This document shows positions 1 through 64,000 of a stretch of DNA of 64,000 bases, in pieces. The DNA comes from Nitrospinota bacterium. GTDB lineage: Bacteria; Nitrospinota_A; UBA7883; JACRLM01. The notes below the pieces were generated by a model, which was not told the origin of the DNA, ran no database searches, and saw only the letters and a program-made list of their open reading frames with translations. The stretch lies in assembly GCA_016208975.1 (NCBI GenBank), contig JACQXA010000004.1:869015-933014 (forward strand). The letters are read 5' to 3'. Every line of letters starts with the position of its first letter. Within the stretch, counting starts at the first letter, position 1. Both the position numbers and the translations under genes were made by a program.

Positions 1-25
1 TTTTGGCCAAGCCACCCCCGTTATG

Positions 26-54
26 CTGATAAAATGACCTGTTTGATTTATCAG
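26..54. promoter_or_regulatory. inverted repeat upstream of yqeY
   Basis: CTGATAAA (26-33) and TTTATCAG (47-54) form an 8-bp inverted repeat with a 13-base gap, 29 bases before the yqeY start. It could be an operator or a leader hairpin. There is no further evidence for either. Confidence 0.25.
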
Positions 55-83
55 GTATATTTGAACCGTCACGGAGGCAAGGC

Positions 84-530
84 ATGACCATCAAGGAAAA
101 ACTGGCTGAAGACATGAAAACGGCCATGAAGGCCAAGGAAGCCGCCAGGCTTTCCACCATCAGGATGATAAACAGCGCCATTAAGAATAAAGAAATAGAC
201 GCGCGGCATCCCCTCTCCGACGAAGAGGTGGCCCAGGTGATTGCCACTGCGGTAAAGCAAAGGAAAGAGTCCATCGAGCAATTCGGCGCCGCCGGCCGGC
301 AAGACCTGGTGGAAAAAGAGCAGGCCGAGGTGGTTGTGCTGATGTCCTACATGCCCGCGCAGTTGACCGAGGACGAGGTGAAAGCGCTGGTTAAGGCCGC
401 CATAGCCGAAACCGGCGCCCAGGCTCCAAAAGACATGGGCGCGGTGATGAAGGCGCTGATGCCCAAGACCAAGGGGAAAGCCGACGGGGCGATGGTAAAC
501 CGGCTGGTAAAAGAAGCCCTGGGCGGCTGA
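84..530 (+). CDS. yqeY: GatB/YqeY domain-containing protein
   Basis: A 148-residue helical protein of the YqeY family, related to the C-terminal tRNA-interacting domain of the amidotransferase subunit GatB. The free-standing protein has no firmly established activity. Family-typical stretches are KEAARLSTIRMINSAIKN near residue 20 and a C-terminal half ending in VMKALMPKTKGKADGA. A Shine-Dalgarno (ACGGAGG) lies just ahead of the ATG. It is the first gene of the yqeY-dnaG-rpoD cluster; rpsU, the usual upstream partner, is not visible before it. Confidence 0.93.
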   Translation: MTIKEKLAEDMKTAMKAKEAARLSTIRMINSAIKNKEIDARHPLSDEEVAQVIATAVKQRKESIEQFGAAGRQDLVEKEQAEVVVLMSYMPAQLTEDEVKALVKAAIAETGAQAPKDMGAVMKALMPKTKGKADGAMVNRLVKEALGG

Positions 531-554
531 CCGCCCAGCCCCGGATAACCACAG

Positions 555-2330
555 ATGGCCACCATACCTGAGTCCGTCATAGAAGAGGTGCGTCGGCGCG
601 CCGAGATAGTGGAGGTGGTGTCCCATTACCTGCCGCTGAAAAAATCGGGCGCCAACTACCGCGCCCTATGCCCGTTCCACCAGGAGAAAAGCCCCTCGTT
701 CAACGTCAATCCGGCGAAACAGATTTTCCACTGTTTCGGATGCGGCGAGGGGGGGAACTCCATCACATTCGTAATGAAAAAAGAAGGTGTCACTTTCCCC
801 GAGGCGGTGCGGATTCTCGCGGACAGGTATGGCGTGGACATCCCCAAGGAAAAACGGGGCGGCGAGGGTGAGCTGGACGACGTTTACCGGGCGCTGGAAT
901 CAGCGGCGGAGTTCTATCACCAGCGTTTGCTGAACGAGAAACCTGGCGCGGCGGTAAACCAATACCTCCAGAAACGGGGGGTGGACCACGCCATGGTGAA
1001 TAAACTTCGGCTGGGTGTGGCGCCGGACGAATGGGACTCTCTCACCAGAAGCTTGATAAAACAGGGGTTCTCCACGCAAATCCTGGAAAAAGCCGGGCTG
1101 GCCCGCAAATCGGCACGGAATGAATTTATCGACCGGTTCCGGGCAAGGCTTATATTCCCTATATGCAGTCCCGGCGGAAGGCCGTTAGGATTCGCCGGTC
1201 GAACGCTGGGTGAAGATGCCGCTCAGGGGCCCAAATATCTCAACAGCCCAGAAACGCCGGTCTATCAGAAGAGCAAGATCCTGTACGGGTTCCATCTGGC
1301 CCGGGAGGCGGCACGGCGGGAGGGGTTTTTGTTCGTGGTGGAAGGGTATATGGACGCTTTGGCCCTGTACAAGGCCGGGGTGGAAAACTGCGTGGCCTGC
1401 GCGGGCACGGCCCTTACCCCCGGCCACGCCGAGCTTATCAAGAGGGTGTGCGACAAAGTAACCGCCCTTTTCGATTCGGACAAGGCGGGAGTGACCGCCG
1501 CAAAAAGGAGCGGGCCCATTTTGCTGGAACATGACCTGCGGGTGCGGGTGCTTGCCCTGGAGGGCTACAAAGACCCGGACGAATTTCTGGCCAACCGGAG
1601 CGCGGAGGATTTTTTAAACCTTGCGGCAAAGGCGCCCACCTTCCACGAGTACATGATAAACACGGCCATTAGTGATGTGGACATCACCGACACTGAATCC
1701 AAATTCGCCGTGATCCGGGAAATAATCCCCCACATCCGCAAGATAAAGGACGAAATAGAACGCGCCCATTACGCCCAGCTTTTAGCGGAACGGACCGGGA
1801 CCGACGTGAAGGCGGTTCTTAAAACCGCCGCCAAACCCGCCCAGGAACATGGAGAGGCCAAACCTGCCGGGCCTAAAACCGGCGCAAGCGCATCACGGCA
1901 AAAACCGCTAGCCGCCCACCGGGCGGAACGGGTCCTGCTGGCGGCGCTTATATCCAATCCATCATATCTGGACACGATAGCCGCAGACCTGGCCCCGGAA
2001 GAGTTTTCAGACCCGGACCTGCGGAAGATATTCGAGGCGGCGCTGGACGCCAAAAACAGAGGCGCCCATACCTCCGCCGACATCATCCATTATGTGGAGG
2101 ACGAGGAGGTTCGCCGGGCCATTACCTCCCTGGCGTCGGACAGGGGCGTGATAGACGAGGAGGAAGCGGAAAACTCGGCCCGGGATTGCATGGGCAGAAT
2201 GAGGCGGCGAGGTGTGGACCGGCGCCAGGAGCTGGAGAAGGTCAAAGAGGCTGAAAAAACCGGGGATACGGAGAGCGCGCAAAAAGCTCAAAAAAAGTAT
2301 TTTGATATAAGGAAAAATGGTTTAAGCTAA
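555..2330 (+). CDS. dnaG: DNA primase
   Basis: Primase that lays down RNA primers for lagging-strand replication. The N-terminal CHC2 zinc finger uses C39, H42, C60 and C63. The Toprim catalytic core follows, with its glutamate in VVEGYMD near residue 263 and the DSDKAG metal-binding motif near 307. The C-terminal third, after a Pro/Ala-rich linker around residues 435-455, fits the DnaB-helicase-binding domain. The length of 591 residues is normal. It lies 24 bases after yqeY and 38 before rpoD, the classic macromolecular synthesis arrangement. The start has only a weak ribosome-binding site, so translation may depend on upstream reading. Confidence 0.98.
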
Positions 2331-2368
2331 ACAATTCGTGTTTCTTTGGGTTGGATGGAGATTGGCGG

Positions 2369-4117
2369 ATGGCAAAGCCCTCTAAAATAGCTACGCTGGA
2401 CAAGCTTATAGCCCGCGGCAAAGAGAAGGGTTTTTTAACATACGAGGAACTGAACGACTCGTTACCCGATGAGGCCATAGCGCCAGATCAGATAGAAGGC
2501 ATAATGAGCCGTTTCGATGAGTTGGGCATAGACATTGTCGAGCCCGCTGAAGAAGAGGAACGGGCGCCTGCAAAAAAAGCGGGGGCCGATTTTCTGGACC
2601 GGGCTGGCCCCGCCGAGGGCAATGGCGAGGTAGAGGAGGGTTTCACCTCCTCGGAAGACCCCGTCCGCATGTACCTCAAGGAGATGGGTTCCATTTCCCT
2701 GCTCACCCGCGAGGGTGAGGTGGAGATAGCCAAGCGCATCGAAGAGGGCCAGAACGAGGTGATCAACGCTGTCATCAACTGCCCCATCACCATAAACGAG
2801 ATCGTCAGCCTGGCCGACCAGGTGAAGAAAGAGGAAATTTCCCTCCAAAGTTTCGTCAACTGGGATGAGCCCGCCGAGGAAACCGCCGCTTCCGGCGCAA
2901 AGCTGAAGGCGGAGCTGAAAAGGGTGATGAACCTGGCCCGCCAGCTTAAAGTGGCTGGCGCCAAGCATGTGGAAGTAAAACGCAAGCTTGGGCTGAAAAA
3001 AAATACCGTAAAAGAGCGGGAAAAGCTTGCCAAAGAAGAGGCCAAGCTTAGAAAACAGGTGGCCGAGATAATTAAGGACATCAAGCTGGAAACCTCCCGG
3101 ATGGATGACATAATCCATAAAATCAACGGGTTCGGCAGGAAATGCGCCGACAGCGAAAGGTCCATCCGCAACGCCGAAGAGGGGCTGGGTTTAAGGGAGC
3201 CCCGCCGGGTGGAGGTTGTCCGCAAGGGTGGCTCCCGCAAAAAACCGGTTTCAGCCGAACGTAAGGCGGAACTGGAGCAGGCCATAAAAGAAGCCCGGAA
3301 AGACCTGAAAAAAGTGGAAGCCGAGGCGGAGATGAGCGTGGAGGAGTTAAAATCCACCATCAACGCCATCAGCCGGGGCCATATTAAGGAGCGGGGCGCA
3401 AAGAAAGAGCTGGCCGAGGCCAATCTGAGGTTGGTGGTTTCCATCGCCAAAAAATACACCAACCGGGGCTTGCAGTTTCTGGACCTTATCCAGGAAGGCA
3501 ACATCGGCCTTATGAAGGCTGTGGACAAGTTTGAGTACCGGCGCGGTTACAAGTTCTCCACCTACGCCACATGGTGGATACGGCAGGCCATTACCAGGGC
3601 CATCGCCGACCAGGCGCGCACCATCCGCATCCCGGTGCACATGATAGAGACTATCAACAAGCTCATCCGCACGTCGCGCCAGCTGGTTCAGCAGATCGGC
3701 CGGGAACCTACTCCCGAAGAGATCGCCGAGAAGATGAACATGCCGGTGGACAAGGTGCGCAAGGTGCTGAAGATAGCCAAGGAGCCCATCTCGCTGGAGA
3801 CTCCCATCGGCGAGGAGGAAGACAGCCATCTGGGAGATTTCATCGAAGACAAAAAGGTGGTAAGCCCCATAGAGTCTGTCATCCGCACGGATCTAAAAGA
3901 CCAGACGGCCTTGGTCCTTTCCACTCTGGGAAGCCGCGAGGAGAAGGTTATCCGCAAGCGGTTCGGCATCGGGATGGATTCCGAGCACACGCTCGAAGAG
4001 GTTGGCCAGGACTTTGAAGTGACCAGGGAACGCATCCGCCAGATAGAAGCCAAGGCGTTGCGCAAACTGCGCCACCCCAGCAGGAGCAAGAAGCTCCGCT
4101 CTTTCGTGGAGAGCTAA
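2369..4117 (+). CDS. rpoD: RNA polymerase primary sigma factor
   Basis: Housekeeping sigma-70, about 582 residues. Region 1.1 is at the N-terminus, region 1.2 is at [14 protein letters not shown], and a charged non-conserved segment of about 200 residues follows. Regions 2.1-2.4 ([13 protein letters not shown] through [14 protein letters not shown]) recognise the -10 element, and region 4.2 at the C-terminus ([18 protein letters not shown]) recognises the -35 element. I start it at the ATG at 2369 because GGATGGAG (2353-2360) is a well-placed ribosome-binding site; a TTG at 2351 would add six residues. A short palindrome TAAACCCGGCGGGTTTA follows the stop and may help termination before the tRNA. 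Confidence 0.98.
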
Positions 4118-4185
4118 ACCCGGCGGGTTTATAATCTCCACAGGAAGGCTCCGGCTTTCCCCTCAATCATGTAGAATCAACGTGG

Positions 4186-4262
4186 GGGCCTATAGCTCAA
4201 TTGGTTAGAGCTTCCGGCTCATAACCGGGAGGTTCCAGGTTCAAGTCCTGGTGGGCCCACCA
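4186..4262 (+). tRNA. tRNA with CAU anticodon (Ile2 or elongator Met)
   Basis: A complete 77-base cloverleaf with encoded CCA. The acceptor 4186-4192 pairs with 4252-4258 (one G-U), the D stem is GCTC/GAGC, the anticodon stem is TCCGG/CCGGG, the loop is CTCATAA with anticodon CAT at 4220-4222, and the T stem is CCAGG/CCTGG. The paired first base (G1-C72) rules out initiator tRNA. The GGCTCATAACC context and GGGCCTA acceptor look more like the lysidine-modified tRNA-Ile (AUA reader) than elongator Met, but sequence alone does not settle it. Confidence 0.97.
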
Positions 4263-4362
4263 TTTCCCCCTTTTCCCGTTAACAAAACCCCCTTTGAATG
4301 TGGCGGAAACCACGCCGGATGGTCTATCATTATTGTTTTGTGTTTGCGGGAGTTATTGGACA

Positions 4363-5100
4363 ATGCGGATTCTGCCGGCCATAGACCTTATGGACGGGAA
4401 GGTTGTGCGCCTGACCAAGGGGGATTTCGCCCGGAAAACGGTATATTCGGACAACCCCGCCCAGTTCGCCAAAAAATGGGCCGACACGGGCGCCGATGCA
4501 CTCCACCTGGTGGACCTGGACGGCGCCAAGGCCGGCCATCCGGTGAACCGCGAGGCGATAAAGGCCATCATAGACGCCATAGACATCCCGGTGGAGATAG
4601 GCGGTGGAATCCGTTCAGTGGAAACCGTAACCGAATATCTGGACCTGGGCATAAGCCAGGTTATCCTTGGCACAGCCGCCATTGAAAACCCGGAACTGGT
4701 GCTGGCCGCCGCCGACCTGTACCCGGACCGGATTCTGGTGGGCATAGACGTGAAAGACGGCAAACCCGCAACCAAAGGCTGGCTGGAAACAGCCCCGCTG
4801 GACCCGGTGGAACTTACGGAAAAATTCGCCGCCATGGGCGCCGCCGGGGTTATTTATACAGACATCTCGCGGGATGGGGCCATGGCCGGAGCCAACATTG
4901 AAGGGCTGAAAAGATTCGCCGGGGCCGTGGACATTCCCGTAACGGCCTCAGGCGGGGTGACGAATATGGACGACGTTAAAGCCATCCTGGAGCTGGCGCC
5001 TTTCGGCGTTTCCGCCATGATAATCGGCAAGGCCATTTACGAGGGGACGCTGGATTTGCACGAGGCTGTGAAAGCCGCGCAAACGGGCGCCAAACGGTAA
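4363..5100 (+). CDS. hisA: ProFAR isomerase (HisA)
   Basis: Phosphoribosylformimino-5-aminoimidazole carboxamide ribotide isomerase, fourth step of histidine synthesis, a TIM barrel of about 245 residues. The first catalytic aspartate is D8 in LPAIDLMDG, the second lies in VGIDVKDG near residue 128, and two phosphate-binding glycine stretches are present (GGGIRS and ASGGV). The start at 4363 (GGAG ribosome-binding site at about 4349) fits the conserved N-terminus; an upstream in-frame extension is not conserved-looking. Its stop overlaps the hisF start (TAATG), implying translational coupling. Confidence 0.97.
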
Positions 5101-5873
5101 TGACACTAAAGAAACGGATAATCCCCTGCCTGGACGTGAAAGGGGGCCGCGTTGTGAAAGGGGTGCAATTCGTAAACCTGCGCGACGCGGGCGACCCGGT
5201 GGAGATAGCCGCCATGTACGACCGGCAAGGGGCCGACGAGCTGACGTTTCTGGACATCACCGCCTCCCACGAGGAGCGGAACATTATTCTGGACGTGGTG
5301 GCCCGCACCGCCGAGCAGGTGTTCATGCCCCTCACCGTGGGCGGCGGGGTGAGGACTCAGGAGGACATCCACAACCTGTTGCGCGCCGGGGCCGACAAGG
5401 TGGGGATAAACACGGCGGCGGTGAAAGACCCGGATTTTGTCCGCCAGGCGGCGGAACGGTTCGGAAGCCAATGCATCGTGGTGGCCATTGACGCCAAGCG
5501 GAAAGAAGGAGGCGGATGGGAGGTGTTCACCCACGGCGGCAGGACGCCCACCGGGCTGGACGCGGTGGAATGGGCCGTGCGGATGGAGCGGATGGGGGCC
5601 GGTGAGATACTGCTGACCTCAATGGACGCTGACGGCTCCAAAGAGGGGTACGACCTGGAGTTGACCCGCGCCGTGAGCCGCGCAGTCACCATCCCGGTGA
5701 TAGCTTCTGGCGGGGTGGGCACTCTTGAGCACCTTTACGAAGGGCTTACATACGGCGAGGCGGACGCGGCGCTGGCCGCCTCCATATTCCATTTCCGTGA
5801 ACATACCATAGGCGAGGCCAAACGTTACCTGAGCGAGAGGGGCGTTTGCGTCCGGCTGGAGGGGGAACAATGA
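5100..5873 (+). CDS. hisF: imidazole glycerol phosphate synthase cyclase subunit
   Basis: HisF TIM barrel, 257 residues, which uses ammonia delivered by HisH to close the imidazole ring, giving IGP and AICAR. The catalytic aspartates are D12 in IPCLDVKGG and the one in VVAIDAKRK near residue 130. The phosphate-binding motifs GGGVRT and ASGGVG are present. It overlaps hisA by one base and hisE by four, so the three genes form one unit. HisH, the glutaminase partner, is not in this window. Confidence 0.98.
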
Positions 5874-6181
5874 GCGAAGAGATATTGAGGAAGATTTACT
5901 CCGTGGCCCAGGAGCGCAAAAAGGCCGACCCTGAAAGCTCCTACGTCGCCAAGCTTTACTCCAAAGGGGAAGACAAGGTTTTGGAGAAAGTTGGCGAAGA
6001 GGCCATAGAGGTTATCCTGGCCGTAAAAACCGGGGACCGGGGGCAGATAATATATGAAACGGCGGACTTGTGGTTCCACTCCATCCTCGCCCTGGCGTTG
6101 AAAGACGTAACCGTTGACGATGTGTTGAACGAGCTTTCCGGCCGGTTCGGCAAGACCGGTATCAGGGAGAAAAAGGATTGA
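5870..6181 (+). CDS. hisE: phosphoribosyl-ATP pyrophosphatase
   Basis: HisE, 103 residues, hydrolyses PR-ATP to PR-AMP in the second step of histidine synthesis. It is an all-alpha MazG-like fold with the metal-binding glutamates in KVGEEAIEV and the ETADLWFH helix. The start is the ATG at 5870, which overlaps the hisF stop (ATGA) and sits behind a strong GGAGGGGG ribosome-binding site. HisI is not fused to it, so PR-AMP cyclohydrolase must be encoded elsewhere. Confidence 0.96.
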
Positions 6182-6185
6182 CCCC

Positions 6186-6674
6186 ATGGCCGCAGGAAAA
6201 GGCCACAAGGGGGGCAAGGAAAACAAGCCAGGCCTACCCAATATTCAAAACCGCCAGGCCCGGCATGAATACCACATACTGGAGTCTTTCGAGGCGGGCA
6301 TAGTCCTTTTGGGGTCGGAAATAAAATCGATCCGCGAGGGAAAGGTGAACATTGGCGACGCCTACGCCCGCATCATGAACGGCGAGGCGTGGATTATAGG
6401 GATGAACATACAACCCTACCGGAATATCAACACCTTCGACCCTTACGACCCCACGCGCACCCGCAAGTTGCTCCTGCGCCGCAAGCAGATCGAGAAACTG
6501 CACGCCGATACCCGGGAAAAAGGGCTTACGCTAATCCCTCTGAAAATATATTTCAAGAACGGCATGGCCAAGATGGAGTTGGGGCTGGGCAAGGGCAAAA
6601 AGCTCCATGACCGCCGCGAGGACATCAAGGAGCGGGACGCGAAACGGGAAATCCAGCGCGCCATGAAAAGGTGA
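6186..6674 (+). CDS. smpB: SsrA-binding protein SmpB
   Basis: SmpB binds tmRNA and brings it to stalled ribosomes for trans-translation. The 162-residue protein has a basic N-terminus, the conserved QNRQARHEYHI start of the OB barrel, the GSEIKSIREGKVNI core, and a basic C-terminal tail (KLHDRREDIKERDAKR) that enters the decoding centre. It follows hisE by four bases, so it is probably cotranscribed with the his genes. A palindrome GCGGTTT-A-AAACCGC (6689-6703) follows but has no T tract. Confidence 0.97.
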   Translation: MAAGKGHKGGKENKPGLPNIQNRQARHEYHILESFEAGIVLLGSEIKSIREGKVNIGDAYARIMNGEAWIIGMNIQPYRNINTFDPYDPTRTRKLLLRRKQIEKLHADTREKGLTLIPLKIYFKNGMAKMELGLGKGKKLHDRREDIKERDAKREIQRAMKR

Positions 6675-6773
6675 AACTGCGGAGCAGGGCGGTTTAAAAC
6701 CGCTATTAGATGATACAGGCTGGTGATAAACTATGCTGGTATTCAGGTTGGTCCAGGCATCATTGTTCCAGTA

Positions 6774-9700
6774 ATGAAAAAGTCACCCACACGGGCAAAT
6801 AGCGCGTTGAAAAAAGCCGGTCAAAAGGCCGCAACCAGCGGGAAACCCGGCCGCCCGGCCGCCGGGAAAAAAGCTCCCGCCCGCGCGGCGAAATCCGCGC
6901 CCGCCAGGAAAACGGCTCCCAAGGCGCCATCCGCCCCCAAAGGGAGAAAGAACGACAAATACCGGATCCTCCTGGAGAACGCCTCGGACGCCATCTTGCT
7001 TGCGGACATGGAGGGGAAATTAAAGGGGGCCAACAAGAAAGCCTGCCAGATGCTGGGCTATACCTCCCGTGAGATCGAGAAGCTCCATTTTACGGACATC
7101 CATCCTCCGGAAACCCTGGAACACGCCAAGAACAGTTTTAAGGAGATGGCGCAAACCGGTTTTGTCTATTACCACGACGGCTCGATATTGCGCAAAGACG
7201 GCCGCAGGCTTCCGGTGGACATCACCGCCACAATCGTTGAGATAGGCGGTGAGAAGGTAGCCCAGGGCATCTTCCGGGACGCAACCGTAAGGAAAGAAGC
7301 CGAACGGGCGCTGGCTGAAAGCGAGCGGAAGTTCCGGACATCCTTTGAAAACTCCACCATGGGCAAAGCCCTGGTATCGCTCAACGGCGAATTCATACAG
7401 GTCAATAATTCCTTCTGCTGGATGCTGGGTTATACCCGCCAGGAACTGGCCGGAAGGCTTTTCCAGGAATTCACCCATCCGGACGACCTTCCAGCCCACC
7501 TCAATTTCATAAGGAAAATAGTTGGGGGCCATCTGGAAAGCTACCAGCTGGAGAAACGTTTCACCCACAAGAGCGGCTCCACAATCTGGGTGATCCTTGG
7601 GGTATCAATGGTGATAGACCCCAACGGCGCGCCCGCAAGCCTGCTTTTCGAGGCGCAAGACATCACCCAATGGAAAGAATATGAGCTGGAACTGGAACGG
7701 CGCAAAAACCAGCTTGAAGACCTGACGCAGGAGCGGTCCGCCGAGGTGATGGAGATAAACGATCGCTTGATGCGCGAGAACGCCGGGCGGCGGGCGGTGG
7801 AGGAGGCCCTCCGCCGGAGCGAGGAGAGTCTGGCCATCGCCCAGAAAATAACCCACATCGGCAATTGGGACTGGGACATAAGCGCCAACACCCTGTTCTG
7901 GTCGGACGAGATATACAGGATATTCGGCCTGGAGCCCCAGGAGTTCGGCGCCAATTACGAGGCGTTCGTAAGCTACGTCCACCCGGAAGACCGGCATGTG
8001 GTGCAAAATGAAGTTGAAAAAGCGCTGGCCGACCCCACTGGCTACTATTTCGTGGAACACCGGGTGACGCGGCCCGGCGGGGAAATACGCCATGTCCGGG
8101 AAGAAGGGCAGGTGTTCCGGGACGCCGCTGGCGCTCCAACCCGCATGATCGGCACCGTGCATGACATCACCGAATGGAAAAAATACGAAGAGCGGCTGGT
8201 GCTGGCCACGAAAGTTTTCGAGAACGCCGCCGAGGGGGTGATGGTCACCAGCGACACGGGAATAATACAGTTCGTCAATCCGGCGTTCACATCCATCACC
8301 GGGTATGTGCCGGAGGAGGCCATCGGCCATCAGCCTAAGATCCTGCGGTCCGACAGGCACTCAAAAGACTTCTACGAGGATATGTGGAAAACCCTCACCC
8401 GGGAAGGCAAATGGCAGGGGGAGATATGGAACCGCCGCAAGGATGGGGAGCCTTACCCGGAATGGCTCACCATAACCTCCATCAAGGACAAGATGGGGCG
8501 CACCACCCAGTACGCCGCGGTTTTCTACGATATCACCGAGCTTAAACGGTCGCAGGAGCGCATAAAATACCAGGCCAACCACGACGCCCTTACGGGCCTG
8601 CCGAACCGGACGCTGTTCCACGACCGGCTGGCTGTGGCCATGGCCCATGCCCACCGGCACGAACGCAAGCTGGCGGTTTTGTTCATAGACCTGGACAACT
8701 TCAAGAACATCAACGACAGCCTGGGCCACGCTGTGGGGGATATTTTGCTCCAGAACATAGCCTCCCGCTTCGCCTTGTGCGCCCGGGAGGAAGACACCAT
8801 CGCCAGGATCGGCGGGGACGAGTTCGTTATCCTTTTGGAGGAGATAGAAAGCGAAGAGGCGCCGCTGAATGTTGCCCGGCGCATAATACAAACCGTTTCA
8901 GAGCCCATGTACATCCGTGGGCATGAGCTTTACGCCGGAGCCTCCATAGGCGTCACCATATATCCGGCGGACGGGGAAGACGCCGAAACCCTGCTGAAAA
9001 ACGCAGACACCGCCATGTACCGCGCCAAGGAGCGGGGCAAGAACAATTTCCAACTCTTTACACCATCCATGAACGAGAAGGTGGTGCGCAGGCTGGGGCT
9101 GGAGAACAGCCTTCGAAAGGCGCTGGACCGGGACGAGATGCGGGTTTTCTATCAGCCGAAGGTGGACGTGATCACAAGAAAACTCATCGGGGCCGAAGCG
9201 CTTCTGCGGTGGACGCCAGCCGGATCCAAGCCTGTGTCACCCATGGAGTTTATCCCCGTGGCCGAGGAGACGGGCCTTATAATCCGAATCGGTGAATGGG
9301 TCATGCGCGCCACCTGCGACAGGACCCGGCGATGGATGGACATGGGGTGGGACAGCTTGGTGGTCTCTGTCAACATTTCCGCCCGCCAGCTGGACCAAAG
9401 GGAATTTTTAGACTCTACCCGCGCCATTTTGGAAGAGACGGCCCTGCCGCCGAAAATGCTGGAGTTTGAGATAACCGAAAGCGCGGTGATGAGCAACATT
9501 AACCACGCCATAGACATAATGAACCGGGCCACGCAAATGGGCATAGGCGTGTCTATGGACGATTTCGGCACCGGCTATTCCAGCCTTAGCCAGCTTAAAA
9601 AATTGCCGTTGAACCAGCTGAAGATAGACAAGTCTTTCATCCACGACGTGCCGGAAGACAAGAACGCCGTGGCCATATCGCTGGCCATAATCTCCATGGC

Positions 9701-9863
9701 GCACAGCATGGGGATGAAAGTGGTGGCCGAAGGGGTGGAGACGGAAGAACAGCTCAATTTTTTAAAAGAGCACCGTTGCGACACCATACAGGGTTACTAT
9801 TTCGCCAAACCCATGCCAGCCGAGGAGTTCGAGGAGCTGTTGCGGCGCGGCGGCCAGTTTTAG
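6774..9863 (+). CDS. multi-PAS GGDEF-EAL cyclic-di-GMP protein
   Basis: About 1,030 residues with no transmembrane segment. In order: a Lys/Ala/Pro-rich basic tail of about 60 residues, two PAS domains, a coiled coil (about 325-365), two more PAS domains with PAC motifs, GGDEF (about 620-790) and EAL (about 800-1040). The diguanylate cyclase motif is intact (RIGGDEF) and is preceded at the right spacing by an RxxD inhibitory site (REED). The phosphodiesterase domain has EALLRW and DDFGTGYSSL. Both activities may therefore be live, set by PAS-sensed signals. A GTG at 6723 is an alternative start. The gene converges on, and overlaps by four bases, the next one. Confidence 0.93.
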   Translation: MKKSPTRANSALKKAGQKAATSGKPGRPAAGKKAPARAAKSAPARKTAPKAPSAPKGRKNDKYRILLENASDAILLADMEGKLKGANKKACQMLGYTSREIEKLHFTDIHPPETLEHAKNSFKEMAQTGFVYYHDGSILRKDGRRLPVDITATIVEIGGEKVAQGIFRDATVRKEAERALAESERKFRTSFENSTMGKALVSLNGEFIQVNNSFCWMLGYTRQELAGRLFQEFTHPDDLPAHLNFIRKIVGGHLESYQLEKRFTHKSGSTIWVILGVSMVIDPNGAPASLLFEAQDITQWKEYELELERRKNQLEDLTQERSAEVMEINDRLMRENAGRRAVEEALRRSEESLAIAQKITHIGNWDWDISANTLFWSDEIYRIFGLEPQEFGANYEAFVSYVHPEDRHVVQNEVEKALADPTGYYFVEHRVTRPGGEIRHVREEGQVFRDAAGAPTRMIGTVHDITEWKKYEERLVLATKVFENAAEGVMVTSDTGIIQFVNPAFTSITGYVPEEAIGHQPKILRSDRHSKDFYEDMWKTLTREGKWQGEIWNRRKDGEPYPEWLTITSIKDKMGRTTQYAAVFYDITELKRSQERIKYQANHDALTGLPNRTLFHDRLAVAMAHAHRHERKLAVLFIDLDNFKNINDSLGHAVGDILLQNIASRFALCAREEDTIARIGGDEFVILLEEIESEEAPLNVARRIIQTVSEPMYIRGHELYAGASIGVTIYPADGEDAETLLKNADTAMYRAKERGKNNFQLFTPSMNEKVVRRLGLENSLRKALDRDEMRVFYQPKVDVITRKLIGAEALLRWTPAGSKPVSPMEFIPVAEETGLIIRIGEWVMRATCDRTRRWMDMGWDSLVVSVNISARQLDQREFLDSTRAILEETALPPKMLEFEITESAVMSNINHAIDIMNRATQMGIGVSMDDFGTGYSSLSQLKKLPLNQLKIDKSFIHDVPEDKNAVAISLAIISMAHSMGMKVVAEGVETEEQLNFLKEHRCDTIQGYYFAKPMPAEEFEELLRRGGQF

Positions 9864-11677
9864 CCGGGCGTAACCAACCCCGCGTTCTTTAAATATTCGT
9901 AAAACGCCTCCGCCACCAGCCGGTTCCCCAGCGGCGACGCGTGGCCTATGAAATACGAGTCTATATCGTCCTGGTTACGCGCGTTTCGCGCCATGCCTTC
10001 CACGCCGTTGAAAACGCGATACCCCTTTTCCCCGCAATACGCAGTGATTTTTTCAACGGGGAAGCTTCCCCGCTTTTCCGCCCAATAATATTCCGCCTCG
10101 TCTTTTGTGGGCAGAACGGCTATCACCGGCTCGACCCCCATGGCGCGGGCGTCGGCCACGAAAGCGTCGAATATCCCGAAAAGCACATCCACTTCTCTGG
10201 AGCGCCAGATGTCTTGCAGATGGGCCGGGCGGGCTATCATGTCGTCTATCTGTTTATTGCCTTTCAGATAGTAAACCTCCAGCCAGAACCGCTTGTTCAG
10301 GAAAATCTTCAGGTAAGGGAACCCGAAAACCGGATAATCCCGCTGGTTGTAGATGTACCAGAAATCGTTCCGCCCTATCTTCTCAAGGAACGCCGGGTCG
10401 CCCAGTTTCTTTATCTCCCCCGCGTTTTCCACCGGGTTTGGGATTAGCTTAAGCTTCCCGTCTTCCATAATGAAACGTGGCTTTGCCATGGCGCCTTTGG
10501 TGGCCGGATAGTAGAACTTGCGGTACACGTTGGCCACCCGGCTTATGTTCTCCGGCACAAGGCACAGCGCGGCCACTTTGGTTTTCACCTTCGGCCAGTG
10601 CCGTTTGAACGCCAGATAAGCCTGGTCGGTGCCGTACCCGCCCACGCCGAAGTTATAAACGTTTTTGTTGAGCCTGGCCGCAAGGTAGGTCTCCCAAGTC
10701 TCATCATCGTCCACCTGGTCGCAATGGGTGAAGGAGTCGCCGAATGTGGCCATGAAACCTGTGGGGTACTCCACGGGCCGGGGCCGCTCACCGAACGGGG
10801 TTTGATAAAGCGGGCGCCAGCCCAACTGCCTGTCGTAACTTTTAGCCAGGCGGGTGGCGGTTTTCCCGTCCAACAGGTAACTGGAGAAATCGTAGAACGA
10901 AAACCTGTCTTTCGTGTAATGGAAGAAAATGGCCGCCATTCCCTCGGCCAGGGCAAGCGTTGAAAGCGCCATGGCCACACCGAAAAACGCTTTTTTTATA
11001 ATTGGGGATTTTTGCAACTCCCTTCCAGCCACCGGCAGAATGTAGAGCGCCAGCGCCATCAGGGAAACCGCCAAAATCCATTTGGCCCAATATTGGGGGA
11101 TGTGCCGCCATACTTCCCACGCCTCAGGCATGGGCCGGATGTTAACGCTATCCAGCGCTATCCAGGAGCCGGTTACAGAGCGGATGGCAATAACTCTACC
11201 GCTTCCCATGGCGGGGAGTTCCACCGTGTACTCCGCCGATTTGCCTTCGCTTTCCCACAGGGAGTCCGGAAGGCCCCGGCCTTTTTCGGTCTGAACGCTG
11301 GCTACCGTTGCGCCGTTAGCCAGAACGTCCAGCATAGGCGGGGCGGCCTCGTGGCTGTCCAGCGTTGAAATGGTCAAAATAGTTCCACCTGGATATGGAT
11401 TCTCGATATGGATTGTCTTCGGCGCGCCGCCAGCCCATAGGTCCAGCGGGCCCGGCAGTTGGGCCGGGATTAATGAATCTCCCGCCCTCACCGTCACGGC
11501 GCTCCGGCCATTCCAGTATCCGGCTCCGCGTCCAGCCTCATCCGCATAGAGGAATACGCCTTGCTGAGGATCAGCGAGAAGCGCGGATGATGAAAGAAAG
11601 ACCGCCGCCGCAAGAACCAACGGCGGCAAAACCCGTGCAAGGGTTTTAATGCGGTTTTTTATGAAGGATGAGTTCAT
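9860..11677 (-). CDS. membrane-anchored SGNH-hydrolase-like protein
   Basis: A 605-residue protein with a signal peptide or anchor (residues 15-35), an exported N-terminal domain of about 170 residues, two membrane helices (about 200-250) and a C-terminal SGNH-type domain. The nucleophile block is TFGDSFTHC (S315), block III is FGVGGYGTDQ, and the last block has D573 and H579 in DSYFIGHASPLGNR. Such domains are esterases or acyltransferases; membrane-tethered versions act in polysaccharide O-acetylation (AlgJ/AlgX-like). No MBOAT partner is nearby, so the substrate is unknown. Confidence 0.72.
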   Translation of the reverse strand: MNSSFIKNRIKTLARVLPPLVLAAAVFLSSSALLADPQQGVFLYADEAGRGAGYWNGRSAVTVRAGDSLIPAQLPGPLDLWAGGAPKTIHIENPYPGGTILTISTLDSHEAAPPMLDVLANGATVASVQTEKGRGLPDSLWESEGKSAEYTVELPAMGSGRVIAIRSVTGSWIALDSVNIRPMPEAWEVWRHIPQYWAKWILAVSLMALALYILPVAGRELQKSPIIKKAFFGVAMALSTLALAEGMAAIFFHYTKDRFSFYDFSSYLLDGKTATRLAKSYDRQLGWRPLYQTPFGERPRPVEYPTGFMATFGDSFTHCDQVDDDETWETYLAARLNKNVYNFGVGGYGTDQAYLAFKRHWPKVKTKVAALCLVPENISRVANVYRKFYYPATKGAMAKPRFIMEDGKLKLIPNPVENAGEIKKLGDPAFLEKIGRNDFWYIYNQRDYPVFGFPYLKIFLNKRFWLEVYYLKGNKQIDDMIARPAHLQDIWRSREVDVLFGIFDAFVADARAMGVEPVIAVLPTKDEAEYYWAEKRGSFPVEKITAYCGEKGYRVFNGVEGMARNARNQDDIDSYFIGHASPLGNRLVAEAFYEYLKNAGLVTPG

Positions 11678-11849
11678 CCGGTATTTTAGCGCGGGCTACG
11701 CCAAATTCAGCGGAATTTTAACTGGCGGAGGCTTTGCCAGGTCATACTGGTTTCAATTCCCCGCGGCCGCACGACCAGGTCTTATGTTTCATGTGGAAGC
11801 CCGGGGTCGGGGCTACCCCGGAGAAGCAACAATGGCGCAAGATTCCGGC

Positions 11850-12479
11850 TCAGCCCCGTTCCTTGATGGACTTGAACCGTTTCAGCCGGAAGGTTTCTTC
11901 CCGCGCCCGCTCCTCCAGCTGGGCCATGATGCGCTCCATGGTGGACTTTATCTCCGGCTCCACTTTCCGCTCCAGCGCGTTCACGCGCCGGGTGGCGTTG
12001 CGTATGGCCCCGCCGATGGACAGTAGCCTGCTTTCCGCCGCGGCGCTCTGGGCCAGCGCGGGAAGAACGTCCTCGAATAGCCCCGCCGCCTCGTCCACCG
12101 CCGGACTCCTATGACCGGGGGCCGATCCGCGCTCGAACGGTGTCCGGCGCTCTTCCGGGAAATCCACCGTGGCGATTTTCACCCCCCACACGTTCCGCAG
12201 GGCCACGTTGAACGAAATGTCCCGTTCCGCCGCCAAAGACTCGGTGAGGAGCGAATGGGCGGGCTCCATGGCCCTGGCCACGTTCAGCGCCCGTTCGGCG
12301 GTGAGGATCTTGTCGTCCAGCATCTTCCGGAGGTCGCGCACCTGCCGTACCACCCCTTTAAACTCCATTAGCAGGGCGTCCCGTTTGCTGGTGAGGATGC
12401 TTATGCCACGGGCCACCAGTTTCCTGCGGTCCCGGAGCCTTAACAGTTCCAGCCGCCCGGTTCGAACCCGCGCTTCCAT
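11850..12479 (-). CDS. atpD: A/V-type ATPase subunit D
   Basis: Central-stalk subunit D (209 residues), the coiled-coil rotor shaft inside the A3B3 head. The N-terminal helix (LELLRLRDRRKLVARG) and the C-terminal helix (RRVNALERKVEPEI) are family hallmarks and pair as a long hairpin. It is the last gene of the nine-gene operon, four bases after subunit B. About 170 bases without a gene follow, containing a GC-rich hairpin but no clear T tract. Confidence 0.95.
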   Translation of the reverse strand: MEARVRTGRLELLRLRDRRKLVARGISILTSKRDALLMEFKGVVRQVRDLRKMLDDKILTAERALNVARAMEPAHSLLTESLAAERDISFNVALRNVWGVKIATVDFPEERRTPFERGSAPGHRSPAVDEAAGLFEDVLPALAQSAAAESRLLSIGGAIRNATRRVNALERKVEPEIKSTMERIMAQLEERAREETFRLKRFKSIKERG

Positions 12480-12483
12480 ATCG

Positions 12484-13872
12484 TTATCCGTTCCGCTTGC
12501 CGTATTTCTGGATGTTGTCCCGGCTTATACGCACCAGTTCGCTTTCCGGCAGGATGGAAAGAAGCCTCCACCCTTCCGCCAGCGTTTCCTCGATGGATCT
12601 GCTTATCTCCCCCTGGTTTAAAAATTCCCGTTCGAACGCCTCGGCGAATTTCAGGTACACCCGGTCCATGTCCGACAAACCCTCTTCACCGATGATGGCG
12701 GCCACGCGCCTCTGCTCTTCCCCCCGGGCGTAGCACATATATATCTGGTCTGACCATTGTCTGTGATCCTCCCTGGTCCTCCCCGCGCCGATTCCGTGGT
12801 CCATCAGCCGCGAGAGGCTGGGCAACACGTTAATGGGCGGGAACACCCCTTTCCTGCTTAACCCCCGGTCCAGCACTATCTGGCCTTCAGTTATGTAACC
12901 GGTCAGGTCCGGCACGGGGTGGGTTATGTCGTCGTCGGGCATGGTCAATATGGGCAATTGGGTGACGGAGCCAACTTTACCTTCAATGCGCCCCGCCCGC
13001 TCGTATATCCCCGCCAGGTCGGTGTACATATAACCCGGATACCCGCGCCGCCCGGGAATTTCCTCGCGGGAAGACGATACTTCGCGCAGGGCGTTACAGT
13101 AATGGGTCATGTCCGTGAGGGCCACCAGCACCTGCATCCCCAGGTCGAACGCCAGGTACTCCGCCGTGGTCAGCGCGAACCGGGGCGTGAGTAACCGCTC
13201 TATCACCGGGTCATCCGCCAGGTTCAGGAACACCACCGAATGTTCTATGGCGCCGGAATATTCAAACGCCTGCTTGAAATAATCGGCCTCCCGCGAGGTT
13301 ATCCCCATTCCCGCGAAAACCAGGGCGAACCGCTCCCCCGGCCCGCTGACGCCAGCGTTGGCGATTATCATGGTGGCGATTTCGTTGGCGGGAAGGCCCG
13401 CTCCGGAGAAGATGGGAAGTTTCTGGCCGCGAACCAGGGTGTTCATGCCATCTATGGCGGAAACGCCGGTTTGAATGAAATCTTTCGGCATTGCCCGGCG
13501 GGTGGGGTTTAACGCGGAGCCGTTAATGTCCCGGCGCGCCATGGGCGGCGGTTTGGGCAGGCCGTCCAGCGGCTGGCCGCCTCCGGAAAAAACCCGGCCC
13601 AGCAGGAGAGGCGACAAGTCCACCTTGGCCCCCTCTTCGGAGAACCACACCAGCGTGGTGTCCGGGTTTATCCTTCCCGTGGGGCCGAACACCTGCGCCA
13701 CGGCCCATTTCTCGCTTATCTCGATAATCTGCGCGGGCCGCGTGTCCCCCTCGCCGATGACAATGCTCACTATGTCGCCTTGGGCGGCCCGTTCCGCCCG
13801 GCGTATGAACACCAGCGGGCCCTTCACCGAGTCTATCGTGCCAAACTGCCTTGAAAGAAGATCGCCACCCAT
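12484..13872 (-). CDS. atpB: A/V-type ATPase subunit B
   Basis: Regulatory, non-catalytic nucleotide-binding subunit B of the A3B3 head (462 residues). It has the N-terminal beta barrel, but the P-loop is degenerate ([16 protein letters not shown]), as expected for [19 protein letters not shown] and the C-terminal helical domain are typical. The gene name follows the archaeal/Thermus convention and is not the F-type atpB (subunit a). It lies four bases after subunit A. Confidence 0.97.
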
Positions 13873-13876
13873 CCGC

Positions 13877-15628
13877 CTATCTCCTTTCGCTTTCCACGTA
13901 CCGGACGAAAGCGGCTTTAAGCTCGCCTATAAGCGCTTCCAGTTCGTCTTCGGCAACCTCCTTGAGCCTCATCACCTGCTCCATTCCGGCGAACTTCATC
14001 ACCATCTCCGCCGTCAGCCCCTTGTCCACGGCGTCCGCCATTTTCTCCACAAAGAAAAGATACGCGTCCAGCATCAACGCCTGGCGCCGGGTGGAGCAAT
14101 AAGCGTCGGCGGGGCTGGCGGAGCTTTGCCGCAGATACCCCTCGCGCAGGAGCCGGGCCCCTTCAAGGATGACTTTCTCCCTGTCCTCCAGCGAATCCAT
14201 ACCGACTATCTTCACCACCTCCGAAAGCTCCTCCTCTTTCTGGAGCGTGGCGTGGATACTGCTCACCATCTCCCGCCATGCCGGGCTCACGTTCTGCTGG
14301 TACCACGTCCCCAGCGATGGATAGGTGAGGCTGAATGATATGCGCCAGTTTATGGCCGGGAAATGCCGCTGGTGCGCCAGGTCGTAATCTAGCCCCCAGA
14401 ACGTGGAGGCCATCCTCAACGACGCCTGGGTGACCGGCTCAGAAAAATCCCCCCCCGGCGGCGACACGGCGCCTATCACGGTGACGGAGCCTGTCTCCTC
14501 CGGCCTGCCCAAAAGCCTCGCCCGTCCGGCCCTCTCGTAAAACGCCCCCAGCCGGGAAGCAAGATAAGTGGGGTACCCTTCTTCCCCCGGTATTTCCTCC
14601 AGCCGCGAGGACATCTCCCGCAATGCCTCGGCCCAGCGGGAGGTGCTGTCGGCCAGCACGGTCACCTTGTAACCCATGTCCCGGTAATATTCGGCGATGG
14701 CCATGCCGGTGTATATGGAGGCCTCCCGCGCGGCCACGGGCATGTTGGATGTGTTGGCGATGAGGATGGTGCGCTCCATAAGCGGCCTGCCGGTGTGGGG
14801 GTCTATAAGCTTGGGAAGCTGGCTTAACGTATCGGCCATCTCGTTTCCCCGCTCGCCGCAACCGACGTATATGATTATGTCCGCCTGGGCGTATTTGGCT
14901 ATGGTCTGCTCCAAAACCGTCTTGCCGGAGCCGAACCCTCCGGGTATTATGGCCGCGCCCCCCTCGGCGATGGGGAACAGAGTGTCTATGACCCGCTGGC
15001 CGGTGATAAGGGGCGTGTTGAGCGGCAGACGCTCCAGCCGGGGCCTGGGCTCGCGCACGTTCCATTTCTGCCGCAGGGTTATCCGCTGGCCGTTGGTGAG
15101 GGTAACCGCCGTCTCTTCCACCGTAAGCTCCCCAACAGCCACCGTGGCCACCACGCCGGAAACATCTTTGGGAACCATAATGCGGTGGGTCACCCTTGGC
15201 GTTTCAGGAACAGTTCCCACCACCATGCCCCACTCCACATGGTCACCCGGTTTCACCGATGGGGTGAACTTCCATTTCCTGTTACGGTCCAGCCTTTTTA
15301 CGCGGGCGCCGCGCTGTATGAAATCCCCCCAGCGCTCCGCAAGCCTGGGCAAAGGGCGCTGGATGCCATCGAATATGGAGCCTATCAGGCCCGGCCCCAG
15401 TTCCACCGAGAGAAGCTCGCCAAGCCGCTCCACCGGGTCACCCACGGTAAGGCCCATTGTGTCTTCATACACCTGGATCACCGCCGTGTCCCCCTCTATG
15501 CGGATGATCTCCCCCATGAGTTTTTCGGAGCCCACCAGGGCCACCTCGCTCATAAAACAGCCGAACATCCCCCCGGCCACCACCGCCGGGCCGGAAACTT
15601 TTATTATGCGGCCGCCGCTTGCCGTCAC
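13877..15628 (-). CDS. atpA: A/V-type ATPase catalytic subunit A
   Basis: Catalytic subunit A, about 583 residues. The Walker A motif [12 protein letters not shown] is near residues 228-239, followed by the family-specific GCGERGNEM, and the bulge domain precedes it. I place the start at the GTG at 15628, which overlaps the subunit F stop (GTGA) and gives the conserved N-terminus [12 protein letters not shown]. An in-frame ATG at 15709 would lie inside the F gene and add 27 unconserved residues. Confidence 0.97.
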
Positions 15629-15969
15629 AGCTTTATCCTCATGTGGTAACCGATGGCGCGGAACGTGAGCCAGTCGGCCATATCCTCCGCCTCGCCGGTG
15701 AACCGCCACTGGCCCGGATATTCATACCTGGCCAGCAATGGGGTTACGCTTTTGCGAAGCGCTTTCTGGTTCCTGTCAGTGATCCATTCCTCCATCTGCG
15801 CCGGGATGGCCAGCACCCCCACGCCCCCTTCCGCCAGTATTTTTTCAATCTCGCCGTTAAGGGCTTCCGCGCCGGTCACCGGCACAACCTCCGCCCCGGC
15901 CAGGCGGAACCCGGCCTCCTGCCCCCAATAGGAGACAACCTTGATGGTCATCGGTTTGCCGGCGCTCAT
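15625..15969 (-). CDS. atpF: A/V-type ATPase subunit F
   Basis: Small central-stalk subunit F (about 114 residues), a Rossmann-like fold that binds subunit D and can modulate rotation. Visible features are a beta start (MTIKVVSYWGQEAGFRLAG), the GVGVLAIPAQMEEWI central strand and a C-terminal helix. The ATG at 15969 overlaps the subunit C stop (ATGA); an ATG two codons upstream at 15975 is possible. The sequence is divergent, and position in the operon supports the call. Confidence 0.9.
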   Translation of the reverse strand: MSAGKPMTIKVVSYWGQEAGFRLAGAEVVPVTGAEALNGEIEKILAEGGVGVLAIPAQMEEWITDRNQKALRKSVTPLLARYEYPGQWRFTGEAEDMADWLTFRAIGYHMRIKL

Positions 15970-16985
15970 TGCCATGCCCTTATAAAATGTTCGGCCGCGT
16001 CCCCCATGGGCGTGTGGGACAAACCGAAACTCAAAGCCAGATGAAGGTTCGATGCGTTTGCCGAAAGCTCTTCCATGAAAAAGATAAGCCCCCAGGGGCC
16101 TACAGGCTCTTTCAAACTGTGGCGGCGGTACTTGACATAGAACGCCCTGCGTAGTTCCATGTAAAAAAGGGTGGCCGAGTTTTCGGAGCCCCGCCGTGGT
16201 TTAGCCCCCAGCCTCTCTTTTATCACCTTGTGCGGCGTGTCCCCCTGGCCAAACGCCAGCGTCTCAAAATCCTCCCGGCGTATGAGCCCTCCGCCGTCAA
16301 TATAAAACTCCCGCAACTCCATGGGCCCCACGGAAGCCACCCGCGCCAGCATCGCGTTATTCACGTTGGCCATGTCCAGCTGGTCCCGGTAATACTCCCC
16401 TATCTGCCAAGGCAGATAACTTAGGCTCCGCAGGTATTTCGTGAAAAAATAGCGTTCAAGCCCCAATTCCGCATCCAGCGGGTTTTTCGCGAACAGCGCC
16501 GCGTCCAGCCCCGGCGCCAGCGGATGCCCGGCCTTTTTCATGAGTGTTATCAGCTCCGTTGCGGTTTTGTATCCGCCCCAGGCGGGGATGTTTTTAGGCT
16601 CGACAACCATCGGAGTAAAGCTGAACCTCCTGTCCTGGGAAAACCCGTCGCGCATAAGGTAGCGGATGGCCGATTTCAACTCTTCCAGCTCCCACCGCAT
16701 CACCAGCGCCCTTCCCACGGTACTGTCCATATCTATCACCAGTTCGGCGAACCTGCGTTTTAGCCGCGCCAGCCCTTCGTTTATCACCCGCTCCATCAGC
16801 GCCGGGGTCGGCCGTAAACCGCCGCGCCTTATGATCTCCTCCATCTCCCGGGCGTAAACAGAGCTTTCTATAAGCTCCAGGGCGGGCTTTAAATCCCCCA
16901 CCTCCAGAACCTTCATAAGCTCCTGCGGCGATACCAGGCGGCTCTTTATGGCCGCCAGCCGCGCCGTTACGTACTCAGCCTCCAT
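15966..16985 (-). CDS. atpC: A/V-type ATPase subunit C
   Basis: Subunit C (AC39 family, 339 residues) forms the funnel linking the central rotor shaft to the c-ring. It is mostly alpha-helical in three repeats. Helical stretches such as YFFTKYLRSLSYLPWQIGEYYRDQLDMANV, given here only as the start and end of one repeat, match the family pattern. It overlaps subunit E by 19 bases and subunit F by four, which indicates tightly coupled translation. Confidence 0.93.
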   Translation of the reverse strand: MEAEYVTARLAAIKSRLVSPQELMKVLEVGDLKPALELIESSVYAREMEEIIRRGGLRPTPALMERVINEGLARLKRRFAELVIDMDSTVGRALVMRWELEELKSAIRYLMRDGFSQDRRFSFTPMVVEPKNIPAWGGYKTATELITLMKKAGHPLAPGLDAALFAKNPLDAELGLERYFFTKYLRSLSYLPWQIGEYYRDQLDMANVNNAMLARVASVGPMELREFYIDGGGLIRREDFETLAFGQGDTPHKVIKERLGAKPRRGSENSATLFYMELRRAFYVKYRRHSLKEPVGPWGLIFFMEELSANASNLHLALSFGLSHTPMGDAAEHFIRAWQ

Positions 16986-17557
16986 CCGGCGGACTCCGTT
17001 AAACGGTTCACAAATTCGTTTCCCCTGGCGCGCCAGAGTTTTTCAAGCCTGGTCTCAAGAAGACACAGCCACTTTCTTCTGCCTCCGCCGGTGGACGCCA
17101 CAAAGCCGCATGCCACATTTTCATCCACCGCTATTTTTTCCGGCCCTCCCAGCGACCTTATAATTTCAGCGGTCACCGCATCGGCCCTGACTTCCTCCAA
17201 CTCCCCCGCCTCGGCCCTCACTGTTTCCAATTCACGCGCCACATATTGCCCGTATGCCGGTGAACCCATGAATTCTTGGAATAGACCGCGGGCCTCTTTC
17301 TTCACCGCTTGCGCCGCGGCGTCTTGCGCCTCAAGCATGGCCTCGCGCCGCGCCATCCTTTCCCGCGCCAGGCGCAACGCGTCCCGCCGGGATTCCATCA
17401 ACTGCCGTTTCAGGTCTATCTCCCGCTGGATTGCGGCGCTCTTCTCCCGGGCGGCCACCGCCACTTCCTCCGCTTTTACGGCCGCCTCTTCCAGGATGGA
17501 GCGCTCTTTTATCTCCGCCTCCAGCCTCAGCGCGGAAAGCAGTTTTTCAACGCTCAT
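16967..17557 (-). CDS. atpE: A/V-type ATPase subunit E
   Basis: Peripheral-stalk subunit E (196 residues). The first 100 residues are a charged coiled coil (EAEIKERSILEEAAVKAEE onwards) that pairs with subunit G. The C-terminal globular domain holds the head (SLGGPEKIAVDENVACGFV region). It overlaps subunit K by four bases (ATGA) and subunit C by 19. Here atpE means the stalk subunit, not the F-type c subunit. Confidence 0.93.
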   Translation of the reverse strand: MSVEKLLSALRLEAEIKERSILEEAAVKAEEVAVAAREKSAAIQREIDLKRQLMESRRDALRLARERMARREAMLEAQDAAAQAVKKEARGLFQEFMGSPAYGQYVARELETVRAEAGELEEVRADAVTAEIIRSLGGPEKIAVDENVACGFVASTGGGRRKWLCLLETRLEKLWRARGNEFVNRLTESAGWRLST

Positions 17558-17766
17558 TTGTAAATAAGCAGAACGGCGATGACGAATCCGAGTATCACCA
17601 TGGTCTCAGGGATGGCCACCAGGATGATCATCAGCCCCGACACTTCTTTTTTCTCCACGATGGCGCCCACCGCCGCCGAGCCTATCCTGCCTTGGGCCCA
17701 GGCTGTAGCGAACGCGGTGAACCCTATGGCCAACGCCGCGCCCAATGTTGTCCAGTCCAATTCCAT
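17554..17766 (-). CDS. atpK: A/V-type ATPase c-ring subunit K
   Basis: Proteolipid of 70 residues with a single helical hairpin: TM1 about 9-36, polar loop EKKEVSG (38-44), TM2 about 45-69. The ion-carrying carboxylate is E54 in AIPETMVILG. Q25 lies 29 residues before it in WAQGRIGSAA, and T55 follows it. The Q110 to E139 spacing of the Na+-binding NtpK of Enterococcus is also 29, so a Na+ site is possible. Most bacterial V-type K subunits are double hairpins; this is the short form. It is also called L. Confidence 0.95.
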   Translation of the reverse strand: MELDWTTLGAALAIGFTAFATAWAQGRIGSAAVGAIVEKKEVSGLMIILVAIPETMVILGFVIAVLLIYK

Positions 17767-17785
17767 AAAATGCCTCCTTTGCGTT

Positions 17786-19654
17786 TTAAGGTCTGCCCAG
17801 CGGCGAATAAGCTACGCCGCCGGAGGTGTAGAACCGGCTGAAGAACTCCACGTAATGAAGACGGATAGCCTGTATGGCCGGGCTGAAAACGCCCATCACA
17901 AAGTTAACGCCGTGAATCAGCGCCGCCGCCAGCGCCCCGGCCACCGCCCACTCTATTGTCTTGTTTATCTCCCCGGCCACGTCGGCCATAATCACCGACG
18001 CCAGCCCCAGCGCCATGAGCCTGGCGTAGGAAAGCATATTGGAAATTATCCTTGGCGCCTCCAGCAACCCCTCCGATAAGCCCACCGCCGCCACCCTTAC
18101 GGCCAGCGGAACAAGCGGGAGGAAATATGTCCACTTTGGCCCACCGGTGATGGCGGAAAAACCCGCCAGTAGCGCTGAAACTATAAATCCGAAATCGGCC
18201 AGCCGCTCCAGCGCATGGCGGCTCCGCTTTAGCCGTCTCTCCGCGAAGAAACCTATAAGACTCCCCAACGCCAGATGCATCCCTCCTGCGGCAAGAACCA
18301 GCATGAGCGTGAATACCACCTCATGTTTCCTGTCCAGCAACGGCGGCCAAAGATGGGCGGCGCCGAATATCTCGCAGAACAGCAGGCCGAACAGGGCCGA
18401 TTGGGCCGCGCAAAGGTAAATGATTTTCGACATGTCCAGAGCCAGGGAATCCTCGGCGAATTTCCATCGCAACCCTGTCCCCACAGCCGCCAGCAATAAC
18501 GCGTAACCCACGTCCCCCAGCATGAATCCGAAAAGCATGGGCATGGTGAAAGCTATGAGCGCCGAAGGATCCACCCCGCCGTACATCGGCGTGGCGTACA
18601 GATGGATTAGCCTTTCGAAGGGCCTGGCCCAGCTCCGGTTCTCAAGCTTTACCGGGGTTTCGGGAAATTCCGCAAGGCCGGGCCGGGCCGAATATAAAGC
18701 CACCGCTCCGCCAAATTCCCGCGCTACGGCGTCTTTTAACCGGGGCATCTCATCGGTAGGCACCCATCCGGATATCCAAAAGGTCATACCCGACGTGGCC
18801 AGATGCCCCTGCGAGCGCAAAAGCTCCGCGTACTGGCGCAGGCCCCGTTCAGCCGCCTTTATCGGCTCCAGCCATCTGGTGGAAAGCTCCACAAGCCTCG
18901 CCGAAGCCTCGCGGCGTTCTTTTTCCAGCTCCCGCTCCCGGGTGTACAAATATTTGAGCGTGGTGGCGAAAGTGCCTTTCTCGTATTTTTCCGGCAGGCG
19001 CACCGGCTGGACCTTGTGGCCGAACGCGCGCCGCCGCACCTCTTCGCCGATGGACTCGGGATATATGAGCAGAGCCGAAGATCCTTCGCCATTGGCCTTG
19101 CCCCGGAATATTGCGCAGGCGCCACCGGTGATCTCCTCCATGGTCAGCCGCATCTCGTTGAACATGTCCTCATAACCGGCGGTGAGGGTAACACCGGTTA
19201 TCTCCATGCCCCGGAACGCGGACGCCTTCTCCAACAGCGGCTGGAACTCCTCGAAAAGCTCCCGGTAGGCGTTGGCCTCTTTTTGTTCCGCCACCAGCGA
19301 CTCCAGCTTTTGGGCGGTTTTGGGAACCTCCTCCAGGACCTCCATCACGGATTTGCCCGAGGCGTAGGCCAGCCATTGGCTTTCATGCTGGAAAACCGGG
19401 GCAGGCTCCCGGGGCTCCTGTGGCGGAAGGTAAGTGACCGCTTCGGCCATCAGGTTAATGAGGCTCTCAGCCAGTTTCAGGTTGCTCTCCTCACCGGCGG
19501 GCAAAACCCCGTGTTCAAATGAAGCTTCTTTTAATAACTGGTCGCTGGCGGATGGCGTGACGTGAAAAACCCGATGGGCGAAAAGCAGGGCCAGCAGGCG
19601 CGCGGCGGCGGATTTGGGGCCCGCTATCCTGGTTCGCTCCATGGAGGCTATCAT
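17786..19654 (-). CDS. atpI: A/V-type ATPase subunit I (stator a)
   Basis: Subunit I (622 residues, 116-kDa/NtpI family) provides the static half-channels beside the c-ring. Residues 1 to about 330 are cytosolic and stalk-binding, with coiled-coil segments. The C-terminal half has about seven to eight membrane helices, beginning near YGGVDPSALIAFTMPMLFG, and ends with GGVAYSPLGRP. The ATG at 19654 overlaps the subunit G stop (ATGA). This is not the F-type assembly protein AtpI. Confidence 0.95.
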   Translation of the reverse strand: MIASMERTRIAGPKSAAARLLALLFAHRVFHVTPSASDQLLKEASFEHGVLPAGEESNLKLAESLINLMAEAVTYLPPQEPREPAPVFQHESQWLAYASGKSVMEVLEEVPKTAQKLESLVAEQKEANAYRELFEEFQPLLEKASAFRGMEITGVTLTAGYEDMFNEMRLTMEEITGGACAIFRGKANGEGSSALLIYPESIGEEVRRRAFGHKVQPVRLPEKYEKGTFATTLKYLYTRERELEKERREASARLVELSTRWLEPIKAAERGLRQYAELLRSQGHLATSGMTFWISGWVPTDEMPRLKDAVAREFGGAVALYSARPGLAEFPETPVKLENRSWARPFERLIHLYATPMYGGVDPSALIAFTMPMLFGFMLGDVGYALLLAAVGTGLRWKFAEDSLALDMSKIIYLCAAQSALFGLLFCEIFGAAHLWPPLLDRKHEVVFTLMLVLAAGGMHLALGSLIGFFAERRLKRSRHALERLADFGFIVSALLAGFSAITGGPKWTYFLPLVPLAVRVAAVGLSEGLLEAPRIISNMLSYARLMALGLASVIMADVAGEINKTIEWAVAGALAAALIHGVNFVMGVFSPAIQAIRLHYVEFFSRFYTSGGVAYSPLGRP

Positions 19655-19968
19655 TTGACCTCCTCGCCCTTACCGGAGGCCAGCATGGTGAAAAGATCCC
19701 GGGCCAGCGTGGTGACAATTTCTTTTGGCGGAGGCGTGATACTCGGCGGTTCAGGGCCCGCCATGGCCCCGGTCAAAAAAGTTTCACCGGCGCGGTTGAG
19801 CGCGTCCAGCTCCGCCTGCAACCCATGGGTGGAGGCGGAGGCTTTTTGTTCCGCCTCGGTCACCATGTCCCGGGCTTTTTTCCGGACAGCCTCCAGCCTG
19901 GCGCGCAACTCGGCCTCAACCTCGCTTATCCGCTCAATGGCTTCTTTTTCTTCGGCGGCTTCGCTCAT
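19651..19968 (-). CDS. atpG: A/V-type ATPase peripheral-stalk subunit G/H
   Basis: First gene of the operon, 105 residues. Residues 1-65 form a highly charged single helix (EEKEAIERISEVEAELRARLE) expected to coil with subunit E. The C-terminal part is Pro-rich and then helical. A GGAG ribosome-binding site lies eight bases upstream. The sequence family is poorly conserved, so the call rests on size, coiled-coil character and the canonical first position. No clear promoter was recognised in the 150 bases upstream. Confidence 0.82.
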   Translation of the reverse strand: MSEAAEEKEAIERISEVEAELRARLEAVRKKARDMVTEAEQKASASTHGLQAELDALNRAGETFLTGAMAGPEPPSITPPPKEIVTTLARDLFTMLASGKGEEVK

Positions 19969-20118
19969 GGCGCTCCATCATTTCATACCGGCCGGCCGGC
20001 TATTGGCCGGGCGCAAGAAAGACCTCAGCAATCACCTATATTATATTTTTCACCGGCTCCCGGAGCCAGCCAATATATCAGGCTTCAGCCGTACCCCGGT
20101 AAGAAGCTAAAAGAGGGT

Positions 20119-20727
20119 TTAAACCTGCTGGTCCGGAACGGCCGCGGCAGGGCTTTGGGCGGAATATTTTTTCTTCCGGACGAAAAGGGAGATTATCCAG
20201 ATCACCAGCCCCAGAACGCCAACACCTATCAGCGCCAGCATCTGGTAATGCTTGATGTCGCCGATGACGCTCTCCACCATCACCCCGAAAAGATAGCCCG
20301 CCATGCTTATGGTGATGGCCCAGATAATGGCGCCGATTATATTGAGCGTTACGAACAGCGACGTCTTCACGTCGCTCATTCCAAGGGCGAACGGGGTGAC
20401 GTTCCGCAAACCGTACCAGAACCGGAAGAAAAGTATTATCCATGAATGCCAGCGTTCGAACCGTTTCTGGACACGGTCCATCCGCGCCTTCCAGGTAGGC
20501 CAGCGCCCAATATATTTCTTGCCCCAGAACCTGCCGATGAAGAAATAAAGCTGGTCGCCTGCGGTGGAGCCCGCGAAAGCGCACAAAATTACGAGGGTAA
20601 CATCGAGGTATCCCAGGTGGGCCGCTATGCCACCCAGCACAAGGATCGTTTCGCCTTCCAGGAATGTGCCGACAAGTATGGCCAGGTAACCATAATTCTC
20701 GACCAGATACTGCAGATTCTCTATCAA
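20119..20727 (-). CDS. DedA/SNARE-associated family membrane protein
   Basis: 202 residues, four to five membrane segments with re-entrant loops. DedA proteins are linked to undecaprenyl-phosphate or phospholipid flipping and proton-motive-force homeostasis. Family marks are the acidic VGTFLEGETILVLGG near residue 20, the GSTAGDQLYFFIGRFWG loop and the basic FFRFWYGLRNVTPFALG motif. It stands alone between the ATPase operon and the FG-GAP pair. Confidence 0.9.
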   Translation of the reverse strand: MIENLQYLVENYGYLAILVGTFLEGETILVLGGIAAHLGYLDVTLVILCAFAGSTAGDQLYFFIGRFWGKKYIGRWPTWKARMDRVQKRFERWHSWIILFFRFWYGLRNVTPFALGMSDVKTSLFVTLNIIGAIIWAITISMAGYLFGVMVESVIGDIKHYQMLALIGVGVLGLVIWIISLFVRKKKYSAQSPAAAVPDQQV

Positions 20728-20843
20728 TTCCCGGCAACCCTCAACAGCTTATGAAATGAATCCGAACATGATAATTGATATGGCTCCCGCGGACAACCCG
20801 CCGCAAGCTTTCGCCACTATTCCTAACCTAAAAGAAAAAACCG

Positions 20844-22613
20844 TTACTCCACCGGCAATGCCAGTTCAGACATGTCAGAGATGGAGCCCGGCATAACCCT
20901 CACATAGCCCATGGCTGAAGGCGTAGCGCCGTCTTTGGACATGTCCACAAGGTCGCTCACCCAACCATCGCCTAAAATCATCCTGTCCTGGGTCTGGTAA
21001 CCCTTTTGATTGATGGTTACAAACCTGACGGAGCCTTTCTCCAGCCTGGCGGCGGAAAACACGCCACCCGCCTTGTATTCCGCGCCCGCCACAGCCAGGG
21101 TGAGCCCGGCGTCTTTATCCATCACCGGCAAAACCTTCGGCGGAGCGGGCATGGAAAACTCCCGCCCGGCGGAAAGGTCCCGGGCGGTCAACCCGAACCC
21201 GGCGCCGCGCCACACCACTTCCCCGCTCTGGTTTACAATAACGAGAATCCCCCTGCCCGACAACCCCACGTATTCAAAAAACCCGTCTTTGTCTATGTCC
21301 AGCCGGTTGAGGCCTATGAGCGCCTCCTTCCCGTGGATGACCAGCGCGGGGATGAAACTTGGCTCGTCGCCGGAGCGGCTCACTATGAAAACCTCCGGCC
21401 CGGGAACCGGGACTTTCTCCATGCCTTTCTGGGCCAGTAAAACCCCGTCGGAAGCGGTGGAGAAGAAGTATGGGTGCCGGCCATCCCCCAGGGCGTAGCT
21501 TGCGCCTTGCCTCCGGATGAGAAGGGATTCCACCCCCTCCGAAGCCAATGCGTTCACAAACAGCTCCCGTTGTCCGTCGCCATCGAAATCATAAGCGGCG
21601 CAACTGATGAACCGCAGGCCTTGCGGCGCCCGGGTCTCCCAAAGGGTTTTCAGCTTGTCACCTTCCGGCCGCGCAATCCTCACCATGTCTCTGAAGGTGA
21701 GCGCCACTACCGGGCCCTCGGGGCTCACCACCGCCACAGACAGAAGCGCCCCTTCAACTTGATACTTTTTCCATCGCGCCCGGTCCCGGATGTCCATAAC
21801 CTTCGTCTCCGGCGCCTGTTCGGCGACGGGTTCGGCGGCGCTTCTGGCTTTTAAGAATCCTGTTTTGGCCTGGGCCGTGGTGATGGATTCGCCAGTTTCG
21901 TCCCCCTGTTTTTTCTCCGTGGCCATTGTCATGGGCTTAACGTCTTGCAACATGGCTTCGGGCTGGAATAAAAACTCGCCTCCGGCTCCATACAAAGTCA
22001 CTTTAACCTTGCTCCGGCCGTTAACGGGCTCTTCCCGCAATACGGCCACAAGTTCCGCGCCGGTGGCGGCCACGGCATTCACGGCCATCAGGTCTTTCGC
22101 CCACATGTCCCCGGCGGCCTGAATGGATGACAGCCTGTCCGAAATTACGCTGGGGGCCACATCGAACACCCCCTCATCCCGGAGGGCTTCTTCTATCAGC
22201 GGCAAAATTCCGCTCCCGTCATTGTTGAAGCTCCCCAGCGCCAGAAGCCGGGCCGGGGTTTTCAAACCGGCCACTATCTTGGCGGAGCCGGTGTTTTTAG
22301 CGGAGCCGAGTACCTGGCAAATGGCATGGCTTTCAGTAATCGAAACTATTTTTACGATGGCAATCCGCGCCCCGGAAGCGTCTAAAGCCTGGCCTATGGT
22401 GTTTTCCGAAAACGCGCCCGAAACCGGCAGGGTTATATATAAACGGGAGCCATCCGCTTTTATCACATAGCTCCGGAACGGGGATATGGCCCCAGCCAGT
22501 TTTCCGGCCAGGATACGGGCGGCTTGCGGCGGCTCATAAGCCATGGCCGTGGAACAGGCCAATGCCAGGGCCAGAATAAAAACGACGGTGGCCCTGTCCA
22601 TCCAAACGGCCAT
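20844..22613 (-). CDS. secreted FG-GAP/VCBS-type repeat protein
   Basis: 589 residues with a signal peptide (cleavage probably after STAMA, about residue 25). The N-terminal 230 residues are mixed alpha/beta without a recognised domain. The C-terminal half carries Ca2+-loop-like repeats (YDFDGDGQRELFVN and LDIDKDGFFEYVG) of FG-GAP/beta-propeller type. It follows a related gene by four bases and shares its layout, so the two look like diverged duplicates expected to work together in the envelope or outside the cell. No specific function can be assigned. Confidence 0.75.
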   Translation of the reverse strand: MAVWMDRATVVFILALALACSTAMAYEPPQAARILAGKLAGAISPFRSYVIKADGSRLYITLPVSGAFSENTIGQALDASGARIAIVKIVSITESHAICQVLGSAKNTGSAKIVAGLKTPARLLALGSFNNDGSGILPLIEEALRDEGVFDVAPSVISDRLSSIQAAGDMWAKDLMAVNAVAATGAELVAVLREEPVNGRSKVKVTLYGAGGEFLFQPEAMLQDVKPMTMATEKKQGDETGESITTAQAKTGFLKARSAAEPVAEQAPETKVMDIRDRARWKKYQVEGALLSVAVVSPEGPVVALTFRDMVRIARPEGDKLKTLWETRAPQGLRFISCAAYDFDGDGQRELFVNALASEGVESLLIRRQGASYALGDGRHPYFFSTASDGVLLAQKGMEKVPVPGPEVFIVSRSGDEPSFIPALVIHGKEALIGLNRLDIDKDGFFEYVGLSGRGILVIVNQSGEVVWRGAGFGLTARDLSAGREFSMPAPPKVLPVMDKDAGLTLAVAGAEYKAGGVFSAARLEKGSVRFVTINQKGYQTQDRMILGDGWVSDLVDMSKDGATPSAMGYVRVMPGSISDMSELALPVE

Positions 22614-22617
22614 CAGA

Positions 22618-24468
22618 TCATTCCCCCGCTGTATATAGTATTAGTTCCGATTTATCTGGACCCGTCACATGGGTTTCCGTTTTTCCCGCCAGCGTATGGC
22701 CGGGTTTTCCCTGAACCGGAGCCATGGCGAAAATTACCCCGTCGGTGATGGGGGTGGAGAATTTTATCTCATACCCCAACCCGCCGTTCACAAGATAATG
22801 GACCCTGGATTTGCCGTAAACCGGCGCCGCGGTAATGTAGTATAGCGAATGAACGTTCTGCGCCGCTATTATCACCGCGAATTCCCCGGACATTCCGGCG
22901 GGGGCAACCTGCGGCTGAATCTCGAAATATTGGGGCAGTTCCCCGGCGTCGGGCAGTTTGATGGCCATTTCAGACCCGCCGAACTGGCCCGGAACCTTCA
23001 CCCAGCTATTGAGCGCGCTGGAGAAGTAGGCGAAGTTCTTCCCGCCGTCAAACCCGGCCATGTCAATGGCCCCGTCACCGTCCATGTCGGAAAACGCCAG
23101 CCCGGAAAGATTGGCGCCGCCGGGCAGGTTGGCGAAGGGTTTTTCAATAAAACCCGCGCCACTCCGGGTAAGAAGTAATATCTTGTCCTCCAGTCCAAGA
23201 TCCGCCCGTTGGCGCTGGCCGTACAGTCTGCCGTCGGACCCAGCGTAGAACAGCATGTTCCGCGTTTCAATGGTGGGAGCATAAACTCCACCCTTCTTCT
23301 CCATAACGAAAGAGCGCGCGGCGCCGTCGGCCAAGGCGTTAACGTAAATCTCCGGAACCCCATCGCCGTCATGGTCCCCCACGGCAAAACCCGTGATCAT
23401 CAACCGCCGTCCGGCTTCATGTTCCCAAGCCTTCTCCAGCGTCCCGGCGCTTGTCATGTGGAGCAGGATTACTTTGTTATCCAGCCCCGCCAGCGTGTCC
23501 GTTACCCCGTCCGCGTCTATATCCCCGCCCCACAGGGCCGTTAGCTTCCCGTCCAGCCTGGCCAGGGTTACGCTTTTAAACCCAGTTCCGGTGGAAACTT
23601 CTTTCGGGGCGGGTTTTATTTCCGGCGCGGTGGGGGCCGGGATGATAACCGGCGCGGCCACAGGTTTTTTAGTTTCCCGCGTCTCCACTGCTTGCGAGGC
23701 CTCCTGCCCTGCCATACCTGCGTAACGCTCCAGCGCTTCGCCGCTGTCCAGGCTGTAGAGAACTATGTCCACAAGCTCCCTGCCTTTTTCCGTTTTAACG
23801 GATATGGCAAGCGCGTACCGGGCTCCTAAAGTTGCGGCGGCGGCAGACCGGTTGGCGCCGTCTTTGAGCCACTGGGCCGCGTCTGCTATGCCCCGGTCGA
23901 AAATCAGCCGTTCCACCGCCATGGGTGGGGCCACGGCCAGCCCGCGCCAGTTGGATAGCTCGTTGATGGCCGATGACCTGAGCGCGGCCTGCTCCGGATA
24001 ACCGGGCGGGATGAAAAACATAACGGCCACCACGGTTGGCGCCTGGGGAACGCCTATATAGTCGCCTGGTTTTATCTTTTCCTTGCCGGAAACTATGGCG
24101 CATTTGATTATCTTGCCGTCGTCGGACAGGGTTTTGACATCCCCCACCGGCTCGGTTATGGTTCCAAGCTTCTCCCTTGTTACGGGATGGAAGAGCTGTT
24201 CTTTATCCCGGACGATCGAAAACCGCATCCCGGCGGGAACGGCCTGCCCCGGTGATGTTTTTGCGATAAAAACTTCTCCGCCCTTCACGCTTATTACGGA
24301 GCCCGAGGGTGTTTGCAGACGCGGCCGCATCTGGGCCAATCCCTCCATAAGGGCGCTTCCTCCCGGCGTGGCGTTTGCGGCGGCGGGGTATGGGCCGGCC
24401 ACGGCCACAACCAGCGCGGCCGAAAGGGACATTAAGAGGATTTTTTCCAGTGCGATCATTTTTATCAC
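22618..24468 (-). CDS. secreted FG-GAP/VCBS-type repeat protein
   Basis: 616 residues with a signal peptide (cleavage near residue 32). Residues 45-140 resemble the small beta domain (GSVISVKGGEVFI then HPVTREKLGTI) found in FlgT-like and other envelope proteins. A Pro/Lys-rich linker (about 270-300) leads to FG-GAP-like loops GGDIDADGVTD, GDHDGDGVPEIYVN and SDMDGDGAIDMAGFDG, probable Ca2+ sites of a propeller. It is the upstream gene of a two-gene unit with its paralogue. The start has no strong ribosome-binding site; an internal ATG at residue 4 is also possible. Confidence 0.75.
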   Translation of the reverse strand: MIKMIALEKILLMSLSAALVVAVAGPYPAAANATPGGSALMEGLAQMRPRLQTPSGSVISVKGGEVFIAKTSPGQAVPAGMRFSIVRDKEQLFHPVTREKLGTITEPVGDVKTLSDDGKIIKCAIVSGKEKIKPGDYIGVPQAPTVVAVMFFIPPGYPEQAALRSSAINELSNWRGLAVAPPMAVERLIFDRGIADAAQWLKDGANRSAAAATLGARYALAISVKTEKGRELVDIVLYSLDSGEALERYAGMAGQEASQAVETRETKKPVAAPVIIPAPTAPEIKPAPKEVSTGTGFKSVTLARLDGKLTALWGGDIDADGVTDTLAGLDNKVILLHMTSAGTLEKAWEHEAGRRLMITGFAVGDHDGDGVPEIYVNALADGAARSFVMEKKGGVYAPTIETRNMLFYAGSDGRLYGQRQRADLGLEDKILLLTRSGAGFIEKPFANLPGGANLSGLAFSDMDGDGAIDMAGFDGGKNFAYFSSALNSWVKVPGQFGGSEMAIKLPDAGELPQYFEIQPQVAPAGMSGEFAVIIAAQNVHSLYYITAAPVYGKSRVHYLVNGGLGYEIKFSTPITDGVIFAMAPVQGKPGHTLAGKTETHVTGPDKSELILYTAGE

Positions 24469-24522
24469 GGCGCTGATTTGAAAATGACTTTAACTATAAC
24501 ATATGGAAGGTTAGCGAATCGT

Positions 24523-24564
24523 TAAAAGAAAAGGGGCCCGGCCATTACAGCCGAACCCCTTTTT
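24523..24564 (-). terminator. Rho-independent terminator after the porin gene
   Basis: On the minus strand GGGGTTCGGC pairs with GGCCGGGCCCC around a short loop (24533-24559) and is followed by TTTTCTTTT. A shorter T run on the plus side means it may work in both directions. It ends the porin transcript. Confidence 0.8.
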
Positions 24565-24606
24565 ATCCTGCCAGGGAACCTTTTTACGAGCCCCCGTTCA
24601 ATCAGC

Positions 24607-25785
24607 TTAGTAGTACAGGACGGTCCTGAAAGCCAGCCGGGTGGGATCGTCGCTGGTGCCGTCCAGGTCCTGCTTCTCATACTCCAGGGTGAACACGAAA
24701 GCGTCCACATGCAGGCGAACGCCGAGGTCGTAACCGGTGTTCTTCTTCTCGCTGGCGCCTTTGCTCTTGATCTCGTCCCAGCCCTGGTAGCGGCCGATGA
24801 GTTCGAGGGTGTTCGGAACCAGGAAGTAGCCGAGGCGGGCATAGTAACCCTTCACCTCGTAACCGCCGGCCAGGGTGTCCTTGTCGGCCCCTTTCAAGGC
24901 GGCGTACTCACCGTCGATCCACAGGCCCAGGTCTTTCACGTCCAGCTTGGCGCCCACGGAGTACATGGAGCGGTCCAGATCCACCACCACTTTGGAAGAG
25001 GAGGAGGAAACGGCGCCGGTGGTAAGGTCGGCGGTGGAGGAGGTCACGTTAACAACGGCGTTCTCATGCTTGTTGATACCGTAACCGGCGTTGATGCGGA
25101 GGCCTTCCACCGGGGTCAGGATCAATGCCGCAGTGTAAGCCGCGTCCATGGTGCCGTTGGCCCAAATGGCTTTGGAGCCGGAGATGGAGCCGCCCACGTC
25201 GCCGTTGTTGCCGTAACCGTTGGTGGCGGTGATGCGCAAGTCAGCCATGCCGCCGAGCTTCTTGAACACCAACTCCACGCCGCGGTCGCGGGTGTTGTTG
25301 CCGGAGTCGGCCAGGAAGCTGGTCATCTGCTTTTTACCGGCCTGGTAAACATCGAGGTTCTCGATCTTGCCGCCGGAGGTTATACCCACTTCGTAGGTGC
25401 CGTAGGGGCGCATCTGGCCGATGTTGATGTCGAGAACGTCGCCGAGCGGGCGGAGGGTTATCCAGCCTTCAACGAAAGCGACCGAGCTGTTGGAGCCGGA
25501 GCCGTCGAACAGCACGTTATAGCCCAACACTTTGTCGGCCAGGTCGCCCTTGGCGCCAAGGCGCATCTGTTTAATCTGGAAACCGAAGGACTTGTCTTTC
25601 CCCTTCTCCCCGGAAGAGTCGGTGGCGGTGTTGAAAGCGCTCTCATCGAGAATGCCCCACACTGTGGCGTAACCGCCCACTGAATTGTTGTCGTTCACCT
25701 TGAAGGCGTAGGCGCCATTCGTGGTGAGGGTGATGGCCGCCATCATGGCGAAAGCCATCAATGCGAATCTCCTCATCGCGCTCAT
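24607..25785 (-). CDS. outer-membrane porin, OprO/OprP-like
   Basis: About 392 residues: signal peptide (cleavage after NGAYA), then alternating beta-strand character throughout and a C-terminal aromatic end (VLYY) typical of barrel insertion signals. MTSFLADSGNNTRDRGVE and NGYGNNGDVGG are characteristic of the phosphate/polyphosphate-selective porin family. The substrate here is not proven. I start it at the ATG at 25785, which sits behind AGAGGT at the right distance; an upstream in-frame start at 25833 lacks a ribosome-binding site. It is a single-gene unit with its own terminator. Confidence 0.88.
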   Translation of the reverse strand: MSAMRRFALMAFAMMAAITLTTNGAYAFKVNDNNSVGGYATVWGILDESAFNTATDSSGEKGKDKSFGFQIKQMRLGAKGDLADKVLGYNVLFDGSGSNSSVAFVEGWITLRPLGDVLDINIGQMRPYGTYEVGITSGGKIENLDVYQAGKKQMTSFLADSGNNTRDRGVELVFKKLGGMADLRITATNGYGNNGDVGGSISGSKAIWANGTMDAAYTAALILTPVEGLRINAGYGINKHENAVVNVTSSTADLTTGAVSSSSSKVVVDLDRSMYSVGAKLDVKDLGLWIDGEYAALKGADKDTLAGGYEVKGYYARLGYFLVPNTLELIGRYQGWDEIKSKGASEKKNTGYDLGVRLHVDAFVFTLEYEKQDLDGTSDDPTRLAFRTVLYY

Positions 25786-25830
25786 TTTCTTAAGACCTCT
25801 TAGAATGTTAAAAGGAAAATATAAGACGCT

Positions 25831-25864
25831 CACGGCGCAGGTTCGCCTCTTAACCTGCTCCGTG
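25831..25864 (-). promoter_or_regulatory. stem-loop upstream of the porin gene
   Basis: In the 301-base gap between the porin and the EI24 gene, CACGGcGCAGGTT (25831-25843) pairs with AACCTGCtCCGTG (25852-25864): 12 of 13 bases around an eight-base loop, 46-79 bases ahead of the porin ATG. It could be a leader structure or an operator. The rest of this gap is AT-rich and shows nothing else I can name. Confidence 0.4.
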
Positions 25865-26086
25865 GGGTGTATTATTTTTTCAAAGCGAGGGGCAAGTCAA
25901 GCCGTTTTTGGGCCTTAACATAAATCTAACATTTGGATTTATAAAAGGTTATGGGTGGATAACGATATATGAATATATTTCAGGATGATAAATAACAGCG
26001 TCTTCCGGCCAAACGTAAAGCGCCCTGAGCCAAGGCATATTGCGTGATAAAATCCAGTTTTCGTAACTGGCGGTAAAGGCAAGAGA

Positions 26087-26815
26087 ATGGGCGGATTCAC
26101 ATATCTGTTTCGCGGGCTGAAAATGATATTGGGTGACCGGCGCCTGTTAAAACTGGCCGCCATGCCCCTGCTGGTGAACATCGCGGTGTTCGCGCTGTTC
26201 TTCCTGTCATTTAATTTCTTCGCATTCCACATTTCGTCATATGTGTTCACCCAGTCTTCGCAGGAGTGGTACTGGGCGCTCCTCTCCATGGTAACGGGGG
26301 CGGCGCTGTTTGTGATATCCATTCTTGCGGTTATATTCACATTCACGGCCGTGGGGCTCATAATCGCGTCGCCGTTCAACGACGCGCTCTCCCGCGCCGT
26401 TGAGGAAAAGCTTACCGGCGGGGCTATCGAGCGCAAGATGCCCATATGGGCTCTGGCGAAACTTGTCATGGCCAACGAGTCCCGGAAAATGGCCCTTCTT
26501 CTGGCCATACAGGCGCTACTGTTCCTCATGAACCTTGTTCCCGGCATTGGCAATATGGCTTTCGTGGCCGCCAGCGGCTTTTTCGTGGCTTTCGCCATGG
26601 CCTATGAGTTTGCCGGTTACACCCTGGACCGGCGCGGGTACACGTTCGCGGAGAAACGAATGTTCATCCTGTCCCGGCCATGGACATGCCTGGGCTTTGG
26701 CCTTGCCGTGGCGGGAGCGCTTCTGATACCTTTTATTAACCTTGCGTTCATGCCTGTGGCCGTGGCCGGTGGCTCCATCCTGGCTGTGGAGAACGACCCG
26801 GCCCTGCGTGGCTGA
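26087..26815 (+). CDS. EI24/CysZ-family membrane protein
   Basis: 242 residues with about five to six membrane helices. Family marks are an N-terminal FRGLKMIL amphipathic segment, the central ASPFNDALSRAVEEKLTG motif, and a last pair of helices. In Escherichia the homologue CysZ is linked to sulfate uptake; distant members are unassigned, so sulfate transport is only a possibility. It is followed after 30 bases by the fusion protein gene, probably in one transcript. Confidence 0.8.
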   Translation: MGGFTYLFRGLKMILGDRRLLKLAAMPLLVNIAVFALFFLSFNFFAFHISSYVFTQSSQEWYWALLSMVTGAALFVISILAVIFTFTAVGLIIASPFNDALSRAVEEKLTGGAIERKMPIWALAKLVMANESRKMALLLAIQALLFLMNLVPGIGNMAFVAASGFFVAFAMAYEFAGYTLDRRGYTFAEKRMFILSRPWTCLGFGLAVAGALLIPFINLAFMPVAVAGGSILAVENDPALRG

Positions 26816-26845
26816 ACCAGGCTTTTCCTTCTGGAGTTTCAAGGA

Positions 26846-27802
26846 ATGGACGTTTCCTTCGATAAAGAGATAATCCGCTTTTATCTTTCGTTTAACGACC
26901 CGGCAAGCTTCATCCTTGCCCCCATGGTGAAAAACCTCTCCCACGCCTATAAAGTGGATGTGGAATACATCCCCGTAACCACTTTTGACCGCACGGGGCT
27001 TTTTTCCATAAACGAGGCAGAGCGCAGGTATTACATCAGAGACATAGGGCGTTTTTCCAAAAAGGCGGACAGGAAACTAAATTATATAGACCAGCCGCTG
27101 GACTGCCGGAAAGCCTGCCTTGGCCGGTTCTACGCCGATGAAAAGATGCTGGGGCTTAAATACATCAACCTGGTGATGGCCGCCCGGTGGCTGGGCGCCA
27201 AAGACATTTCAAATACCGGGGCGATCGCCGAGTCGGTCAAGTTCATCGAACTGGGCGGAACCGGGCTTGCCATGGCGCTGGAGACTTCATTGTACGAAAC
27301 AGCCCAGGCCGAGGCGGAGGCCGGGGCCGTTAAGGACGGCGTAATTGGCGTTCCGTTCATGGTTTTCCGGGGCGAGGGTTTTTTTGGGGCGGACAGGCTC
27401 CCTTACCTTGAAGACGTTATAAAGTCCGACCCGTCTCTTATAGTCCATCATGACGCAAGCTACTCGGTAATAAGCCCCGGTGAAATGGCCGAAAAGGTGA
27501 AAAACAACGAGCCCCTTTTGGCGCTGGATGTACGTATTCCCAAAGATTTCGGGCAGGGGCATATTCCGGGGGCCAACTGCCTTCCCGCCAAGATCGTTTA
27601 CCGCAACATGAACAGGCTGGACCGCGACTGGACCATCATAGTGGTGGACGAAGGTGGCGTGGAGGCCAGCGAAGTGGCTTTCGCCCTGGCGGGCGCGGGT
27701 TTTGGCAAAGTGGCCGTGTTGTCCGGGGGCATGAAACTGTGGAACGGGGCCGTGGAAACCGGCCTGGACAAATGGCAGGACAAGTTAAAAACCGTAAAAT
27801 GA
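26846..27802 (+). CDS. HCCA-isomerase-like thioredoxin fold fused to degenerate rhodanese
   Basis: 318 residues. Residues 5-200 match the DsbA-like/HCCA-isomerase/kappa-GST fold, with the N-terminal IRFYLSFNDPASF motif and the C-terminal GVPFMVFRGEGFFGADRLPYLEDV. The usual catalytic Ser or Cys before the cis-proline-like SP is Asp (D18). Residues 205-315 are a rhodanese domain (ALDVRIPKDFGQGHIPGAN and LSGGMKLW), but the active-site loop reads VVDEGGVEAS without the catalytic cysteine. Both domains may therefore bind rather than catalyse. The stop overlaps the next gene (ATGA). The function is unknown. Confidence 0.75.
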   Translation: MDVSFDKEIIRFYLSFNDPASFILAPMVKNLSHAYKVDVEYIPVTTFDRTGLFSINEAERRYYIRDIGRFSKKADRKLNYIDQPLDCRKACLGRFYADEKMLGLKYINLVMAARWLGAKDISNTGAIAESVKFIELGGTGLAMALETSLYETAQAEAEAGAVKDGVIGVPFMVFRGEGFFGADRLPYLEDVIKSDPSLIVHHDASYSVISPGEMAEKVKNNEPLLALDVRIPKDFGQGHIPGANCLPAKIVYRNMNRLDRDWTIIVVDEGGVEASEVAFALAGAGFGKVAVLSGGMKLWNGAVETGLDKWQDKLKTVK

Positions 27803-28728
27803 CGCTAAAACCCGTTTCGATGTTGACCGTGATGGCCCTATCGGCCATAACCATTGCCGGTCCGGCCCGGGCCCAGATATACAAATGGAATGAAGAAGGC
27901 GGCTCCGTAAGCTTTTCGGACGATGCGAGGAACATTCCCGTAAAATCCAGAAAAGACGCCCAGATAATCGCCACCCCCGATCAAAATAAAAAGAGCGAAG
28001 AAGCCGAGCCGCAGGATAAAGGCGGCTCCGGATTAGCTCCCCAGGCTGTGGCCCAACCCGCCGGGATGCGCTCGGATAAGGTGATCAACGTTCCGTTGAA
28101 GTCCCACGGGTTCAGTTATCTGGTGGATACGGAGGTGAACCGGGGAACGCGCGCCAGCTTTCTTGTGGATACCGGCGCCAGCTTCGTAATAATCTCCCCC
28201 GAACTGGCCAAGAAGATAGGTGTATCCAATATGGACAACCTGCCTAAAATGCCGGTTACCACCGCCGGTGGCGTCTCGTGGATATACCTTATCGAAATCG
28301 AGAGCCTCAAGGTTGGGGAGGCGGAAGCGGTACACGTTGAAGCTGGCGTATCCAGCAGTATTGGCGAGGGGTTTGACGGACTTTTGGGCATGAGTTTCCT
28401 CAACGAATTCATCCACCAGATAGACGGCCCCGGCTCCAAAATGCTTTTAAAATCCGCCAGGGGGGCCGGGCAATCGTTCGGCGGGCACGACAAGGGCTGG
28501 TGGCGGACAAAATATACCCATTACTCCGAAAGCATCCGCCGGTTCACCGCATACCGGGAAAGCCTTGTCACCGGCGCGCCTCTTGACGATCCCGAAATCA
28601 AAAAGGTGAAAGGCTTTACCGAGAAGGATGTGAAGAAGATTATCGACTACTACACGGGGTTGTTAAACTCGCTGGACCGCCGCGCCTCCGCCGCTGGAGT
28701 GCCCAGCGACTGGCGGGTGTATCCGTAA
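27799..28728 (+). CDS. periplasmic DUF4124/retropepsin-like aspartic protease
   Basis: About 309 residues. A signal peptide ends near PARAQ. A DUF4124-type domain follows (IYKWNEEGGSVSFSDDARNIP), then a charged linker. The retropepsin-like domain (about 110-225) has the single catalytic aspartate motif FLVDTGASFVIIS and GLLGMSFL, so it would act as a dimer. The C-terminal 80 residues are helical. The ATG at 27799 overlaps the previous stop, which points to cotranslation with the fusion protein. The substrate is unknown. Confidence 0.82.
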   Translation: MTLKPVSMLTVMALSAITIAGPARAQIYKWNEEGGSVSFSDDARNIPVKSRKDAQIIATPDQNKKSEEAEPQDKGGSGLAPQAVAQPAGMRSDKVINVPLKSHGFSYLVDTEVNRGTRASFLVDTGASFVIISPELAKKIGVSNMDNLPKMPVTTAGGVSWIYLIEIESLKVGEAEAVHVEAGVSSSIGEGFDGLLGMSFLNEFIHQIDGPGSKMLLKSARGAGQSFGGHDKGWWRTKYTHYSESIRRFTAYRESLVTGAPLDDPEIKKVKGFTEKDVKKIIDYYTGLLNSLDRRASAAGVPSDWRVYP

Positions 28729-28731
28729 GAT

Positions 28732-29118
28732 TTACTTTTGGTCTAATTGCCCATTAACATGAGCGATAAGCGCGCTGACCTTGCCAATCAATTCTGTCCT
28801 GTCCACCGGCTCTTCGTTGTATATCTCATAGCGGTATTCAACAGCGAAATCCGTGAGATCCGCCAAGTCCTTGAACCTTTCAATACTGGACGCCCCATAT
28901 TTTTCAAGCTGGGCCAGAAGAAGCCTTAAGTCATGCTTTCCCTGGTAAGCCTGGTTATTAAGGCACATCCATGCCTTTAGTGTCTTTTCCACGGCTTGCT
29001 GGGCGTGAAAGCCGAAGATTGAATCCGAAAACATGGAAGGCTCCAGCATATTGGTCATCGCCTGAAAATCCAGCAAGGCCAGCGCTATCAACCGGCGCGC
29101 ATGGTCAATGCCGTTCAT
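28732..29118 (-). CDS. HEPN-domain protein of an MNT/HEPN pair
   Basis: 128 residues, all-alpha HEPN domain (DHARRLIALALLDFQAM, HAQQAVEKTLKAWM, KHDLRLLLAQL, VEYRYEIYNEEP). In many MNT/HEPN modules HEPN is the toxin, an RNase using RX4-6H. That motif is absent here, so catalysis is doubtful. I prefer the ATG at 29118, which has an AAGG ribosome-binding site, over 29157. It overlaps the MNT gene by 14 bases. Confidence 0.82.
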   Translation of the reverse strand: MNGIDHARRLIALALLDFQAMTNMLEPSMFSDSIFGFHAQQAVEKTLKAWMCLNNQAYQGKHDLRLLLAQLEKYGASSIERFKDLADLTDFAVEYRYEIYNEEPVDRTELIGKVSALIAHVNGQLDQK

Positions 29119-29437
29119 AAAGCGATTTGCCTTCTCTGGCGGCTTTTTGGAGAACATGGTTTAAGGAGCTTTGCATCTCCTCGTACTCGTCAAGTGAATA
29201 CACCAAAAGGTCTATTGGTAGCGGCGCGTCCCAAATAGCCCGCCGGATTTTACTGAGCTCTTTCCTGCGTGACCGGGCCGGGCCAAAAGGCTCCCTCTCA
29301 ATGACCAGTATGTCATAATCTGAACCTGCCCCATGCTCACCCCTGGCCCTAGAGCCGAACAGTATTATTTTCTCCGGCTGTGTGGCATGGACTATGGCTT
29401 GAACCACGCCATCGAGATATTCGGTTTCTTTATCCAT
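29105..29437 (-). CDS. MNT-type nucleotidyltransferase, partner of HEPN
   Basis: 110-residue minimal nucleotidyltransferase. The active-site signature GS-x10-DxD is complete (GSRARGEHGAGSDYD), with the third carboxylate in PIDLLVY. In characterised pairs MNT neutralises HEPN, in some cases by AMPylating it. It lies upstream of and overlaps the HEPN gene on the same strand, as in most such modules. Whether the pair is a toxin-antitoxin system here is inferred only from architecture. Confidence 0.88.
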   Translation of the reverse strand: MDKETEYLDGVVQAIVHATQPEKIILFGSRARGEHGAGSDYDILVIEREPFGPARSRRKELSKIRRAIWDAPLPIDLLVYSLDEYEEMQSSLNHVLQKAAREGKSLYERH

Positions 29438-29657
29438 GGTTAAAGAATGATGTTAATTTGTCTTGCTCTGTTGTTTTACTATTTTCAGTAATTCTAGCAT
29501 GAGAAGCTTGTGTGGGGTTCTTCAGCCAAGCCTGAGTTGCATTAATTCCACTCCCCCCGCAGTTTAAATCATTTTTTCGCATCTTCCCTCATCGCCGGGC
29601 ATCAAATAGCGGTCACACACTCAACACGCCGTTTATTGAAAGAGGGGGAAATTGAAA

Positions 29658-30572
29658 ATGCCCAGGTTTATCTACGCCCTGTTTATAGCTGTAACGCTCA
29701 TTATTTCAGCTGGTTCATCTTTAGCCGCCACCTCCTTGCAACCATACTTAATCATGGGTGAGCTAAAAGGCTCCATGGCGGAAGCTGAAAAAGCCGTGGG
29801 CGAGGCGCTGGCCTCGGGCGGGTTCTCGGTGATTGGCGCATACTCGCCCGCCAGCGACCCAAAGTTACGCGCCATCGTTTTCACCCGGGACGACATAAGT
29901 TCAGCCTTGGGCGGCCTGGCCCCCACCCGGATGCTGGCGGCGGCTCTCAAGGTTGGATTAAAACAAGGCCCCGGCGGGGTGACTGTCACCATCGTCAATC
30001 CCGAATACCTGTTCCGCGCCTATACGCAGAAAGAATATTCAAAAGCGGAACGGGCGCTTTCCAAGGTTCACAACGACGTTCTGGCGGCGTTCAAACCAGA
30101 CGCGGGATTTAGCGCCAAACCCGCGCCCATGGGTGGTGGAGGGCTTGCGGTCAAAGACCTGGAGCATTACCACTACATGATTGGCATGGAATATTTTGAG
30201 GACATGTCCACCCTCAACGACAAGCCTTCCACTTTCGAAGAGCTGACGGCGAAGATAGAAAAACGCCTGGCGGAGAAAGCTGGCGGGGCCGAAAAGGTTT
30301 ACTCAATAAAACCGGCGGGTAAAAATGTGGCGGTATATGGCGTGGCCCTTACCGACACGAAAATGGGCGAGCGGTTTTTCCTGCCCATCATAGGCACAGA
30401 CCACGTGGCCGCCATGCCTTATGAGCTTATCGTGGTGGATAAAAAGGCATACTGCCTGTATGGAAGATACCGCATCGCGTTGCACTGGCCAGCGCTCACC
30501 ATGGGGACGTTCACAAAGATAATATCCACCCCCGGCGAGATAGTGGACCAGTTGAAAAGCCTGGTCAAATAG
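29658..30572 (+). CDS. secreted protein of unknown function
   Basis: About 304 residues with a clear signal peptide (cleavage after SSLAA). The mature part has two halves: residues 30-145 (LQPYLIMGELKGSMAEAEKAV to LAAFKPD) somewhat resemble DUF302-like folds, and a C-terminal half contains YGVALTDTKMGERFFLPIIG. I cannot assign a function. The ATG at 29658 is correctly spaced from AGAGGGGG (29641-29648); the TTG at 29652 is too close. A perfect 10-bp hairpin follows. Confidence 0.65.
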   Translation: MPRFIYALFIAVTLIISAGSSLAATSLQPYLIMGELKGSMAEAEKAVGEALASGGFSVIGAYSPASDPKLRAIVFTRDDISSALGGLAPTRMLAAALKVGLKQGPGGVTVTIVNPEYLFRAYTQKEYSKAERALSKVHNDVLAAFKPDAGFSAKPAPMGGGGLAVKDLEHYHYMIGMEYFEDMSTLNDKPSTFEELTAKIEKRLAEKAGGAEKVYSIKPAGKNVAVYGVALTDTKMGERFFLPIIGTDHVAAMPYELIVVDKKAYCLYGRYRIALHWPALTMGTFTKIISTPGEIVDQLKSLVK

Positions 30573-30584
30573 CGCGGTTTAATT

Positions 30585-30616
30585 GGCGCGGACGGTTACA
30601 GTTCAACGTCCGCGCC
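30585..30616. terminator. hairpin between convergent genes
   Basis: GGCGCGGACG (30585-30594) pairs perfectly with CGTCCGCGCC (30607-30616) around a 12-base loop, between two convergent genes. The T tract is poor on both sides, so it may be a weak bidirectional terminator. Confidence 0.5.
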
Positions 30617-30635
30617 GTTACTTTACCGACGCGCG

Positions 30636-31133
30636 CTATTCATCGGTGGAAACCGACATCACCAACATGAACAAGGCGCTCATGAACGCCCCGGCAAGAC
30701 CGAACGAGTAATAAACATTCTCCACTTCCCACTTTAGGGCCGCCATAAGCTCCGGAGCCATGTACCCGCCGCAAAGGCCCCCGGCCAAAGCGCCGTATGG
30801 GGCGGCGCAAACCACCCGGCGGAATACCCGCCGCATCCGGTTCCGGGTGTAGGTGAAATAACCTATCAAATCGAAACCCAGCCCGAATCCGCCAAAACAC
30901 AAAGTAACCAGCGCCCCCCTCTCCAGCGTGGGGGCAATTATGATGCCCAACAGCGCCCCCGCGACGCCAAACAATATGGCGGCTCCGGGGAAATGCGTCC
31001 GCATCTTTATGCCGCATCTTGGGCACATTCCGTCCGGCGTGGATATCATCATCCCGCAAAGGGGGCAGACGGGGGGTTTTCGCTCCTCTTCTTCCATCGA
31101 GGGTTGATATTGATTGAAACCTTGCTCGTCCAT
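30636..31133 (-). CDS. zinc-ribbon membrane protein
   Basis: 165 residues. The N-terminus has a two-knuckle zinc ribbon, CPLCGMMISTPDGMCPRCG (residues 23-41), on the cytosolic side. About four membrane helices follow (about 48-160), including Gly-rich ones (GAAILFGVAGALLGIII). There is no known activity for this arrangement. It is 60 bases downstream of the REC-TPR gene and may be cotranscribed with it. Confidence 0.6.
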   Translation of the reverse strand: MDEQGFNQYQPSMEEEERKPPVCPLCGMMISTPDGMCPRCGIKMRTHFPGAAILFGVAGALLGIIIAPTLERGALVTLCFGGFGLGFDLIGYFTYTRNRMRRVFRRVVCAAPYGALAGGLCGGYMAPELMAALKWEVENVYYSFGLAGAFMSALFMLVMSVSTDE

Positions 31134-31194
31134 GAGTGATTAAGCTGGTTGGGTTTGAAAAGTTGAGCCGCGTTACCAGGAAGCCGGGAGTCTA

Positions 31195-32736
31195 TTACCC
31201 GCCGGCGTGCTCTCCCAGCATCTCCAGGTATTTGTCCACCTCGGTAAGAGACGGATCCAGCGTTTTGGCCTTCCTGAAATACTCCAGGCTCTTGTCTTCC
31301 TGGCTGGCCTTGAAGTAGGCCACCCCAAGGTTGAATATGATCGCCGCGTCGTTCGGGTCCAGCTGGGCGGCGCGCTGATACTCCATCACCGCCGCGTGAC
31401 GGTCTCCCATGGTCCTGTATATAACCCCGCACAGGTTGTACGAAAACTTGTCCGAAGGGTTTATTTTCTTGGCCTTCTCGATGAAATAAAGGGATTCCCT
31501 GAACATCTTGCTCCGGTACAGCGCCAAGGCCGCCTCCTCGTACACTTCAAAAGTCCCTTCAGAAAGCTGGTCGGCCTTTTTAAAGGCGAAAAGGGCCTTC
31601 TGGGATTCATCGCGATTGAGGTACACCTTGCCCATCTCCACCCAGCCTTCGGCGTCTTTGGGCTCTATCTGGTGGGCGCGTTCGAACATCTCCATGGCTT
31701 TTAACTTCAGGCCGGTTTTCTGGTAGGCCACCATCAGGTTGTAATACGCCGAAACCATGTCTGGATCCAGCTCCACAGCCTTGTTCATGTTCCCGATGCC
31801 CTCTTCCTGCAAGGACTGGTCATTTTCCGCCTCGCCATGCTCAAACTTGGCCCGGCCCAGCGAGTTTTGCCCTTTGGCCTCCATGGCCCTTCTCAAATCC
31901 CGGGCGAAAAGCCATACGGCCTTGCCCAGATACTCGATGGCCTGGGGGTATTTACCATCCCTCAGGTAAGCTTCGCCCAGTTTCTGGGTTATGTCCGCAG
32001 ATTCCGGCTGGGCTTGCAGGGCTATCTCCAGTTCCTTGATGGATTGGGGTATCTTGCCCAAGGCTTTCAAGGCCTGCGACAACAATTGATGCGCCTCCAC
32101 CGCCCCGAAATCGCTGGCGATGACTTTCCTTAGCAGTTTTTCGGCGTCCCCGTAAAACCGGAACCGCATAAAAGTCTTGCCCACTTCCAGCTCCGGCTGG
32201 ACGCTGAATGGGGCAACATCTCCTAAAGCCAGGAACCGGCGGGAAAATTCCTCCGCCTTGCGCCTTTGGCCCATCTCGGTTTCAGGGGCTTCCATGGCCA
32301 GGTCGACCTGGTCAAAGTAAGCGTCCACATCTTTCCGGACCATGGCGATCCTGCGTAGCAGTATGTGCGTAAGCCTTTCCCGGAAAAGATGGGGCATGGG
32401 GGGTTTAACTATGCACTCGTCCACCCCGGCGGCGGCGGCGGCGCGGATGTCGTCTTTCTTCTGCTCGTCAACCAGCATGATGAACGCCATGTTCCTGGAG
32501 CGGGCGTCGGCCCTCACGCTCTTCAACAGTTCGTAGCCGGACATATTGGCCCCGCCCCAGTCGGCCACTACAAGGCCAATGCTTTTGGATGGGGTGCTGG
32601 TGGAGAATATTATGGCGTCGAAGGCCTCTTTGCCGTTCTGGGTTTCCAGTATTTCGGTGAAACCAAGAAGCGATAACGCCGAGCGTATCCTCTGCCGCTC
32701 TACCGCCGCGTCTCCTGCGATCAGCGCACGCATCAC
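31195..32736 (-). CDS. response-regulator receiver domain with TPR array
   Basis: 513 residues. Residues 1-125 are a CheY-like receiver: acidic pocket near AGDAA, phospho-acceptor in VVADWGG (about D60), and the conserved lysine in IVKPPMP. Residues 185-505 contain about eight tetratricopeptide repeats (for example AWLYNLMVAYQ-type and NAAIIFNLGVAYFKAS-type helices), a protein-binding scaffold. There is no DNA-binding or enzymatic output domain, so phosphorylation probably controls a protein interaction. No histidine kinase is adjacent. A double ATG (32736/32733) follows a GA-rich ribosome-binding site. Confidence 0.85.
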   Translation of the reverse strand: MMRALIAGDAAVERQRIRSALSLLGFTEILETQNGKEAFDAIIFSTSTPSKSIGLVVADWGGANMSGYELLKSVRADARSRNMAFIMLVDEQKKDDIRAAAAAGVDECIVKPPMPHLFRERLTHILLRRIAMVRKDVDAYFDQVDLAMEAPETEMGQRRKAEEFSRRFLALGDVAPFSVQPELEVGKTFMRFRFYGDAEKLLRKVIASDFGAVEAHQLLSQALKALGKIPQSIKELEIALQAQPESADITQKLGEAYLRDGKYPQAIEYLGKAVWLFARDLRRAMEAKGQNSLGRAKFEHGEAENDQSLQEEGIGNMNKAVELDPDMVSAYYNLMVAYQKTGLKLKAMEMFERAHQIEPKDAEGWVEMGKVYLNRDESQKALFAFKKADQLSEGTFEVYEEAALALYRSKMFRESLYFIEKAKKINPSDKFSYNLCGVIYRTMGDRHAAVMEYQRAAQLDPNDAAIIFNLGVAYFKASQEDKSLEYFRKAKTLDPSLTEVDKYLEMLGEHAGG

Positions 32737-32987
32737 CCGTTCCCCCTCTTCTGCGCCATGTGTCCGCGCGGCAAGGCAAGGCGCGGAGGCATAATATGGT
32801 GAAAGAATTGCGAGTTATTTTACTTCATTATCTTGAGGTCAATTCCAATACTGTGTCAACAGTTTATTGCCGGTTCAAAATGACAACCCCAACCGTTTTC
32901 AACTCAAACACTTGTCACGCCCACTGCGGGGTCATATCATGGTGGGGGCCGGTTTATGTAACAACTGTTTTCGTTTTGAGGTTTGTG

Positions 32988-33593
32988 ATGGATAAAATGG
33001 CGAGGCTCTCACTCACCGCTATGCTGGCGGTGTTTGTCTTGACGTTGAACGGTTGCGGCTATAACGCCTTCCAGGCCGGGGATGAAAGCATAAAAGCCCA
33101 TTGGGCCGAGGTGGTAAACCAGTACCAGCGCCGGGCGGACCTTGTGCCCAATCTCGTGAACGTGGTCAAAGGCTATGCCGCCCATGAAAAAGAGATACTG
33201 GAAAATGTCACCCTTGCCCGGTCTCGCGTGGCTTCCATCCAGGCGACCCCGGAGCTTTTGAACGACCCGAAAGCCTTCGCCGCTTTCCAACAAGCCCAGG
33301 CGGGCCTGCAAGGCGCCCTTTCCAGGCTTATCGCCGTGGCCGAGAACTATCCCCAATTGAAAGCCGATGGTGTTTTCCGCGACCTGATGGCCCAGCTGGA
33401 GGGCACGGAGAACCGCATCACCGTGGCCCGCAACCGTTACATAAAAGCGGTGGAAGGATATAACGTGACCGTGCGCTCGTTTCCCTCGAACCTCACGGCC
33501 ATTGTTTTCGGCTACACGGTGAAACCCACCTTCGAGGTGGCTAACGAAAAAGAGATATCCACTGCCCCCAAGGTGGATTTCGGGCAAAAATAA
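32988..33593 (+). CDS. LemA family lipoprotein
   Basis: 201 residues. A signal peptide with a lipobox-like LTLNGC ends at the cysteine near residue 22. The mature part is the LemA alpha-helical bundle (QRRADLVPNLVNVVKGYAAHEKE, LSRLIAVAENYPQLKA, ARNRYIKAVEGYN). LemA proteins have no agreed function but are commonly paired with TPM-domain proteins, as here. I start at the ATG at 32988 because GAGG sits six bases upstream. The 250 bases before it contain no other recognisable gene. Confidence 0.92.
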   Translation: MDKMARLSLTAMLAVFVLTLNGCGYNAFQAGDESIKAHWAEVVNQYQRRADLVPNLVNVVKGYAAHEKEILENVTLARSRVASIQATPELLNDPKAFAAFQQAQAGLQGALSRLIAVAENYPQLKADGVFRDLMAQLEGTENRITVARNRYIKAVEGYNVTVRSFPSNLTAIVFGYTVKPTFEVANEKEISTAPKVDFGQK

Positions 33594-33613
33594 CCATCAG
33601 CCCTTTTAGATAA

Positions 33614-34396
33614 ATGCGTATAAATATTTGGCGGCGCGCTCTTTTTATCCTGGCTCCCGCTACGGCGCTCTGCCTGTGGCCCGGCGCCGGGCGGGCCGAG
33701 ACGCCAATACCCCCTTTGCGTACCGCCGTGACCGACCTGACCGGAACGCTTTCATCCAGCCAGGCCGCCGAGCTGGAGTCGAAACTCCGGGAGTTTGACA
33801 AAACGAAGGGGAGCCAGGTGGCGGTGCTTATAGTCCCGTCCACCAAGCCGGAGACCATAGAGCAATACTCCATCCGTGTATTTGAAAGCTGGAAACTTGG
33901 CCGGAAAGGGATGGACGACGGGGTGTTGTTCACCGTGGCCATGCAAGACCGTACCATGCGCATTGAGGTGGGTTACGGGCTTGAAGGGGCTTTGCCGGAC
34001 GCAATTTGCAAAAGGATCACCAGCGAGCTTGTGGTTCCCAGGTTTAAGGAGGGAGACTACGCTACAGGAATTTCCGCCGGGGTGGACGCAATATTGAAAT
34101 CCATCGCCGGGGAGAAATTGCCCTCGCCAGCAAGCGCCGGACAGGAGGATTTCTCGGGATGGGAAATCATATTGATCCCTATCATCCTCTTTATTGTGGT
34201 TTTTTTCATTATTTTGTCCAAGGCCGCAGGGAGGGCAAAAAGTGGAAGGCGTGGCCCGCCAGACAATGGTTCCGGTTATTATGGCGGCGGTAGCGACTAT
34301 GGAAACTCTTCAAACAGCGGAAGCGATTCCGGTGGCGGTGATTTTAGCGGGGGCGGGGGCGAATCCGGGGGTGGAGGTTCATCGGACAACTGGTAG
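33614..34396 (+). CDS. TPM-domain (YgcG-like) membrane protein
   Basis: 260 residues: signal peptide (cleavage near AGRAE), TPM domain (about 35-175; DLTGTLSSSQAAELE, RVFESWKLGRKGMDDGVLF, EVGYGLEGALPD), a membrane helix (about 185-203) and a low-complexity Gly/Ser tail ending GGGGSSDNW, typical of the family. TPM proteins have been linked to photosystem assembly phosphatases and to envelope maintenance; the role here is unknown. It follows lemA by 20 bases. Confidence 0.9.
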   Translation: MRINIWRRALFILAPATALCLWPGAGRAETPIPPLRTAVTDLTGTLSSSQAAELESKLREFDKTKGSQVAVLIVPSTKPETIEQYSIRVFESWKLGRKGMDDGVLFTVAMQDRTMRIEVGYGLEGALPDAICKRITSELVVPRFKEGDYATGISAGVDAILKSIAGEKLPSPASAGQEDFSGWEIILIPIILFIVVFFIILSKAAGRAKSGRRGPPDNGSGYYGGGSDYGNSSNSGSDSGGGDFSGGGGESGGGGSSDNW

Positions 34397-34403
34397 TTTG
34401 ATC

Positions 34404-34850
34404 CTATTCCGACGACACGGGGATTACAGAACCCGCCGTTTGGGTTTTCGCTTTCGGAATGGTAACTGAAAGCAACCCGTCTTTTAATGACGCGCTCACG
34501 CTATTTTCATCCACCTCGCACGGCAGGATGAAATTGCGGATGAACTTGCCATAGTTCCGCTCTATACGGAAATAGCTTTCATCGCTCACGTCTTTCTGTT
34601 TTTTCCGCACGCCCACGAAGGTAACGGTGTTGCCGCTGATGTCCAGCACCATGTCGTCCAGGCTCATGCCGGGCACTTCCGCCTTTAACACGAACCCTTC
34701 GGCGTTCTCGTAAACGTCGCACAGCGGCACCCAAGGGGAGGGGAACCTTATGTCCACATCCAGGTTCGCCAGCACATACTCGAACAGCTTGCTCATCCTG
34801 TCCTGCACGAACATCAGGTCTTTGGCTGGATCCCAACGCAATATGGACAT
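34404..34850 (-). CDS. Hsp20/alpha-crystallin small heat-shock protein
   Basis: 148 residues with the alpha-crystallin domain at about 40-135: VPLCDVYENAEGFVLKAEVPGM, then the family motif FILPCEVDENSVSASLKDGLLSVTIPK, given here as its start and end, and a C-terminal tail with VIPV, an IXI-like motif for oligomer contacts. It acts as an ATP-independent holdase in the cytosol. It converges on the TPM gene with seven bases between the stops. No CIRCE or other heat-shock operator was seen. Confidence 0.95.
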   Translation of the reverse strand: MSILRWDPAKDLMFVQDRMSKLFEYVLANLDVDIRFPSPWVPLCDVYENAEGFVLKAEVPGMSLDDMVLDISGNTVTFVGVRKKQKDVSDESYFRIERNYGKFIRNFILPCEVDENSVSASLKDGLLSVTIPKAKTQTAGSVIPVSSE

Positions 34851-34899
34851 TTTTCCCTCGAACCCGCGCTTGCATGGTTATTATGTAATCAATATAAAA

Positions 34900-34950
34900 G
34901 GCCCGGCCCCGTATGGCAACTTTTTGTTGCCGGCGGGGGCGGGCTTTTCA
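34900..34950 (-). terminator. terminator after the Gly-rich lipoprotein gene
   Basis: A long GC-rich hairpin (about 34901-34944) with an inner stem GGCAAC-TTTTT-GTTGCC and outer arms GCCCG...CGGGC. On the minus strand it is followed by CTTTTATATT. It ends the gene at 34971 and separates it from hsp20. Confidence 0.75.
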
Positions 34951-34970
34951 TTACCAGCCAGGCCATTGAC

Positions 34971-35567
34971 CTATGGGGCCGCCTGCAACATTCCCTCAAG
35001 CTCGCCCAGCGCGGCCGCCACTTCCGGCCCGGCCTTTTCGCCTGAAGGGGCGCCAATTGTTTCACGCAATAGGCTTTCCGCCTCGTCCGAACCTTTGCCG
35101 GTATATTTGACTGCTCCTGTCCTGCCCCACGCGCCTGCTGAATATTTGTGAGACGTTGTGGAGTTCAATGCGTAGCATGGGCTTAGGCTACCGTTAATGG
35201 ACAGGTAGAAACATCCAGTCAATCTTCCGTCTGATTCTATGACGAAGGTGTAATCGTAATACCAGCCGGTAATGGCAGTCTGGACAACCAAAAGATATTT
35301 TGAAAGTGATGGAGACCAAGCGGCCAAGGCCGAATATGTTGGATAATCAGCGTCATATCCGCTATAAATATCCTCACCATCGGAGTTTTTCTCCGATGTT
35401 TTGGCGTCCAGGGTAACTTTTTTTGTATACTCGCTGATGATGACATAAACGAACTTGAAGTTGCCCAGAAGCTTATCCGCCTCGGCCGTATTCGAACCGC
35501 CAGACCCTCCTCCGCCGCAGGCTGAAACCATCAACACCGTCATGAGAGCCGCTAACACCTTTTTCAT
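34971..35567 (-). CDS. putative lipoprotein, unknown function
   Basis: 198 residues. A signal peptide with lipobox VSAC at about residue 16 is followed by a flexible GGGGSGGSN spacer, so the protein is a membrane-attached lipoprotein. The rest is mainly beta (KFVYVIISEYTKKVTL, YDYTFVIESDGRLTGCFYL) with a helical C-terminus. No family was recognised. The ATG at 35567 has a strong GGAGGGGG ribosome-binding site. It is divergent from the WYL regulator, with the paired operators in between, so it could be controlled by that regulator. Confidence 0.7.
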   Translation of the reverse strand: MKKVLAALMTVLMVSACGGGGSGGSNTAEADKLLGNFKFVYVIISEYTKKVTLDAKTSEKNSDGEDIYSGYDADYPTYSALAAWSPSLSKYLLVVQTAITGWYYDYTFVIESDGRLTGCFYLSINGSLSPCYALNSTTSHKYSAGAWGRTGAVKYTGKGSDEAESLLRETIGAPSGEKAGPEVAAALGELEGMLQAAP

Positions 35568-35643
35568 CTTCCCCCTCCTTTTCTCGTTCATAACCGCTCC
35601 GGGGCGCGGGCTCCGGCGCTAATGGAGAGAGGGTATGGCGCCT

Positions 35644-35720
35644 TTGTGACAGGGCAGGTCACAAATTCCCTTGTACTATTTCATTTTGAGACCTTGCCTG
35701 TCACAACGTTCCGGTATAAT
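35644..35720 (+). promoter_or_regulatory. two phased operators and a sigma-70 promoter upstream of the WYL regulator
   Basis: Operator 1 (35644-35664) is TTGTGAC-N7-GTCACAA, a perfect palindrome. Operator 2 (35686-35706) is TTGAGAC-N7-GTCACAA with one mismatch. Their centres are 42 bases apart, four helical turns. A TATAAT -10 element lies at 35715-35720, with TTGCCT (35694-35699) as a possible -35 inside operator 2. A bound regulator would block this promoter. CRP sites have a six-base gap, so these are not CRP sites. Confidence 0.65.
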
Positions 35721-35790
35721 TTGGTGTGGGTTTTTATGACGGGACGGAATACGCGTCCTGCCGAATTTCCATGTAACCCGGGAGGCCGGT

Positions 35791-36759
35791 TTGCCCAGGA
35801 ACAGCCAAAGCGTCCGCATTATTGGCCTGATGAACGATTTGCGCTCGGCCTCCGGCGTTTATCCATCCCACGCCGCCAGTAAATACATGGTTACGGTACG
35901 CACCATCTACCGGGATATGGAGGGGCTGGAGAAACTGGGTTGCCCCATATATAAAGACGAAAGCGGATTCCGGGTTGTCTGGCGGATGCAGAAGACCAAT
36001 GGAGCGGAATCCGGCGAAATCCCTTTTTCGCAGGGTGAAAAGTTGTCGCTCCTTTTTGCGTCCAATCTGGCGAAGAAGCTGGGTGGTTCCTCTTTTGAAA
36101 ATAATATCCTGTCGCTGGTGGGCAAACTGGTGGCGCGGGGAAATGGAACCAACGGATTTCAGTCCGCTAAAAACCTGTTCTTCCCCTTCGTGAAAGGCGC
36201 GAAAGGCTACGCATCCCATGAACGCGCTCTGGACAAAATCGTTTCCGCCATCATCGAGTCCAGGGTTGTTTCCATCGTATATAATTCGTTCCATTCGGGC
36301 AGGGTGAAAAAGCTTTCTATCCATCCTTATCACGTCTTCGAGCATTCAAACGGGCTGTATGTTTACTGCCATTCCCCGGCGCACGGCAAAATAATAACCC
36401 TGGCGGTGGAGAGGATAAAAAACGTAACCGTTACAAATGAGCTTTTCCAGCCAGGCCCGGCGCGGAATATACCGGAAATTTCCCAAGACAGCATCGGCCT
36501 CGGCTCCGGCCGGCGGGTGAATGTGGAGCTGGAGTTCGACGAGAATGCGGCCAAATACGTCAAGGAGCGGCGCTGGCACCCTTCGCAGAAAATCGTTGAG
36601 ATGGAAGATGGGCGCGTCCGGTTATCAATGCAAGTCTGCCTCGATTACGAGCTGACGCGGTTTATTTTGGGTTTTGGCCCGGCGGTGAGGGTGGTAAAAC
36701 CTGCGGGATTGCGAAATAGAATTGCGGCCAGTTTAAAAGAGACGCTGGAGAATTATTAG
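35791..36759 (+). CDS. WYL-domain transcriptional regulator
   Basis: 322 residues. An N-terminal winged helix (SKYMVTVRTIYRDMEGLEKLGCPIYKD) is followed by a linker and the WYL domain (about 165-225), in which the name motif is replaced by NGLYVYCHSPAH, then a WCX-type C-terminal domain (RVNVELEFDENAAKYVKERRWHPSQ, given as the start of the strand-helix unit). WYL domains bind ligands, often nucleic acid or nucleotides. The start is a TTG at 35791 with GGGAGG five bases ahead. The paired operators upstream suggest autoregulation. Confidence 0.88.
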   Translation: MPRNSQSVRIIGLMNDLRSASGVYPSHAASKYMVTVRTIYRDMEGLEKLGCPIYKDESGFRVVWRMQKTNGAESGEIPFSQGEKLSLLFASNLAKKLGGSSFENNILSLVGKLVARGNGTNGFQSAKNLFFPFVKGAKGYASHERALDKIVSAIIESRVVSIVYNSFHSGRVKKLSIHPYHVFEHSNGLYVYCHSPAHGKIITLAVERIKNVTVTNELFQPGPARNIPEISQDSIGLGSGRRVNVELEFDENAAKYVKERRWHPSQKIVEMEDGRVRLSMQVCLDYELTRFILGFGPAVRVVKPAGLRNRIAASLKETLENY

Positions 36760-36795
36760 AACATATATGAACTTCAGGAAAGCGCAGGAGTAATC

Positions 36796-36888
36796 ATGTC
36801 TGGATTGACAATCACAGATGTTCTGTTCAGCCGCCTAAGCCCGTCGCCGGAACGTCGCGCATTTTTCCGCAAACGAAACAAGCAATAG
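36796..36888 (+). CDS. possible 30-residue peptide
   Basis: A short reading frame with a good CAGGAG ribosome-binding site five bases before its ATG and a TAG stop 33 bases ahead of the AbrB-like gene. The peptide starts MSGLTITDV and ends in a basic tail (RRAFFRKRNKQ). It may be a real small protein, a leader peptide, or the remains of a longer gene. Apart from the ribosome-binding site there is no support. Confidence 0.3.
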   Translation: MSGLTITDVLFSRLSPSPERRAFFRKRNKQ

Positions 36889-36920
36889 CATTGTATCCTT
36901 ATTGTAAGGAAACAAGGAAT

Positions 36921-37148
36921 GTGCTTGCTAAAAAGACATCGAAGAACCAACTGACCCTTCCAAAAAAAATCGCAGATGGTTTTAATGGTGTGGACTACTT
37001 CGATGTTTCCGTTAAGGACAACTCCATAGTCCTCAAGCCTGTTAAAATAGAGCCCGCCAGGAAGGGGCTGGAGAGCATGAGGGATAAAATCAAGTCGCTC
37101 GGACTGGATGATACCGACATAAAAAAAGCGATTCGCTGGGCGCGCTAA
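36921..37148 (+). CDS. AbrB/MazE-like antitoxin-type DNA-binding protein
   Basis: About 75 residues from a GTG start. The swapped-hairpin AbrB signature is clear: AKKTSKNQLTLPKKIADGF then DYFDVSVKDNSIVLKPV, with a helical C-terminus (DDTDIKKAIRWAR) of the kind that binds a toxin. No toxin gene follows, since dnaK lies downstream on the other strand, so it is an orphan. A TTG at 36891 would extend it but breaks the usual N-terminus. Confidence 0.72.
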   Translation: MLAKKTSKNQLTLPKKIADGFNGVDYFDVSVKDNSIVLKPVKIEPARKGLESMRDKIKSLGLDDTDIKKAIRWAR

Positions 37149-37150
37149 AT

Positions 37151-37184
37151 AAAAAGCCCCGCCGTCCTTTCGAATGGCGGGGCT
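37151..37184 (-). terminator. Rho-independent terminator of dnaK
   Basis: AGCCCCGCC (37155-37163) pairs with GGCGGGGCT (37176-37184). On the minus strand the hairpin is followed by TTTTTATTT, a good U tract for the dnaK transcript. The T run exists only on that side. Confidence 0.85.
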
Positions 37185-37208
37185 GATTAACTCGACTGCC
37201 CTTAAAGA

Positions 37209-39125
37209 CTACTTCTTCTCCTTGTCGCTGTCCACGAACTCCGCGTCCACCACGTCTTCCTTGGGGCCGCCTGAAGGTTCGCCACCGGGGCCTTCATGGC
37301 CGCCATGGGGCGCGCCGCCTTCCGCCGAGGCTTTCTGGTAGATGGCTTCCGCCAGTTTATGGCTGGCGGTCTGGAGCTTTTCAACAGCCGCGTGAAGCTC
37401 CGCCGGGTCTTTAGACTCCATGGATTTCTTCGCGTCCGCCACGGCGTCTTCCAGGTTTTTCCTGTCGCCGTCGGAAAGCTTGCCGCCGTGCTCTTTTAAC
37501 GCCTTCTCGGTCTGGTAGATCAGCGCGTCGGCCTGGTTGCGCGCCTCGGCCAGTTCCTTGGCGCGTTTGTCCTCGTCCTCGTGGGCCTGGGCGTCGCCCA
37601 CCATCTTCTTGATGTCGTCCTCGTTGAGGCTGGATGAGCCGGTGATGGTTATCTTCTGCTCCTTGCCGGTGCCCTTGTCCTTGGCGGAAACGTGGACGAT
37701 GCCGTTTGCGTCTATGTCGAAAGTCACCTCAATCTGCGGCATGCCGCGCGGCGCGGGCGGGATACCCTCCAGGTGGAACCGGCCCAGTGTGCGGTTGTCC
37801 GTGGACATCTGGCGCTCGCCCTGCATCACGTGGATCTCCACCGATGTCTGGTTGTCCGCCGCGGTGGAGAATATCTCGCTTTTCCTCGTGGGGATGGTGG
37901 TGTTGCGCTCTATTATGCGGGTCATCACGCCGCCAAGGGTTTCAATGCCCAGCGACAGGGGCGTAACGTCTAGCAAAAGTATGTCCTTCACCTCGCCGCC
38001 CAACACGCCGGCCTGCACAGCCGCGCCCAGGGCCACCACCTCGTCGGGGTTTACGCCTTTGTGCGGCTCTTTGCCGTAATAGTTTTTAACCAGCTTTTCC
38101 ACCATGGGCACACGGGTGGAACCGCCCACCAGTATGGCCTCGTGGATTTCCGACTGTTTCAGCCCGGAATCCTTCATGGCGTTCTCCACCGGCTTTCTGC
38201 TCCGCTCCACCAGGTCGTCTATCATCGCCTCGAACTTGGCCCGGGTGAGGGTTACGTTCAGGTGTTTGGGGCCTGAAGCGTCCGCGGTGATGAATGGCAG
38301 GTTGATGGCGCTCTCGGGGCTTTGCGAAAGCTCTATTTTCGCCTTCTCCGCCGCCTCTTTAAGCCTTTGCAGGGCCATCACGTCCTTGCTTAAGTCTATG
38401 GTGGTGTCTTTCTTGAACTCGGAGATCAGCCAGTCTATAACCCGCTGGTCGAAGTTGTCGCCGCCCAGGTGGGTGTCGCCGTTGGTGGCTTTCACTTCCA
38501 CCACGTTGTCGCCCACTTCCAGGATGGATATGTCGAACGTGCCGCCGCCCAGGTCGTACACGGCCACCACTTCGTCTTTCTTTTTGTCCAGCCCGTAAGC
38601 CAGCGCCGCCGCCGTGGGCTCGTTGATGATGCGTTTAACCTCCAGCCCGGCTATCCTGCCAGCGTCTTTGGTGGCCTGCCGCTGGGCGTCGTTGAAATAT
38701 GCGGGAACGGTTATAACCGCTTCGGTCACTTTCTCGCCCAGGTAGGCTTCCGCCGCGGATTTGAGCTTCATAAGAATATGGGCGGATATCTCCTCCGGCG
38801 AGTACTGTTTGCCCCGCACTTCCACCATGGCCTTGCCATCGGGGCCAGCCACAACCTTGTAAGGCACCAGCTTCATTTCCTGGCTCACCTCGCCGTACTG
38901 TCTGCCCATGAAGCGTTTTATCGAGAATATGGTGTTTTCGGCGTTGGTGATGGCCTGGTTCTTCGCGGCCTGGCCCACAAGCCTTCCACCATCTTTGGTA
39001 AACGCGACCACCGAGGGAGTAGTCCTGGAACCCTCTTGGTTTACAATAACTTTCGGCTCGCCACCTTCCATTACGGCAACGACCGAGTTTGTGGTTCCCA
39101 GGTCTATGCCTATTATCTTGCCCAT
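37209..39125 (-). CDS. dnaK: chaperone Hsp70
   Basis: DnaK, 638 residues. The ATPase domain starts with [17 protein letters not shown] and contains [12 protein letters not shown] and the GGSTRVPMV adenosine motif. The substrate-binding domain begins after [14 protein letters not shown]. The lid ends in a Gly-rich tail ([14 protein letters not shown]) and an acidic end (DVVDAEFVD). A GGAGG ribosome-binding site precedes the start. DnaJ and GrpE are not adjacent, so dnaK is a single-gene unit here. Confidence 0.99.
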
Positions 39126-39246
39126 TAATCCTCCTTCGGCTTATCTGTTAGAGCCCTATGGCTTTATATGTCCTTTTGCTTTATAAAACCGGCGCCAGGC
39201 CGCGTCAAGGCAATAATCAAAATAGGCGGGATTTTGTGGAAGAGAT

Positions 39247-39272
39247 GGCCGGGGGTTAGCGCTTCCCCGGCC
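39247..39272 (-). terminator. possible terminator after pyrophosphatase
   Basis: GGCCGGGG (39247-39254) pairs with CCCCGGCC (39265-39272), ten bases beyond the pyrophosphatase stop on the minus strand. The following ATCTCTTCC is only weakly T-rich. Confidence 0.4.
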
Positions 39273-39281
39273 CGGCGTGAG

Positions 39282-39869
39282 CTATTTACCTTCGCCCCGC
39301 ACGAACTGGGAATTGGGGATATAACCATACTCCTGGAACAGCCTCTTCTTCTCCGCCTGGAACATGTCCATGGAGCGGCGCACGGCCTTGGCCGCTTCGT
39401 CGTGGTTCAAGAAGTCTGTGACTTTCACCTCTTTTTTCTCCAGGGTCTTGTATTCCTCGAAGAACTTCCTCAGCTCGTCCCGCTGATACTGGGGAAGCTG
39501 GCTTATGTTGAATATTTCGGTATAGGCCGGGTCTGTGGCGGCCACGGCTATCACCTTGTCGTCAAGTTCCCCCTGGTCGAACATCTGCATGAGCCCTATC
39601 ACCCTTCCCTCCACCAGTGAACCGCTAGGGATCGTCTCTGAGCAAAGGACAAAGATGTCCAGCGGATCGTGATCGTCACAATAGGTCTGGGGGATGAATC
39701 CGTAGCTGTGCGGGTAATGCACGGCGCCGTGCAGGATGCGGTCCACCTTCAGCAGGCCGGTCTTTTTTTCAAGCTCCAGCTTAAGCCGGGAGTTGGACTC
39801 TATCTCTATATAGGCGGTCACGTAAGTGGGGGCACGATCGCCAGTGTTGATATCAAACCAAGGGTGCAT
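39282..39869 (-). CDS. ppa: inorganic pyrophosphatase (family I)
   Basis: Soluble Mg2+-dependent pyrophosphatase, 195 residues, which hydrolyses PPi to drive biosynthesis. The signature DDHDPLDIFV (D-x-D-P-x-D) binds metal. Supporting motifs are AYIEIESNSRLKLELEKKTG, YPHSYGFIPQT and the KVIAVAATDP strand. The C-terminal extension (EAAKAVRRSMDMFQAEKKR) is longer than in the E. coli enzyme. It is a single gene between dnaK and the repeat-rich gap. Confidence 0.96.
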   Translation of the reverse strand: MHPWFDINTGDRAPTYVTAYIEIESNSRLKLELEKKTGLLKVDRILHGAVHYPHSYGFIPQTYCDDHDPLDIFVLCSETIPSGSLVEGRVIGLMQMFDQGELDDKVIAVAATDPAYTEIFNISQLPQYQRDELRKFFEEYKTLEKKEVKVTDFLNHDEAAKAVRRSMDMFQAEKKRLFQEYGYIPNSQFVRGEGK

Positions 39870-39940
39870 TATCTACTCCAATTCGCAAAAGGGTGAATTT
39901 AGCATAAAAACGGCATTGGGTTCAACAAAGGCTGGTTGAA

Positions 39941-40091
39941 GGTGGTGTCGCAGTTTGAATCTCAAATAATAGACAGATCTTTCATTTCGCTTGCGCTTCG
40001 CTCAGGATGACAATGTTATCAACGGCTTTTATATTGTCATTCTGGGCGTAAGTGAAGAATCTCCCCTGTACTTTCAAACTGAGACACTACC
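39941..40091 (-). repeat. MITE-like 151-bp element, copy 1
   Basis: Inverted copy of a family also at 49262, 51930 and 62278. The ends are GGTGGTGTCgCAGTTTGAA and the complement of GGTAGTGTCTCAGTTTGAA. The interior is itself a long inverted repeat around GATAACATTGTCATCC-type sequence, so the whole element can fold. It is flanked by an exact 8-bp duplication, TGGTTGAA, at 39933-39940 and 40092-40099 (nine bases if the adjoining C is counted). There is no coding capacity. It lies in the 477-base gap between ppa and the cytochrome-porin. Confidence 0.85.
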
Positions 40092-40103
40092 TGGTTGAAG
40101 AAT

Positions 40104-40255
40104 CCGTGGTCAGCGACCACGGGGAAGCGGGGTAAACGGCGTCCACAGCGAAGCGGATCGGGCGGCCATGGGGAAACTGAATTGTCACCCTGAGCCTGCC
40201 GAAGGGTGACAACAGTTAGTGTCGGGCTTCGATAGGCTCAGCCTGACAGGCTTCA
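40104..40255. repeat. REP-like palindromes
   Basis: Three palindromes in a row. CCGTGGTC-AGC-GACCACGG (40104-40122) recurs twice in the repeat near 45.4-45.6 kb. GTCACCCT...AGGGTGAC lies near 40185-40212. A related inverted copy, GTCGGGCTTCGATAGGCTCAGCCTGAC, lies near 40221-40247; it is written here in two parts as GTCGGGCTTCG and ATAGGCTCAGCCTGAC. The last two share the CTGAGCC core with the MITE-like element. They resemble REP elements found in many bacteria. Confidence 0.6.
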
Positions 40256-40290
40256 ACAAGCCCGGACTGGCAAGTTCGGCTCCCGCAAAT

Positions 40291-40321
40291 AAAAAGGGCC
40301 TCCACCCGAAGGTGGAGGCCC
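40291..40321 (-). terminator. Rho-independent terminator of the cytochrome-porin gene
   Basis: An 11-bp perfect stem, GGGCCTCCACC (40296-40306) with GGTGGAGGCCC (40311-40321), loop CGAA. On the minus strand it is followed by TTTTTATTT. A strong terminator for the gene ending at 40347. Confidence 0.9.
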
Positions 40322-40346
40322 GTAAGAGCGTTACGCTTGCTTCGGT

Positions 40347-41546
40347 TTAGAAGCCGGCGAATACCATGACGGTGAGCTGGTTGTCCTTGCTCCGGCCATC
40401 TTCGCTGTACACAGTGTACTCCGGCGTGATGGACACGTTCTGGGCCAGGTTCCAGGTCAGCTTGCCAGTGATAGCGGAGGTCTTCAGGTCGGAAGAGCCG
40501 CTCTTATCAGTGGTGTTGCCATAAGCCAGGCCAAGCACCAGAGCCTTGCTCAGGCCGAGCTCGGCCTGCGCGGAGAGGTAGTCACCCTTTTTGTACATCA
40601 CGTCATTCGCGGAGACGGTGACATACTGGGCCTGCAGCTCGAGGGTCATGCCACCCACGTCGCCCTGGGCCTGGAGGTCAACACCGAGAGCTTCGGTTTT
40701 GACTTCGGCGATGGCGGTGCCATCGAGGCCGAGGTTGCCGCAGTTGCCGCATTTGGTCTTGCCAGCGGTGCCGAACACGCCGATGAGGGTGTCAAAACCA
40801 CCCAGGGTCGGCATAACAGCCACGCGATAGGAAGTGGACAGGTCGAACCCGGTGTCCGGGCCTTCGATGGCCGGGCCCCAGAGGCCGACGGCGGCGAATA
40901 TCAGGCCGGTGTTGGCGTACAGGGTAAGACCGGTCACCTCGCCGTCACCCAAGCCGGAAGCCTGAGCGGCGGAGGTCTCTTTCCTGTGCTCGAAAGCGCG
41001 GGCAGAGCGGACAACGCCGGTGTTGGAGAGGTCCATGCCCCAGAAAGGCCCAAGGGCGTCGGTAGCGAAAGCCACCAAGCCGGCCCTTACGTCACCCACG
41101 GTGCCGGTGAAGACAACCTTGGAGGACACGGCAGGCCCGGGGAACTCTACGGCGTAACCCACGTTCTTGCCAGCGCGGCCGGCGAACCAGGCGGCGGCTT
41201 CATCATAAACCTGCCACTCACCGCGCTCCAGACCCACTTTCGGATCGGAAGACGTTTTGTTGGTGGCCTGCTGGTAGCGATACTTGATCACGAAGGACAC
41301 CGGAGCGGTAGCCGGAACGGACACCAACTCGTCCTCGATCAGGTCCACAGCGGCGTCAGTGAAACCGCCAGCTTTGAACGAGCGCCCGAAAGCGTTCAGT
41401 TTCGGGATGTGCTGATAGTGACAGCTAAAGCAGGGCAGGTTCATCTGCCGGGCAAATGACGGAACCGCCGCGCTCTCCTTCGGCGTCACCATCACGCCCA
41501 TCATGGCGAACGCCATGACCGACATAACGACAAAAAGTTTCTTCAT
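40347..41546 (-). CDS. outer-membrane cytochrome-porin fusion, Cyc2-like
   Basis: 399 residues. A signal peptide (to about residue 27) is followed by a short cytochrome segment, PSFARQMNLPCFSCHYQH, with one CxxCH heme site (C39-H43), then PKLNAFGRSFKAGG. The rest is beta-rich and ends in aromatic VFAGF, so it should be an outer-membrane barrel. This layout is that of Cyc2, the outer-membrane Fe(II) oxidase of iron-oxidising bacteria, though many uncharacterised relatives share the FARQ-CxxCH-LNxFGRxFK motif. A second CxxC without His (KCGNCGN, about residue 265) may sit in a loop. A GAGGAGG ribosome-binding site is present. It is divergent from a small cytochrome c. Confidence 0.8.
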   Translation of the reverse strand: MKKLFVVMSVMAFAMMGVMVTPKESAAVPSFARQMNLPCFSCHYQHIPKLNAFGRSFKAGGFTDAAVDLIEDELVSVPATAPVSFVIKYRYQQATNKTSSDPKVGLERGEWQVYDEAAAWFAGRAGKNVGYAVEFPGPAVSSKVVFTGTVGDVRAGLVAFATDALGPFWGMDLSNTGVVRSARAFEHRKETSAAQASGLGDGEVTGLTLYANTGLIFAAVGLWGPAIEGPDTGFDLSTSYRVAVMPTLGGFDTLIGVFGTAGKTKCGNCGNLGLDGTAIAEVKTEALGVDLQAQGDVGGMTLELQAQYVTVSANDVMYKKGDYLSAQAELGLSKALVLGLAYGNTTDKSGSSDLKTSAITGKLTWNLAQNVSITPEYTVYSEDGRSKDNQLTVMVFAGF

Positions 41547-42180
41547 TTAAACACGCCTCCTCAAAAAGTTAACTTAAGGCACCTAGACATATATTTCACA
41601 CCCGCTCTGTAACCGGGTTTGAAATCACTGTGGACAGCTCGAATTGATGAGTTCTATTAATACACCCCTCTGCTCACCACTATAAGCGTGGGACAATTTT
41701 TATTACATTCAACACTTAATGTCAAGTCTAAATGTTAATTTTTGATTTGCCGGAAACCTGCCCCCTTATGAGGCTACTAATAGATGTCCAGGGTGGAAAG
41801 CGATTTGCGCCCGCAATTTCAACACCTGGGGCCTGTACATATGCGCGCAAAAGCTGTGGATAGAAAGCATCAACGCCCGCGGAGGCCATATAAAGAGCCT
41901 TTGAGCCCAAAATTTCCTTGACAGAGAACTGGTCAAAGTTTAGGATTTGGGCCTTAGTCAAACTATATAACGCCGCGCATCCGGCCGCTTTAACTTTTGT
42001 ACCGGTATAAAGCGGGTTCGCTTACGCGGACACCGGCGTTGACGGGGGAATCCGGATGCTCTTTGGCTGACCGCTAAAATTATCTTTTGTCCTATTTGTT
42101 GGGGTAACACCGCGCGGGCTTTTTTGTCTGTAAAAATCCGCGAGGTTACGATAAATCCTTAACCGTTTTGGAGGAGTTTC
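41547..42180. other. 634-base gap between divergent cytochrome genes
   Basis: AT-rich sequence (especially 41640-41760) that must hold the promoters of both cytochrome genes. Ribosome-binding sites for each lie at its ends (GAGGAGG and GGAGGAG). GCATCCGG near 41974 and CCGGATGC near 42052 form a distant inverted pair. I saw no convincing gene, tRNA or terminator. Confidence 0.5.
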
Positions 42181-42564
42181 ATGAAGAAACACATTTTGGG
42201 CATGGTTACCGTTTGTTTCGCTATGGTGGTGGCCTTCGCCGGCTTCGCTTCCGCCGGGGACGCTGGCAAGGGCGAAGGGGTTTTCAAGGGCAAGGGCCAG
42301 TGCAAAAACTGCCACAAGCTCGATGATAAGAATTCCGTTGGCCCCGGCCTCAAAGGCGTGACCGCCAGGCATAACGACGAATGGCTTGGCAAATGGCTGG
42401 CCGACCCGCAGAAAACCTGGGAAGGTAACGACGCCGATGTACAGAAGCTGAAAACCTGGAAACCCGGCCGTGACAAGGCCGCGAAAACCGCTATGAAGAT
42501 CCCCGCTCTTTCCGCCGAGGAAGTTGCGGACCTGATAGCGTTCCTGCATCAGAACGACAAATAA
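42181..42564 (+). CDS. periplasmic class I cytochrome c
   Basis: 127 residues: signal peptide (cleavage after FASAG, about residue 25), heme motif CKNCH (41-45), GPGLKGV loop, and the distal ligand M105 in MKIPALSAEEVADLIAFL. This is a mono-heme c-type electron shuttle. It is transcribed away from the cytochrome-porin and could carry electrons between that protein and inner-membrane complexes. The ribosome-binding site GGAGGAG is strong and a terminator follows, so it is a one-gene unit. Confidence 0.94.
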   Translation: MKKHILGMVTVCFAMVVAFAGFASAGDAGKGEGVFKGKGQCKNCHKLDDKNSVGPGLKGVTARHNDEWLGKWLADPQKTWEGNDADVQKLKTWKPGRDKAAKTAMKIPALSAEEVADLIAFLHQNDK

Positions 42565-42593
42565 GCGTTTCCCGCTTATTTAGTTAAAAAACG

Positions 42594-42623
42594 CCCCGGC
42601 GGTAACCATCGCCGGGGTTTTTT
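42594..42623 (+). terminator. Rho-independent terminator after cytochrome c
   Basis: CCCCGGCG (42594-42601) pairs with CGCCGGGG (42610-42617) around an eight-base loop and is followed by TTTTTT. A textbook terminator for the cytochrome gene. Confidence 0.92.
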
Positions 42624-42849
42624 ATTCGCTGAATATTTTTAACATTCAATCCCATGTCCTTTTTTCCCCAAACTCCTGCTTTTTGTATCCATTTGATATT
42701 CTAAGGTATAGATAATATTTGCGGCGGCTTTATGCTCGCAAATAGCTACGATTTATTCCAAATGGCTCAATCCAAGCCCATTTGCATATTAAGTTGATTG
42801 AACACATATTAGATTTAAAGATGTTTTGGGTCAGCAGGAGGGTTGTTTC

Positions 42850-43038
42850 ATGTCCGGAAAGACCATGGCCACTGAATCTGAACCTAAAAAACCCCAGGAT
42901 TATAGGGATGTTTCAGTCAGTGAGTCCAAAACGGCGGAGGGGAAGCGAGAAGGATCCGCTCCGGCCCAGCAGAGCTTGGGAAAAGTGACCGGCAACGCAA
43001 GTGATGGCTTTTCAATGCCGTCCGACTTTTTCGGTTAG
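42850..43038 (+). CDS. small protein with C-terminal DFFG, unknown
   Basis: 62 residues, hydrophilic and probably disordered, rich in Ser, Lys, Glu and Gly, with no signal peptide. It ends MPSDFFG. The ATG at 42850 is seven bases after AGGAGG, a very strong ribosome-binding site, so I believe it is translated. The next small gene ends with the same four residues, although the two proteins are otherwise unrelated. No family was recognised. Confidence 0.6.
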   Translation: MSGKTMATESEPKKPQDYRDVSVSESKTAEGKREGSAPAQQSLGKVTGNASDGFSMPSDFFG

Positions 43039-43200
43039 CATTGTTAATTGATCTGCTTTTTCCATAAAAGCCGGGCGCATAAAATCCGGGGCTAATCGTT
43101 TGAATATTTAATGTTTCCAAGCTTGGAGTTCTACAAGCCTTTGATTTTTACCGGGTACAGGCGCATATTAGAATCAGGGGCGGAAGTAGGAGATACGATC

Positions 43201-43416
43201 ATGCTGGAGAGGGTTTCTTCAACCCAGATGGCTATCACGGAAAGACGCCGGGTGGCGCTCATAGAACAGGCCCAGAAAACGGGCATCATACTCACCGATG
43301 GCGAGTTTTGGGGCGGCATTGAACGCCGGGGCGGGAAAGGCATTCCGAGGAAAAAGGAAAAGCCCGAGGAGAAGACCCGGGAAGAGTGCCAGGAGCCGTG
43401 TGATTTCTTCGGTTAA
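43201..43416 (+). CDS. small protein with C-terminal DFFG, unknown
   Basis: 71 residues from the ATG at 43201 (AGGAGA seven bases upstream); an upstream in-frame ATG at 43111 lacks a ribosome-binding site. It has a helical N-terminus (MAITERRRVALIEQAQKTG), then GEFWGGIERRGGKG, a very charged Lys/Glu stretch, CQEPC and the end DFFG shared with the preceding gene. Seventeen bases later another good ribosome-binding site begins a third short frame. Function unknown. Confidence 0.6.
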   Translation: MLERVSSTQMAITERRRVALIEQAQKTGIILTDGEFWGGIERRGGKGIPRKKEKPEEKTREECQEPCDFFG

Positions 43417-43432
43417 TTCGAAGGAGTGATTT

Positions 43433-43591
43433 ATGGGCGAGAAGAGGAAAGAGGGGATTTCCGCAATCCCCCGGAAAGATGTTATTTCTTTGCTTTCAGC
43501 AAGAAAAGCAGGGCCGATGCACAGAAAACTGCAACGAGGAAGGCATCAAACCCAACACGCAGGGCGAGCCGGTAGGAAAGGAGGGAAATAA
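43433..43591 (+). CDS. possible third small gene, truncated or fortuitous
   Basis: A 52-codon frame with AAGGAG six bases before its ATG, starting 17 bases after the previous small gene. Only the first 16 or so codons (MGEKRKEGISAIPRK) lie outside the antisense end of the phosphate permease gene. The remainder reads as a basic shadow of that gene. It may be a gene cut off by a past rearrangement, or chance. The first part also overlaps the hairpin at 43453-43471. Confidence 0.28.
   Translation: MGEKRKEGISAIPRKDVISLLSARKAGPMHRKLQRGRHQTQHAGRAGRKGGK
43453..43471 (-). terminator. possible terminator of the phosphate permease gene
   Basis: GGGGATT (43453-43459) pairs with AATCCCC (43465-43471). 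On the minus strand the hairpin is followed by TCTTTCCTCTTC and lies 11 bases after the permease stop. The U tract is imperfect. Confidence 0.42.
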
Positions 43592-44573
43592 GCGCGGTTA
43601 CCGGTATGGTTGCGGCCCAGGCGTATATGAGGTGGGTTACCATATCCCGCCCCATCTTGCCGGCGGTCTTCGCCGCCCCAACGCCAATTATTGAAGATAT
43701 GGCAACGTGAGTGGTTGAAACGGGCATTCCAAGGCTTGTAGCCGCGGACAAAACCGCCCCTGTGGCGGCGTCGGCGGAAAATCCGTGGACAGGCTGGATG
43801 TCCGTTATTTTTTTGGCCACAGAACGTATTATTCTCCACCCGCCCGATAGCGTTCCCAGGCTTAGCGTGATAGCGCAAGCGGCCGTTACCCACAAGGGCA
43901 CTTGCAGGCCTTCCGAATATCCCCCATGCATCAGGACCAGCGCCATTACCCCCATGGTTTTCTGGGCGTCATTGGCGCCATGGGCCATGCTGGAAAGCGC
44001 CGCCGAGGCCACCTGTAGCCGGGCGTAAACCCTGTTCGACTTCTGGATGGAAGTGGCCACGGGCCCGGCGGATCCGGCCCATCGGGCCGCTATCCTGAAA
44101 AATGCGAACCCAACCAAAAAACCGAAAACCGGCGAGGTGAAAAGCGCCATGGCTATCTGAAAAAGGGCGCTCCAGTGGATGGGCGCCGTCAAGGCCCCGT
44201 CCATTGTGGAGGCTTTGGCCACCGCCGCGCCCAATAGGCCGGAAATAAGCGCGTGGGAAGAACTGGAAGGTAGCCCGAAACGCCATGTGAAAAGGTTCCA
44301 TATTGTGGCGGACAGCAACCCGCAAACCACAACCTGGGAATCCATGAAATGCGGATCCGCCACGCCACTTGCAATCGTGTAGGCCACCTTGTGGGAAATG
44401 AGGGAACCCGCCAGGTTGGACACCGCCGCCAGCATGAGCGCGGCGCGGGCCGTGAGCGCCCGGGTGGCGATGGCGGGGGCTATTGTGCTGGCCGCGTCGT
44501 GGAACCCCACGATATAGTTGAAAGCCAGCGCCAGGAACAGTGCGGCCAGATGGGTGAACGCCTGCTCAGGCAT
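43482..44573 (-). CDS. pit: inorganic phosphate permease, PiT family
   Basis: 363 residues with about ten membrane helices in two inverted halves, carrying the PiT signature twice (FNYIVGFHDAASTIAPAI at the N-terminus and MAHGANDAQKTMGVMAL in the second half). It moves phosphate with H+ or Na+ as a metal-phosphate complex. It overlaps its upstream partner, a DUF47 PhoU-like protein, by eight bases, the usual pairing for low-affinity phosphate uptake. Confidence 0.95.
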   Translation of the reverse strand: MPEQAFTHLAALFLALAFNYIVGFHDAASTIAPAIATRALTARAALMLAAVSNLAGSLISHKVAYTIASGVADPHFMDSQVVVCGLLSATIWNLFTWRFGLPSSSSHALISGLLGAAVAKASTMDGALTAPIHWSALFQIAMALFTSPVFGFLVGFAFFRIAARWAGSAGPVATSIQKSNRVYARLQVASAALSSMAHGANDAQKTMGVMALVLMHGGYSEGLQVPLWVTAACAITLSLGTLSGGWRIIRSVAKKITDIQPVHGFSADAATGAVLSAATSLGMPVSTTHVAISSIIGVGAAKTAGKMGRDMVTHLIYAWAATIPVTALISLLSYRLALRVGFDAFLVAVFCASALLFLLKAKK

Positions 44574-45261
44574 GCTCGATTAAAAGATCCTCCACGGTCT
44601 TTATCATGTCCACCAGGGTGTCCAAAAGCTCTTCCATCCGGTCCAGGATCATTTCGTCCATCATACCCCGGCGGTAATCCATAAGCCTGTTGGCCTCGGC
44701 GGCGGCGTTTATACCCGCCAGAATCTCTTTCTTGTGTCGCCAATACACCGCGTCCGCGGCGGTTTCCATGGCGTTCATCAAATCCAGCGTGGCGGCTATT
44801 TTGCCCATGTTGGCCCTGGAATCGGCCATCAACTCCGGCAGGGCCATGGCCTCGGCTATACCTTTCCTGTATATCTCCAGCTGTTCGCTTACAAACGCGG
44901 GGAACCCTGAACGGTAGTTCGAATGGATAACCAGCTTGGCCGACTCGTCGAGCATGTCCACCGCGTTGTCCAGACATTCGAACATCCTTCGCAGGTCCAT
45001 GGCGGAATAGGGCGGGGTGAAGGTGCGTTTCAGGCCGCCAGCCACGCGGACAAGTATCTCGTCCCCTTTCTTCTCCAGCCGTTTGAGATTGTCCAACAGC
45101 CGTTCTTTTTCTTCCTGCGTGAGAGATTGTTTGGAGCAGGCATCCAGATACAAATCAACACCGGAGCTGATGAGCTTTAGCATCTCCCCCATGGGGCCGA
45201 AAAAATCCACCTCCTCGGGGAAGAAAAACCGGGAAAGCCTGCCAACCACATCAGAGAGCAT
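44566..45261 (-). CDS. DUF47 PhoU-like protein
   Basis: 231 residues, all-helical PhoU-like fold (FFGPMGEMLKLISSG, MDLRRMFECLDNAVDMLDESAKL given by its ends, VDMIKTVEDLLIEH). Members are paired with Pit permeases and are thought to regulate them. It overlaps pit by eight bases. Its first codons lie inside the first unit of a 180-bp tandem repeat, so the duplicated DNA is its own upstream region. No strong ribosome-binding site is visible. Confidence 0.93.
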   Translation of the reverse strand: MLSDVVGRLSRFFFPEEVDFFGPMGEMLKLISSGVDLYLDACSKQSLTQEEKERLLDNLKRLEKKGDEILVRVAGGLKRTFTPPYSAMDLRRMFECLDNAVDMLDESAKLVIHSNYRSGFPAFVSEQLEIYRKGIAEAMALPELMADSRANMGKIAATLDLMNAMETAADAVYWRHKKEILAGINAAAEANRLMDYRRGMMDEMILDRMEELLDTLVDMIKTVEDLLIEHA

Positions 45262-45653
45262 CGTGCGCTCAACTTTTCGTTTTATTGTTTTTCATCACTA
45301 ATCCAGGTCAGGGAAAAGCGAAAGTTGTTATATTGGCTTCGCCGGGGTCGCCCGACCCCGGTCTTCCACACACTAATAAAGAATCGTGGTCAGCGACCAC
45401 GGTGAAGCATAACAAAGCCTGTTCAGAAAATCAGAAGGCATCGCGCGCTCCCGTTTTCGTTTCATCGTTTCCCATCACTAATTCCAGGTCAGGGAAAGGC
45501 GAAAGTTGTCATATTGGCTTCGCCGGGGTCGCCCGACCCCGGTCTTCCACGCGCGAGCATAGGACCGTGGTCAGCGACCACGGTGAAGCATAACAAAGCC
45601 TGTTCAGAAAATCAGAGGGCATCGCGCGTCCATTTTCGATTCATCGTTTCCCA
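45250..45653. repeat. 180-bp tandem repeat upstream of DUF47-pit
   Basis: Two full units (45250-45429 and 45430-45610, period 180-181) and a partial third (45611-45653). Each begins ATCAGArRGCATCG and continues with GTCAGGGAAA, GGCTTCGCCGGGGTCG and GTGGTCAGCGACCAC, the last two lying in perfect palindromes (CGGGGTCG/CGACCCCG and CGTGGTC/GACCACG). The first unit includes the DUF47 start codon. This repeat fills the 450-base gap before the AmpG-like gene. No coding sequence was recognised in it. Confidence 0.85.
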
Positions 45654-45712
45654 TGACCGCATTTTAACACTTATAATGTACGGACTTTTCGGGCAGTGCG
45701 AATTTAAGGAAC

Positions 45713-46981
45713 ATGAGCAAACAGTCCACTTCCCCATATCTATCGGTGTTCACCAACCGCCGGGTGGCCGCCGTGAGCATATTGGGTTTTTCATCGGGTC
45801 TGCCGCTGGCCATGACCGGTAGCTCGTTGCAGGCGTGGATGACCGTGGCGGGGGTGGATCTGACATCCATCGGCCTGTTCGGGCTGGTGGCCTTGCCTTA
45901 CACGGTGAAATTCCTCTGGGCGCCGCTGATGGACCGGTTCGCGCCGCTACCTCTTGGGCGGCGGCGCGGGTGGATAGCTTTCACCCAATTGGCGTTAGCG
46001 GCGCTGATGGTACTGATGTCTTTCGCGGCTCCGGACGAAACCCCATTCGCGCTGGCGGCGCTGGCGCTTTCGCTGGCGTTCATGTCCGCATCGCAGGACA
46101 TCGTGATAGACGCGTACCGGACCGATATTTTAAGGGAACGTGAACGCGGCGCGGGGGTGGCGGTGTTTGTCACCATGTACCGGCTGGCGATGATAACCTC
46201 CGGCGCGATGGCGCTTATCGCGGCGGACAGGTTCGGCTGGCCCGCCACGTTCCGCATGATGGCAGTTATCATGGCCGTACAGGTGGCGGGCACGTTGCTG
46301 GCTCCGGAGCCGGACGGGGAGATAAAACCGCCCCGCACGTTGTCCGAAGCGGTATGGGGGCCGCTAAAAAACTATTTCTCCAAAGACGCGGCGATTCTCA
46401 CGCTGGCGCTCATCGTCCTTTACAAGCTGGGGGACGCTTACGCCGGTAGCCTTTCCACCACGTTTTTGCTCCGGGGAATGGAGTTTACGCAAACCGAGGT
46501 TGGCGCCATCAACAAGGGGTTCGGACTGGCGGCCACCATCGCCGGTTCGTTCCTGGGCGGAATACTGATGGCGCGGATGCCGCTGTACAGGGCGCTTATG
46601 GCTTTCGGAATTCTGCAGGCGGTTTCGAACCTTTCATATATGGCGCTGGCGGTTTATGGAAAAAATTTTGGATTGCTGATATTCGCCATAGGGTTTGAGA
46701 ATTTCACCGGCGGCATGGGCTCCGCGGCGTTCGTGGCCCTGTTGATGGCCCTGTGCGACCACCGGTTTTCAGCCACCCAATACGCCATACTGTCGTCGCT
46801 ATCGGCGCTGGGCCGGACGTTCGTCACCCCCACTTCCGGATATCTTGTGGAATATATGGGATGGGCCGCGTTTTTCGGATTCACAGCCATCACCGCATTG
46901 CCCGGCTTGGCCCTGTTGTGGTTCTTGAGGGGGAAGATAGATGGGTTGAACGGGAACCAGGAGAAAGAGGCGGCAGTATGA
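45713..46981 (+). CDS. AmpG-like muropeptide MFS transporter
   Basis: 422 residues, 12 membrane helices. The N-terminal LGFSSGLPLAMTGSSLQAWM, the LWAPLMDRF loop and the SASQDIVIDAYRTDIL motif in helix 4 are hallmarks of AmpG, which imports GlcNAc-anhydroMurNAc peptides for wall recycling. An AAGGA ribosome-binding site precedes the ATG. No beta-lactamase regulator or recycling gene is nearby. The end nearly touches the convergent vapC gene. Confidence 0.9.
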   Translation: MSKQSTSPYLSVFTNRRVAAVSILGFSSGLPLAMTGSSLQAWMTVAGVDLTSIGLFGLVALPYTVKFLWAPLMDRFAPLPLGRRRGWIAFTQLALAALMVLMSFAAPDETPFALAALALSLAFMSASQDIVIDAYRTDILRERERGAGVAVFVTMYRLAMITSGAMALIAADRFGWPATFRMMAVIMAVQVAGTLLAPEPDGEIKPPRTLSEAVWGPLKNYFSKDAAILTLALIVLYKLGDAYAGSLSTTFLLRGMEFTQTEVGAINKGFGLAATIAGSFLGGILMARMPLYRALMAFGILQAVSNLSYMALAVYGKNFGLLIFAIGFENFTGGMGSAAFVALLMALCDHRFSATQYAILSSLSALGRTFVTPTSGYLVEYMGWAAFFGFTAITALPGLALLWFLRGKIDGLNGNQEKEAAV

Positions 46982-46990
46982 TTCTCATTA

Positions 46991-47398
46991 TTAAATATTG
47001 GGAACCTCATAGCATTTCAAGCCAGCGCATGCCTTGATAAAGTCAAAATCACTGTCTTTATGGAAGAGGGCCAGATTATTCTCCATGCATATGGCGGCGA
47101 TGATGCAATCAATCGTTTTCCTTACTGTTTTTCCCTTTTTTCTGCATTCTTTGTAAATCCGCGCCGCCTCAATATACGTTTCGATGCCCTTCGGGCGCAA
47201 AACAGGAAACGTCATAAGGCTTTGCTTGACTGTTTGAAACTGGCGTTCGTCTTTAACGCCTTGAAGAATCTCCGTCATGATTATTTCAGTAATGGCCATG
47301 TCTTCATCGGCTTCAATAAGTCTATGAAGGGCTTTCCGGTGAGGCGAGTCCACGCCCCTAAAAAAGTCAATCCAGACGCTGGTGTCCACCAGGATCAT
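46991..47398 (-). CDS. vapC: PIN-domain ribonuclease toxin VapC
   Basis: 135 residues. The PIN acidic residues are present: D5 in MILVDTSVWIDFF, a glutamate in TEIIMTEIL, D in RKTIDCIIAAICMEN and D in FHKDSDFD. It is an Mg2+-dependent RNase, usually acting on tRNA or rRNA. Its ATG overlaps the vapB stop (ATGA), so toxin translation is coupled to that of the antitoxin. It begins the more AT-rich accessory stretch. Confidence 0.94.
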   Translation of the reverse strand: MILVDTSVWIDFFRGVDSPHRKALHRLIEADEDMAITEIIMTEILQGVKDERQFQTVKQSLMTFPVLRPKGIETYIEAARIYKECRKKGKTVRKTIDCIIAAICMENNLALFHKDSDFDFIKACAGLKCYEVPNI

Positions 47399-47595
47399 GT
47401 TCTGCTTTTTCTCGTCTCGTCAAGATTACCAGCCCAGGCAACCTTGCCCTCCATGTCCAGAAGCTTCCTGCGCTTAAGTTTAAGCACAAGCTCCTCAATG
47501 GCGTAATTCACCAGCTCCTTTTTAGTCTTCTTGCGCGTAAGCCTTAAGGCCTCACTCACAAGCTTCTCGTCGAGCTCAATATTGGTTCTTAACAT
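47395..47595 (-). CDS. vapB: VapB-type antitoxin
   Basis: 66 residues. The start MLRTNIELDEKLVSEALRL forms a ribbon-helix-helix-like DNA-binding region, followed by TKKELVNYAIEEL and a C-terminal toxin-binding tail with W (KVAWAGNLDE). The ATG at 47595 is preceded by AGG-rich sequence. It is expected to neutralise VapC and repress its own operon. Confidence 0.9.
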   Translation of the reverse strand: MLRTNIELDEKLVSEALRLTRKKTKKELVNYAIEELVLKLKRRKLLDMEGKVAWAGNLDETRKSRT

Positions 47596-47724
47596 CCCAA
47601 ACCTGCCTCCATCGATATACACATAGCATACCCCTTTTATGTGTACAAATAAAAGTGGGACTCGGCAGGCGCGCTGAAGCCTGTCAGGTGTTTTATTGAG
47701 TTATGAGGCGTCAGCGGGTTCGCT

Positions 47725-48453
47725 CTATTGGTCAAGAGCCGTTTTCAGTCCATCAACGGTTGTGGAACGGCCAAATTGAGTTTCAATAAGATTAGTGATA
47801 ACTCTGTGCGTCCAGAACCCTTCAACTGTTTCCGGCGTCTCGAACGCCAGCGAAGCGTCTCTGACAAAGATAATATTGTATTTTTTAAGCTGTGATACGG
47901 GGATGATTCCAACCGGCCTGTTTATGACACAATAGTTTGAAGCGTATCCGGCGTACAAGACTGTCTTTATACCCGCTTTCTGTAAAAATCTATCAAATAA
48001 AGCTGTCGATTGGGCTATCTCCGGCCCCAATATGGTTTCGCCAGGAAGCGGGCGGATGCTCTTGCTGAGCTCCCACCCTTCATAAAGATGATGGGCATGA
48101 ATAACCTTGATATTATGCCTGCGGGTCAATTCGAGAAGGGGCACGATTTTCTCCTGAATATTTCTTTGCGCTCTTGCTGACCATCCACCGTTTGGGTGCC
48201 GCTCCCACACATCAACAAGCACAAGAGCCATGCGATCCAAATCATAATCAAGCGTATCGTAACTAAAATGCGAATCCTTCTCTGTGTTCCATGTTTTATT
48301 TTTTACTGACGCAGTGAAACTTCTCACCTTAAGGCTGATCCGGCTCTTATTTTCTTCGCGTTGGGCAACTTGGCAAGACAAACAAAAAACACAGGCTGTT
48401 ATAAACATGCTTGCCCTGAAGTATGGCTTGAGACAGGTATAGCTCACTTTCAT
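47725..48453 (-). CDS. isochorismatase-like cysteine hydrolase, exported
   Basis: About 242 residues. The N-terminus looks like a lipoprotein signal (FITACVFCLSC). The hydrolase fold begins at MALVLVDVWERHPNGGW, with the catalytic Asp in LVDVW and the nucleophile Cys in YAGYASNYCVI. Family members hydrolyse isochorismate, nicotinamide or carbamoylated amines; an exported one has no clear substrate. Codon and base composition is more AT-rich than in the core genes around it, suggesting transfer. A TTG at 48465 is a less likely start. Confidence 0.8.
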   Translation of the reverse strand: MKVSYTCLKPYFRASMFITACVFCLSCQVAQREENKSRISLKVRSFTASVKNKTWNTEKDSHFSYDTLDYDLDRMALVLVDVWERHPNGGWSARAQRNIQEKIVPLLELTRRHNIKVIHAHHLYEGWELSKSIRPLPGETILGPEIAQSTALFDRFLQKAGIKTVLYAGYASNYCVINRPVGIIPVSQLKKYNIIFVRDASLAFETPETVEGFWTHRVITNLIETQFGRSTTVDGLKTALDQ

Positions 48454-48562
48454 ATCGCCCAGCAAAGTAGCTGACAGATGCGGAAAGAAGGCTACCCATC
48501 CTCGCCAGCATATCCACCTTATTAATGGCCAAATAGCCTAACAATCAACCTAACAAATAGAG

Positions 48563-48603
48563 TTTCTATCTTATAGATAGATTTTGTCAATAGCTTTCTA
48601 TCT
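48563..48603. promoter_or_regulatory. possible XRE operator and minus-strand promoter
   Basis: TTTCTATCT occurs at 48563-48571 and 48595-48603, 32 bases apart (three turns). The first is part of the palindrome TCTATC-N5-GATAGA (48565-48581). On the minus strand TTGACA (48590-48585) with TAGAAA (48568-48563), 16 bases apart, makes a sigma-70-like promoter facing the cysteine-hydrolase gene, with the palindrome between the two boxes. The nearby XRE regulator is the obvious candidate to bind it. Confidence 0.45.
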
Positions 48604-48663
48604 ATTAGTGCGTTCTGGATTTCCTCTACTCGGACACAATTATTGTGTTTGGAGGAAAGCGTC

Positions 48664-48984
48664 ATGGCGGATATCAAGTCGTTCGGGTTGAGAGTGAAAA
48701 CCTTGAGAGCCTTGCGAAAACTCACGCAGGAGCAGGTCGCGGAAAAATGCGGCATCAATTCCAAATATGTAAGTAGGATAGAGATGGGATACCAGTTCCC
48801 TTCATTCGACATCCTTGTAAAACTTTGCGCCGCAATGAACGTGGAAATGCAGGATCTTTTCAATTTTGCGCATACCGGCAAAAGCGCAAAGGAATACAGG
48901 AAGGGGCTGAACGAACTGGTCAACGAGGCGGATGAGGAAAAGCTAGAACTTGCCTACAGGATTATAAAGGCCGTTGTCAGATGA
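48664..48984 (+). CDS. XRE-family transcriptional regulator
   Basis: 106 residues. The helix-turn-helix is at residues 8-62 (RVKTLRALRKLTQEQVAEKCGINSKYVSRIE, given by its ends; the recognition helix is NSKYVSRIE). A C-terminal helical tail follows (DEEKLELAYRIIKAVV). GGAGG seven to nine bases before the ATG at 48664 fixes the start. It lies divergent from the cysteine hydrolase with repeated TTTCTATCT motifs between them, and ends 12 bases before the convergent hicB. Confidence 0.88.
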   Translation: MADIKSFGLRVKTLRALRKLTQEQVAEKCGINSKYVSRIEMGYQFPSFDILVKLCAAMNVEMQDLFNFAHTGKSAKEYRKGLNELVNEADEEKLELAYRIIKAVVR

Positions 48985-48996
48985 CACAAAATCCAT

Positions 48997-49227
48997 TTAA
49001 ATCAAATCTCGCCAGGCCAGCATAAGCCTCCTGCCGCGCGGCTCCGGAATTGGATCGCCATATTCTTTAGCCGTATCAATCCACAATCTGATAGCCGCCT
49101 TTGCGTTAGCCAACGCTTTTTCCGGCGAGGCCCCATGCGCCATACAGCCGGGCAACTCTGGTATATCCGCAATAAACGCTTCATCCTCATCGCTCCAATA
49201 TAAGATGATTTCATATTTGTAACTCAT
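48997..49227 (-). CDS. hicB: HicB-family antitoxin
   Basis: 76 residues, the partial RNase-H-like fold of HicB: MSYKYEIILYWSDEDEAFIADIPELPGCMAHG and EKALANAKAAIRLWI are characteristic (quoted in pieces; the first spans residues 1-32). The ATG at 49227 has a GGGGG ribosome-binding site. There is no C-terminal DNA-binding domain. Its toxin partner lies upstream but is interrupted by the MITE-like element, which also separates hicB from the original promoter. Confidence 0.88.
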   Translation of the reverse strand: MSYKYEIILYWSDEDEAFIADIPELPGCMAHGASPEKALANAKAAIRLWIDTAKEYGDPIPEPRGRRLMLAWRDLI

Positions 49228-49261
49228 GGTTTTCCCCCAAATCCATATTTGATCGGAATTG

Positions 49262-49412
49262 GGTAGTGTCTCAGTTTGAAAGTACAGGGGAGATTCTTCA
49301 CTTACGCTCAGAATGACAATATAAAAGCCGTTGATAACATAGTCATCCTGAGCGAAGCGCAAGCGAAGTGAAGGATCTGTCTGTTATTTGAGATTCAAAC
49401 TGAGACACCACC
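49262..49412 (+). repeat. MITE-like 151-bp element, copy 2
   Basis: Same length and ends as the other copies (GGTAGTGTCTCAGTTTGAA at the left, complement at the right). It sits inside the hicAB operon and supplies the last nine codons and stop of the shortened hicA. No 8-bp flanking duplication remains: CGGAATTG on the left and TGATTTTC on the right, which fits loss of adjoining hicA sequence after insertion. Confidence 0.85.
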
Positions 49413-49575
49413 TGATTTTCTCTTCAATACCATCTTTCCTGAAAACATGATGGCTCCCCCGGGTCCGTTCATCAAACCCCAGGCGCGCCAACAGGTTTCT
49501 CAATGAGTCAAACTGAACGTTGTTAACAGACTTGCCGATTAATATCGCCGCAAGAAGCTTATCGTGTTTCGACAT
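49384..49575 (-). pseudogene. hicA: hicA toxin truncated by a MITE-like element
   Basis: HicA is a small dsRBD-like mRNA interferase. Here the N-terminal start (MSKHDKLLAAILIGKSVNN) and the catalytic-histidine region GSHHVFRKDG are present, but after GIEEKI the frame enters the repeat and ends RWCLSLNLK. The usual C-terminal 20 or so residues (a helix following a K-rich strand) are missing. The true start is the ATG at 49575. It is probably inactive, though the active-site histidine survives. Confidence 0.82.
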
Positions 49576-49722
49576 GGCCAAATTACGCCACAAAGATGCG
49601 GTTAATGGTTGATTTGAAGCCCATCTCACCAGTGGCGGCAAAAGCGTGAATTCCGTTGATTTTCTGTGGCAGGAATAAAAAAGCGGACACGAATGTCCGC
49701 CACAACGATAAATGACGAGAGT

Positions 49723-50556
49723 CTAAACCCCCATCTTGCCCCTGAACACTTCCGTGGCGGGGCCGGTCATAAGCACGCGGTTGTCTTTGCCCCATTCAAT
49801 TTTCAGCTGGCCGCCAGGCAGGTCCACCTTCACTTTCCGGCCGGTCTTGCCGTTCAACGCCGAGGCCACGCCCACGGCGCAGGCGCCGGTTCCGCAAGCC
49901 AGCGTAACGCCACTGCCCCGCTCCCACACGCGCACTTTCACATGGTCTTTCCCCACCACTTCAACAAACTCCACGTTGATGCGTTTGGGGAAATCCGGGT
50001 GGTTCTCCAGCACGGGCCCTTCCTGCTCCAGCGCCACATTGTCCACGCTGTCGGTGAAGATGACGCAATGCGGGTTGCCCATGGAAACGGTGGTGATGCG
50101 GTAATCCCTGCCACCCGCCGTAAACGGCCTGTCCACCACTTGCCCTTCAAACCTGGTGGGTATGGCCGGGCCGTCCAGTATGGGCTCGCCCATGTCCACC
50201 CGAACGAGCCTGTCGCCCACCATCTCGGGGCGGATTATCCCCGCCAGTGTCTCCACGGCAAGGGACTTCTTTTTCCTTATCTTCGGGTCTTTCCTGTCCC
50301 AAAGGTACTTGGCGAAACAACGGATGCCGTTGCCGCACATCTCCACCTCGCTCCCGTCGGCGTTGAAGATGCGCATTTTGTAGTCCGCCTTTTTCGACGG
50401 CTCTATGGTGATCAGCTGGTCGCACCCCACGCCGAAACGCCGGTCGCAAATAAGTTTCGCCTTTTTCGCCAGGCCGGGCATCTTCCGCTTGCGCAGGTCT
50501 ATCATTACAAAGTCGTTGCCCAGCCCGTGCATCTTGGTGAATTCGAATATGGCCAT
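49723..50556 (-). CDS. dapF: diaminopimelate epimerase
   Basis: 277 residues. It converts LL-DAP to meso-DAP for lysine and peptidoglycan by a two-cysteine mechanism; the catalytic cysteines are in EMCGNGIRC and TLACGTGAC. The N-terminus FTKMHGLGNDFVMID is typical. It follows lysA by four bases, so the last two steps of lysine synthesis are cotranscribed. Confidence 0.98.
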   Translation of the reverse strand: MAIFEFTKMHGLGNDFVMIDLRKRKMPGLAKKAKLICDRRFGVGCDQLITIEPSKKADYKMRIFNADGSEVEMCGNGIRCFAKYLWDRKDPKIRKKKSLAVETLAGIIRPEMVGDRLVRVDMGEPILDGPAIPTRFEGQVVDRPFTAGGRDYRITTVSMGNPHCVIFTDSVDNVALEQEGPVLENHPDFPKRINVEFVEVVGKDHVKVRVWERGSGVTLACGTGACAVGVASALNGKTGRKVKVDLPGGQLKIEWGKDNRVLMTGPATEVFRGKMGV

Positions 50557-50560
50557 GGCG

Positions 50561-51823
50561 TCACTCCAGGAAAGAGGGCACTTTTTCGCCCCGTATCAAG
50601 TCTTCCATGGTTTCCCGTTCGCGGACAACCTCAAAATTGGATCCGTTCACCATAACCTCCGCCACCCGCCTGCGGGAATTGTAGTTGGACGACATGGTGA
50701 ATCCATAAGCCCCGGCGCTCATTACAGACATAAGCTCGCCTTGTTTGAACGAGGGTAGCACCCTGTCCTTGGCGAGGAAATCGCCCGATTCGCAGATGGG
50801 CCCCACCACGTCGGCGGAAACTTTCTTGCGCTCCGCCACCTCGGCGGATACGGGCAAAATGCCGTGATAACTTCCATAAAGCGACGGGCGCGCCAGATCG
50901 TTCATCCCCGCGTCCACCACGAAGAAGGTTTTGCCTTCGTTGTGCTTGGTGTAAAGCACACGGGTAACCAGCGCCCCGGCGTTGCCCACCAGCACCCGGC
51001 CCGGCTCGAAAACGATGGTGCAACCGGTGTCTTTCAATAGCGGGGCAACGGCGTCCGCCAAGTCTTTGGGATGGGGCGGGGCTTCGTCTTTATACGTTAT
51101 GCCCAGCCCGCCGCCGATGTCTATATAGCGGATGACTATCCCTTCCTCCTTCAGCTGGCGCACCAGGTCCAGCGTTTTCTCCAGCGCGTCCACGAAGGGC
51201 GCTATCTGGGTTATCTGCGAGCCAATATGTTTGTGGATACCCACTATCTCTATGTTCGCCAAAGTGCGGGCCTGGCGGTATTCCTCCAGCGCCGAGGTGT
51301 AGCTTATGCCGAATTTGTTCTGTTTTAGGCCGGTGGATATGTATGGATGGGTCTTTGCGTCCACGTCCGGATTCACGCGCAGGGTGACGCGGGCCTTCAC
51401 ACCCATCTCGGCGGCCACGGCGTCTATGGCCATAAGCTCCTGGGACGATTCCACGTTGAACATCAGGATTCCCGCCTGGAGGGCCTGCCTTATCTCGTCC
51501 CGGGTCTTGCCCACGCCCGCGTACACTATGCGCTCGGCTGGCACCCCGGCTTTCAGCGCCCTGAAAAGCTCGCCGCCGGACACTATGTCCGCCCCGCCGC
51601 CGGACTTGGCGAAAAGTTTCAGGACAGCCAGGTTGGAGTTGGCCTTCACCGCGAAACATATCAGGTGAGGTACGCTCTCGAACGCCTTGTCGAACACCTC
51701 GAAATGGCGTTTCAGCGTGGCCGAACTGTAACAATAAAAGGGAGTACCCACCTTCTCCGCTATTCTGGAAAGAGGTACATCCTCGCAATGGTATTCGCCG
51801 TCCTTGTACTCGAAATGATGCAT
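50561..51823 (-). CDS. lysA: diaminopimelate decarboxylase
   Basis: 420 residues, PLP-dependent alanine-racemase-type barrel. The lysine that holds PLP is in [20 protein letters not shown] and GGGLGITY contact the phosphate, and the second-domain cysteine motif is [11 protein letters not shown]. It decarboxylates meso-DAP to lysine. It is the upstream gene of the lysA-dapF pair. Copy 3 of the 151-bp element lies 106 bases upstream of its start. Confidence 0.98.
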
Positions 51824-51929
51824 GTCACAAGCCCTGATATTTTAATGGTGTAAAACCCTTACCCGCCACCGGAACCGAACAATAAATGATGCTTTATGGG
51901 CTGTTTTTTGTCAACTTGGCCCCGGCGAG

Positions 51930-52080
51930 GGTAGTGTCCCAGTTTGAAAGTACTGGGGAGATTCTTCACTTACGCTCAGAATGACAATATAAAAGCCGTT
52001 GATAACATTGTCATCCTGAACGAAGCGCAAGCGAAGTGAAGGATCTGTCTATTATTTGAGATTCAAACTGAGACACCACC
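51930..52080 (+). repeat. MITE-like 151-bp element, copy 3
   Basis: Begins GGTAGTGTCCCAGTTTGAA and ends with the complementary GACACCACC. The flanks are CCGGCGAG (51922-51929) and CCGGCGTG (52081-52088), an 8-bp duplication with one change. It lies in the 330-base gap between lysA and a damaged antitoxin gene, and may have displaced the original start region of that gene. Confidence 0.88.
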
Positions 52081-52094
52081 CCGGCGTGACTGTA

Positions 52095-52402
52095 ATGGCT
52101 AACACATTGCGACATTTGAATATCTGAAAACCGCCCTGGAAGATAGCGACCCCAAAATGTTTCTTGTGGCCTTGAGAAATGTAATTGAGGCCCAAGGAAT
52201 AAAGATTTCCAATATCGCTGGAAAAACACAACTGAACAGTGAGAACCTTTACAAGGTTCTGTCGGAAAAAGGTAATCCCAACTGGAAAAGCATCCACAAG
52301 ATTCTTAACGCTATGGGGTACTCTCTTACGCTCACTGCGGGAAGACTAGCCAAACCAAAAAGAACCAGACGTGTTCACAAGCGGCCCGTTTCCGCTAATT
52401 AA
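52095..52402 (+). pseudogene. addiction-module antidote gene with damaged N-terminus
   Basis: An in-frame ATG at 52157 gives 81 residues with a HigA/antidote-type helix-turn-helix (ISNIAGKTQLNSENLYKVLSEKGNPNWKSI, quoted by region). Homology-like sequence continues upstream without a start: FEYLKTALEDSDPK is in frame just before 52157, and MANTLRH from an ATG at 52095 is in the next frame. A single-base shift would join them. No RelE/HigB toxin gene is next to it; the MITE-like copy 3 is. It may still be translated from 52157. Confidence 0.6.
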
Positions 52403-52545
52403 AAAGTTGTTCAATCTTGACCCGGATATCCTAAAAGTCAGTCACAGTTCGCCATCCCTTATGGCCTTTTGACTGGCTGGAGCCACCGCAAAGGTGTATC
52501 CTTTTAAGCAAGATAAACATTGGGCTTTCTATACAGGGGGTCTTG

Positions 52546-53292
52546 ATGAAAAAGAGTGTTTTAAATGTCATCCTGGCGGCGGCCTTCGGGCTGGCCATCT
52601 CCTCCGGAAACCTTTTCGCCGCGGAACCGGAAGCCACGGTTACATCCGGTGGCGGGCCCACCATGGAGCAGGCCCAGCAGGAGGCTTACAGCGGGCCGAA
52701 AGCTAGGCTGGCGGTGAACAAATTCACCGTAAAGTCCGCCAAAGGCGCGGGAGACCTGGGCCAGGGTCTGGCGGACATGCTTACCACCTCGCTGTTCCAC
52801 ACAAACAAGTTCATCGTTTTGGACAGGACCGACCATAAGGATGTAATGGCCGAGCAGGACCTTGGCGCCTCCGGCAGGATAAAACAGGAAACCGCGGCCC
52901 CCATCGGCCAGATGGAAGGGGCCGAACTGCTGGTTACGGCGGCTGTTACCTCCTTTGAGCCGGACGCGGGCGGCGCCATAGGCGGCGTGGGCGTTCCCGT
53001 TGGCGGCGGGGCGTTCTTCGGCCTGGGCGGCGGCGGCAAACAGGCGTATATGGCCATAGACATGAAAGTGGTGGACACAAAAAGCGGCCGTATAGTTGGC
53101 GCTGTCACCGTGGAAGGTAAATCCAGTGACTGGTTCGCCGGAATAGGCGGGGCCATCGGCGGCGTGCCGGTTCCGTTTCTTCTGGGGGGGTATGCGAACA
53201 CACCCATGGAAAAGGCCATCCGCGTGTGCATCATTAAAGCGGTGGACTACCTGGCCACGCAAACGCCACCAGTATATTTCCATAGCAGGTAA
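52546..53292 (+). CDS. CsgG/HfaB-like secreted protein
   Basis: 248 residues with a signal peptide (cleavage after NLFAA). The core matches the CsgG family: LAVNKFTVKSAKGAG, GLADMLTTSLFHTNKFIVLDRT and ELLVTAAVTSFEPD, then Gly-rich loops (about 145-170) and IDMKVVDTKSGRIV. CsgG forms the outer-membrane curli secretion pore, but many relatives serve other envelope assemblies, and no curli genes are adjacent. There is no lipobox cysteine. The ATG at 52546 follows AGGGGG. Confidence 0.82.
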   Translation: MKKSVLNVILAAAFGLAISSGNLFAAEPEATVTSGGGPTMEQAQQEAYSGPKARLAVNKFTVKSAKGAGDLGQGLADMLTTSLFHTNKFIVLDRTDHKDVMAEQDLGASGRIKQETAAPIGQMEGAELLVTAAVTSFEPDAGGAIGGVGVPVGGGAFFGLGGGGKQAYMAIDMKVVDTKSGRIVGAVTVEGKSSDWFAGIGGAIGGVPVPFLLGGYANTPMEKAIRVCIIKAVDYLATQTPPVYFHSR

Positions 53293-53303
53293 GGCTTACG
53301 AAA

Positions 53304-53717
53304 ATGGGGCTATCCTCTATTAAAACTATCGCCCTGGCGGTTGGTTTGATGATGATAACCGCCTTCGTGGCGGACGCGAAAGTTTTAAGCCGGTCGGCGC
53401 CGAAGGTTACCCAGGTACGCATAGTCCATGCGGTGAAAGACCCCGCCGCCCAACCTTCCAGTTGGGGGATAGACTCCAGTTTCATTGGCCCGGGGGACAT
53501 CCGCCGGCTCGTGAGTATCGACATTTATCTGGACTCGTACAGCCGCATTGCGGCGGTTAAAATAGTCCGGCAGACCACCGTGGGGGATACGGTCACCCAG
53601 TTGTTCGCCGACGTAACGGAGCTGTCCATAGAAACCCTCAAGGAAGGCGCGGACCGGCCATTTAAAGATGTTCCGGTGACAGTGCAAACCGCCGACGGCC
53701 TGACCTTCCCCAACTAG
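53304..53717 (+). CDS. secreted protein, unknown function
   Basis: 137 residues with a signal peptide (cleavage after FVADA). The mature part is short and mostly beta (VTQVRIVHAVKDP, RLVSIDIYLDSYSRIAAVKIVRQTT by its ends). No family was recognised. It starts 12 bases after the CsgG-like gene and is probably in its operon, which suggests an envelope role. Confidence 0.6.
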   Translation: MGLSSIKTIALAVGLMMITAFVADAKVLSRSAPKVTQVRIVHAVKDPAAQPSSWGIDSSFIGPGDIRRLVSIDIYLDSYSRIAAVKIVRQTTVGDTVTQLFADVTELSIETLKEGADRPFKDVPVTVQTADGLTFPN

Positions 53718-53729
53718 ATCCAAAACGCG

Positions 53730-54689
53730 GTGCTGGCCTTAAAACTCGATAACGTCATAACCCTTGACCGGGATTACCCCGTTCCAGCAACTAACCCCGG
53801 CGAGGCGCTTATCCGCCCCACCCTGGCGGGGATATGCAATACGGACCTGGAACTGGCCAAAGGTTACATGGGTTTTAAGGGCGTGCTGGGCCATGAGTTC
53901 GTGGGAGTGGTGGAACAGTCGGACGAATCGAGGTTCGTCGGAAAGCGGGTGACAGGCGAGATAAACTGCCCCTGTGGTAATTGTAACATGTGCCGGACAG
54001 GCTTGGGCAACCATTGCCCCAGCCGCACGGTGCTGGGGATAGTCAACCGCGACGGCGCTTTTTGTGAACGGTTCGTTCTGCCAAACGCCAACCTGCATGT
54101 CGTGCCGGATTCTGTAAGCGACAGGCAGGCGGTATTCACCGAGCCTCTGGCGGCGGCGTTCCAGATAAACAACCAGGTTCCCATAGGGCCGTTCCACAAA
54201 GTGGCGCTGTTGGGGGACGGCAAGCTGGGGTTTCTGATAGCGCAGACGCTGGCCATTACCGGATGCGGCTTGACGGTAGTTGGGCGGCATCCTGAGCGGC
54301 TGGAATTTTTGAAGACAAAAGGGGTGGAGTTTAAGACGGAAAGCCAGACGCAAACCCTTGGTCGCGCCTTTGATGTGGTGGTGGACGCCACCGGTTCCCA
54401 AACCGGCCTTGCCACGGCGGCGCGGCTGGTAAAACCCCGGGGGGTTATAGTGCTTAAAACCACCGTGGCCCAGCCTGGCGGGTTTGACTTGAACCAACTG
54501 GTGATAGACGAAATAACCGTCACCGGCTCCCGGTGCGGCCCTTTTGTGGAGGCGCTGGCGGCCCTGGAAAAAAACCTGATCGAAACCGGGCCGCTTATAG
54601 CCTCGGCGCAACCGCTGGAAAACGGCGTGGAGGCCATGAAAATGGCCGCGCAAAGCGGCGGGCGGAAGATTTTGCTGAAAATAAGCTGA
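53730..54689 (+). CDS. zinc-dependent MDR-family dehydrogenase
   Basis: 319 residues from a GTG start. The catalytic zinc site is represented by C36 in AGICNTDLEL and LGHEFVGVVE. The structural zinc cluster is four cysteines in CPCGNCNMCRTGLGNHC. The Rossmann domain has LLGDGKLGFLIAQ, in which the usual GxGxxG is GDGKLG, then VVDATGSQTGL. It is shorter than classical alcohol dehydrogenases. The substrate cannot be told, and the neighbours give no hint. Confidence 0.88.
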   Translation: MLALKLDNVITLDRDYPVPATNPGEALIRPTLAGICNTDLELAKGYMGFKGVLGHEFVGVVEQSDESRFVGKRVTGEINCPCGNCNMCRTGLGNHCPSRTVLGIVNRDGAFCERFVLPNANLHVVPDSVSDRQAVFTEPLAAAFQINNQVPIGPFHKVALLGDGKLGFLIAQTLAITGCGLTVVGRHPERLEFLKTKGVEFKTESQTQTLGRAFDVVVDATGSQTGLATAARLVKPRGVIVLKTTVAQPGGFDLNQLVIDEITVTGSRCGPFVEALAALEKNLIETGPLIASAQPLENGVEAMKMAAQSGGRKILLKIS

Positions 54690-54736
54690 TAATATATCCG
54701 TAGTAACTTATTTTTAAATCGAAGGCGTAACCATAG

Positions 54737-55519
54737 ATGCATCCTGTACTTTTTGAGTTCGGCCCCATAACCATCCACACTTATGGCCTGTTGGTGGCTT
54801 CCGGGTTTATGCTGGGCATCGCCTGGACAGCCAGGCTGGGCAACAAAGAGGGGTTCGATCCCCAGGTGGTTTACGACACGGCGTTCTGGCTGGTGCTTTC
54901 GGCTATCCTTTCGTCCCGCCTGGCCTACGTCATAGTTGAATATAAACATTTCGCCACCCATCCGCTGGACATCGTAAAATTCTGGGAAGGGGGCCTTGTG
55001 TTTTACGGCGGCGTTATTGGCGCGGTTTTGGCCCTTTACATCTGCGCGAAAAAATACGGCTTTAACTTGTGGAAGTTCGGCGACATCGCCGCGCCGGGGG
55101 TGGCCCTGGGGCATGTGCTGGGCCGGCTGGGCTGTTTCTTCGCAGGTTGCTGTTACGGGCAAGAGACAAACGTGCCATGGGCGGTCACCTTCCGCGATGT
55201 AAAATCCATCGCCCCACTGGACGTGCCGTTGCATCCCACCCAGCTTTACGATGCGCTCAACGAGCTTATAGTGTTCGGCATTTTGACACTCATCAGGCCA
55301 TACAAGAAATTTAACGGCCAGATATGGTGGACATGGGTTGGCCTTTATTCTTCGGGCCGGATAGTGGTGGAATCTTTCCGGGGCGATCCCAGGGGGTTCT
55401 GGTTCCATGGTCTATTGTCCACCTCGCAAATACTTGGCGCCCTGGGTGTAACCCTGGCTATCGCCATGTATTTTAAAAAGCGGAAAGACGCCGCCGGGGC
55501 CGATGCCGGAAGGGATTAA
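54737..55519 (+). CDS. lgt: prolipoprotein diacylglyceryl transferase
   Basis: 260 residues, seven membrane helices. It attaches diacylglycerol from phosphatidylglycerol to the lipobox cysteine of prolipoproteins. Conserved elements are FGPITIHTYGLL, the Lgt signature as GHVLGRLGCFFAGCCYGQET near residue 125 and HPTQLYDAL. The signature carries Cys pairs where Asn is usual. It overlaps rluD by 17 bases. Confidence 0.97.
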   Translation: MHPVLFEFGPITIHTYGLLVASGFMLGIAWTARLGNKEGFDPQVVYDTAFWLVLSAILSSRLAYVIVEYKHFATHPLDIVKFWEGGLVFYGGVIGAVLALYICAKKYGFNLWKFGDIAAPGVALGHVLGRLGCFFAGCCYGQETNVPWAVTFRDVKSIAPLDVPLHPTQLYDALNELIVFGILTLIRPYKKFNGQIWWTWVGLYSSGRIVVESFRGDPRGFWFHGLLSTSQILGALGVTLAIAMYFKKRKDAAGADAGRD

Positions 55520-56447
55520 CAGCGTCACCCTTACGGTTCCGCCAGATTCCGCCGGAGCGAGGATAGACAAGTTCATAGCCGATTCCCCGGCTGGTCTCTC
55601 CCGCTCGTTCGTCCAGAAGCTGTTAGACGAAGGGCTGGTTAGCGTCAGCGGCAAGGTGGCGCATGCGTCCACAAAACTAAAATCCGGCGATACGGTGGCT
55701 TTCACCATCCCCGCGCCAAAACCGGCGCAGGTCCTACCCGAAAACATTCCGCTGGATGTCGTGTATGAGGATGATGACATCATCGTAATCAACAAACCCG
55801 CTGGGATGGTGGCCCACCCGGCCGCCGGGCATTTTACGGGAACGCTGGTGCACGCCCTGCTTGAGCATTGCATGGGCAACCTTTCCGGCGTGGGGGGTGA
55901 GCTGAGGCCGGGCATAGTGCACCGGCTGGACAAGGACACCACCGGGCTTATCGTGGCGGCGAAAAACGACCGCGCCCACCAATCCCTCACAAACCAGCTT
56001 TCCGAGAGAGCCATGTCCCGGGTATATGTGGCGGTGGTGAAGGGATCGCCAAAACAGGCCGAGGGAGTGGTTGAAGCCAACATCGGGCGGCATCCCAAGC
56101 AAAGGAAAAAGATGGCGGTGTTGAAAAGGGGCGGCAGGCCCGCCGCAACAAAATACCGGGTCACCCAAAACCTCGGGAAAGCCAGCGTGGTGGAGCTCTC
56201 CCTGTTGACCGGAAGGACCCACCAGATAAGAGTGCATATGCAGAGCATAAACTGCCCGGTGGCGGGGGATCAGGATTACGCCCGTTCCGGCGGGGGTTAT
56301 CCAATCAAGCGCCAGGCCCTTCACGCGTGGCGGTTGAAACTTGTCCACCCGGTGTCCGGAGAGCATATGGAGTTTAGCGCGCCTCTGCCCGAAGACATGA
56401 CGCAACTAATAAAATTTCTAGGCGGTAATCCGGAGCCTTATCTATAA
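55503..56447 (+). CDS. rluD: 23S rRNA pseudouridine synthase, RluD family
   Basis: 314 residues. An S4 RNA-binding domain (about 18-75; ARIDKFIADSPAGLSRSFVQKLL by ends) is followed by the pseudouridine synthase domain with INKPAGMVAHPA and the catalytic aspartate in GIVHRLDKDTTG, then LLTGRTHQIRVHM. Family membership is firm; the exact target (23S 1911/1915/1917 for RluD) is inferred. Its start lies inside the lgt gene. Confidence 0.93.
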   Translation: MPEGINSVTLTVPPDSAGARIDKFIADSPAGLSRSFVQKLLDEGLVSVSGKVAHASTKLKSGDTVAFTIPAPKPAQVLPENIPLDVVYEDDDIIVINKPAGMVAHPAAGHFTGTLVHALLEHCMGNLSGVGGELRPGIVHRLDKDTTGLIVAAKNDRAHQSLTNQLSERAMSRVYVAVVKGSPKQAEGVVEANIGRHPKQRKKMAVLKRGGRPAATKYRVTQNLGKASVVELSLLTGRTHQIRVHMQSINCPVAGDQDYARSGGGYPIKRQALHAWRLKLVHPVSGEHMEFSAPLPEDMTQLIKFLGGNPEPYL

Positions 56448-56496
56448 CGCGCCGGGGGCTTGTCCTGAAAGTCCCTGTCGGTTATATTCCATAATC

Positions 56497-57258
56497 ATGC
56501 TGATAATTAGCGAAGACGAAGAGAAAAAGTTCAGCCTGTCCCCGATCCAGTCCTTTATTAATTTAATCGGGCGGGCGTCGGGTATGCCTCTGGCCTGGCT
56601 GTTTTACAAGGCGCTTAACCGCTCCAGGGCCATCGGTCTTGAGAACCTTCCCAAAGAAGGTGGGGCGCTTCTGGCGTCGAACCACGTATCCGGCGTGGAT
56701 ACCATGTTGATACCTTATTTCGCCTACTCCAAACGCCCGTTCATAACCCCAGCCAAGGAGGAGCTTTTCAAGGTTCCCGTGATGGGTCCAATTTTAAAGT
56801 TTTGGGGCGCGTTCCCGGTGAAACGCCACTCACGGGATGTGGAATCCATGAAACGAATCGCGGTATCCGCCCGGAAATATATGGTCATGATATTTCCCGA
56901 AGGCACCCGCACCAAAACCGGCAACCTGCTCAAAGGCAGGCCCGGCGTTGGCTGGATAGCCTACAGCGCCCATCCGGTGGTGATCCCCACCCTGGTGATA
57001 AATACCGACAAGTTTTTCTGGCCTGGCAGGCCCCGCCCATGGTTCGGAGTGCCATACACAGTGGTATTCGGTGAACCGGTGGATCTGTCCCGTTTCTACG
57101 ACCTGCCAGACACCAAAGAAACTTCCCAGGCTATCGTGGACGAGATAATGGACAAGATAGGCGAGCTGAAAAAGAAACACAGCGATATTTATCTAAACCC
57201 GGTCCTGTTGCCCGACGGCTCGCCCGCCGGACAGCTTATAGACGGTGTGGTGAAATAA
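56497..57258 (+). CDS. plsC: 1-acyl-glycerol-3-phosphate acyltransferase-like
   Basis: 253 residues. The acyltransferase motifs are in order: SNHVSGVDTML (HX4D), GAFPVKRHSRD, MIFPEGTRTK and IPTLVINTDKF. One membrane-associated helix sits near residues 30-45. It probably makes phosphatidic acid, though PlsC-like proteins vary in acceptor. It overlaps rnhB by one base. The gene symbol is by family. Confidence 0.88.
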   Translation: MLIISEDEEKKFSLSPIQSFINLIGRASGMPLAWLFYKALNRSRAIGLENLPKEGGALLASNHVSGVDTMLIPYFAYSKRPFITPAKEELFKVPVMGPILKFWGAFPVKRHSRDVESMKRIAVSARKYMVMIFPEGTRTKTGNLLKGRPGVGWIAYSAHPVVIPTLVINTDKFFWPGRPRPWFGVPYTVVFGEPVDLSRFYDLPDTKETSQAIVDEIMDKIGELKKKHSDIYLNPVLLPDGSPAGQLIDGVVK

Positions 57259-57908
57259 TGCTCACCTTCGAGCGGAACGCGGCGGCCCAGGGGTTTTGCC
57301 GCGTGGCCGGGGTGGACGAAGCCGGCCGCGGCCCCTTGGCGGGCCCGGTAGTGGCCGCGGCGGTCATTCTTCCGCCGGGGGTGGACATGCCCGGCCTGAC
57401 CGACTCTAAAAAACTTTCCGAAGATGCCAGGCGGAAGTTTTACCCCACAATCATGGAAACGGCGGTGGCGTGGAAAGTGGCCGCTGTGGAGGCGGATGAA
57501 ATAGACCGGATAAATATCCTTCAGGCCACAAAAATGGCCATGCGCATGGCGGTGGAGGGTTTGGGTGTTGAGCCGGATCACCTGCTGATAGACGGCAACC
57601 AGAAGATATCCTGGCGCGGTTCGCAAAGGACCATTGTTAAGGGGGATTCGTTGTCCCTCTCCATCGCCGCCGCCTCGGTGCTGGCGAAGGTGACGCGGGA
57701 CAGGATAATGGAAGAGCATGCCCTTCAGTATCCCGTTTACGGTTTCCAGCGGCACAAGGGATACGGAGTGGCGGAACATCTGGAAGCTATCCGCCAACAC
57801 GGCCCCAGCCCCATCCATCGCAAAACCTTCAGGGGAGTGAAGGAGCATTTGGCCAAAGAAGTATCAGAAAAGCTTTTTGGGCAAATATCTATCCCTTCCT
57901 TAACCTAA
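57258..57908 (+). CDS. rnhB: ribonuclease HII
   Basis: 216 residues. It nicks RNA-DNA junctions to remove misincorporated ribonucleotides. The active-site acids are in VAGVDEAGRGPLAGP (D and E), DHLLIDGN and the conserved ASVLAKVTRDRIM that follows. The position directly before yraN is very common in bacteria. Confidence 0.97.
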   Translation: MLTFERNAAAQGFCRVAGVDEAGRGPLAGPVVAAAVILPPGVDMPGLTDSKKLSEDARRKFYPTIMETAVAWKVAAVEADEIDRINILQATKMAMRMAVEGLGVEPDHLLIDGNQKISWRGSQRTIVKGDSLSLSIAAASVLAKVTRDRIMEEHALQYPVYGFQRHKGYGVAEHLEAIRQHGPSPIHRKTFRGVKEHLAKEVSEKLFGQISIPSLT

Positions 57909-57909
57909 A

Positions 57910-58341
57910 ATGGGACATATATGGCGTAGCTTGATCCGCTGGATATTGGATAGAGTGGCGTTCTTGAAGGCAAGGACGGGTTCCAGCGCAGGGCATTTAC
58001 GGCTGGGCAGGCTGGGGGAGGATTTGGCCGCCAACGCCCTTATTGGCGGGGGTTATAAAATACTCCATCGCAACCTGAAGGTGTACCGGCGCGAGGTGGA
58101 CATCATCGCCGACCATAATGGGACTCTGGTGTTCGTGGAGGTGAAAACCCGGGCCAACCATTCATTCGGCACACCCCTGGGATCCATAAACCACAAACGG
58201 GAAAAACGGCTCCGGGAAGCCGCCGAGCTTTATGCCATGAGGAACAAGATAACCAACCGCTCCATCCGGTTCGACGTGGTTTCCGTGGATTTTAGCGAAG
58301 GAGGAGGCCCTAAGCTGGAGATAATAAAAAACGCTTTTTAA
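57910..58341 (+). CDS. YraN family endonuclease-like protein
   Basis: 143 residues, UPF0102 with a PD-(D/E)xK nuclease-like core: LGRLGEDLAANALI, then REVDIIADHNGTLVFVEVKTRAN with the acidic and lysine residues of the fold in VDI and EVK. The biological role is unsettled, though it nearly always neighbours rnhB. The first 30 residues (basic/hydrophobic) precede the family start, so the real start may be internal. Confidence 0.93.
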   Translation: MGHIWRSLIRWILDRVAFLKARTGSSAGHLRLGRLGEDLAANALIGGGYKILHRNLKVYRREVDIIADHNGTLVFVEVKTRANHSFGTPLGSINHKREKRLREAAELYAMRNKITNRSIRFDVVSVDFSEGGGPKLEIIKNAF

Positions 58342-58415
58342 GTCAACCGGTTCAAGAGGGTTACGGGGAGCAATACACTATCTGAAAGCCTCAAGGGTAA
58401 TAATCAACCAAGCCC

Positions 58416-58640
58416 TTATGCCTTGATGCTGATCTTAGAGCTTCCCTGGGCGCCCTGCGCCACTTTGCGGCCATTGGCCACAAAATTCTGCGTGTGCTGG
58501 GCCGCAACGCTCTGTAGCGAAGAAGGGTTGGTGGCCGGCATCATCTTGGAGTTCCCGGGGGGCGTCTGCATCATCTTGGTGCGGGAATAGCCCATACCCA
58601 CCGTCCCATAACTACCGGCCCCGCTTGCGAATAACGGCAT
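58416..58640 (-). CDS. small protein of unknown function
   Basis: 74 residues, low in charge, rich in Ser, Gln, Gly and Met, with no signal peptide and no cysteine. It ends in a basic SSKISIKA. GGAG nine bases before the ATG supports translation. It is divergent from flgM across about 240 bases. No family was recognised; the company of flgM makes a motility link possible but unproven. Confidence 0.5.
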   Translation of the reverse strand: MPLFASGAGSYGTVGMGYSRTKMMQTPPGNSKMMPATNPSSLQSVAAQHTQNFVANGRKVAQGAQGSSKISIKA

Positions 58641-58881
58641 AACTCAATCTCCAGATTCCACCTCATCAGCTTTATCGGCGCTTTTTCGGAATACTTTAGT
58701 CCCCGCGCGCCAATTATTAATAATTATACATCCGCGATGATATAATCCTTAAACTATATTAAGGACTTGTACTGTTGAGGGTTGTTTGGGGGTAAACTGA
58801 TTTCCCTAAACTTTGACCGTGAGGGTTCCGATATAACAATTACGAAAGACAATCGTGGTATCCTCGTAAAGGATATAGGTC

Positions 58882-59202
58882 ATGGTAATTGAAAGAATAA
58901 CGGGTGGTAAACCCCAGGAAGTCCGGAAAGCCGAAAAGGAGGATGTAAAGAAATCCCCTGCTCCGGCTAAAAAGGAGGCGGAAGCCCCAAAAGGCTTCGA
59001 TATGGCTTCCAGCGCCGCCACGGTTTCCGAAAGAAGCAAAGCGGCCATCAAGGCTTATCGCATCGCCATGGAGTCGGACCCTTATTTGTCCAGGGCGGCC
59101 AAAGTGGCGCAGATAAAGTCCCAGGTGATGGAGGGAACGTATCATCCTTCCAGCGGAGATGTGGCCCAGGCCATTCTGCAGAGCATCGTAAAGGGGAGTT
59201 AG
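58882..59202 (+). CDS. flgM: anti-sigma-28 factor FlgM-like
   Basis: 106 residues. The first half is Lys/Pro/Ala-rich and disordered, as in FlgM. The C-terminal half contains the sigma-28-binding helices: SRAAKVAQIKSQVMEGTYHPSSGDVAQAIL matches the FlgM consensus (given as residues about 70-99). FlgM holds FliA inactive until the hook is complete and is then exported. No other flagellar gene is in the window. An AAGGA ribosome-binding site is present. Confidence 0.8.
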   Translation: MVIERITGGKPQEVRKAEKEDVKKSPAPAKKEAEAPKGFDMASSAATVSERSKAAIKAYRIAMESDPYLSRAAKVAQIKSQVMEGTYHPSSGDVAQAILQSIVKGS

Positions 59203-59220
59203 TCCAGCGCGGGGTTTTAC

Positions 59221-59251
59221 AAAAAGCCTGCGCCGGTTAGCGCCCCTTTTT
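59221..59251. terminator. bidirectional terminator between flgM and the kinase gene
   Basis: AAAAAG (59221-59226) pairs with CTTTTT (59246-59251), with an inner GCGC/GCGC stem, separated by a small internal loop. T runs exist on both strands, fitting the two convergent genes. Confidence 0.5.
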
Positions 59252-59268
59252 CTTTATCTTCCCCGGAA

Positions 59269-60981
59269 TCAGCGTAAATCCAGCCGCAAAGTCTCACCGG
59301 CTTTTATCTTTACCCTGTTGTTATAAGGCGACCTGCCTTTAAACTGGACATATACAAGGTGCGTTCCGGTGGAAAGGTTTTTCACATGCACCCGCTCGGT
59401 CTTGAATTCCCTGCCGTCCACGTAAGTAACACTGCCGCCGGGGACAAATATCTCCAATGCGCCGGAATCGGCGGAAGCCGAAGTTGAGCCATTGGTGGTG
59501 GAGGGTTTAGCCGTGGATCCGGTTTGCTCGGCTATCCTGGTGAGGGCGGCGGAAAAGCTCCCCTTTGTCCCCAATGTGATCTGTTTCACCTGGGGTTTAT
59601 AGCCTTTTTTGTTTATCTTTACGGTTAAATCACCGCTTTTGACCTTCATGTTATTGATTGGAGTGGAGCCGATAAACTTGCCGTTTATGAACACCTCGGC
59701 TCCGTCCGGCTCTGAATTCACCGTAAGATATCCGTATCTTGCGCCAGCCGCCGGAGCCGGTTTCTCCGTTTCCGGTGTTACAGAGGTAGCCTGCTTGACC
59801 GGCTCTTTCTTCTCTGGCTTAACCGCTGGTGTGCCCGGCGCCGCACCTGGCGCAGACGCCACCGGGGCGACGGGGGCAGATGTGGCCGCTACCGGCTCAG
59901 GCGCAGGCTTGGGCGTAGCCGCCGGGGCGGGCTCCACCTTGGCCACCTGTTGAGGCTTTTCTTCCCCTCCGCCGGAGAACACAAATACCGCCACCAGCAG
60001 GGCCAATACCACGCCCACACCACCGCCAATGTACATGCCTGTCTTTCCACCAAGCTTCGGCATACCCTTCATGGACGGGATTTTTGGGGCCATACGGCCA
60101 TCAATAACGATGGTGGAGTCCCCTAAGATATTGAAATCCTTTTCTGAATTCGTAAGGATGGCGTTGAGCGCCCTTATATATTCCTGGCCGTTCTGGAACC
60201 GCGAATCCGGGTTCTTCGCCAAACCTTTCTTTATAAAAGCGTCCACCACCGGCGGCAAAGTGGCGTTCAGCCTGCGGGGTGGGATGGGCTCTTCGTTGAC
60301 CACCTTATAGATTACCGAGGTGATAGACTCGGCCGAGAACGGTTTCTCGTTGGTGATCATCTCGTACAGCAGGACTGTTAGAGAGAAGAAGTCCGACCTG
60401 GCGTCCACCTGGCGCCCCTGCACCTGTTCGGGTGACATATAGTTGGGCGTGCCCAAAATGGTTCCGGTCATGGTCAAAGACGAATCCGAAAGCCTGGCCA
60501 GGCCAAAATCGGTAAGTTTCGGAATATTCTCTTCTGTAACAATGATGTTGGCCGGTTTAACGTCCCGGTGGATAACGCCCCGCTTATGGGCATAGTCCAG
60601 CCCTTCGGCTATCTGGCGGACAATGTTTACTATCTCTTCAAGGTTGGTGAAAGTGCGGTTGTTTATGTGCCAGTCCAGCCCACGGCCACTAAGAAACTCC
60701 ATGGCGATGTAAACCATGGTACCGTCGGGAGTGGCTTCCTCCCCCGCATCGTATATGGTGACTATGTTGGGGTGGGAAAGCTGGCCGGCGGCCTGGGCCT
60801 CCACATGGAACCTGTGGGCGGCCTGCTGTTGGTCGGCGCTTTTGGAGCCTAGGGCCGGGCGCACAACTTTCAGGGCCACAAGACGGTTTATTTTTGGATC
60901 CCGCCCTTTATAGACGAGACCCATGCCGCCACTGCCTATTTCTTCTATTATTTCAAAACGGCCCAGATGCTTTATAGCCAT
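59269..60981 (-). CDS. PknB-type Ser/Thr protein kinase with PEGA domains
   Basis: 570 residues. The cytosolic kinase domain (about 7-270) has the Gly loop GSGGMGLVYKG, the lysine in ALKVV, HRDVKPANIIV and DFGLARL, all intact. A membrane helix lies at about 315-335, then a Pro/Ala-rich linker, a PEGA domain (YLTVNSEPDGAEVFINGKFIG by ends) and a second PEGA-like domain at the C-terminus, outside the membrane. It probably links an envelope signal to phosphorylation. It overlaps the alanine dehydrogenase gene by 10 bases. Confidence 0.92.
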   Translation of the reverse strand: MAIKHLGRFEIIEEIGSGGMGLVYKGRDPKINRLVALKVVRPALGSKSADQQQAAHRFHVEAQAAGQLSHPNIVTIYDAGEEATPDGTMVYIAMEFLSGRGLDWHINNRTFTNLEEIVNIVRQIAEGLDYAHKRGVIHRDVKPANIIVTEENIPKLTDFGLARLSDSSLTMTGTILGTPNYMSPEQVQGRQVDARSDFFSLTVLLYEMITNEKPFSAESITSVIYKVVNEEPIPPRRLNATLPPVVDAFIKKGLAKNPDSRFQNGQEYIRALNAILTNSEKDFNILGDSTIVIDGRMAPKIPSMKGMPKLGGKTGMYIGGGVGVVLALLVAVFVFSGGGEEKPQQVAKVEPAPAATPKPAPEPVAATSAPVAPVASAPGAAPGTPAVKPEKKEPVKQATSVTPETEKPAPAAGARYGYLTVNSEPDGAEVFINGKFIGSTPINNMKVKSGDLTVKINKKGYKPQVKQITLGTKGSFSAALTRIAEQTGSTAKPSTTNGSTSASADSGALEIFVPGGSVTYVDGREFKTERVHVKNLSTGTHLVYVQFKGRSPYNNRVKIKAGETLRLDLR

Positions 60982-62084
60982 TTTTCTGGAAATCTATACG
61001 AAAGTTCAAGGGATTCCGCCACTTGCGGGTGGGTAACCATTCCTTCGGCCACGTTCAAACCCATCCGCATAGAATAGTTGGAGCGCATTGTTTTATCAAT
61101 CCCTTTTTCCGCCAGCTCCAGCAGTCCGGGAAAGGTGGCGTTGGACAAAGCGAAAGTTGAAGTGCGCGGCACGGCCCCAGGCATATTGGATACACAATAA
61201 TGGGTAACCGAATCAACAACATAAGTCGGGTTTGAGTGGCTCGTGGGATGGGTGGTTTCGGCCATGCCGCCTTGATCCACCGCCACGTCCACTATCACGG
61301 AGCCGGGTTTCATATCGGCCAGCATGTCCCGGGTGATTAATACTGGCGTGCGCCCACCAGCCACCAGCGCCGCGCCGATAACCATATCGGCGTCATCTAT
61401 GGCGGCGCAAACGGTATGCTGGTTCGAATACATGGTTTCGGCCCGCCCGCCGAAAATGTCGTCGATCATCCGCAACTTCGTCAGGTTCGTATCCAACACC
61501 TGGGTTCTGGCGCCCAACCCCAAGGAAATTTTCACCGCGTTCATCCCCACTATGCCGGCGCCTAGCACCACCACTTTTCCCGGCGGCACCCCGGGTACCC
61601 CGCCCAGCAATACCCCCCGGCCGCCATTTTCTTTTTCCAGATACCGCGCCCCGGCCTGAACGGCCATCCTTCCGGCCACTTCGCTCATCGGAATAAGCAT
61701 GGGCAACGCCCCTGTGGCCTGATCCTGGACGGTTTCATAACCTATGGCTACGGTTCCGGTTTCCAGAAGTTTTTTCGCCAGCTCTGGCGCGGCGGCCAAA
61801 TGCAGGAACGTGTAAAGGATCAACCCCTCGCGCAAAAACTGGTATTCGGAAGGGATGGGCTCTTTCACCTTGGCCACAATATTTGCGCCCCAAGCTTCCC
61901 CGGCGGTATCCACCATCCGGGCGCCAGCCTCTTCATATTCGGCGTCGAGTATGCCGGAACCTTCCCCCGCGCCACGCTGGACAAGGGTTTCATGCCCGGC
62001 AAGCGTCAACTGGCGGACTCCCGCCGGAGTGACGGCCACCCGGTATTCGTCTGGTTTGACTTCTTTTGGAACGCCTATGATCAC
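60972..62084 (-). CDS. ald: alanine dehydrogenase
   Basis: 370 residues. It interconverts L-alanine and pyruvate with NAD. The substrate-binding N-terminal motif is GVPKEVKPDEYRVAVTP, the catalytic lysine is in VKVKEP, the histidine in FLHLAAA, the dinucleotide site in VVLGAGIVGMNAV and the aspartate in VDVAVDQGGM. MPGAVPRTSTFALSNAT confirms the family. It is the upstream member of a two-gene unit with the PEGA kinase. Confidence 0.97.
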   Translation of the reverse strand: MIIGVPKEVKPDEYRVAVTPAGVRQLTLAGHETLVQRGAGEGSGILDAEYEEAGARMVDTAGEAWGANIVAKVKEPIPSEYQFLREGLILYTFLHLAAAPELAKKLLETGTVAIGYETVQDQATGALPMLIPMSEVAGRMAVQAGARYLEKENGGRGVLLGGVPGVPPGKVVVLGAGIVGMNAVKISLGLGARTQVLDTNLTKLRMIDDIFGGRAETMYSNQHTVCAAIDDADMVIGAALVAGGRTPVLITRDMLADMKPGSVIVDVAVDQGGMAETTHPTSHSNPTYVVDSVTHYCVSNMPGAVPRTSTFALSNATFPGLLELAEKGIDKTMRSNYSMRMGLNVAEGMVTHPQVAESLELSYRFPEKWL

Positions 62085-62277
62085 CTATGTTCCCCTAAAA
62101 AGCGATTAGGGATTATAGCACTCGTGAACGCTTTTAGGATTGCGGCGGTAATTGAAGTGACGCCGCAGTCCGGCTGATCCGGCCCCGCAGGCAATAAGCG
62201 CGAACCCTTCACTCCAGCCTTCTGCCATTACCAGAAACGCGCGCTTTAATTTCACTGACCCGTTACTACGCAACCTT

Positions 62278-62428
62278 GGTAGTGTCTCAGTTTGAAAGTA
62301 CAGGGGAGATTCTTCACTTACGCTCAGAATGACAATATAAAAGCAGTTGATAACATTGTCATCCTGGGCAAAGCGCCAGCGAAGTGAAGGATCTGTCTGT
62401 TATTTGAGATTCAAACTGAGACACCACC
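62278..62428 (+). repeat. MITE-like 151-bp element, copy 4
   Basis: Full-length copy in the 497-base gap between ald and the polymerase gene. The flanks are GCAACCTT (62270-62277) and GCAACCCT (62429-62436), an 8-bp duplication with one change. It ends 153 bases before the dnaE-type start. The rest of this gap contains only the inverted repeats listed next. Confidence 0.88.
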
Positions 62429-62473
62429 GCAACCCTCATTGACTTTCCCTGTAAACTGCGCCACAATTAAATC

Positions 62474-62553
62474 GAAAGTATAGCGAAAATACTTTCAAGA
62501 GGTGGTGGCAACGAAGATAGCAGATTGTATTTGCATGACTTATATTTTCGCTA
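62474..62553. promoter_or_regulatory. palindromes upstream of the DnaE-type polymerase
   Basis: GAAAGTAT-N7-ATACTTTC (62474-62496) is a perfect palindrome. Overlapping it, TAGCGAAAATA (62481-62491) is repeated in inverse as TATTTTCGCTA (62543-62553). Polymerases of this class are often damage-induced, so a LexA-type or other SOS operator is a reasonable guess, but no LexA consensus for this lineage is known to me. Confidence 0.4.
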
Positions 62554-62581
62554 TTTGTTCGATATATTGGAGAGTGGTGGT

Positions 62582-64000
62582 ATGAACCGGGGTTTTATCC
62601 ATTTGAACAGTCATTCCTGCCATTCGCTGATGGCGGGGGCAGACACCTTTGAAACCCTGTTCAAACGCGCCGGGGAACTGGGCATGGAATCCTTGGCTAT
62701 AACGGAAACCAACGGCGTTTACGGGATGATAGCGGCCCAGAAAATTGCCGGGGAAACCGGCGTGCGGCATATCGCCGGGGCGCTGGTGGACAGCCCGCAG
62801 GCGCCAGCCTACTCCCCCGATCCGCAATACGCCCTGTTGTTGCCGCTTACTTTGGAAGGCTATGGCGAGATGTGCGGCCTGATAACCGCCCGCCACCTGG
62901 ATGAAAGGTTCAAACTGGCCAAAGCCGTTTCCACCCTGTCGCCGGACGTGATAGTCATCTCGCCGGACCACTCGGTGATAGAGGCTGGAAAACTGGCGGG
63001 ACGCGACGGCGCGATGTACGTGGGGCTTGTGAATCATGACGACACGGCGTCCCGCAGGAAAATCGCCGGGGGGCTGAAACTGGCCCGCCGGTTCGGCGTC
63101 CCTTGCGTGGCAACGAACAACGTCCATTTCGCCATGCCGGAAGGATATGAGATCCACCGCGTGCTGGCCGCCATCCGGGAGAACACCACCGTTACCAGGT
63201 TACCAGCCGGGGCGGCCGTCCACAAAGAGTCGTGGCTCAAACCGGCGGAAGCCATGCGGAAACTTTTCGCGGAGGTTCCGGAAGCCGTGGAAAACGCCAT
63301 GGCCATAGCGGACATGGCCCGGTTCCGGCTGGAGACGGGAAAGACCCGGTTCCCCAAATTCCCCGTACCCGGCCGGGAGACGGCCCCGGGCATGTTGCGC
63401 AGGCTGGCCCATGAGGGCGTCCCGCGCCGTTACGGCGAAGCCGCGGAAGAAGTGACCCGCCGGATGGAATACGAACTTTCGATAATCGAGGTCATGGGTT
63501 ACGCGGACTACTTTCTGGCCGTGTGGGACATAGCCCGCGAGGCCAGACAGCGCGGCATCCCCACCTGCGGGCGCGGCTCGGCGGCCAACTCCATCGTCTG
63601 CTACCTGCTGGGGATAACCGACGTGTGCCCCATCACGCTCAACCTTTATTTCGAGCGGTTCCTCAACCCGGAGCGCACCGACCATCCGGACATAGACCTG
63701 GATTTCCCCTGGAACCGGCGGGACGAGATAATAAACTACGTCTATGAAAAATACGGCGCCGCCAACGCCGCCATGATATCCACCTACAACACGTTCCGGG
63801 GCCGCTCCATAATCCGCGAGGTGGGCAAGGCCCTGGCCGTCCCCATCGAAAAGCTGGACTGGTTCACGAAGAAAATGCCCGGCTACTACCGCCTCTCCGA
63901 CATAGAGGAGGTGAAACGCCAGATACCCGAATGCCGCAACCTGCCTCTCAACGAGGAGCCGTACAGGACCATCATAGCCACGGGAAAGAAGATAGAAGGG
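62582..64000 (+). CDS. DNA polymerase III alpha subunit, DnaE2-like (partial)
   Basis: 5' part, 473 codons, running off the window. The N-terminal PHP domain starts GFIHLNSHSCHSLMAGADTF (one His of the metal motif is Asn), followed by ELGMESLAITETNG. The polymerase core has CGRGSAANSIVCYLLGITD and the catalytic PDIDLDF, then RRDEIINYVYEKYG. The short PHP region and the GRSIIREVGKAL context are closer to DnaE2/ImuC error-prone polymerases than to the main DnaE1, but the distinguishing C-terminus is missing. A GGAGAGTGGTGGT ribosome-binding site precedes the ATG. Confidence 0.88.
   Translation, partial: MNRGFIHLNSHSCHSLMAGADTFETLFKRAGELGMESLAITETNGVYGMIAAQKIAGETGVRHIAGALVDSPQAPAYSPDPQYALLLPLTLEGYGEMCGLITARHLDERFKLAKAVSTLSPDVIVISPDHSVIEAGKLAGRDGAMYVGLVNHDDTASRRKIAGGLKLARRFGVPCVATNNVHFAMPEGYEIHRVLAAIRENTTVTRLPAGAAVHKESWLKPAEAMRKLFAEVPEAVENAMAIADMARFRLETGKTRFPKFPVPGRETAPGMLRRLAHEGVPRRYGEAAEEVTRRMEYELSIIEVMGYADYFLAVWDIAREARQRGIPTCGRGSAANSIVCYLLGITDVCPITLNLYFERFLNPERTDHPDIDLDFPWNRRDEIINYVYEKYGAANAAMISTYNTFRGRSIIREVGKALAVPIEKLDWFTKKMPGYYRLSDIEEVKRQIPECRNLPLNEEPYRTIIATGKKIEG

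Follow-up and report, generated by a model that had tools for sequence, protein, structure and literature searches.

Two described elements are among the closest to the repeat analysed here. ISAba3, a member of the IS1 family, has an end that begins GGTGGTGTTTCA... and is flanked by 8-bp target duplications (TSDs) (PMC6382973). MITEAba12 has 9-bp TSDs and a presumed partner, ISAba12, in the same strain (PMC6382973). The present repeat occurs four times in the window, a stretch of 64,000 nucleotides from a Nitrospinota bacterium (GCA_016208975.1 JACQXA010000004.1:869015-933014). As judged from sequence comparison, it is very probably an IS1-family MITE whose ends captured a hairpin and which was amplified in trans before its source transposon was lost.

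Copies, target duplications and age

The window copies start at 39941, 49262, 51930 and 62278. Each is exactly 151 bp long with inverted ends of 19 bases, GGTRGTGTCYCAGTTTGAA, and the single strand folds end to end with a consensus dG of about −68 kcal/mol. The sequence-only reading had described the copies, their ends and the folding accurately, and also the 8-bp duplications at three of the copies. Taking as + the orientation in which the GGTA...AGTACAGGGG end comes first, copy 1 (39941..40091) lies on the − strand, between the two members of an exact TGGTTGAA pair (39933..39940 and 40092..40099). Its terminal inverted repeats (TIRs) occupy 39941..39959 (+) and 40073..40091 (−), the left one differing by one G (GGTGGTGTCGCAG), and its core carries the hairpin arm motif TGTCATCCTGAGCGAAG at 39996..40012 (−) and a second arm motif at 40035..40051 (+). 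The other three copies lie on the + strand. Copy 3 (51930..52080) is flanked by CCGGCGAG (51922..51929) and CCGGCGTG (52081..52088), copy 4 (62278..62428) by GCAACCTT (62270..62277) and GCAACCCT (62429..62436), with 1 mismatch in each pair, and copy 2 (49262..49412) has no recognisable TSD. The core inverted pair of hairpin arms spans 49302..49357 in copy 2, 51970..52025 in copy 3 and 62318..62373 in copy 4.

The complete genome to which the window belongs (2.97 Mb, 4 contigs) was searched with the two asymmetric ends separately and the results were merged. The MITE is found at about 113 places: both ends are recognised at 86, and at the remaining 27 one end has diverged, is truncated or is interrupted. 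The earlier estimate of hundreds was too high. Two of the 113 places, C3:141171 and 142395, belong to a single copy that has been broken in two by an insertion of about 1.2 kb with an IS3-like transposase ORF (C3:141171-142545; 2672-4046 of locus L061). Three copies on another contig (C4:2126558, 2132934 and 2133254) have common flanks, CACCTCCTTTATA and CCTTTATAGCC, which belong to another dispersed repeat containing AATCCGTGGTCGGGCGACCACGGGG, so that a larger repeat appears to have been duplicated with the MITE inside. The MITE DNA found no match in a search of a plasmid collection.

For 82 clean copies, left and right flanks were set against each other at repeat lengths of 3–12, with expectations taken from re-paired flanks. 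An exact 8-bp TSD borders 36 of the 82 copies (0.1 expected), and a TSD with at most one mismatch borders 57 (0.4 expected); lengths 3–6 and 9–12 show no peak comparable to that at 8. This genome-wide alignment of copies and flanks had been proposed as a check on the element, and the 8-bp duplications proved consistent. Between the two halves of a TSD the mismatch rate is 0.080 per site, about double the mean divergence of copies from their consensus (2 × 3.54%, or 0.071), which argues that the TSDs started out perfect and have since aged on the element's clock. Target sites rebuilt by joining the flanks minus one TSD have a median stop-free stretch of 369 nt, against 705 at random window positions (p ~1e-30), indicating that surviving insertions are intergenic, and the flanks are A/T-richer (48% GC versus 56%). 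Short and non-coding, with TIRs, a TSD of fixed length and many copies, the repeat is a real gene-less mobile element, a MITE. The central claim made for it earlier, that it is a MITE without coding sequence, leaves 8-bp duplications and owes its movement to an unseen transposase acting in trans, is upheld.

Transposons with the same ends

Of 24 genomes from this phylum, 12 contain the 19-bp end. In a Nitrospinota relative (G014) it bounds an element of 2881 bp (L218:2180-5060) with ends identical at 19/19 positions and an exact 8-bp TSD, GCAAAGTC, which encodes a 310-aa transposase, an AAA-type ATPase and an 80-aa ORF. The best families for the 310-aa protein are those of IS1: it scores 68 bits on NF033558 (1e-18; the cut-off of 100 is not reached) and 28.9 bits on PF03400, above the cut-off of 24.1. 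The partner transposase has D, D and ERxNL...R motifs, and several of its plasmid homologues are annotated 'IS1 family transposase' by NCBI. The same layout of ends, transposase and TSD recurs in G016 (L239, TSD AAAAATTA) and on plasmids of Hoeflea (L273, 4224 bp, TSD GATGATTG), Acidiphilium (L274, 2634 bp, TSD AAGCCGAG) and Mesorhizobium (L276, 3370 bp, TSD CGCTGGTG). A genome of the window genome's own order (G002) retains a decayed transposon copy with perfect or near-perfect ends and RosmerTA genes. On viral contigs, matched ends with an 8-bp TSD (at least 7/8) are found at 41 of 65 loci examined, spanning 1.4–5.6 kb. Full-length elements with these ends, whether in Nitrospinota relatives, on alphaproteobacterial plasmids or on viral contigs, thus encode a single-ORF IS1-family DDE transposase, and the GGT..TG ends and 8-bp TSDs of the MITE and its partner elements alike fit the IS1 family, in which TSDs are 8–9 bp long.

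Cargo-bearing IS1-type transposons of 1.4–5.6 kb occur at L218, L239, L273, L274, L276, L282 and the viral loci L288–L347; further cargo among them includes a ClpP-like protease and P63C or AAA proteins. The 41 viral-contig loci, minus two duplicates and plus six others, give 45 distinct full elements. Sequence matches to PADLOC models of anti-phage defence (E below 1e-15) are found in 15 of these 45: seven RosmerTA, four PD-Lambda-2, two HEC-04, one methyltransferase and one PDC-M63B. These matches suggest an enrichment of defence genes in the full elements. With such cargo, the partner elements seem to be vehicles for defence cassettes, and the MITEs may therefore be scars recording past invasions by such transposons.

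Neither protein search nor family search detects an IS1 transposase in the window's own genome, which makes the element there an orphaned MITE. A full insertion sequence with the same ends, which the earlier reading had advised looking for, is found in relatives, on plasmids and on viral contigs and was not detected in the genome itself. Three candidates built from unpaired ends in that genome were rejected: C3:141171-142545 is the MITE interrupted by what its ORF indicates to be an IS3-like element, and C4:2133254-2135044 (L062) and C4:1471942-1477582 (L063) are each two separate MITE copies. An IS6-family partner was likewise set aside, PF13610 being unmatched in the genome.

The MITE and the full elements have nothing in common in their own sequence but the 19-bp ends. 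A target signature is common to both: a palindromic, A/T-rich TSD and, outside it at 8–9 bp, an A on the left and a T on the right. It is strong in the MITEs (p down to 2e-9) and weaker at the same positions in the transposons (p ~1e-3 and 8e-3 on the left; 0.02 on the right at 9 bp). Because no transposase remains in the window's genome, we infer mobilisation there, and an IS1-family transposase acting in trans on the ends would be the mobilising enzyme. A MITE family is in this way assigned an enzyme from sequence evidence alone.

The hairpin core and its possible origin

The interior of the MITE is an inverted pair of a hairpin unit, 'CGCTCAGAATGACA', roughly GATTCTTCACTTCGCTCAGAATGACA. The sequence-only reading had seen that the interior is an inverted repeat and had missed that it is a separate dispersed hairpin instead of IS-derived sequence. 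In its own genome the unit occurs almost exclusively inside MITE copies. In G001, the nearest relative compared (same family, another genus), it stands at 381 places, with none for a reversed-pattern control, and the 19-bp end pattern has no match at all. In G028, which lies outside the phylum, it stands at 124 places. The stretch in common there is often 27–38 bp, in single, tandem or inverted form, and the 19-bp end was not seen at the hairpin loci fetched. In G001 and G028 (L359–L367), bacteria from different phyla, a 27–33-bp hairpin that carries an ATGACA tail recurs hundreds of times at scattered positions; its stem pairs vary (GATTCT/AGAAT, GATTGC/GCAAT, GATCCT/AGGAT), and loop and tail look conserved. 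In the window's genome, a 33-bp tandem array of 4.8 units derived from the MITE hairpin arm ATGTCATCCTGAGCGAAGCG... (827-983 of L279, C3:33500-35500) adjoins a degenerate core.

The same ends also surround other cores: a GCAATGACA-type hairpin in G015, G017 and G013, a 154-bp form in G009, a GGGGCGGCATTTTGCCGCCCC-type hairpin in termite-gut Betaproteobacteria (host source inferred from MAG names) and still other hairpins in Terriglobales, Rhizobiaceae and further Proteobacteria. Most of these elements are flanked by exact TSDs. Mutual matches between the cores of different groups are significant only among the Nitrospinota ATGACA types and between two betaproteobacterial ones. The use of IS1-type ends reaches far beyond the IS1 of enterobacteria and takes in Nitrospinota, Alpha- and Betaproteobacteria and Acidobacteriota.

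A dispersed hairpin that lacks the ends, together with the same ends around unrelated cores, makes the capture of resident hairpins between IS1-type ends the most economical origin for the MITE, the capture step and the order of events being reconstructed. Such capture is a suggested way for dispersed hairpin repeats to gain mobility. Simple internal deletion of an IS1 element, with the core as its former interior, would be the origin that textbooks give for many MITEs, and the ends and TSD length do match those of IS1 transposons. It is nevertheless improbable here: the core is unlike any IS1 transposon interior seen, with just the 19-bp ends in common, its motif stands at the 381 places of a genome in which the end pattern has no match, and unrelated hairpins lie within the same ends in other taxa.

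It is less probable still, and indeed very unlikely, that the repeat is kept for a host function of its hairpin, as an RNA element, terminator or nucleoid site, with the TIRs and TSDs as relics. The copies are nearly all intergenic and the core hairpin family is widespread, but selection against gene disruption explains the intergenic location equally well. Ends, spacers, arms and loop have accumulated substitutions at rates within a factor of two of one another, and among the 82 copies 117 pairs are broken and 5 compensated, two polymorphic pairs set aside. No covariation was found across these copies, and an Rfam search of the window matched nothing but a tRNA. Compensatory change was suspected at 10/142 and 47/90 and rejected; the alleles are not cleanly co-inherited, which suggests several source copies and not selection. 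The hairpin decays neutrally, and no sign of host function or selection was found.

G-rich ends and 8-bp duplications are likewise features of the ISL3 and IS1595 families. The earlier guess that one of their transposases moves the MITE has next to no probability: IS1 and IS1595 are related families and the partner transposase does match IS1595 weakly (22.8 bits, E=6.7e-5), but this is far under the NF033547 cut-off of 75 and under the IS1 score of 68, PF01610 (ISL3) is unmatched in it, dozens of elements bounded by the same ends and TSDs code for an IS1-type protein, and the end of ISAba3, of the IS1 family, is nearly the same as that of the MITE (PMC6382973).

The preferred reading, an IS1-family MITE with a captured core, would begin with the entry into the lineage of an IS1-type transposon of this clade, often with cargo genes, whose ends would have joined around a resident hairpin repeat to give the compact 151-bp unit. 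The transposase would have bound the 19-bp ends in trans and cut staggered 8 bp apart at A/T-rich intergenic targets, amplifying the unit until about 113 copies existed. Loss of the source transposon would have followed, after which the copies would have decayed neutrally to about 3.5% from consensus. On a wider scale, and with distinctly less confidence, we lean towards a clade of IS1-type transposons that extends across phyla, keeps its 19-bp ends near-constant and moves varied cargo, often phage-defence or toxin–antitoxin genes. Its ends would have independently captured many hosts' own dispersed hairpins, producing chimeric MITEs with interchangeable cores, and the window's 113 copies would be the orphaned burst of one such chimera. 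Provisionally, on the open-access literature searched, in which the end and core sequences are not printed, we regard this transposon clade as previously undescribed.

Comparison with IS1 elements, bacterial MITEs and extragenic hairpins

The likeness to the IS1 family (IS1; ISAba3) lies in ends that begin GGTRRTG, in the 8-bp TSD of ISAba3 (PMC6382973) and in a partner transposase that matches PF03400 and NF033558. Unlike members of that family, the MITE is without a transposase, and whereas IS1 is 0.77 kb long with two ORFs, the partner elements are 1.4–5.6 kb long, with a single transposase ORF of about 290 aa and cargo. As with MITEAba12 and other bacterial MITEs (PMC6382973; PMC10969869), the repeat is short and non-coding, has TSDs and has TIRs in common with an autonomous insertion sequence, and its many copies are intergenic with A/T-rich targets. 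It differs from MITEAba12 in that its partner is IS1-type and absent from its own genome, in a TSD of 8 bp rather than 9, and in that its ends enclose unrelated cores from one lineage to another. REP/BIME-like extragenic hairpins resemble its core unit of about 27–33 bp with an ATGACA tail, which across phyla takes the form of single units, tandem arrays and inverted pairs; unlike them, the core in its own genome lies almost solely inside the IS1-ended unit.

Follow-up and report, generated by a model that had tools for sequence, protein, structure and literature searches.

Does the frame on the reverse strand of this Nitrospinota contig encode a genuine Cyc2, and is the cytochrome c gene that stands divergently beside it a dedicated partner? 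We addressed these questions in a window of 64,000 nucleotides (the whole stretch of DNA that was analysed). A reading made from the sequence alone had proposed a mono-heme segment fused to an outer-membrane barrel, and this is what we recovered: a 399-aa frame with one CFSCH and a 16-strand model. The features of both genes are listed in Table 1.

Table 1. Window positions of cyc2, its divergent cytochrome c neighbour and their predicted elements.
Feature	Positions	Strand	Basis
cyc2, 399-aa fused monoheme cytochrome-porin (Cyc2)	40347..41546	(-)	ORF, full-length homologues, trees, model
Signal-peptide-like N-terminus of Cyc2, residues 1-27, MKKLFVVMSVMAFAMMGVMVTPKESAA	41466..41546	(-)	sequence inspection only
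AVPSFARQ, the AXPXFAR[Q/K] motif of Cyc2; next residue Met, not Thr/Tyr	41445..41468	(-)	motif definition PMC8406198
CFSCH, residues 39-43, single haem c attachment site of Cyc2	41418..41432	(-)	ORF and alignment
PKL, the PXL motif, exactly four residues past CXXCH	41397..41405	(-)	motif definition PMC8406198
Predicted 16-strand outer-membrane barrel, residues 83-398	40353..41300	(-)	AlphaFold2 model; Foldseek: OprP, OprO, Omp38, OmpT
KCGNCGN, residues 265-271, a CxxC particular to the clade, in the loop joining strands 9 and 10	40734..40754	(-)	alignment and model
cyc2 intrinsic terminator, 11-pair stem and T run	40296..40321	(-)	terminator search
127-aa periplasmic class I cytochrome c, divergent neighbour of cyc2	42181..42564	(+)	ORF, Pfam, similarity to solved domains
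CKNCH of the 127-aa cytochrome c	42301-42315	(+)	
Candidate distal ligand Met105 of the 127-aa cytochrome c	42493-42495	(+)	inferred from sequence
Intrinsic terminator of the 127-aa cytochrome c gene	42593..42618	(+)	terminator search

The Cyc2 family has been defined by a signal peptide, one CXXCH, an AXPXFAR[Q/K][T/Y] motif upstream of it, a PXL motif four residues downstream, a minimum length of 365 residues and the fusion to a barrel of 16 strands (PMC8406198). The query protein, at 399 aa against this minimum of 365, presents its elements in the order signal-like stretch, AVPSFARQM-NLP-CFSCH-YQHI-PKLNAFGRSFK, porin-like region and terminal Phe. It contains exactly one CXXCH, near the N-terminus, and C39, C42 and H43 are invariant in 12 aligned relatives (alignment A1). 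Eight of the nine positions of the upstream consensus are matched (AVPSFARQ), the ninth being occupied by Met. This ninth letter also varies in other members of the clade (FARQM, FARQQ, FARQV), and all nine letters are present in L037 and L038, two relatives that are 54-56% identical to the query. A strict motif screen in the style of PMC8406198 would drop the query Cyc2 over this single letter. The signal-like N-terminus and the C-terminal Phe were recognized by eye, and the protein is probably located in the outer membrane. Pfam and NCBIfam returned no family match for the porin and phmmer found no solved relative of it, so that the identification as Cyc2 rests on homologues, motif and fold.

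The frame is not a chance product, because an independent Nitrospinota genome encodes a full-length homologue with 62-63% identity (tblastn, E 1e-167) and other full-length homologues exist in Gallionellaceae, Zetaproteobacteria and further groups; full-length tblastn relatives were found in Gallionella, Sideroxydans, Mariprofundus, Thiodiazotropha and Sulfurimonas. A scan through genomes of 84,980 species, using patterns that favour FARQ-type sequences, yielded 287 relatives. The best 80 of these 287, most of them alignable over nearly the full length of the query, were first of all other Nitrospinota, then Myxococcota-type 'Deltaproteobacteria', symbiotic Gammaproteobacteria, Sulfurimonas, Gallionella, Sideroxydans and Mariprofundus. 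In a tree with bootstrap values, the query and four Nitrospinota sequences form a group (99/97), which is joined by one further relative from the same order (97/91); this whole set lies in a 71-row clade (99/99) that also holds Gallionellaceae, Sideroxydans and Mariprofundus. Other Cyc2-like paralogues, whose haem motifs differ (FAKKY-type), branch outside it. The Cyc2 identity put forward by the sequence-only reading withstood the two checks named there as able to overturn it, since the query clusters inside a Cyc2 clade and its model has a barrel, and that the query is a true Cyc2 is well supported. The Gallionellaceae/Zetaproteobacteria group corresponds to cluster 1 (PMC7029218, PMC8406198); since the tree was built without Acidithiobacillus and Leptospirillum Cyc2 (clusters 2 and 3), the cluster number given to the query comes from the Gallionellaceae and Mariprofundus proxies and from the published grouping.

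Cyc2 has already been reported in Nitrospinota: that of bins from this phylum falls in cluster I (PMC9769843), cyc2 is listed in other bins (PMC11442690, PMC11995701), and there are cyc2 calls in Nitrospinaceae/UBA8639 MAGs (PMC11995701). The query Cyc2 is therefore not new for the phylum, but a solid and expected find. Two of its relatives, L040 and L044, are loci from bins of the Southwest Indian Ridge dive (PMC9769843), and are presumably the sequences drawn in that study.

Modelling of the barrel, which the sequence-only reading had called for, was performed with AlphaFold2. The model contains 16 barrel strands (mean pLDDT 66.6, pTM 0.71), with the haem segment (residues 1-80) at pLDDT below 50. 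When it was compared with solved structures by Foldseek, the best matches were general porins and OprP/OprO, and a search of viral structures produced generic porins only.

The model also gives a position to a second cysteine pair, KCGNCGN, which had been described as unusual at the outset. From the parity of the strands, it is predicted to sit in extracellular loop 5. A CxxC is found at this site in the query and in the five full-length relatives of the same order (L035, L036, L037, L038, L040), as well as in two partial ones (L015, L029); the sister-family relative L044 has a CxxxC. It is absent from all other full-length proteins of the tree. The loop is real, and its CxxC is, in this sample, conserved within and limited to the order of the query. 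KCGNCGN is not a haem site because no His follows. The simplest reading is a disulfide; a metal site is possible.

Gene content was examined one family at a time in the query genome, a 2.97 Mb assembly of four contigs with a listed completeness of 100%. Terminal oxidases and a reverse-electron chain, whose presence in the genome was of interest from the start, have candidates here. ccoN and ccoO of a cbb3 oxidase score above the curated cut-offs. A CtaD-like (aa3-like) subunit reaches 485 bits, which is below the cut-off and was scored on a partial sequence; its gene adjoins apparent genes for the synthases of haem A and haem O. The genome also encodes cytochrome b and a Rieske protein, and the citrate-binding domain of ATP-citrate lyase is above its cut-off. 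With cytochrome c oxidases, the Rieske/cytochrome b pair and the ATP-citrate lyase domain in its genome, the organism could plausibly run an iron-oxidising chain. As no match to the MtrB/PioB barrel (PF11854) was obtained in the genome, there is, at this sensitivity, no rival multihaem conduit of the MtrAB/MtoAB/PioAB type. As to nitrite oxidation as the main way of life, the type II DMSO-reductase-family model gave no match above cut-off in the genome, but whether it reliably picks up the Nitrospina-type nitrite oxidoreductase is unproven. With a codon adaptation of 0.639, cyc2 takes rank 10 of 92 local genes (local median 0.550; dnaK 0.722), while the genome's three other Cyc2-like genes are at ranks 40, 53 and 64. 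The reference set consisted of L2, L4 and L23 only (575 codons), and the ranking is to be taken as a hint.

One cluster 1 Cyc2 has been shown to oxidise Fe(II) (PMC8406198). By family and gene content, Fe(II) oxidation is likely to be the function of the query protein and is its best reading. With regard to the initial proposal of iron oxidation or extracellular electron exchange, the Cyc2 identity, the oxidases and the cytochrome b/Rieske pair stand on direct findings, and Fe(II) as the substrate is an extrapolation from them. Taken together, we think it probable that the query is a neutrophilic 'cluster 1' type Cyc2 in Nitrospinota, acting as an Fe(II) oxidase that feeds oxidases and CO2 fixation. 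In such a scheme, the 16-strand barrel would lie in the outer membrane with the haem segment plugging its periplasmic side. Dissolved Fe(2+) would enter the pore and hand one electron to the single haem, from which a soluble periplasmic cytochrome c (the product of the divergent gene or a paralogue) would deliver it to an oxidase of the cbb3 or aa3 type. Some of the electrons could travel uphill in energy, by way of the cytochrome b/Rieske complex and a presumed complex I, and might feed CO2 fixation by a reductive TCA cycle if the organism is autotrophic. The direction of electron flow and the identity of the periplasmic carrier are equally presumptive.

A more specific version of this route, compatible with the Fe(II) oxidase reading, would make the divergent cytochrome c the dedicated redox partner of Cyc2, the two genes forming an outer-membrane-to-periplasm module. 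The neighbour has the class I cytochrome fold: it matches Pfam Cytochrom_C (PF00034) with 37.5 bits against a cut-off of 21.3, and resembles solved c552 and the N-terminal domain of ActA, a subunit of alternative complex III. It is also immediately adjacent and divergently oriented, and shares with cyc2 an intergenic region of 634 bases with two weak promoter-like sites, where 0.8 are expected by chance. Because a strong intrinsic terminator follows each gene and only weak promoter-like sites lie between them, both look like single-gene transcripts; Rfam gave only sub-threshold hits around the two genes. The distribution of homologues argues against a dedicated partner. Each of the 22 relatives searched has homologues of the 127-aa cytochrome c, even those in which no full-length Cyc2 was detected, but in none of the 22 was one seen beside cyc2, and no listed copy is on a cyc2-bearing contig. 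Some of these contigs span a few kilobases only, but the length of several (43, 50 and 134 kb) is sufficient for the result to carry weight. Among the loci around cyc2 genes elsewhere, fetched with several kilobases on each side, the neighbours were unrelated and a single weak match to the 127-aa cytochrome c was found. A second copy of the cytochrome, moreover, is encoded elsewhere in the query genome. A conserved two-gene module of cyc2 and cytochrome c was therefore rejected, the homologues being located elsewhere in the relatives examined. Within our sample, the adjacency is particular to the query genome. Of the pairing suggested by the sequence-only reading, the divergent periplasmic class I cytochrome holds and the conserved unit is not supported, as relatives keep their homologues elsewhere and each gene has its own terminator. 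The 127-aa protein may carry electrons from Cyc2, for which adjacency is weak evidence, and we are rather doubtful that it is a dedicated partner.

Elsewhere in this genome, a divergent 426-aa Cyc2-like protein (ALSQWARKY...CFTCH...PRL; L158:8798-11092, contig C4:598797-601091) is encoded directly ahead of a class I cytochrome c and then a NapC/NirT-like trihaem cytochrome, apparently in one operon. If a compact route from the outer membrane to the quinones is sought, this set is a stronger candidate than the cyc2/cytochrome c pair. A 451-aa Cyc2-like paralogue with AIPAFSKKY and CSACH (L157:9448-10800, contig C4:2117447-2118799) groups with other members of the class, outside the Cyc2 clade of the query.

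The family alone does not fix the substrate, because Cyc2 is among the proteins proposed for Mn(II) oxidation in Ca. Manganitrophaceae (PMC9040806). The query could accordingly have the architecture of Cyc2 and accept electrons from Mn(II), from another soluble reductant or from an electrode-like surface in a chemolithotrophic biofilm, and the order-specific CxxC in the predicted extracellular loop could indicate a different metal preference. We regard this as unlikely: Fe(II) is oxidised by those Cyc2 proteins that PMC8406198 names as biochemically tested, the nearest company of the query in the tree includes Cyc2 from families known to oxidise iron, and an MtrB/PioB-type porin was not found in the genome.

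The analysis also brought out a group of shorter Cyc2-like proteins. The frame of one of them, of 339 aa, ends about 50 bases to the left of the first base of the window (contig C4:867949-868965; L156:9950-10966). It contains AMPSYAR and CFSCH and has no PXL. Comparison of the profile of this family with the Cyc2 alignment gave a probability of 99.95% (E 1.4e-37), in which the short proteins retain the haem segment but lack the PXL stretch and the first strands. Of 12 genomes from the query's order, 11 contained a short paralogue. None turned up in the 12 genomes searched from the rest of the phylum, nor in 26 genomes from other groups that carry Cyc2, where the weak matches were ordinary full-length Cyc2 only. 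They appear to constitute an order-specific family of about 320-340 aa, which falls below the limit of 365 residues that FeGenie applies to Cyc2 (PMC8406198). In four short-form genomes of the order, of which three are less than 95% complete, no full-length Cyc2 ortholog was found. A structure model of a short paralogue was too poor to interpret (mean pLDDT 35.5). The full-length and short genes lie in tandem on the same strand at L040:6001-8423, and they are likewise neighbours in G008 (L031). It is conceivable, but in our estimation quite unlikely, that the order runs an unrecognised iron-oxidising outer membrane, in which a Cyc2 with an order-specific extracellular CxxC, serving in metal capture or as a redox switch, works beside a short cytochrome-porin of perhaps 12 strands overlooked by length filters. 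Very unlikely, finally, is an accessory role of the query Cyc2, serving not growth but the detoxification of iron, the sensing of metals or an occasional spill of electrons: many homologues belong to organisms for which iron oxidation is not known, and other functions are possible (PMC8406198), cyc2 stands alone outside any respiratory operon, and some members of the order have the short paralogue without a detected full-length Cyc2, but the codon adaptation of cyc2 exceeds the local median, oxidases and a reductive TCA marker are present in the genome, and stand-alone cyc2 genes are also reported in Acidithiobacillus (PMC10654088).

Several other genes of the window are worth recording. A haem-less outer-membrane protein (24610-25833, minus strand), with a weak match to phosphate-selective porin O/P (19.9 bits, cut-off 20.9), has the second-highest codon adaptation among local genes. 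Subunits A, B, C and I of a V/A-type ATP synthase are clustered at 12484-19654 (minus strand), and a DsbA-like thioredoxin domain and a rhodanese domain are joined in a single frame at 26846-27802 (plus strand). Two long frames of 514 and 605 aa (53867-55408 and 9863-11677, both minus strand) had no Pfam match at E 0.01.

Nitrospinota are known above all as nitrite oxidisers, and the present analysis adds to them a near-complete four-contig genome whose Cyc2 is well supported. Since Cyc2 occurs there together with terminal oxidases and an ATP-citrate lyase domain, and an MtrB-type conduit was not detected, this genome offers a clean case in which lithotrophic iron oxidation by the phylum could be tested. 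Two features set the order apart from the Cyc2 proteins characterised so far in concrete ways, namely the CxxC of the predicted extracellular loop, specific to the clade, and the family of short paralogues, and the Met after FARQ and the short paralogues illustrate that published screening rules (the motif letter, the 365-aa limit) lose relatives.

Among known systems, the closest to the query are the cluster 1 Cyc2 proteins of Gallionellaceae, Sideroxydans and Mariprofundus ferrooxydans PV-1. Like these, it has a signal-like N-terminus, AXPXFARQ, a single CXXCH with PXL four residues on, a length of about 400 aa and a 16-strand barrel; it can be aligned with them end to end and falls in one clade with Gallionellaceae and Mariprofundus. 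It differs from them by an identity of about 30-33%, by the Met after FARQ and by the CxxC pair in predicted extracellular loop 5, which the cluster 1 references lack. The cluster I Cyc2 of the Southwest Indian Ridge MAGs (PMC9769843) is of the same family and the same phylum; L040 and L044 are 43 and 41% identical to the query in their best segment, whereas their genomic surroundings differ. Cyt572 of Leptospirillum (cluster 3) and Cyc2 of Acidithiobacillus ferrooxidans (cluster 2), compared by literature description, are likewise fused monohaem cytochrome-porins, for which a distant resemblance is expected. The phosphate-selective porins OprP and OprO, also used as templates for the characterised Mariprofundus Cyc2 (PMC8406198), have a similar barrel fold (Foldseek TM-score 0.51-0.56 on query length), but are devoid of the haem segment and share only 12-13% sequence identity with the query.
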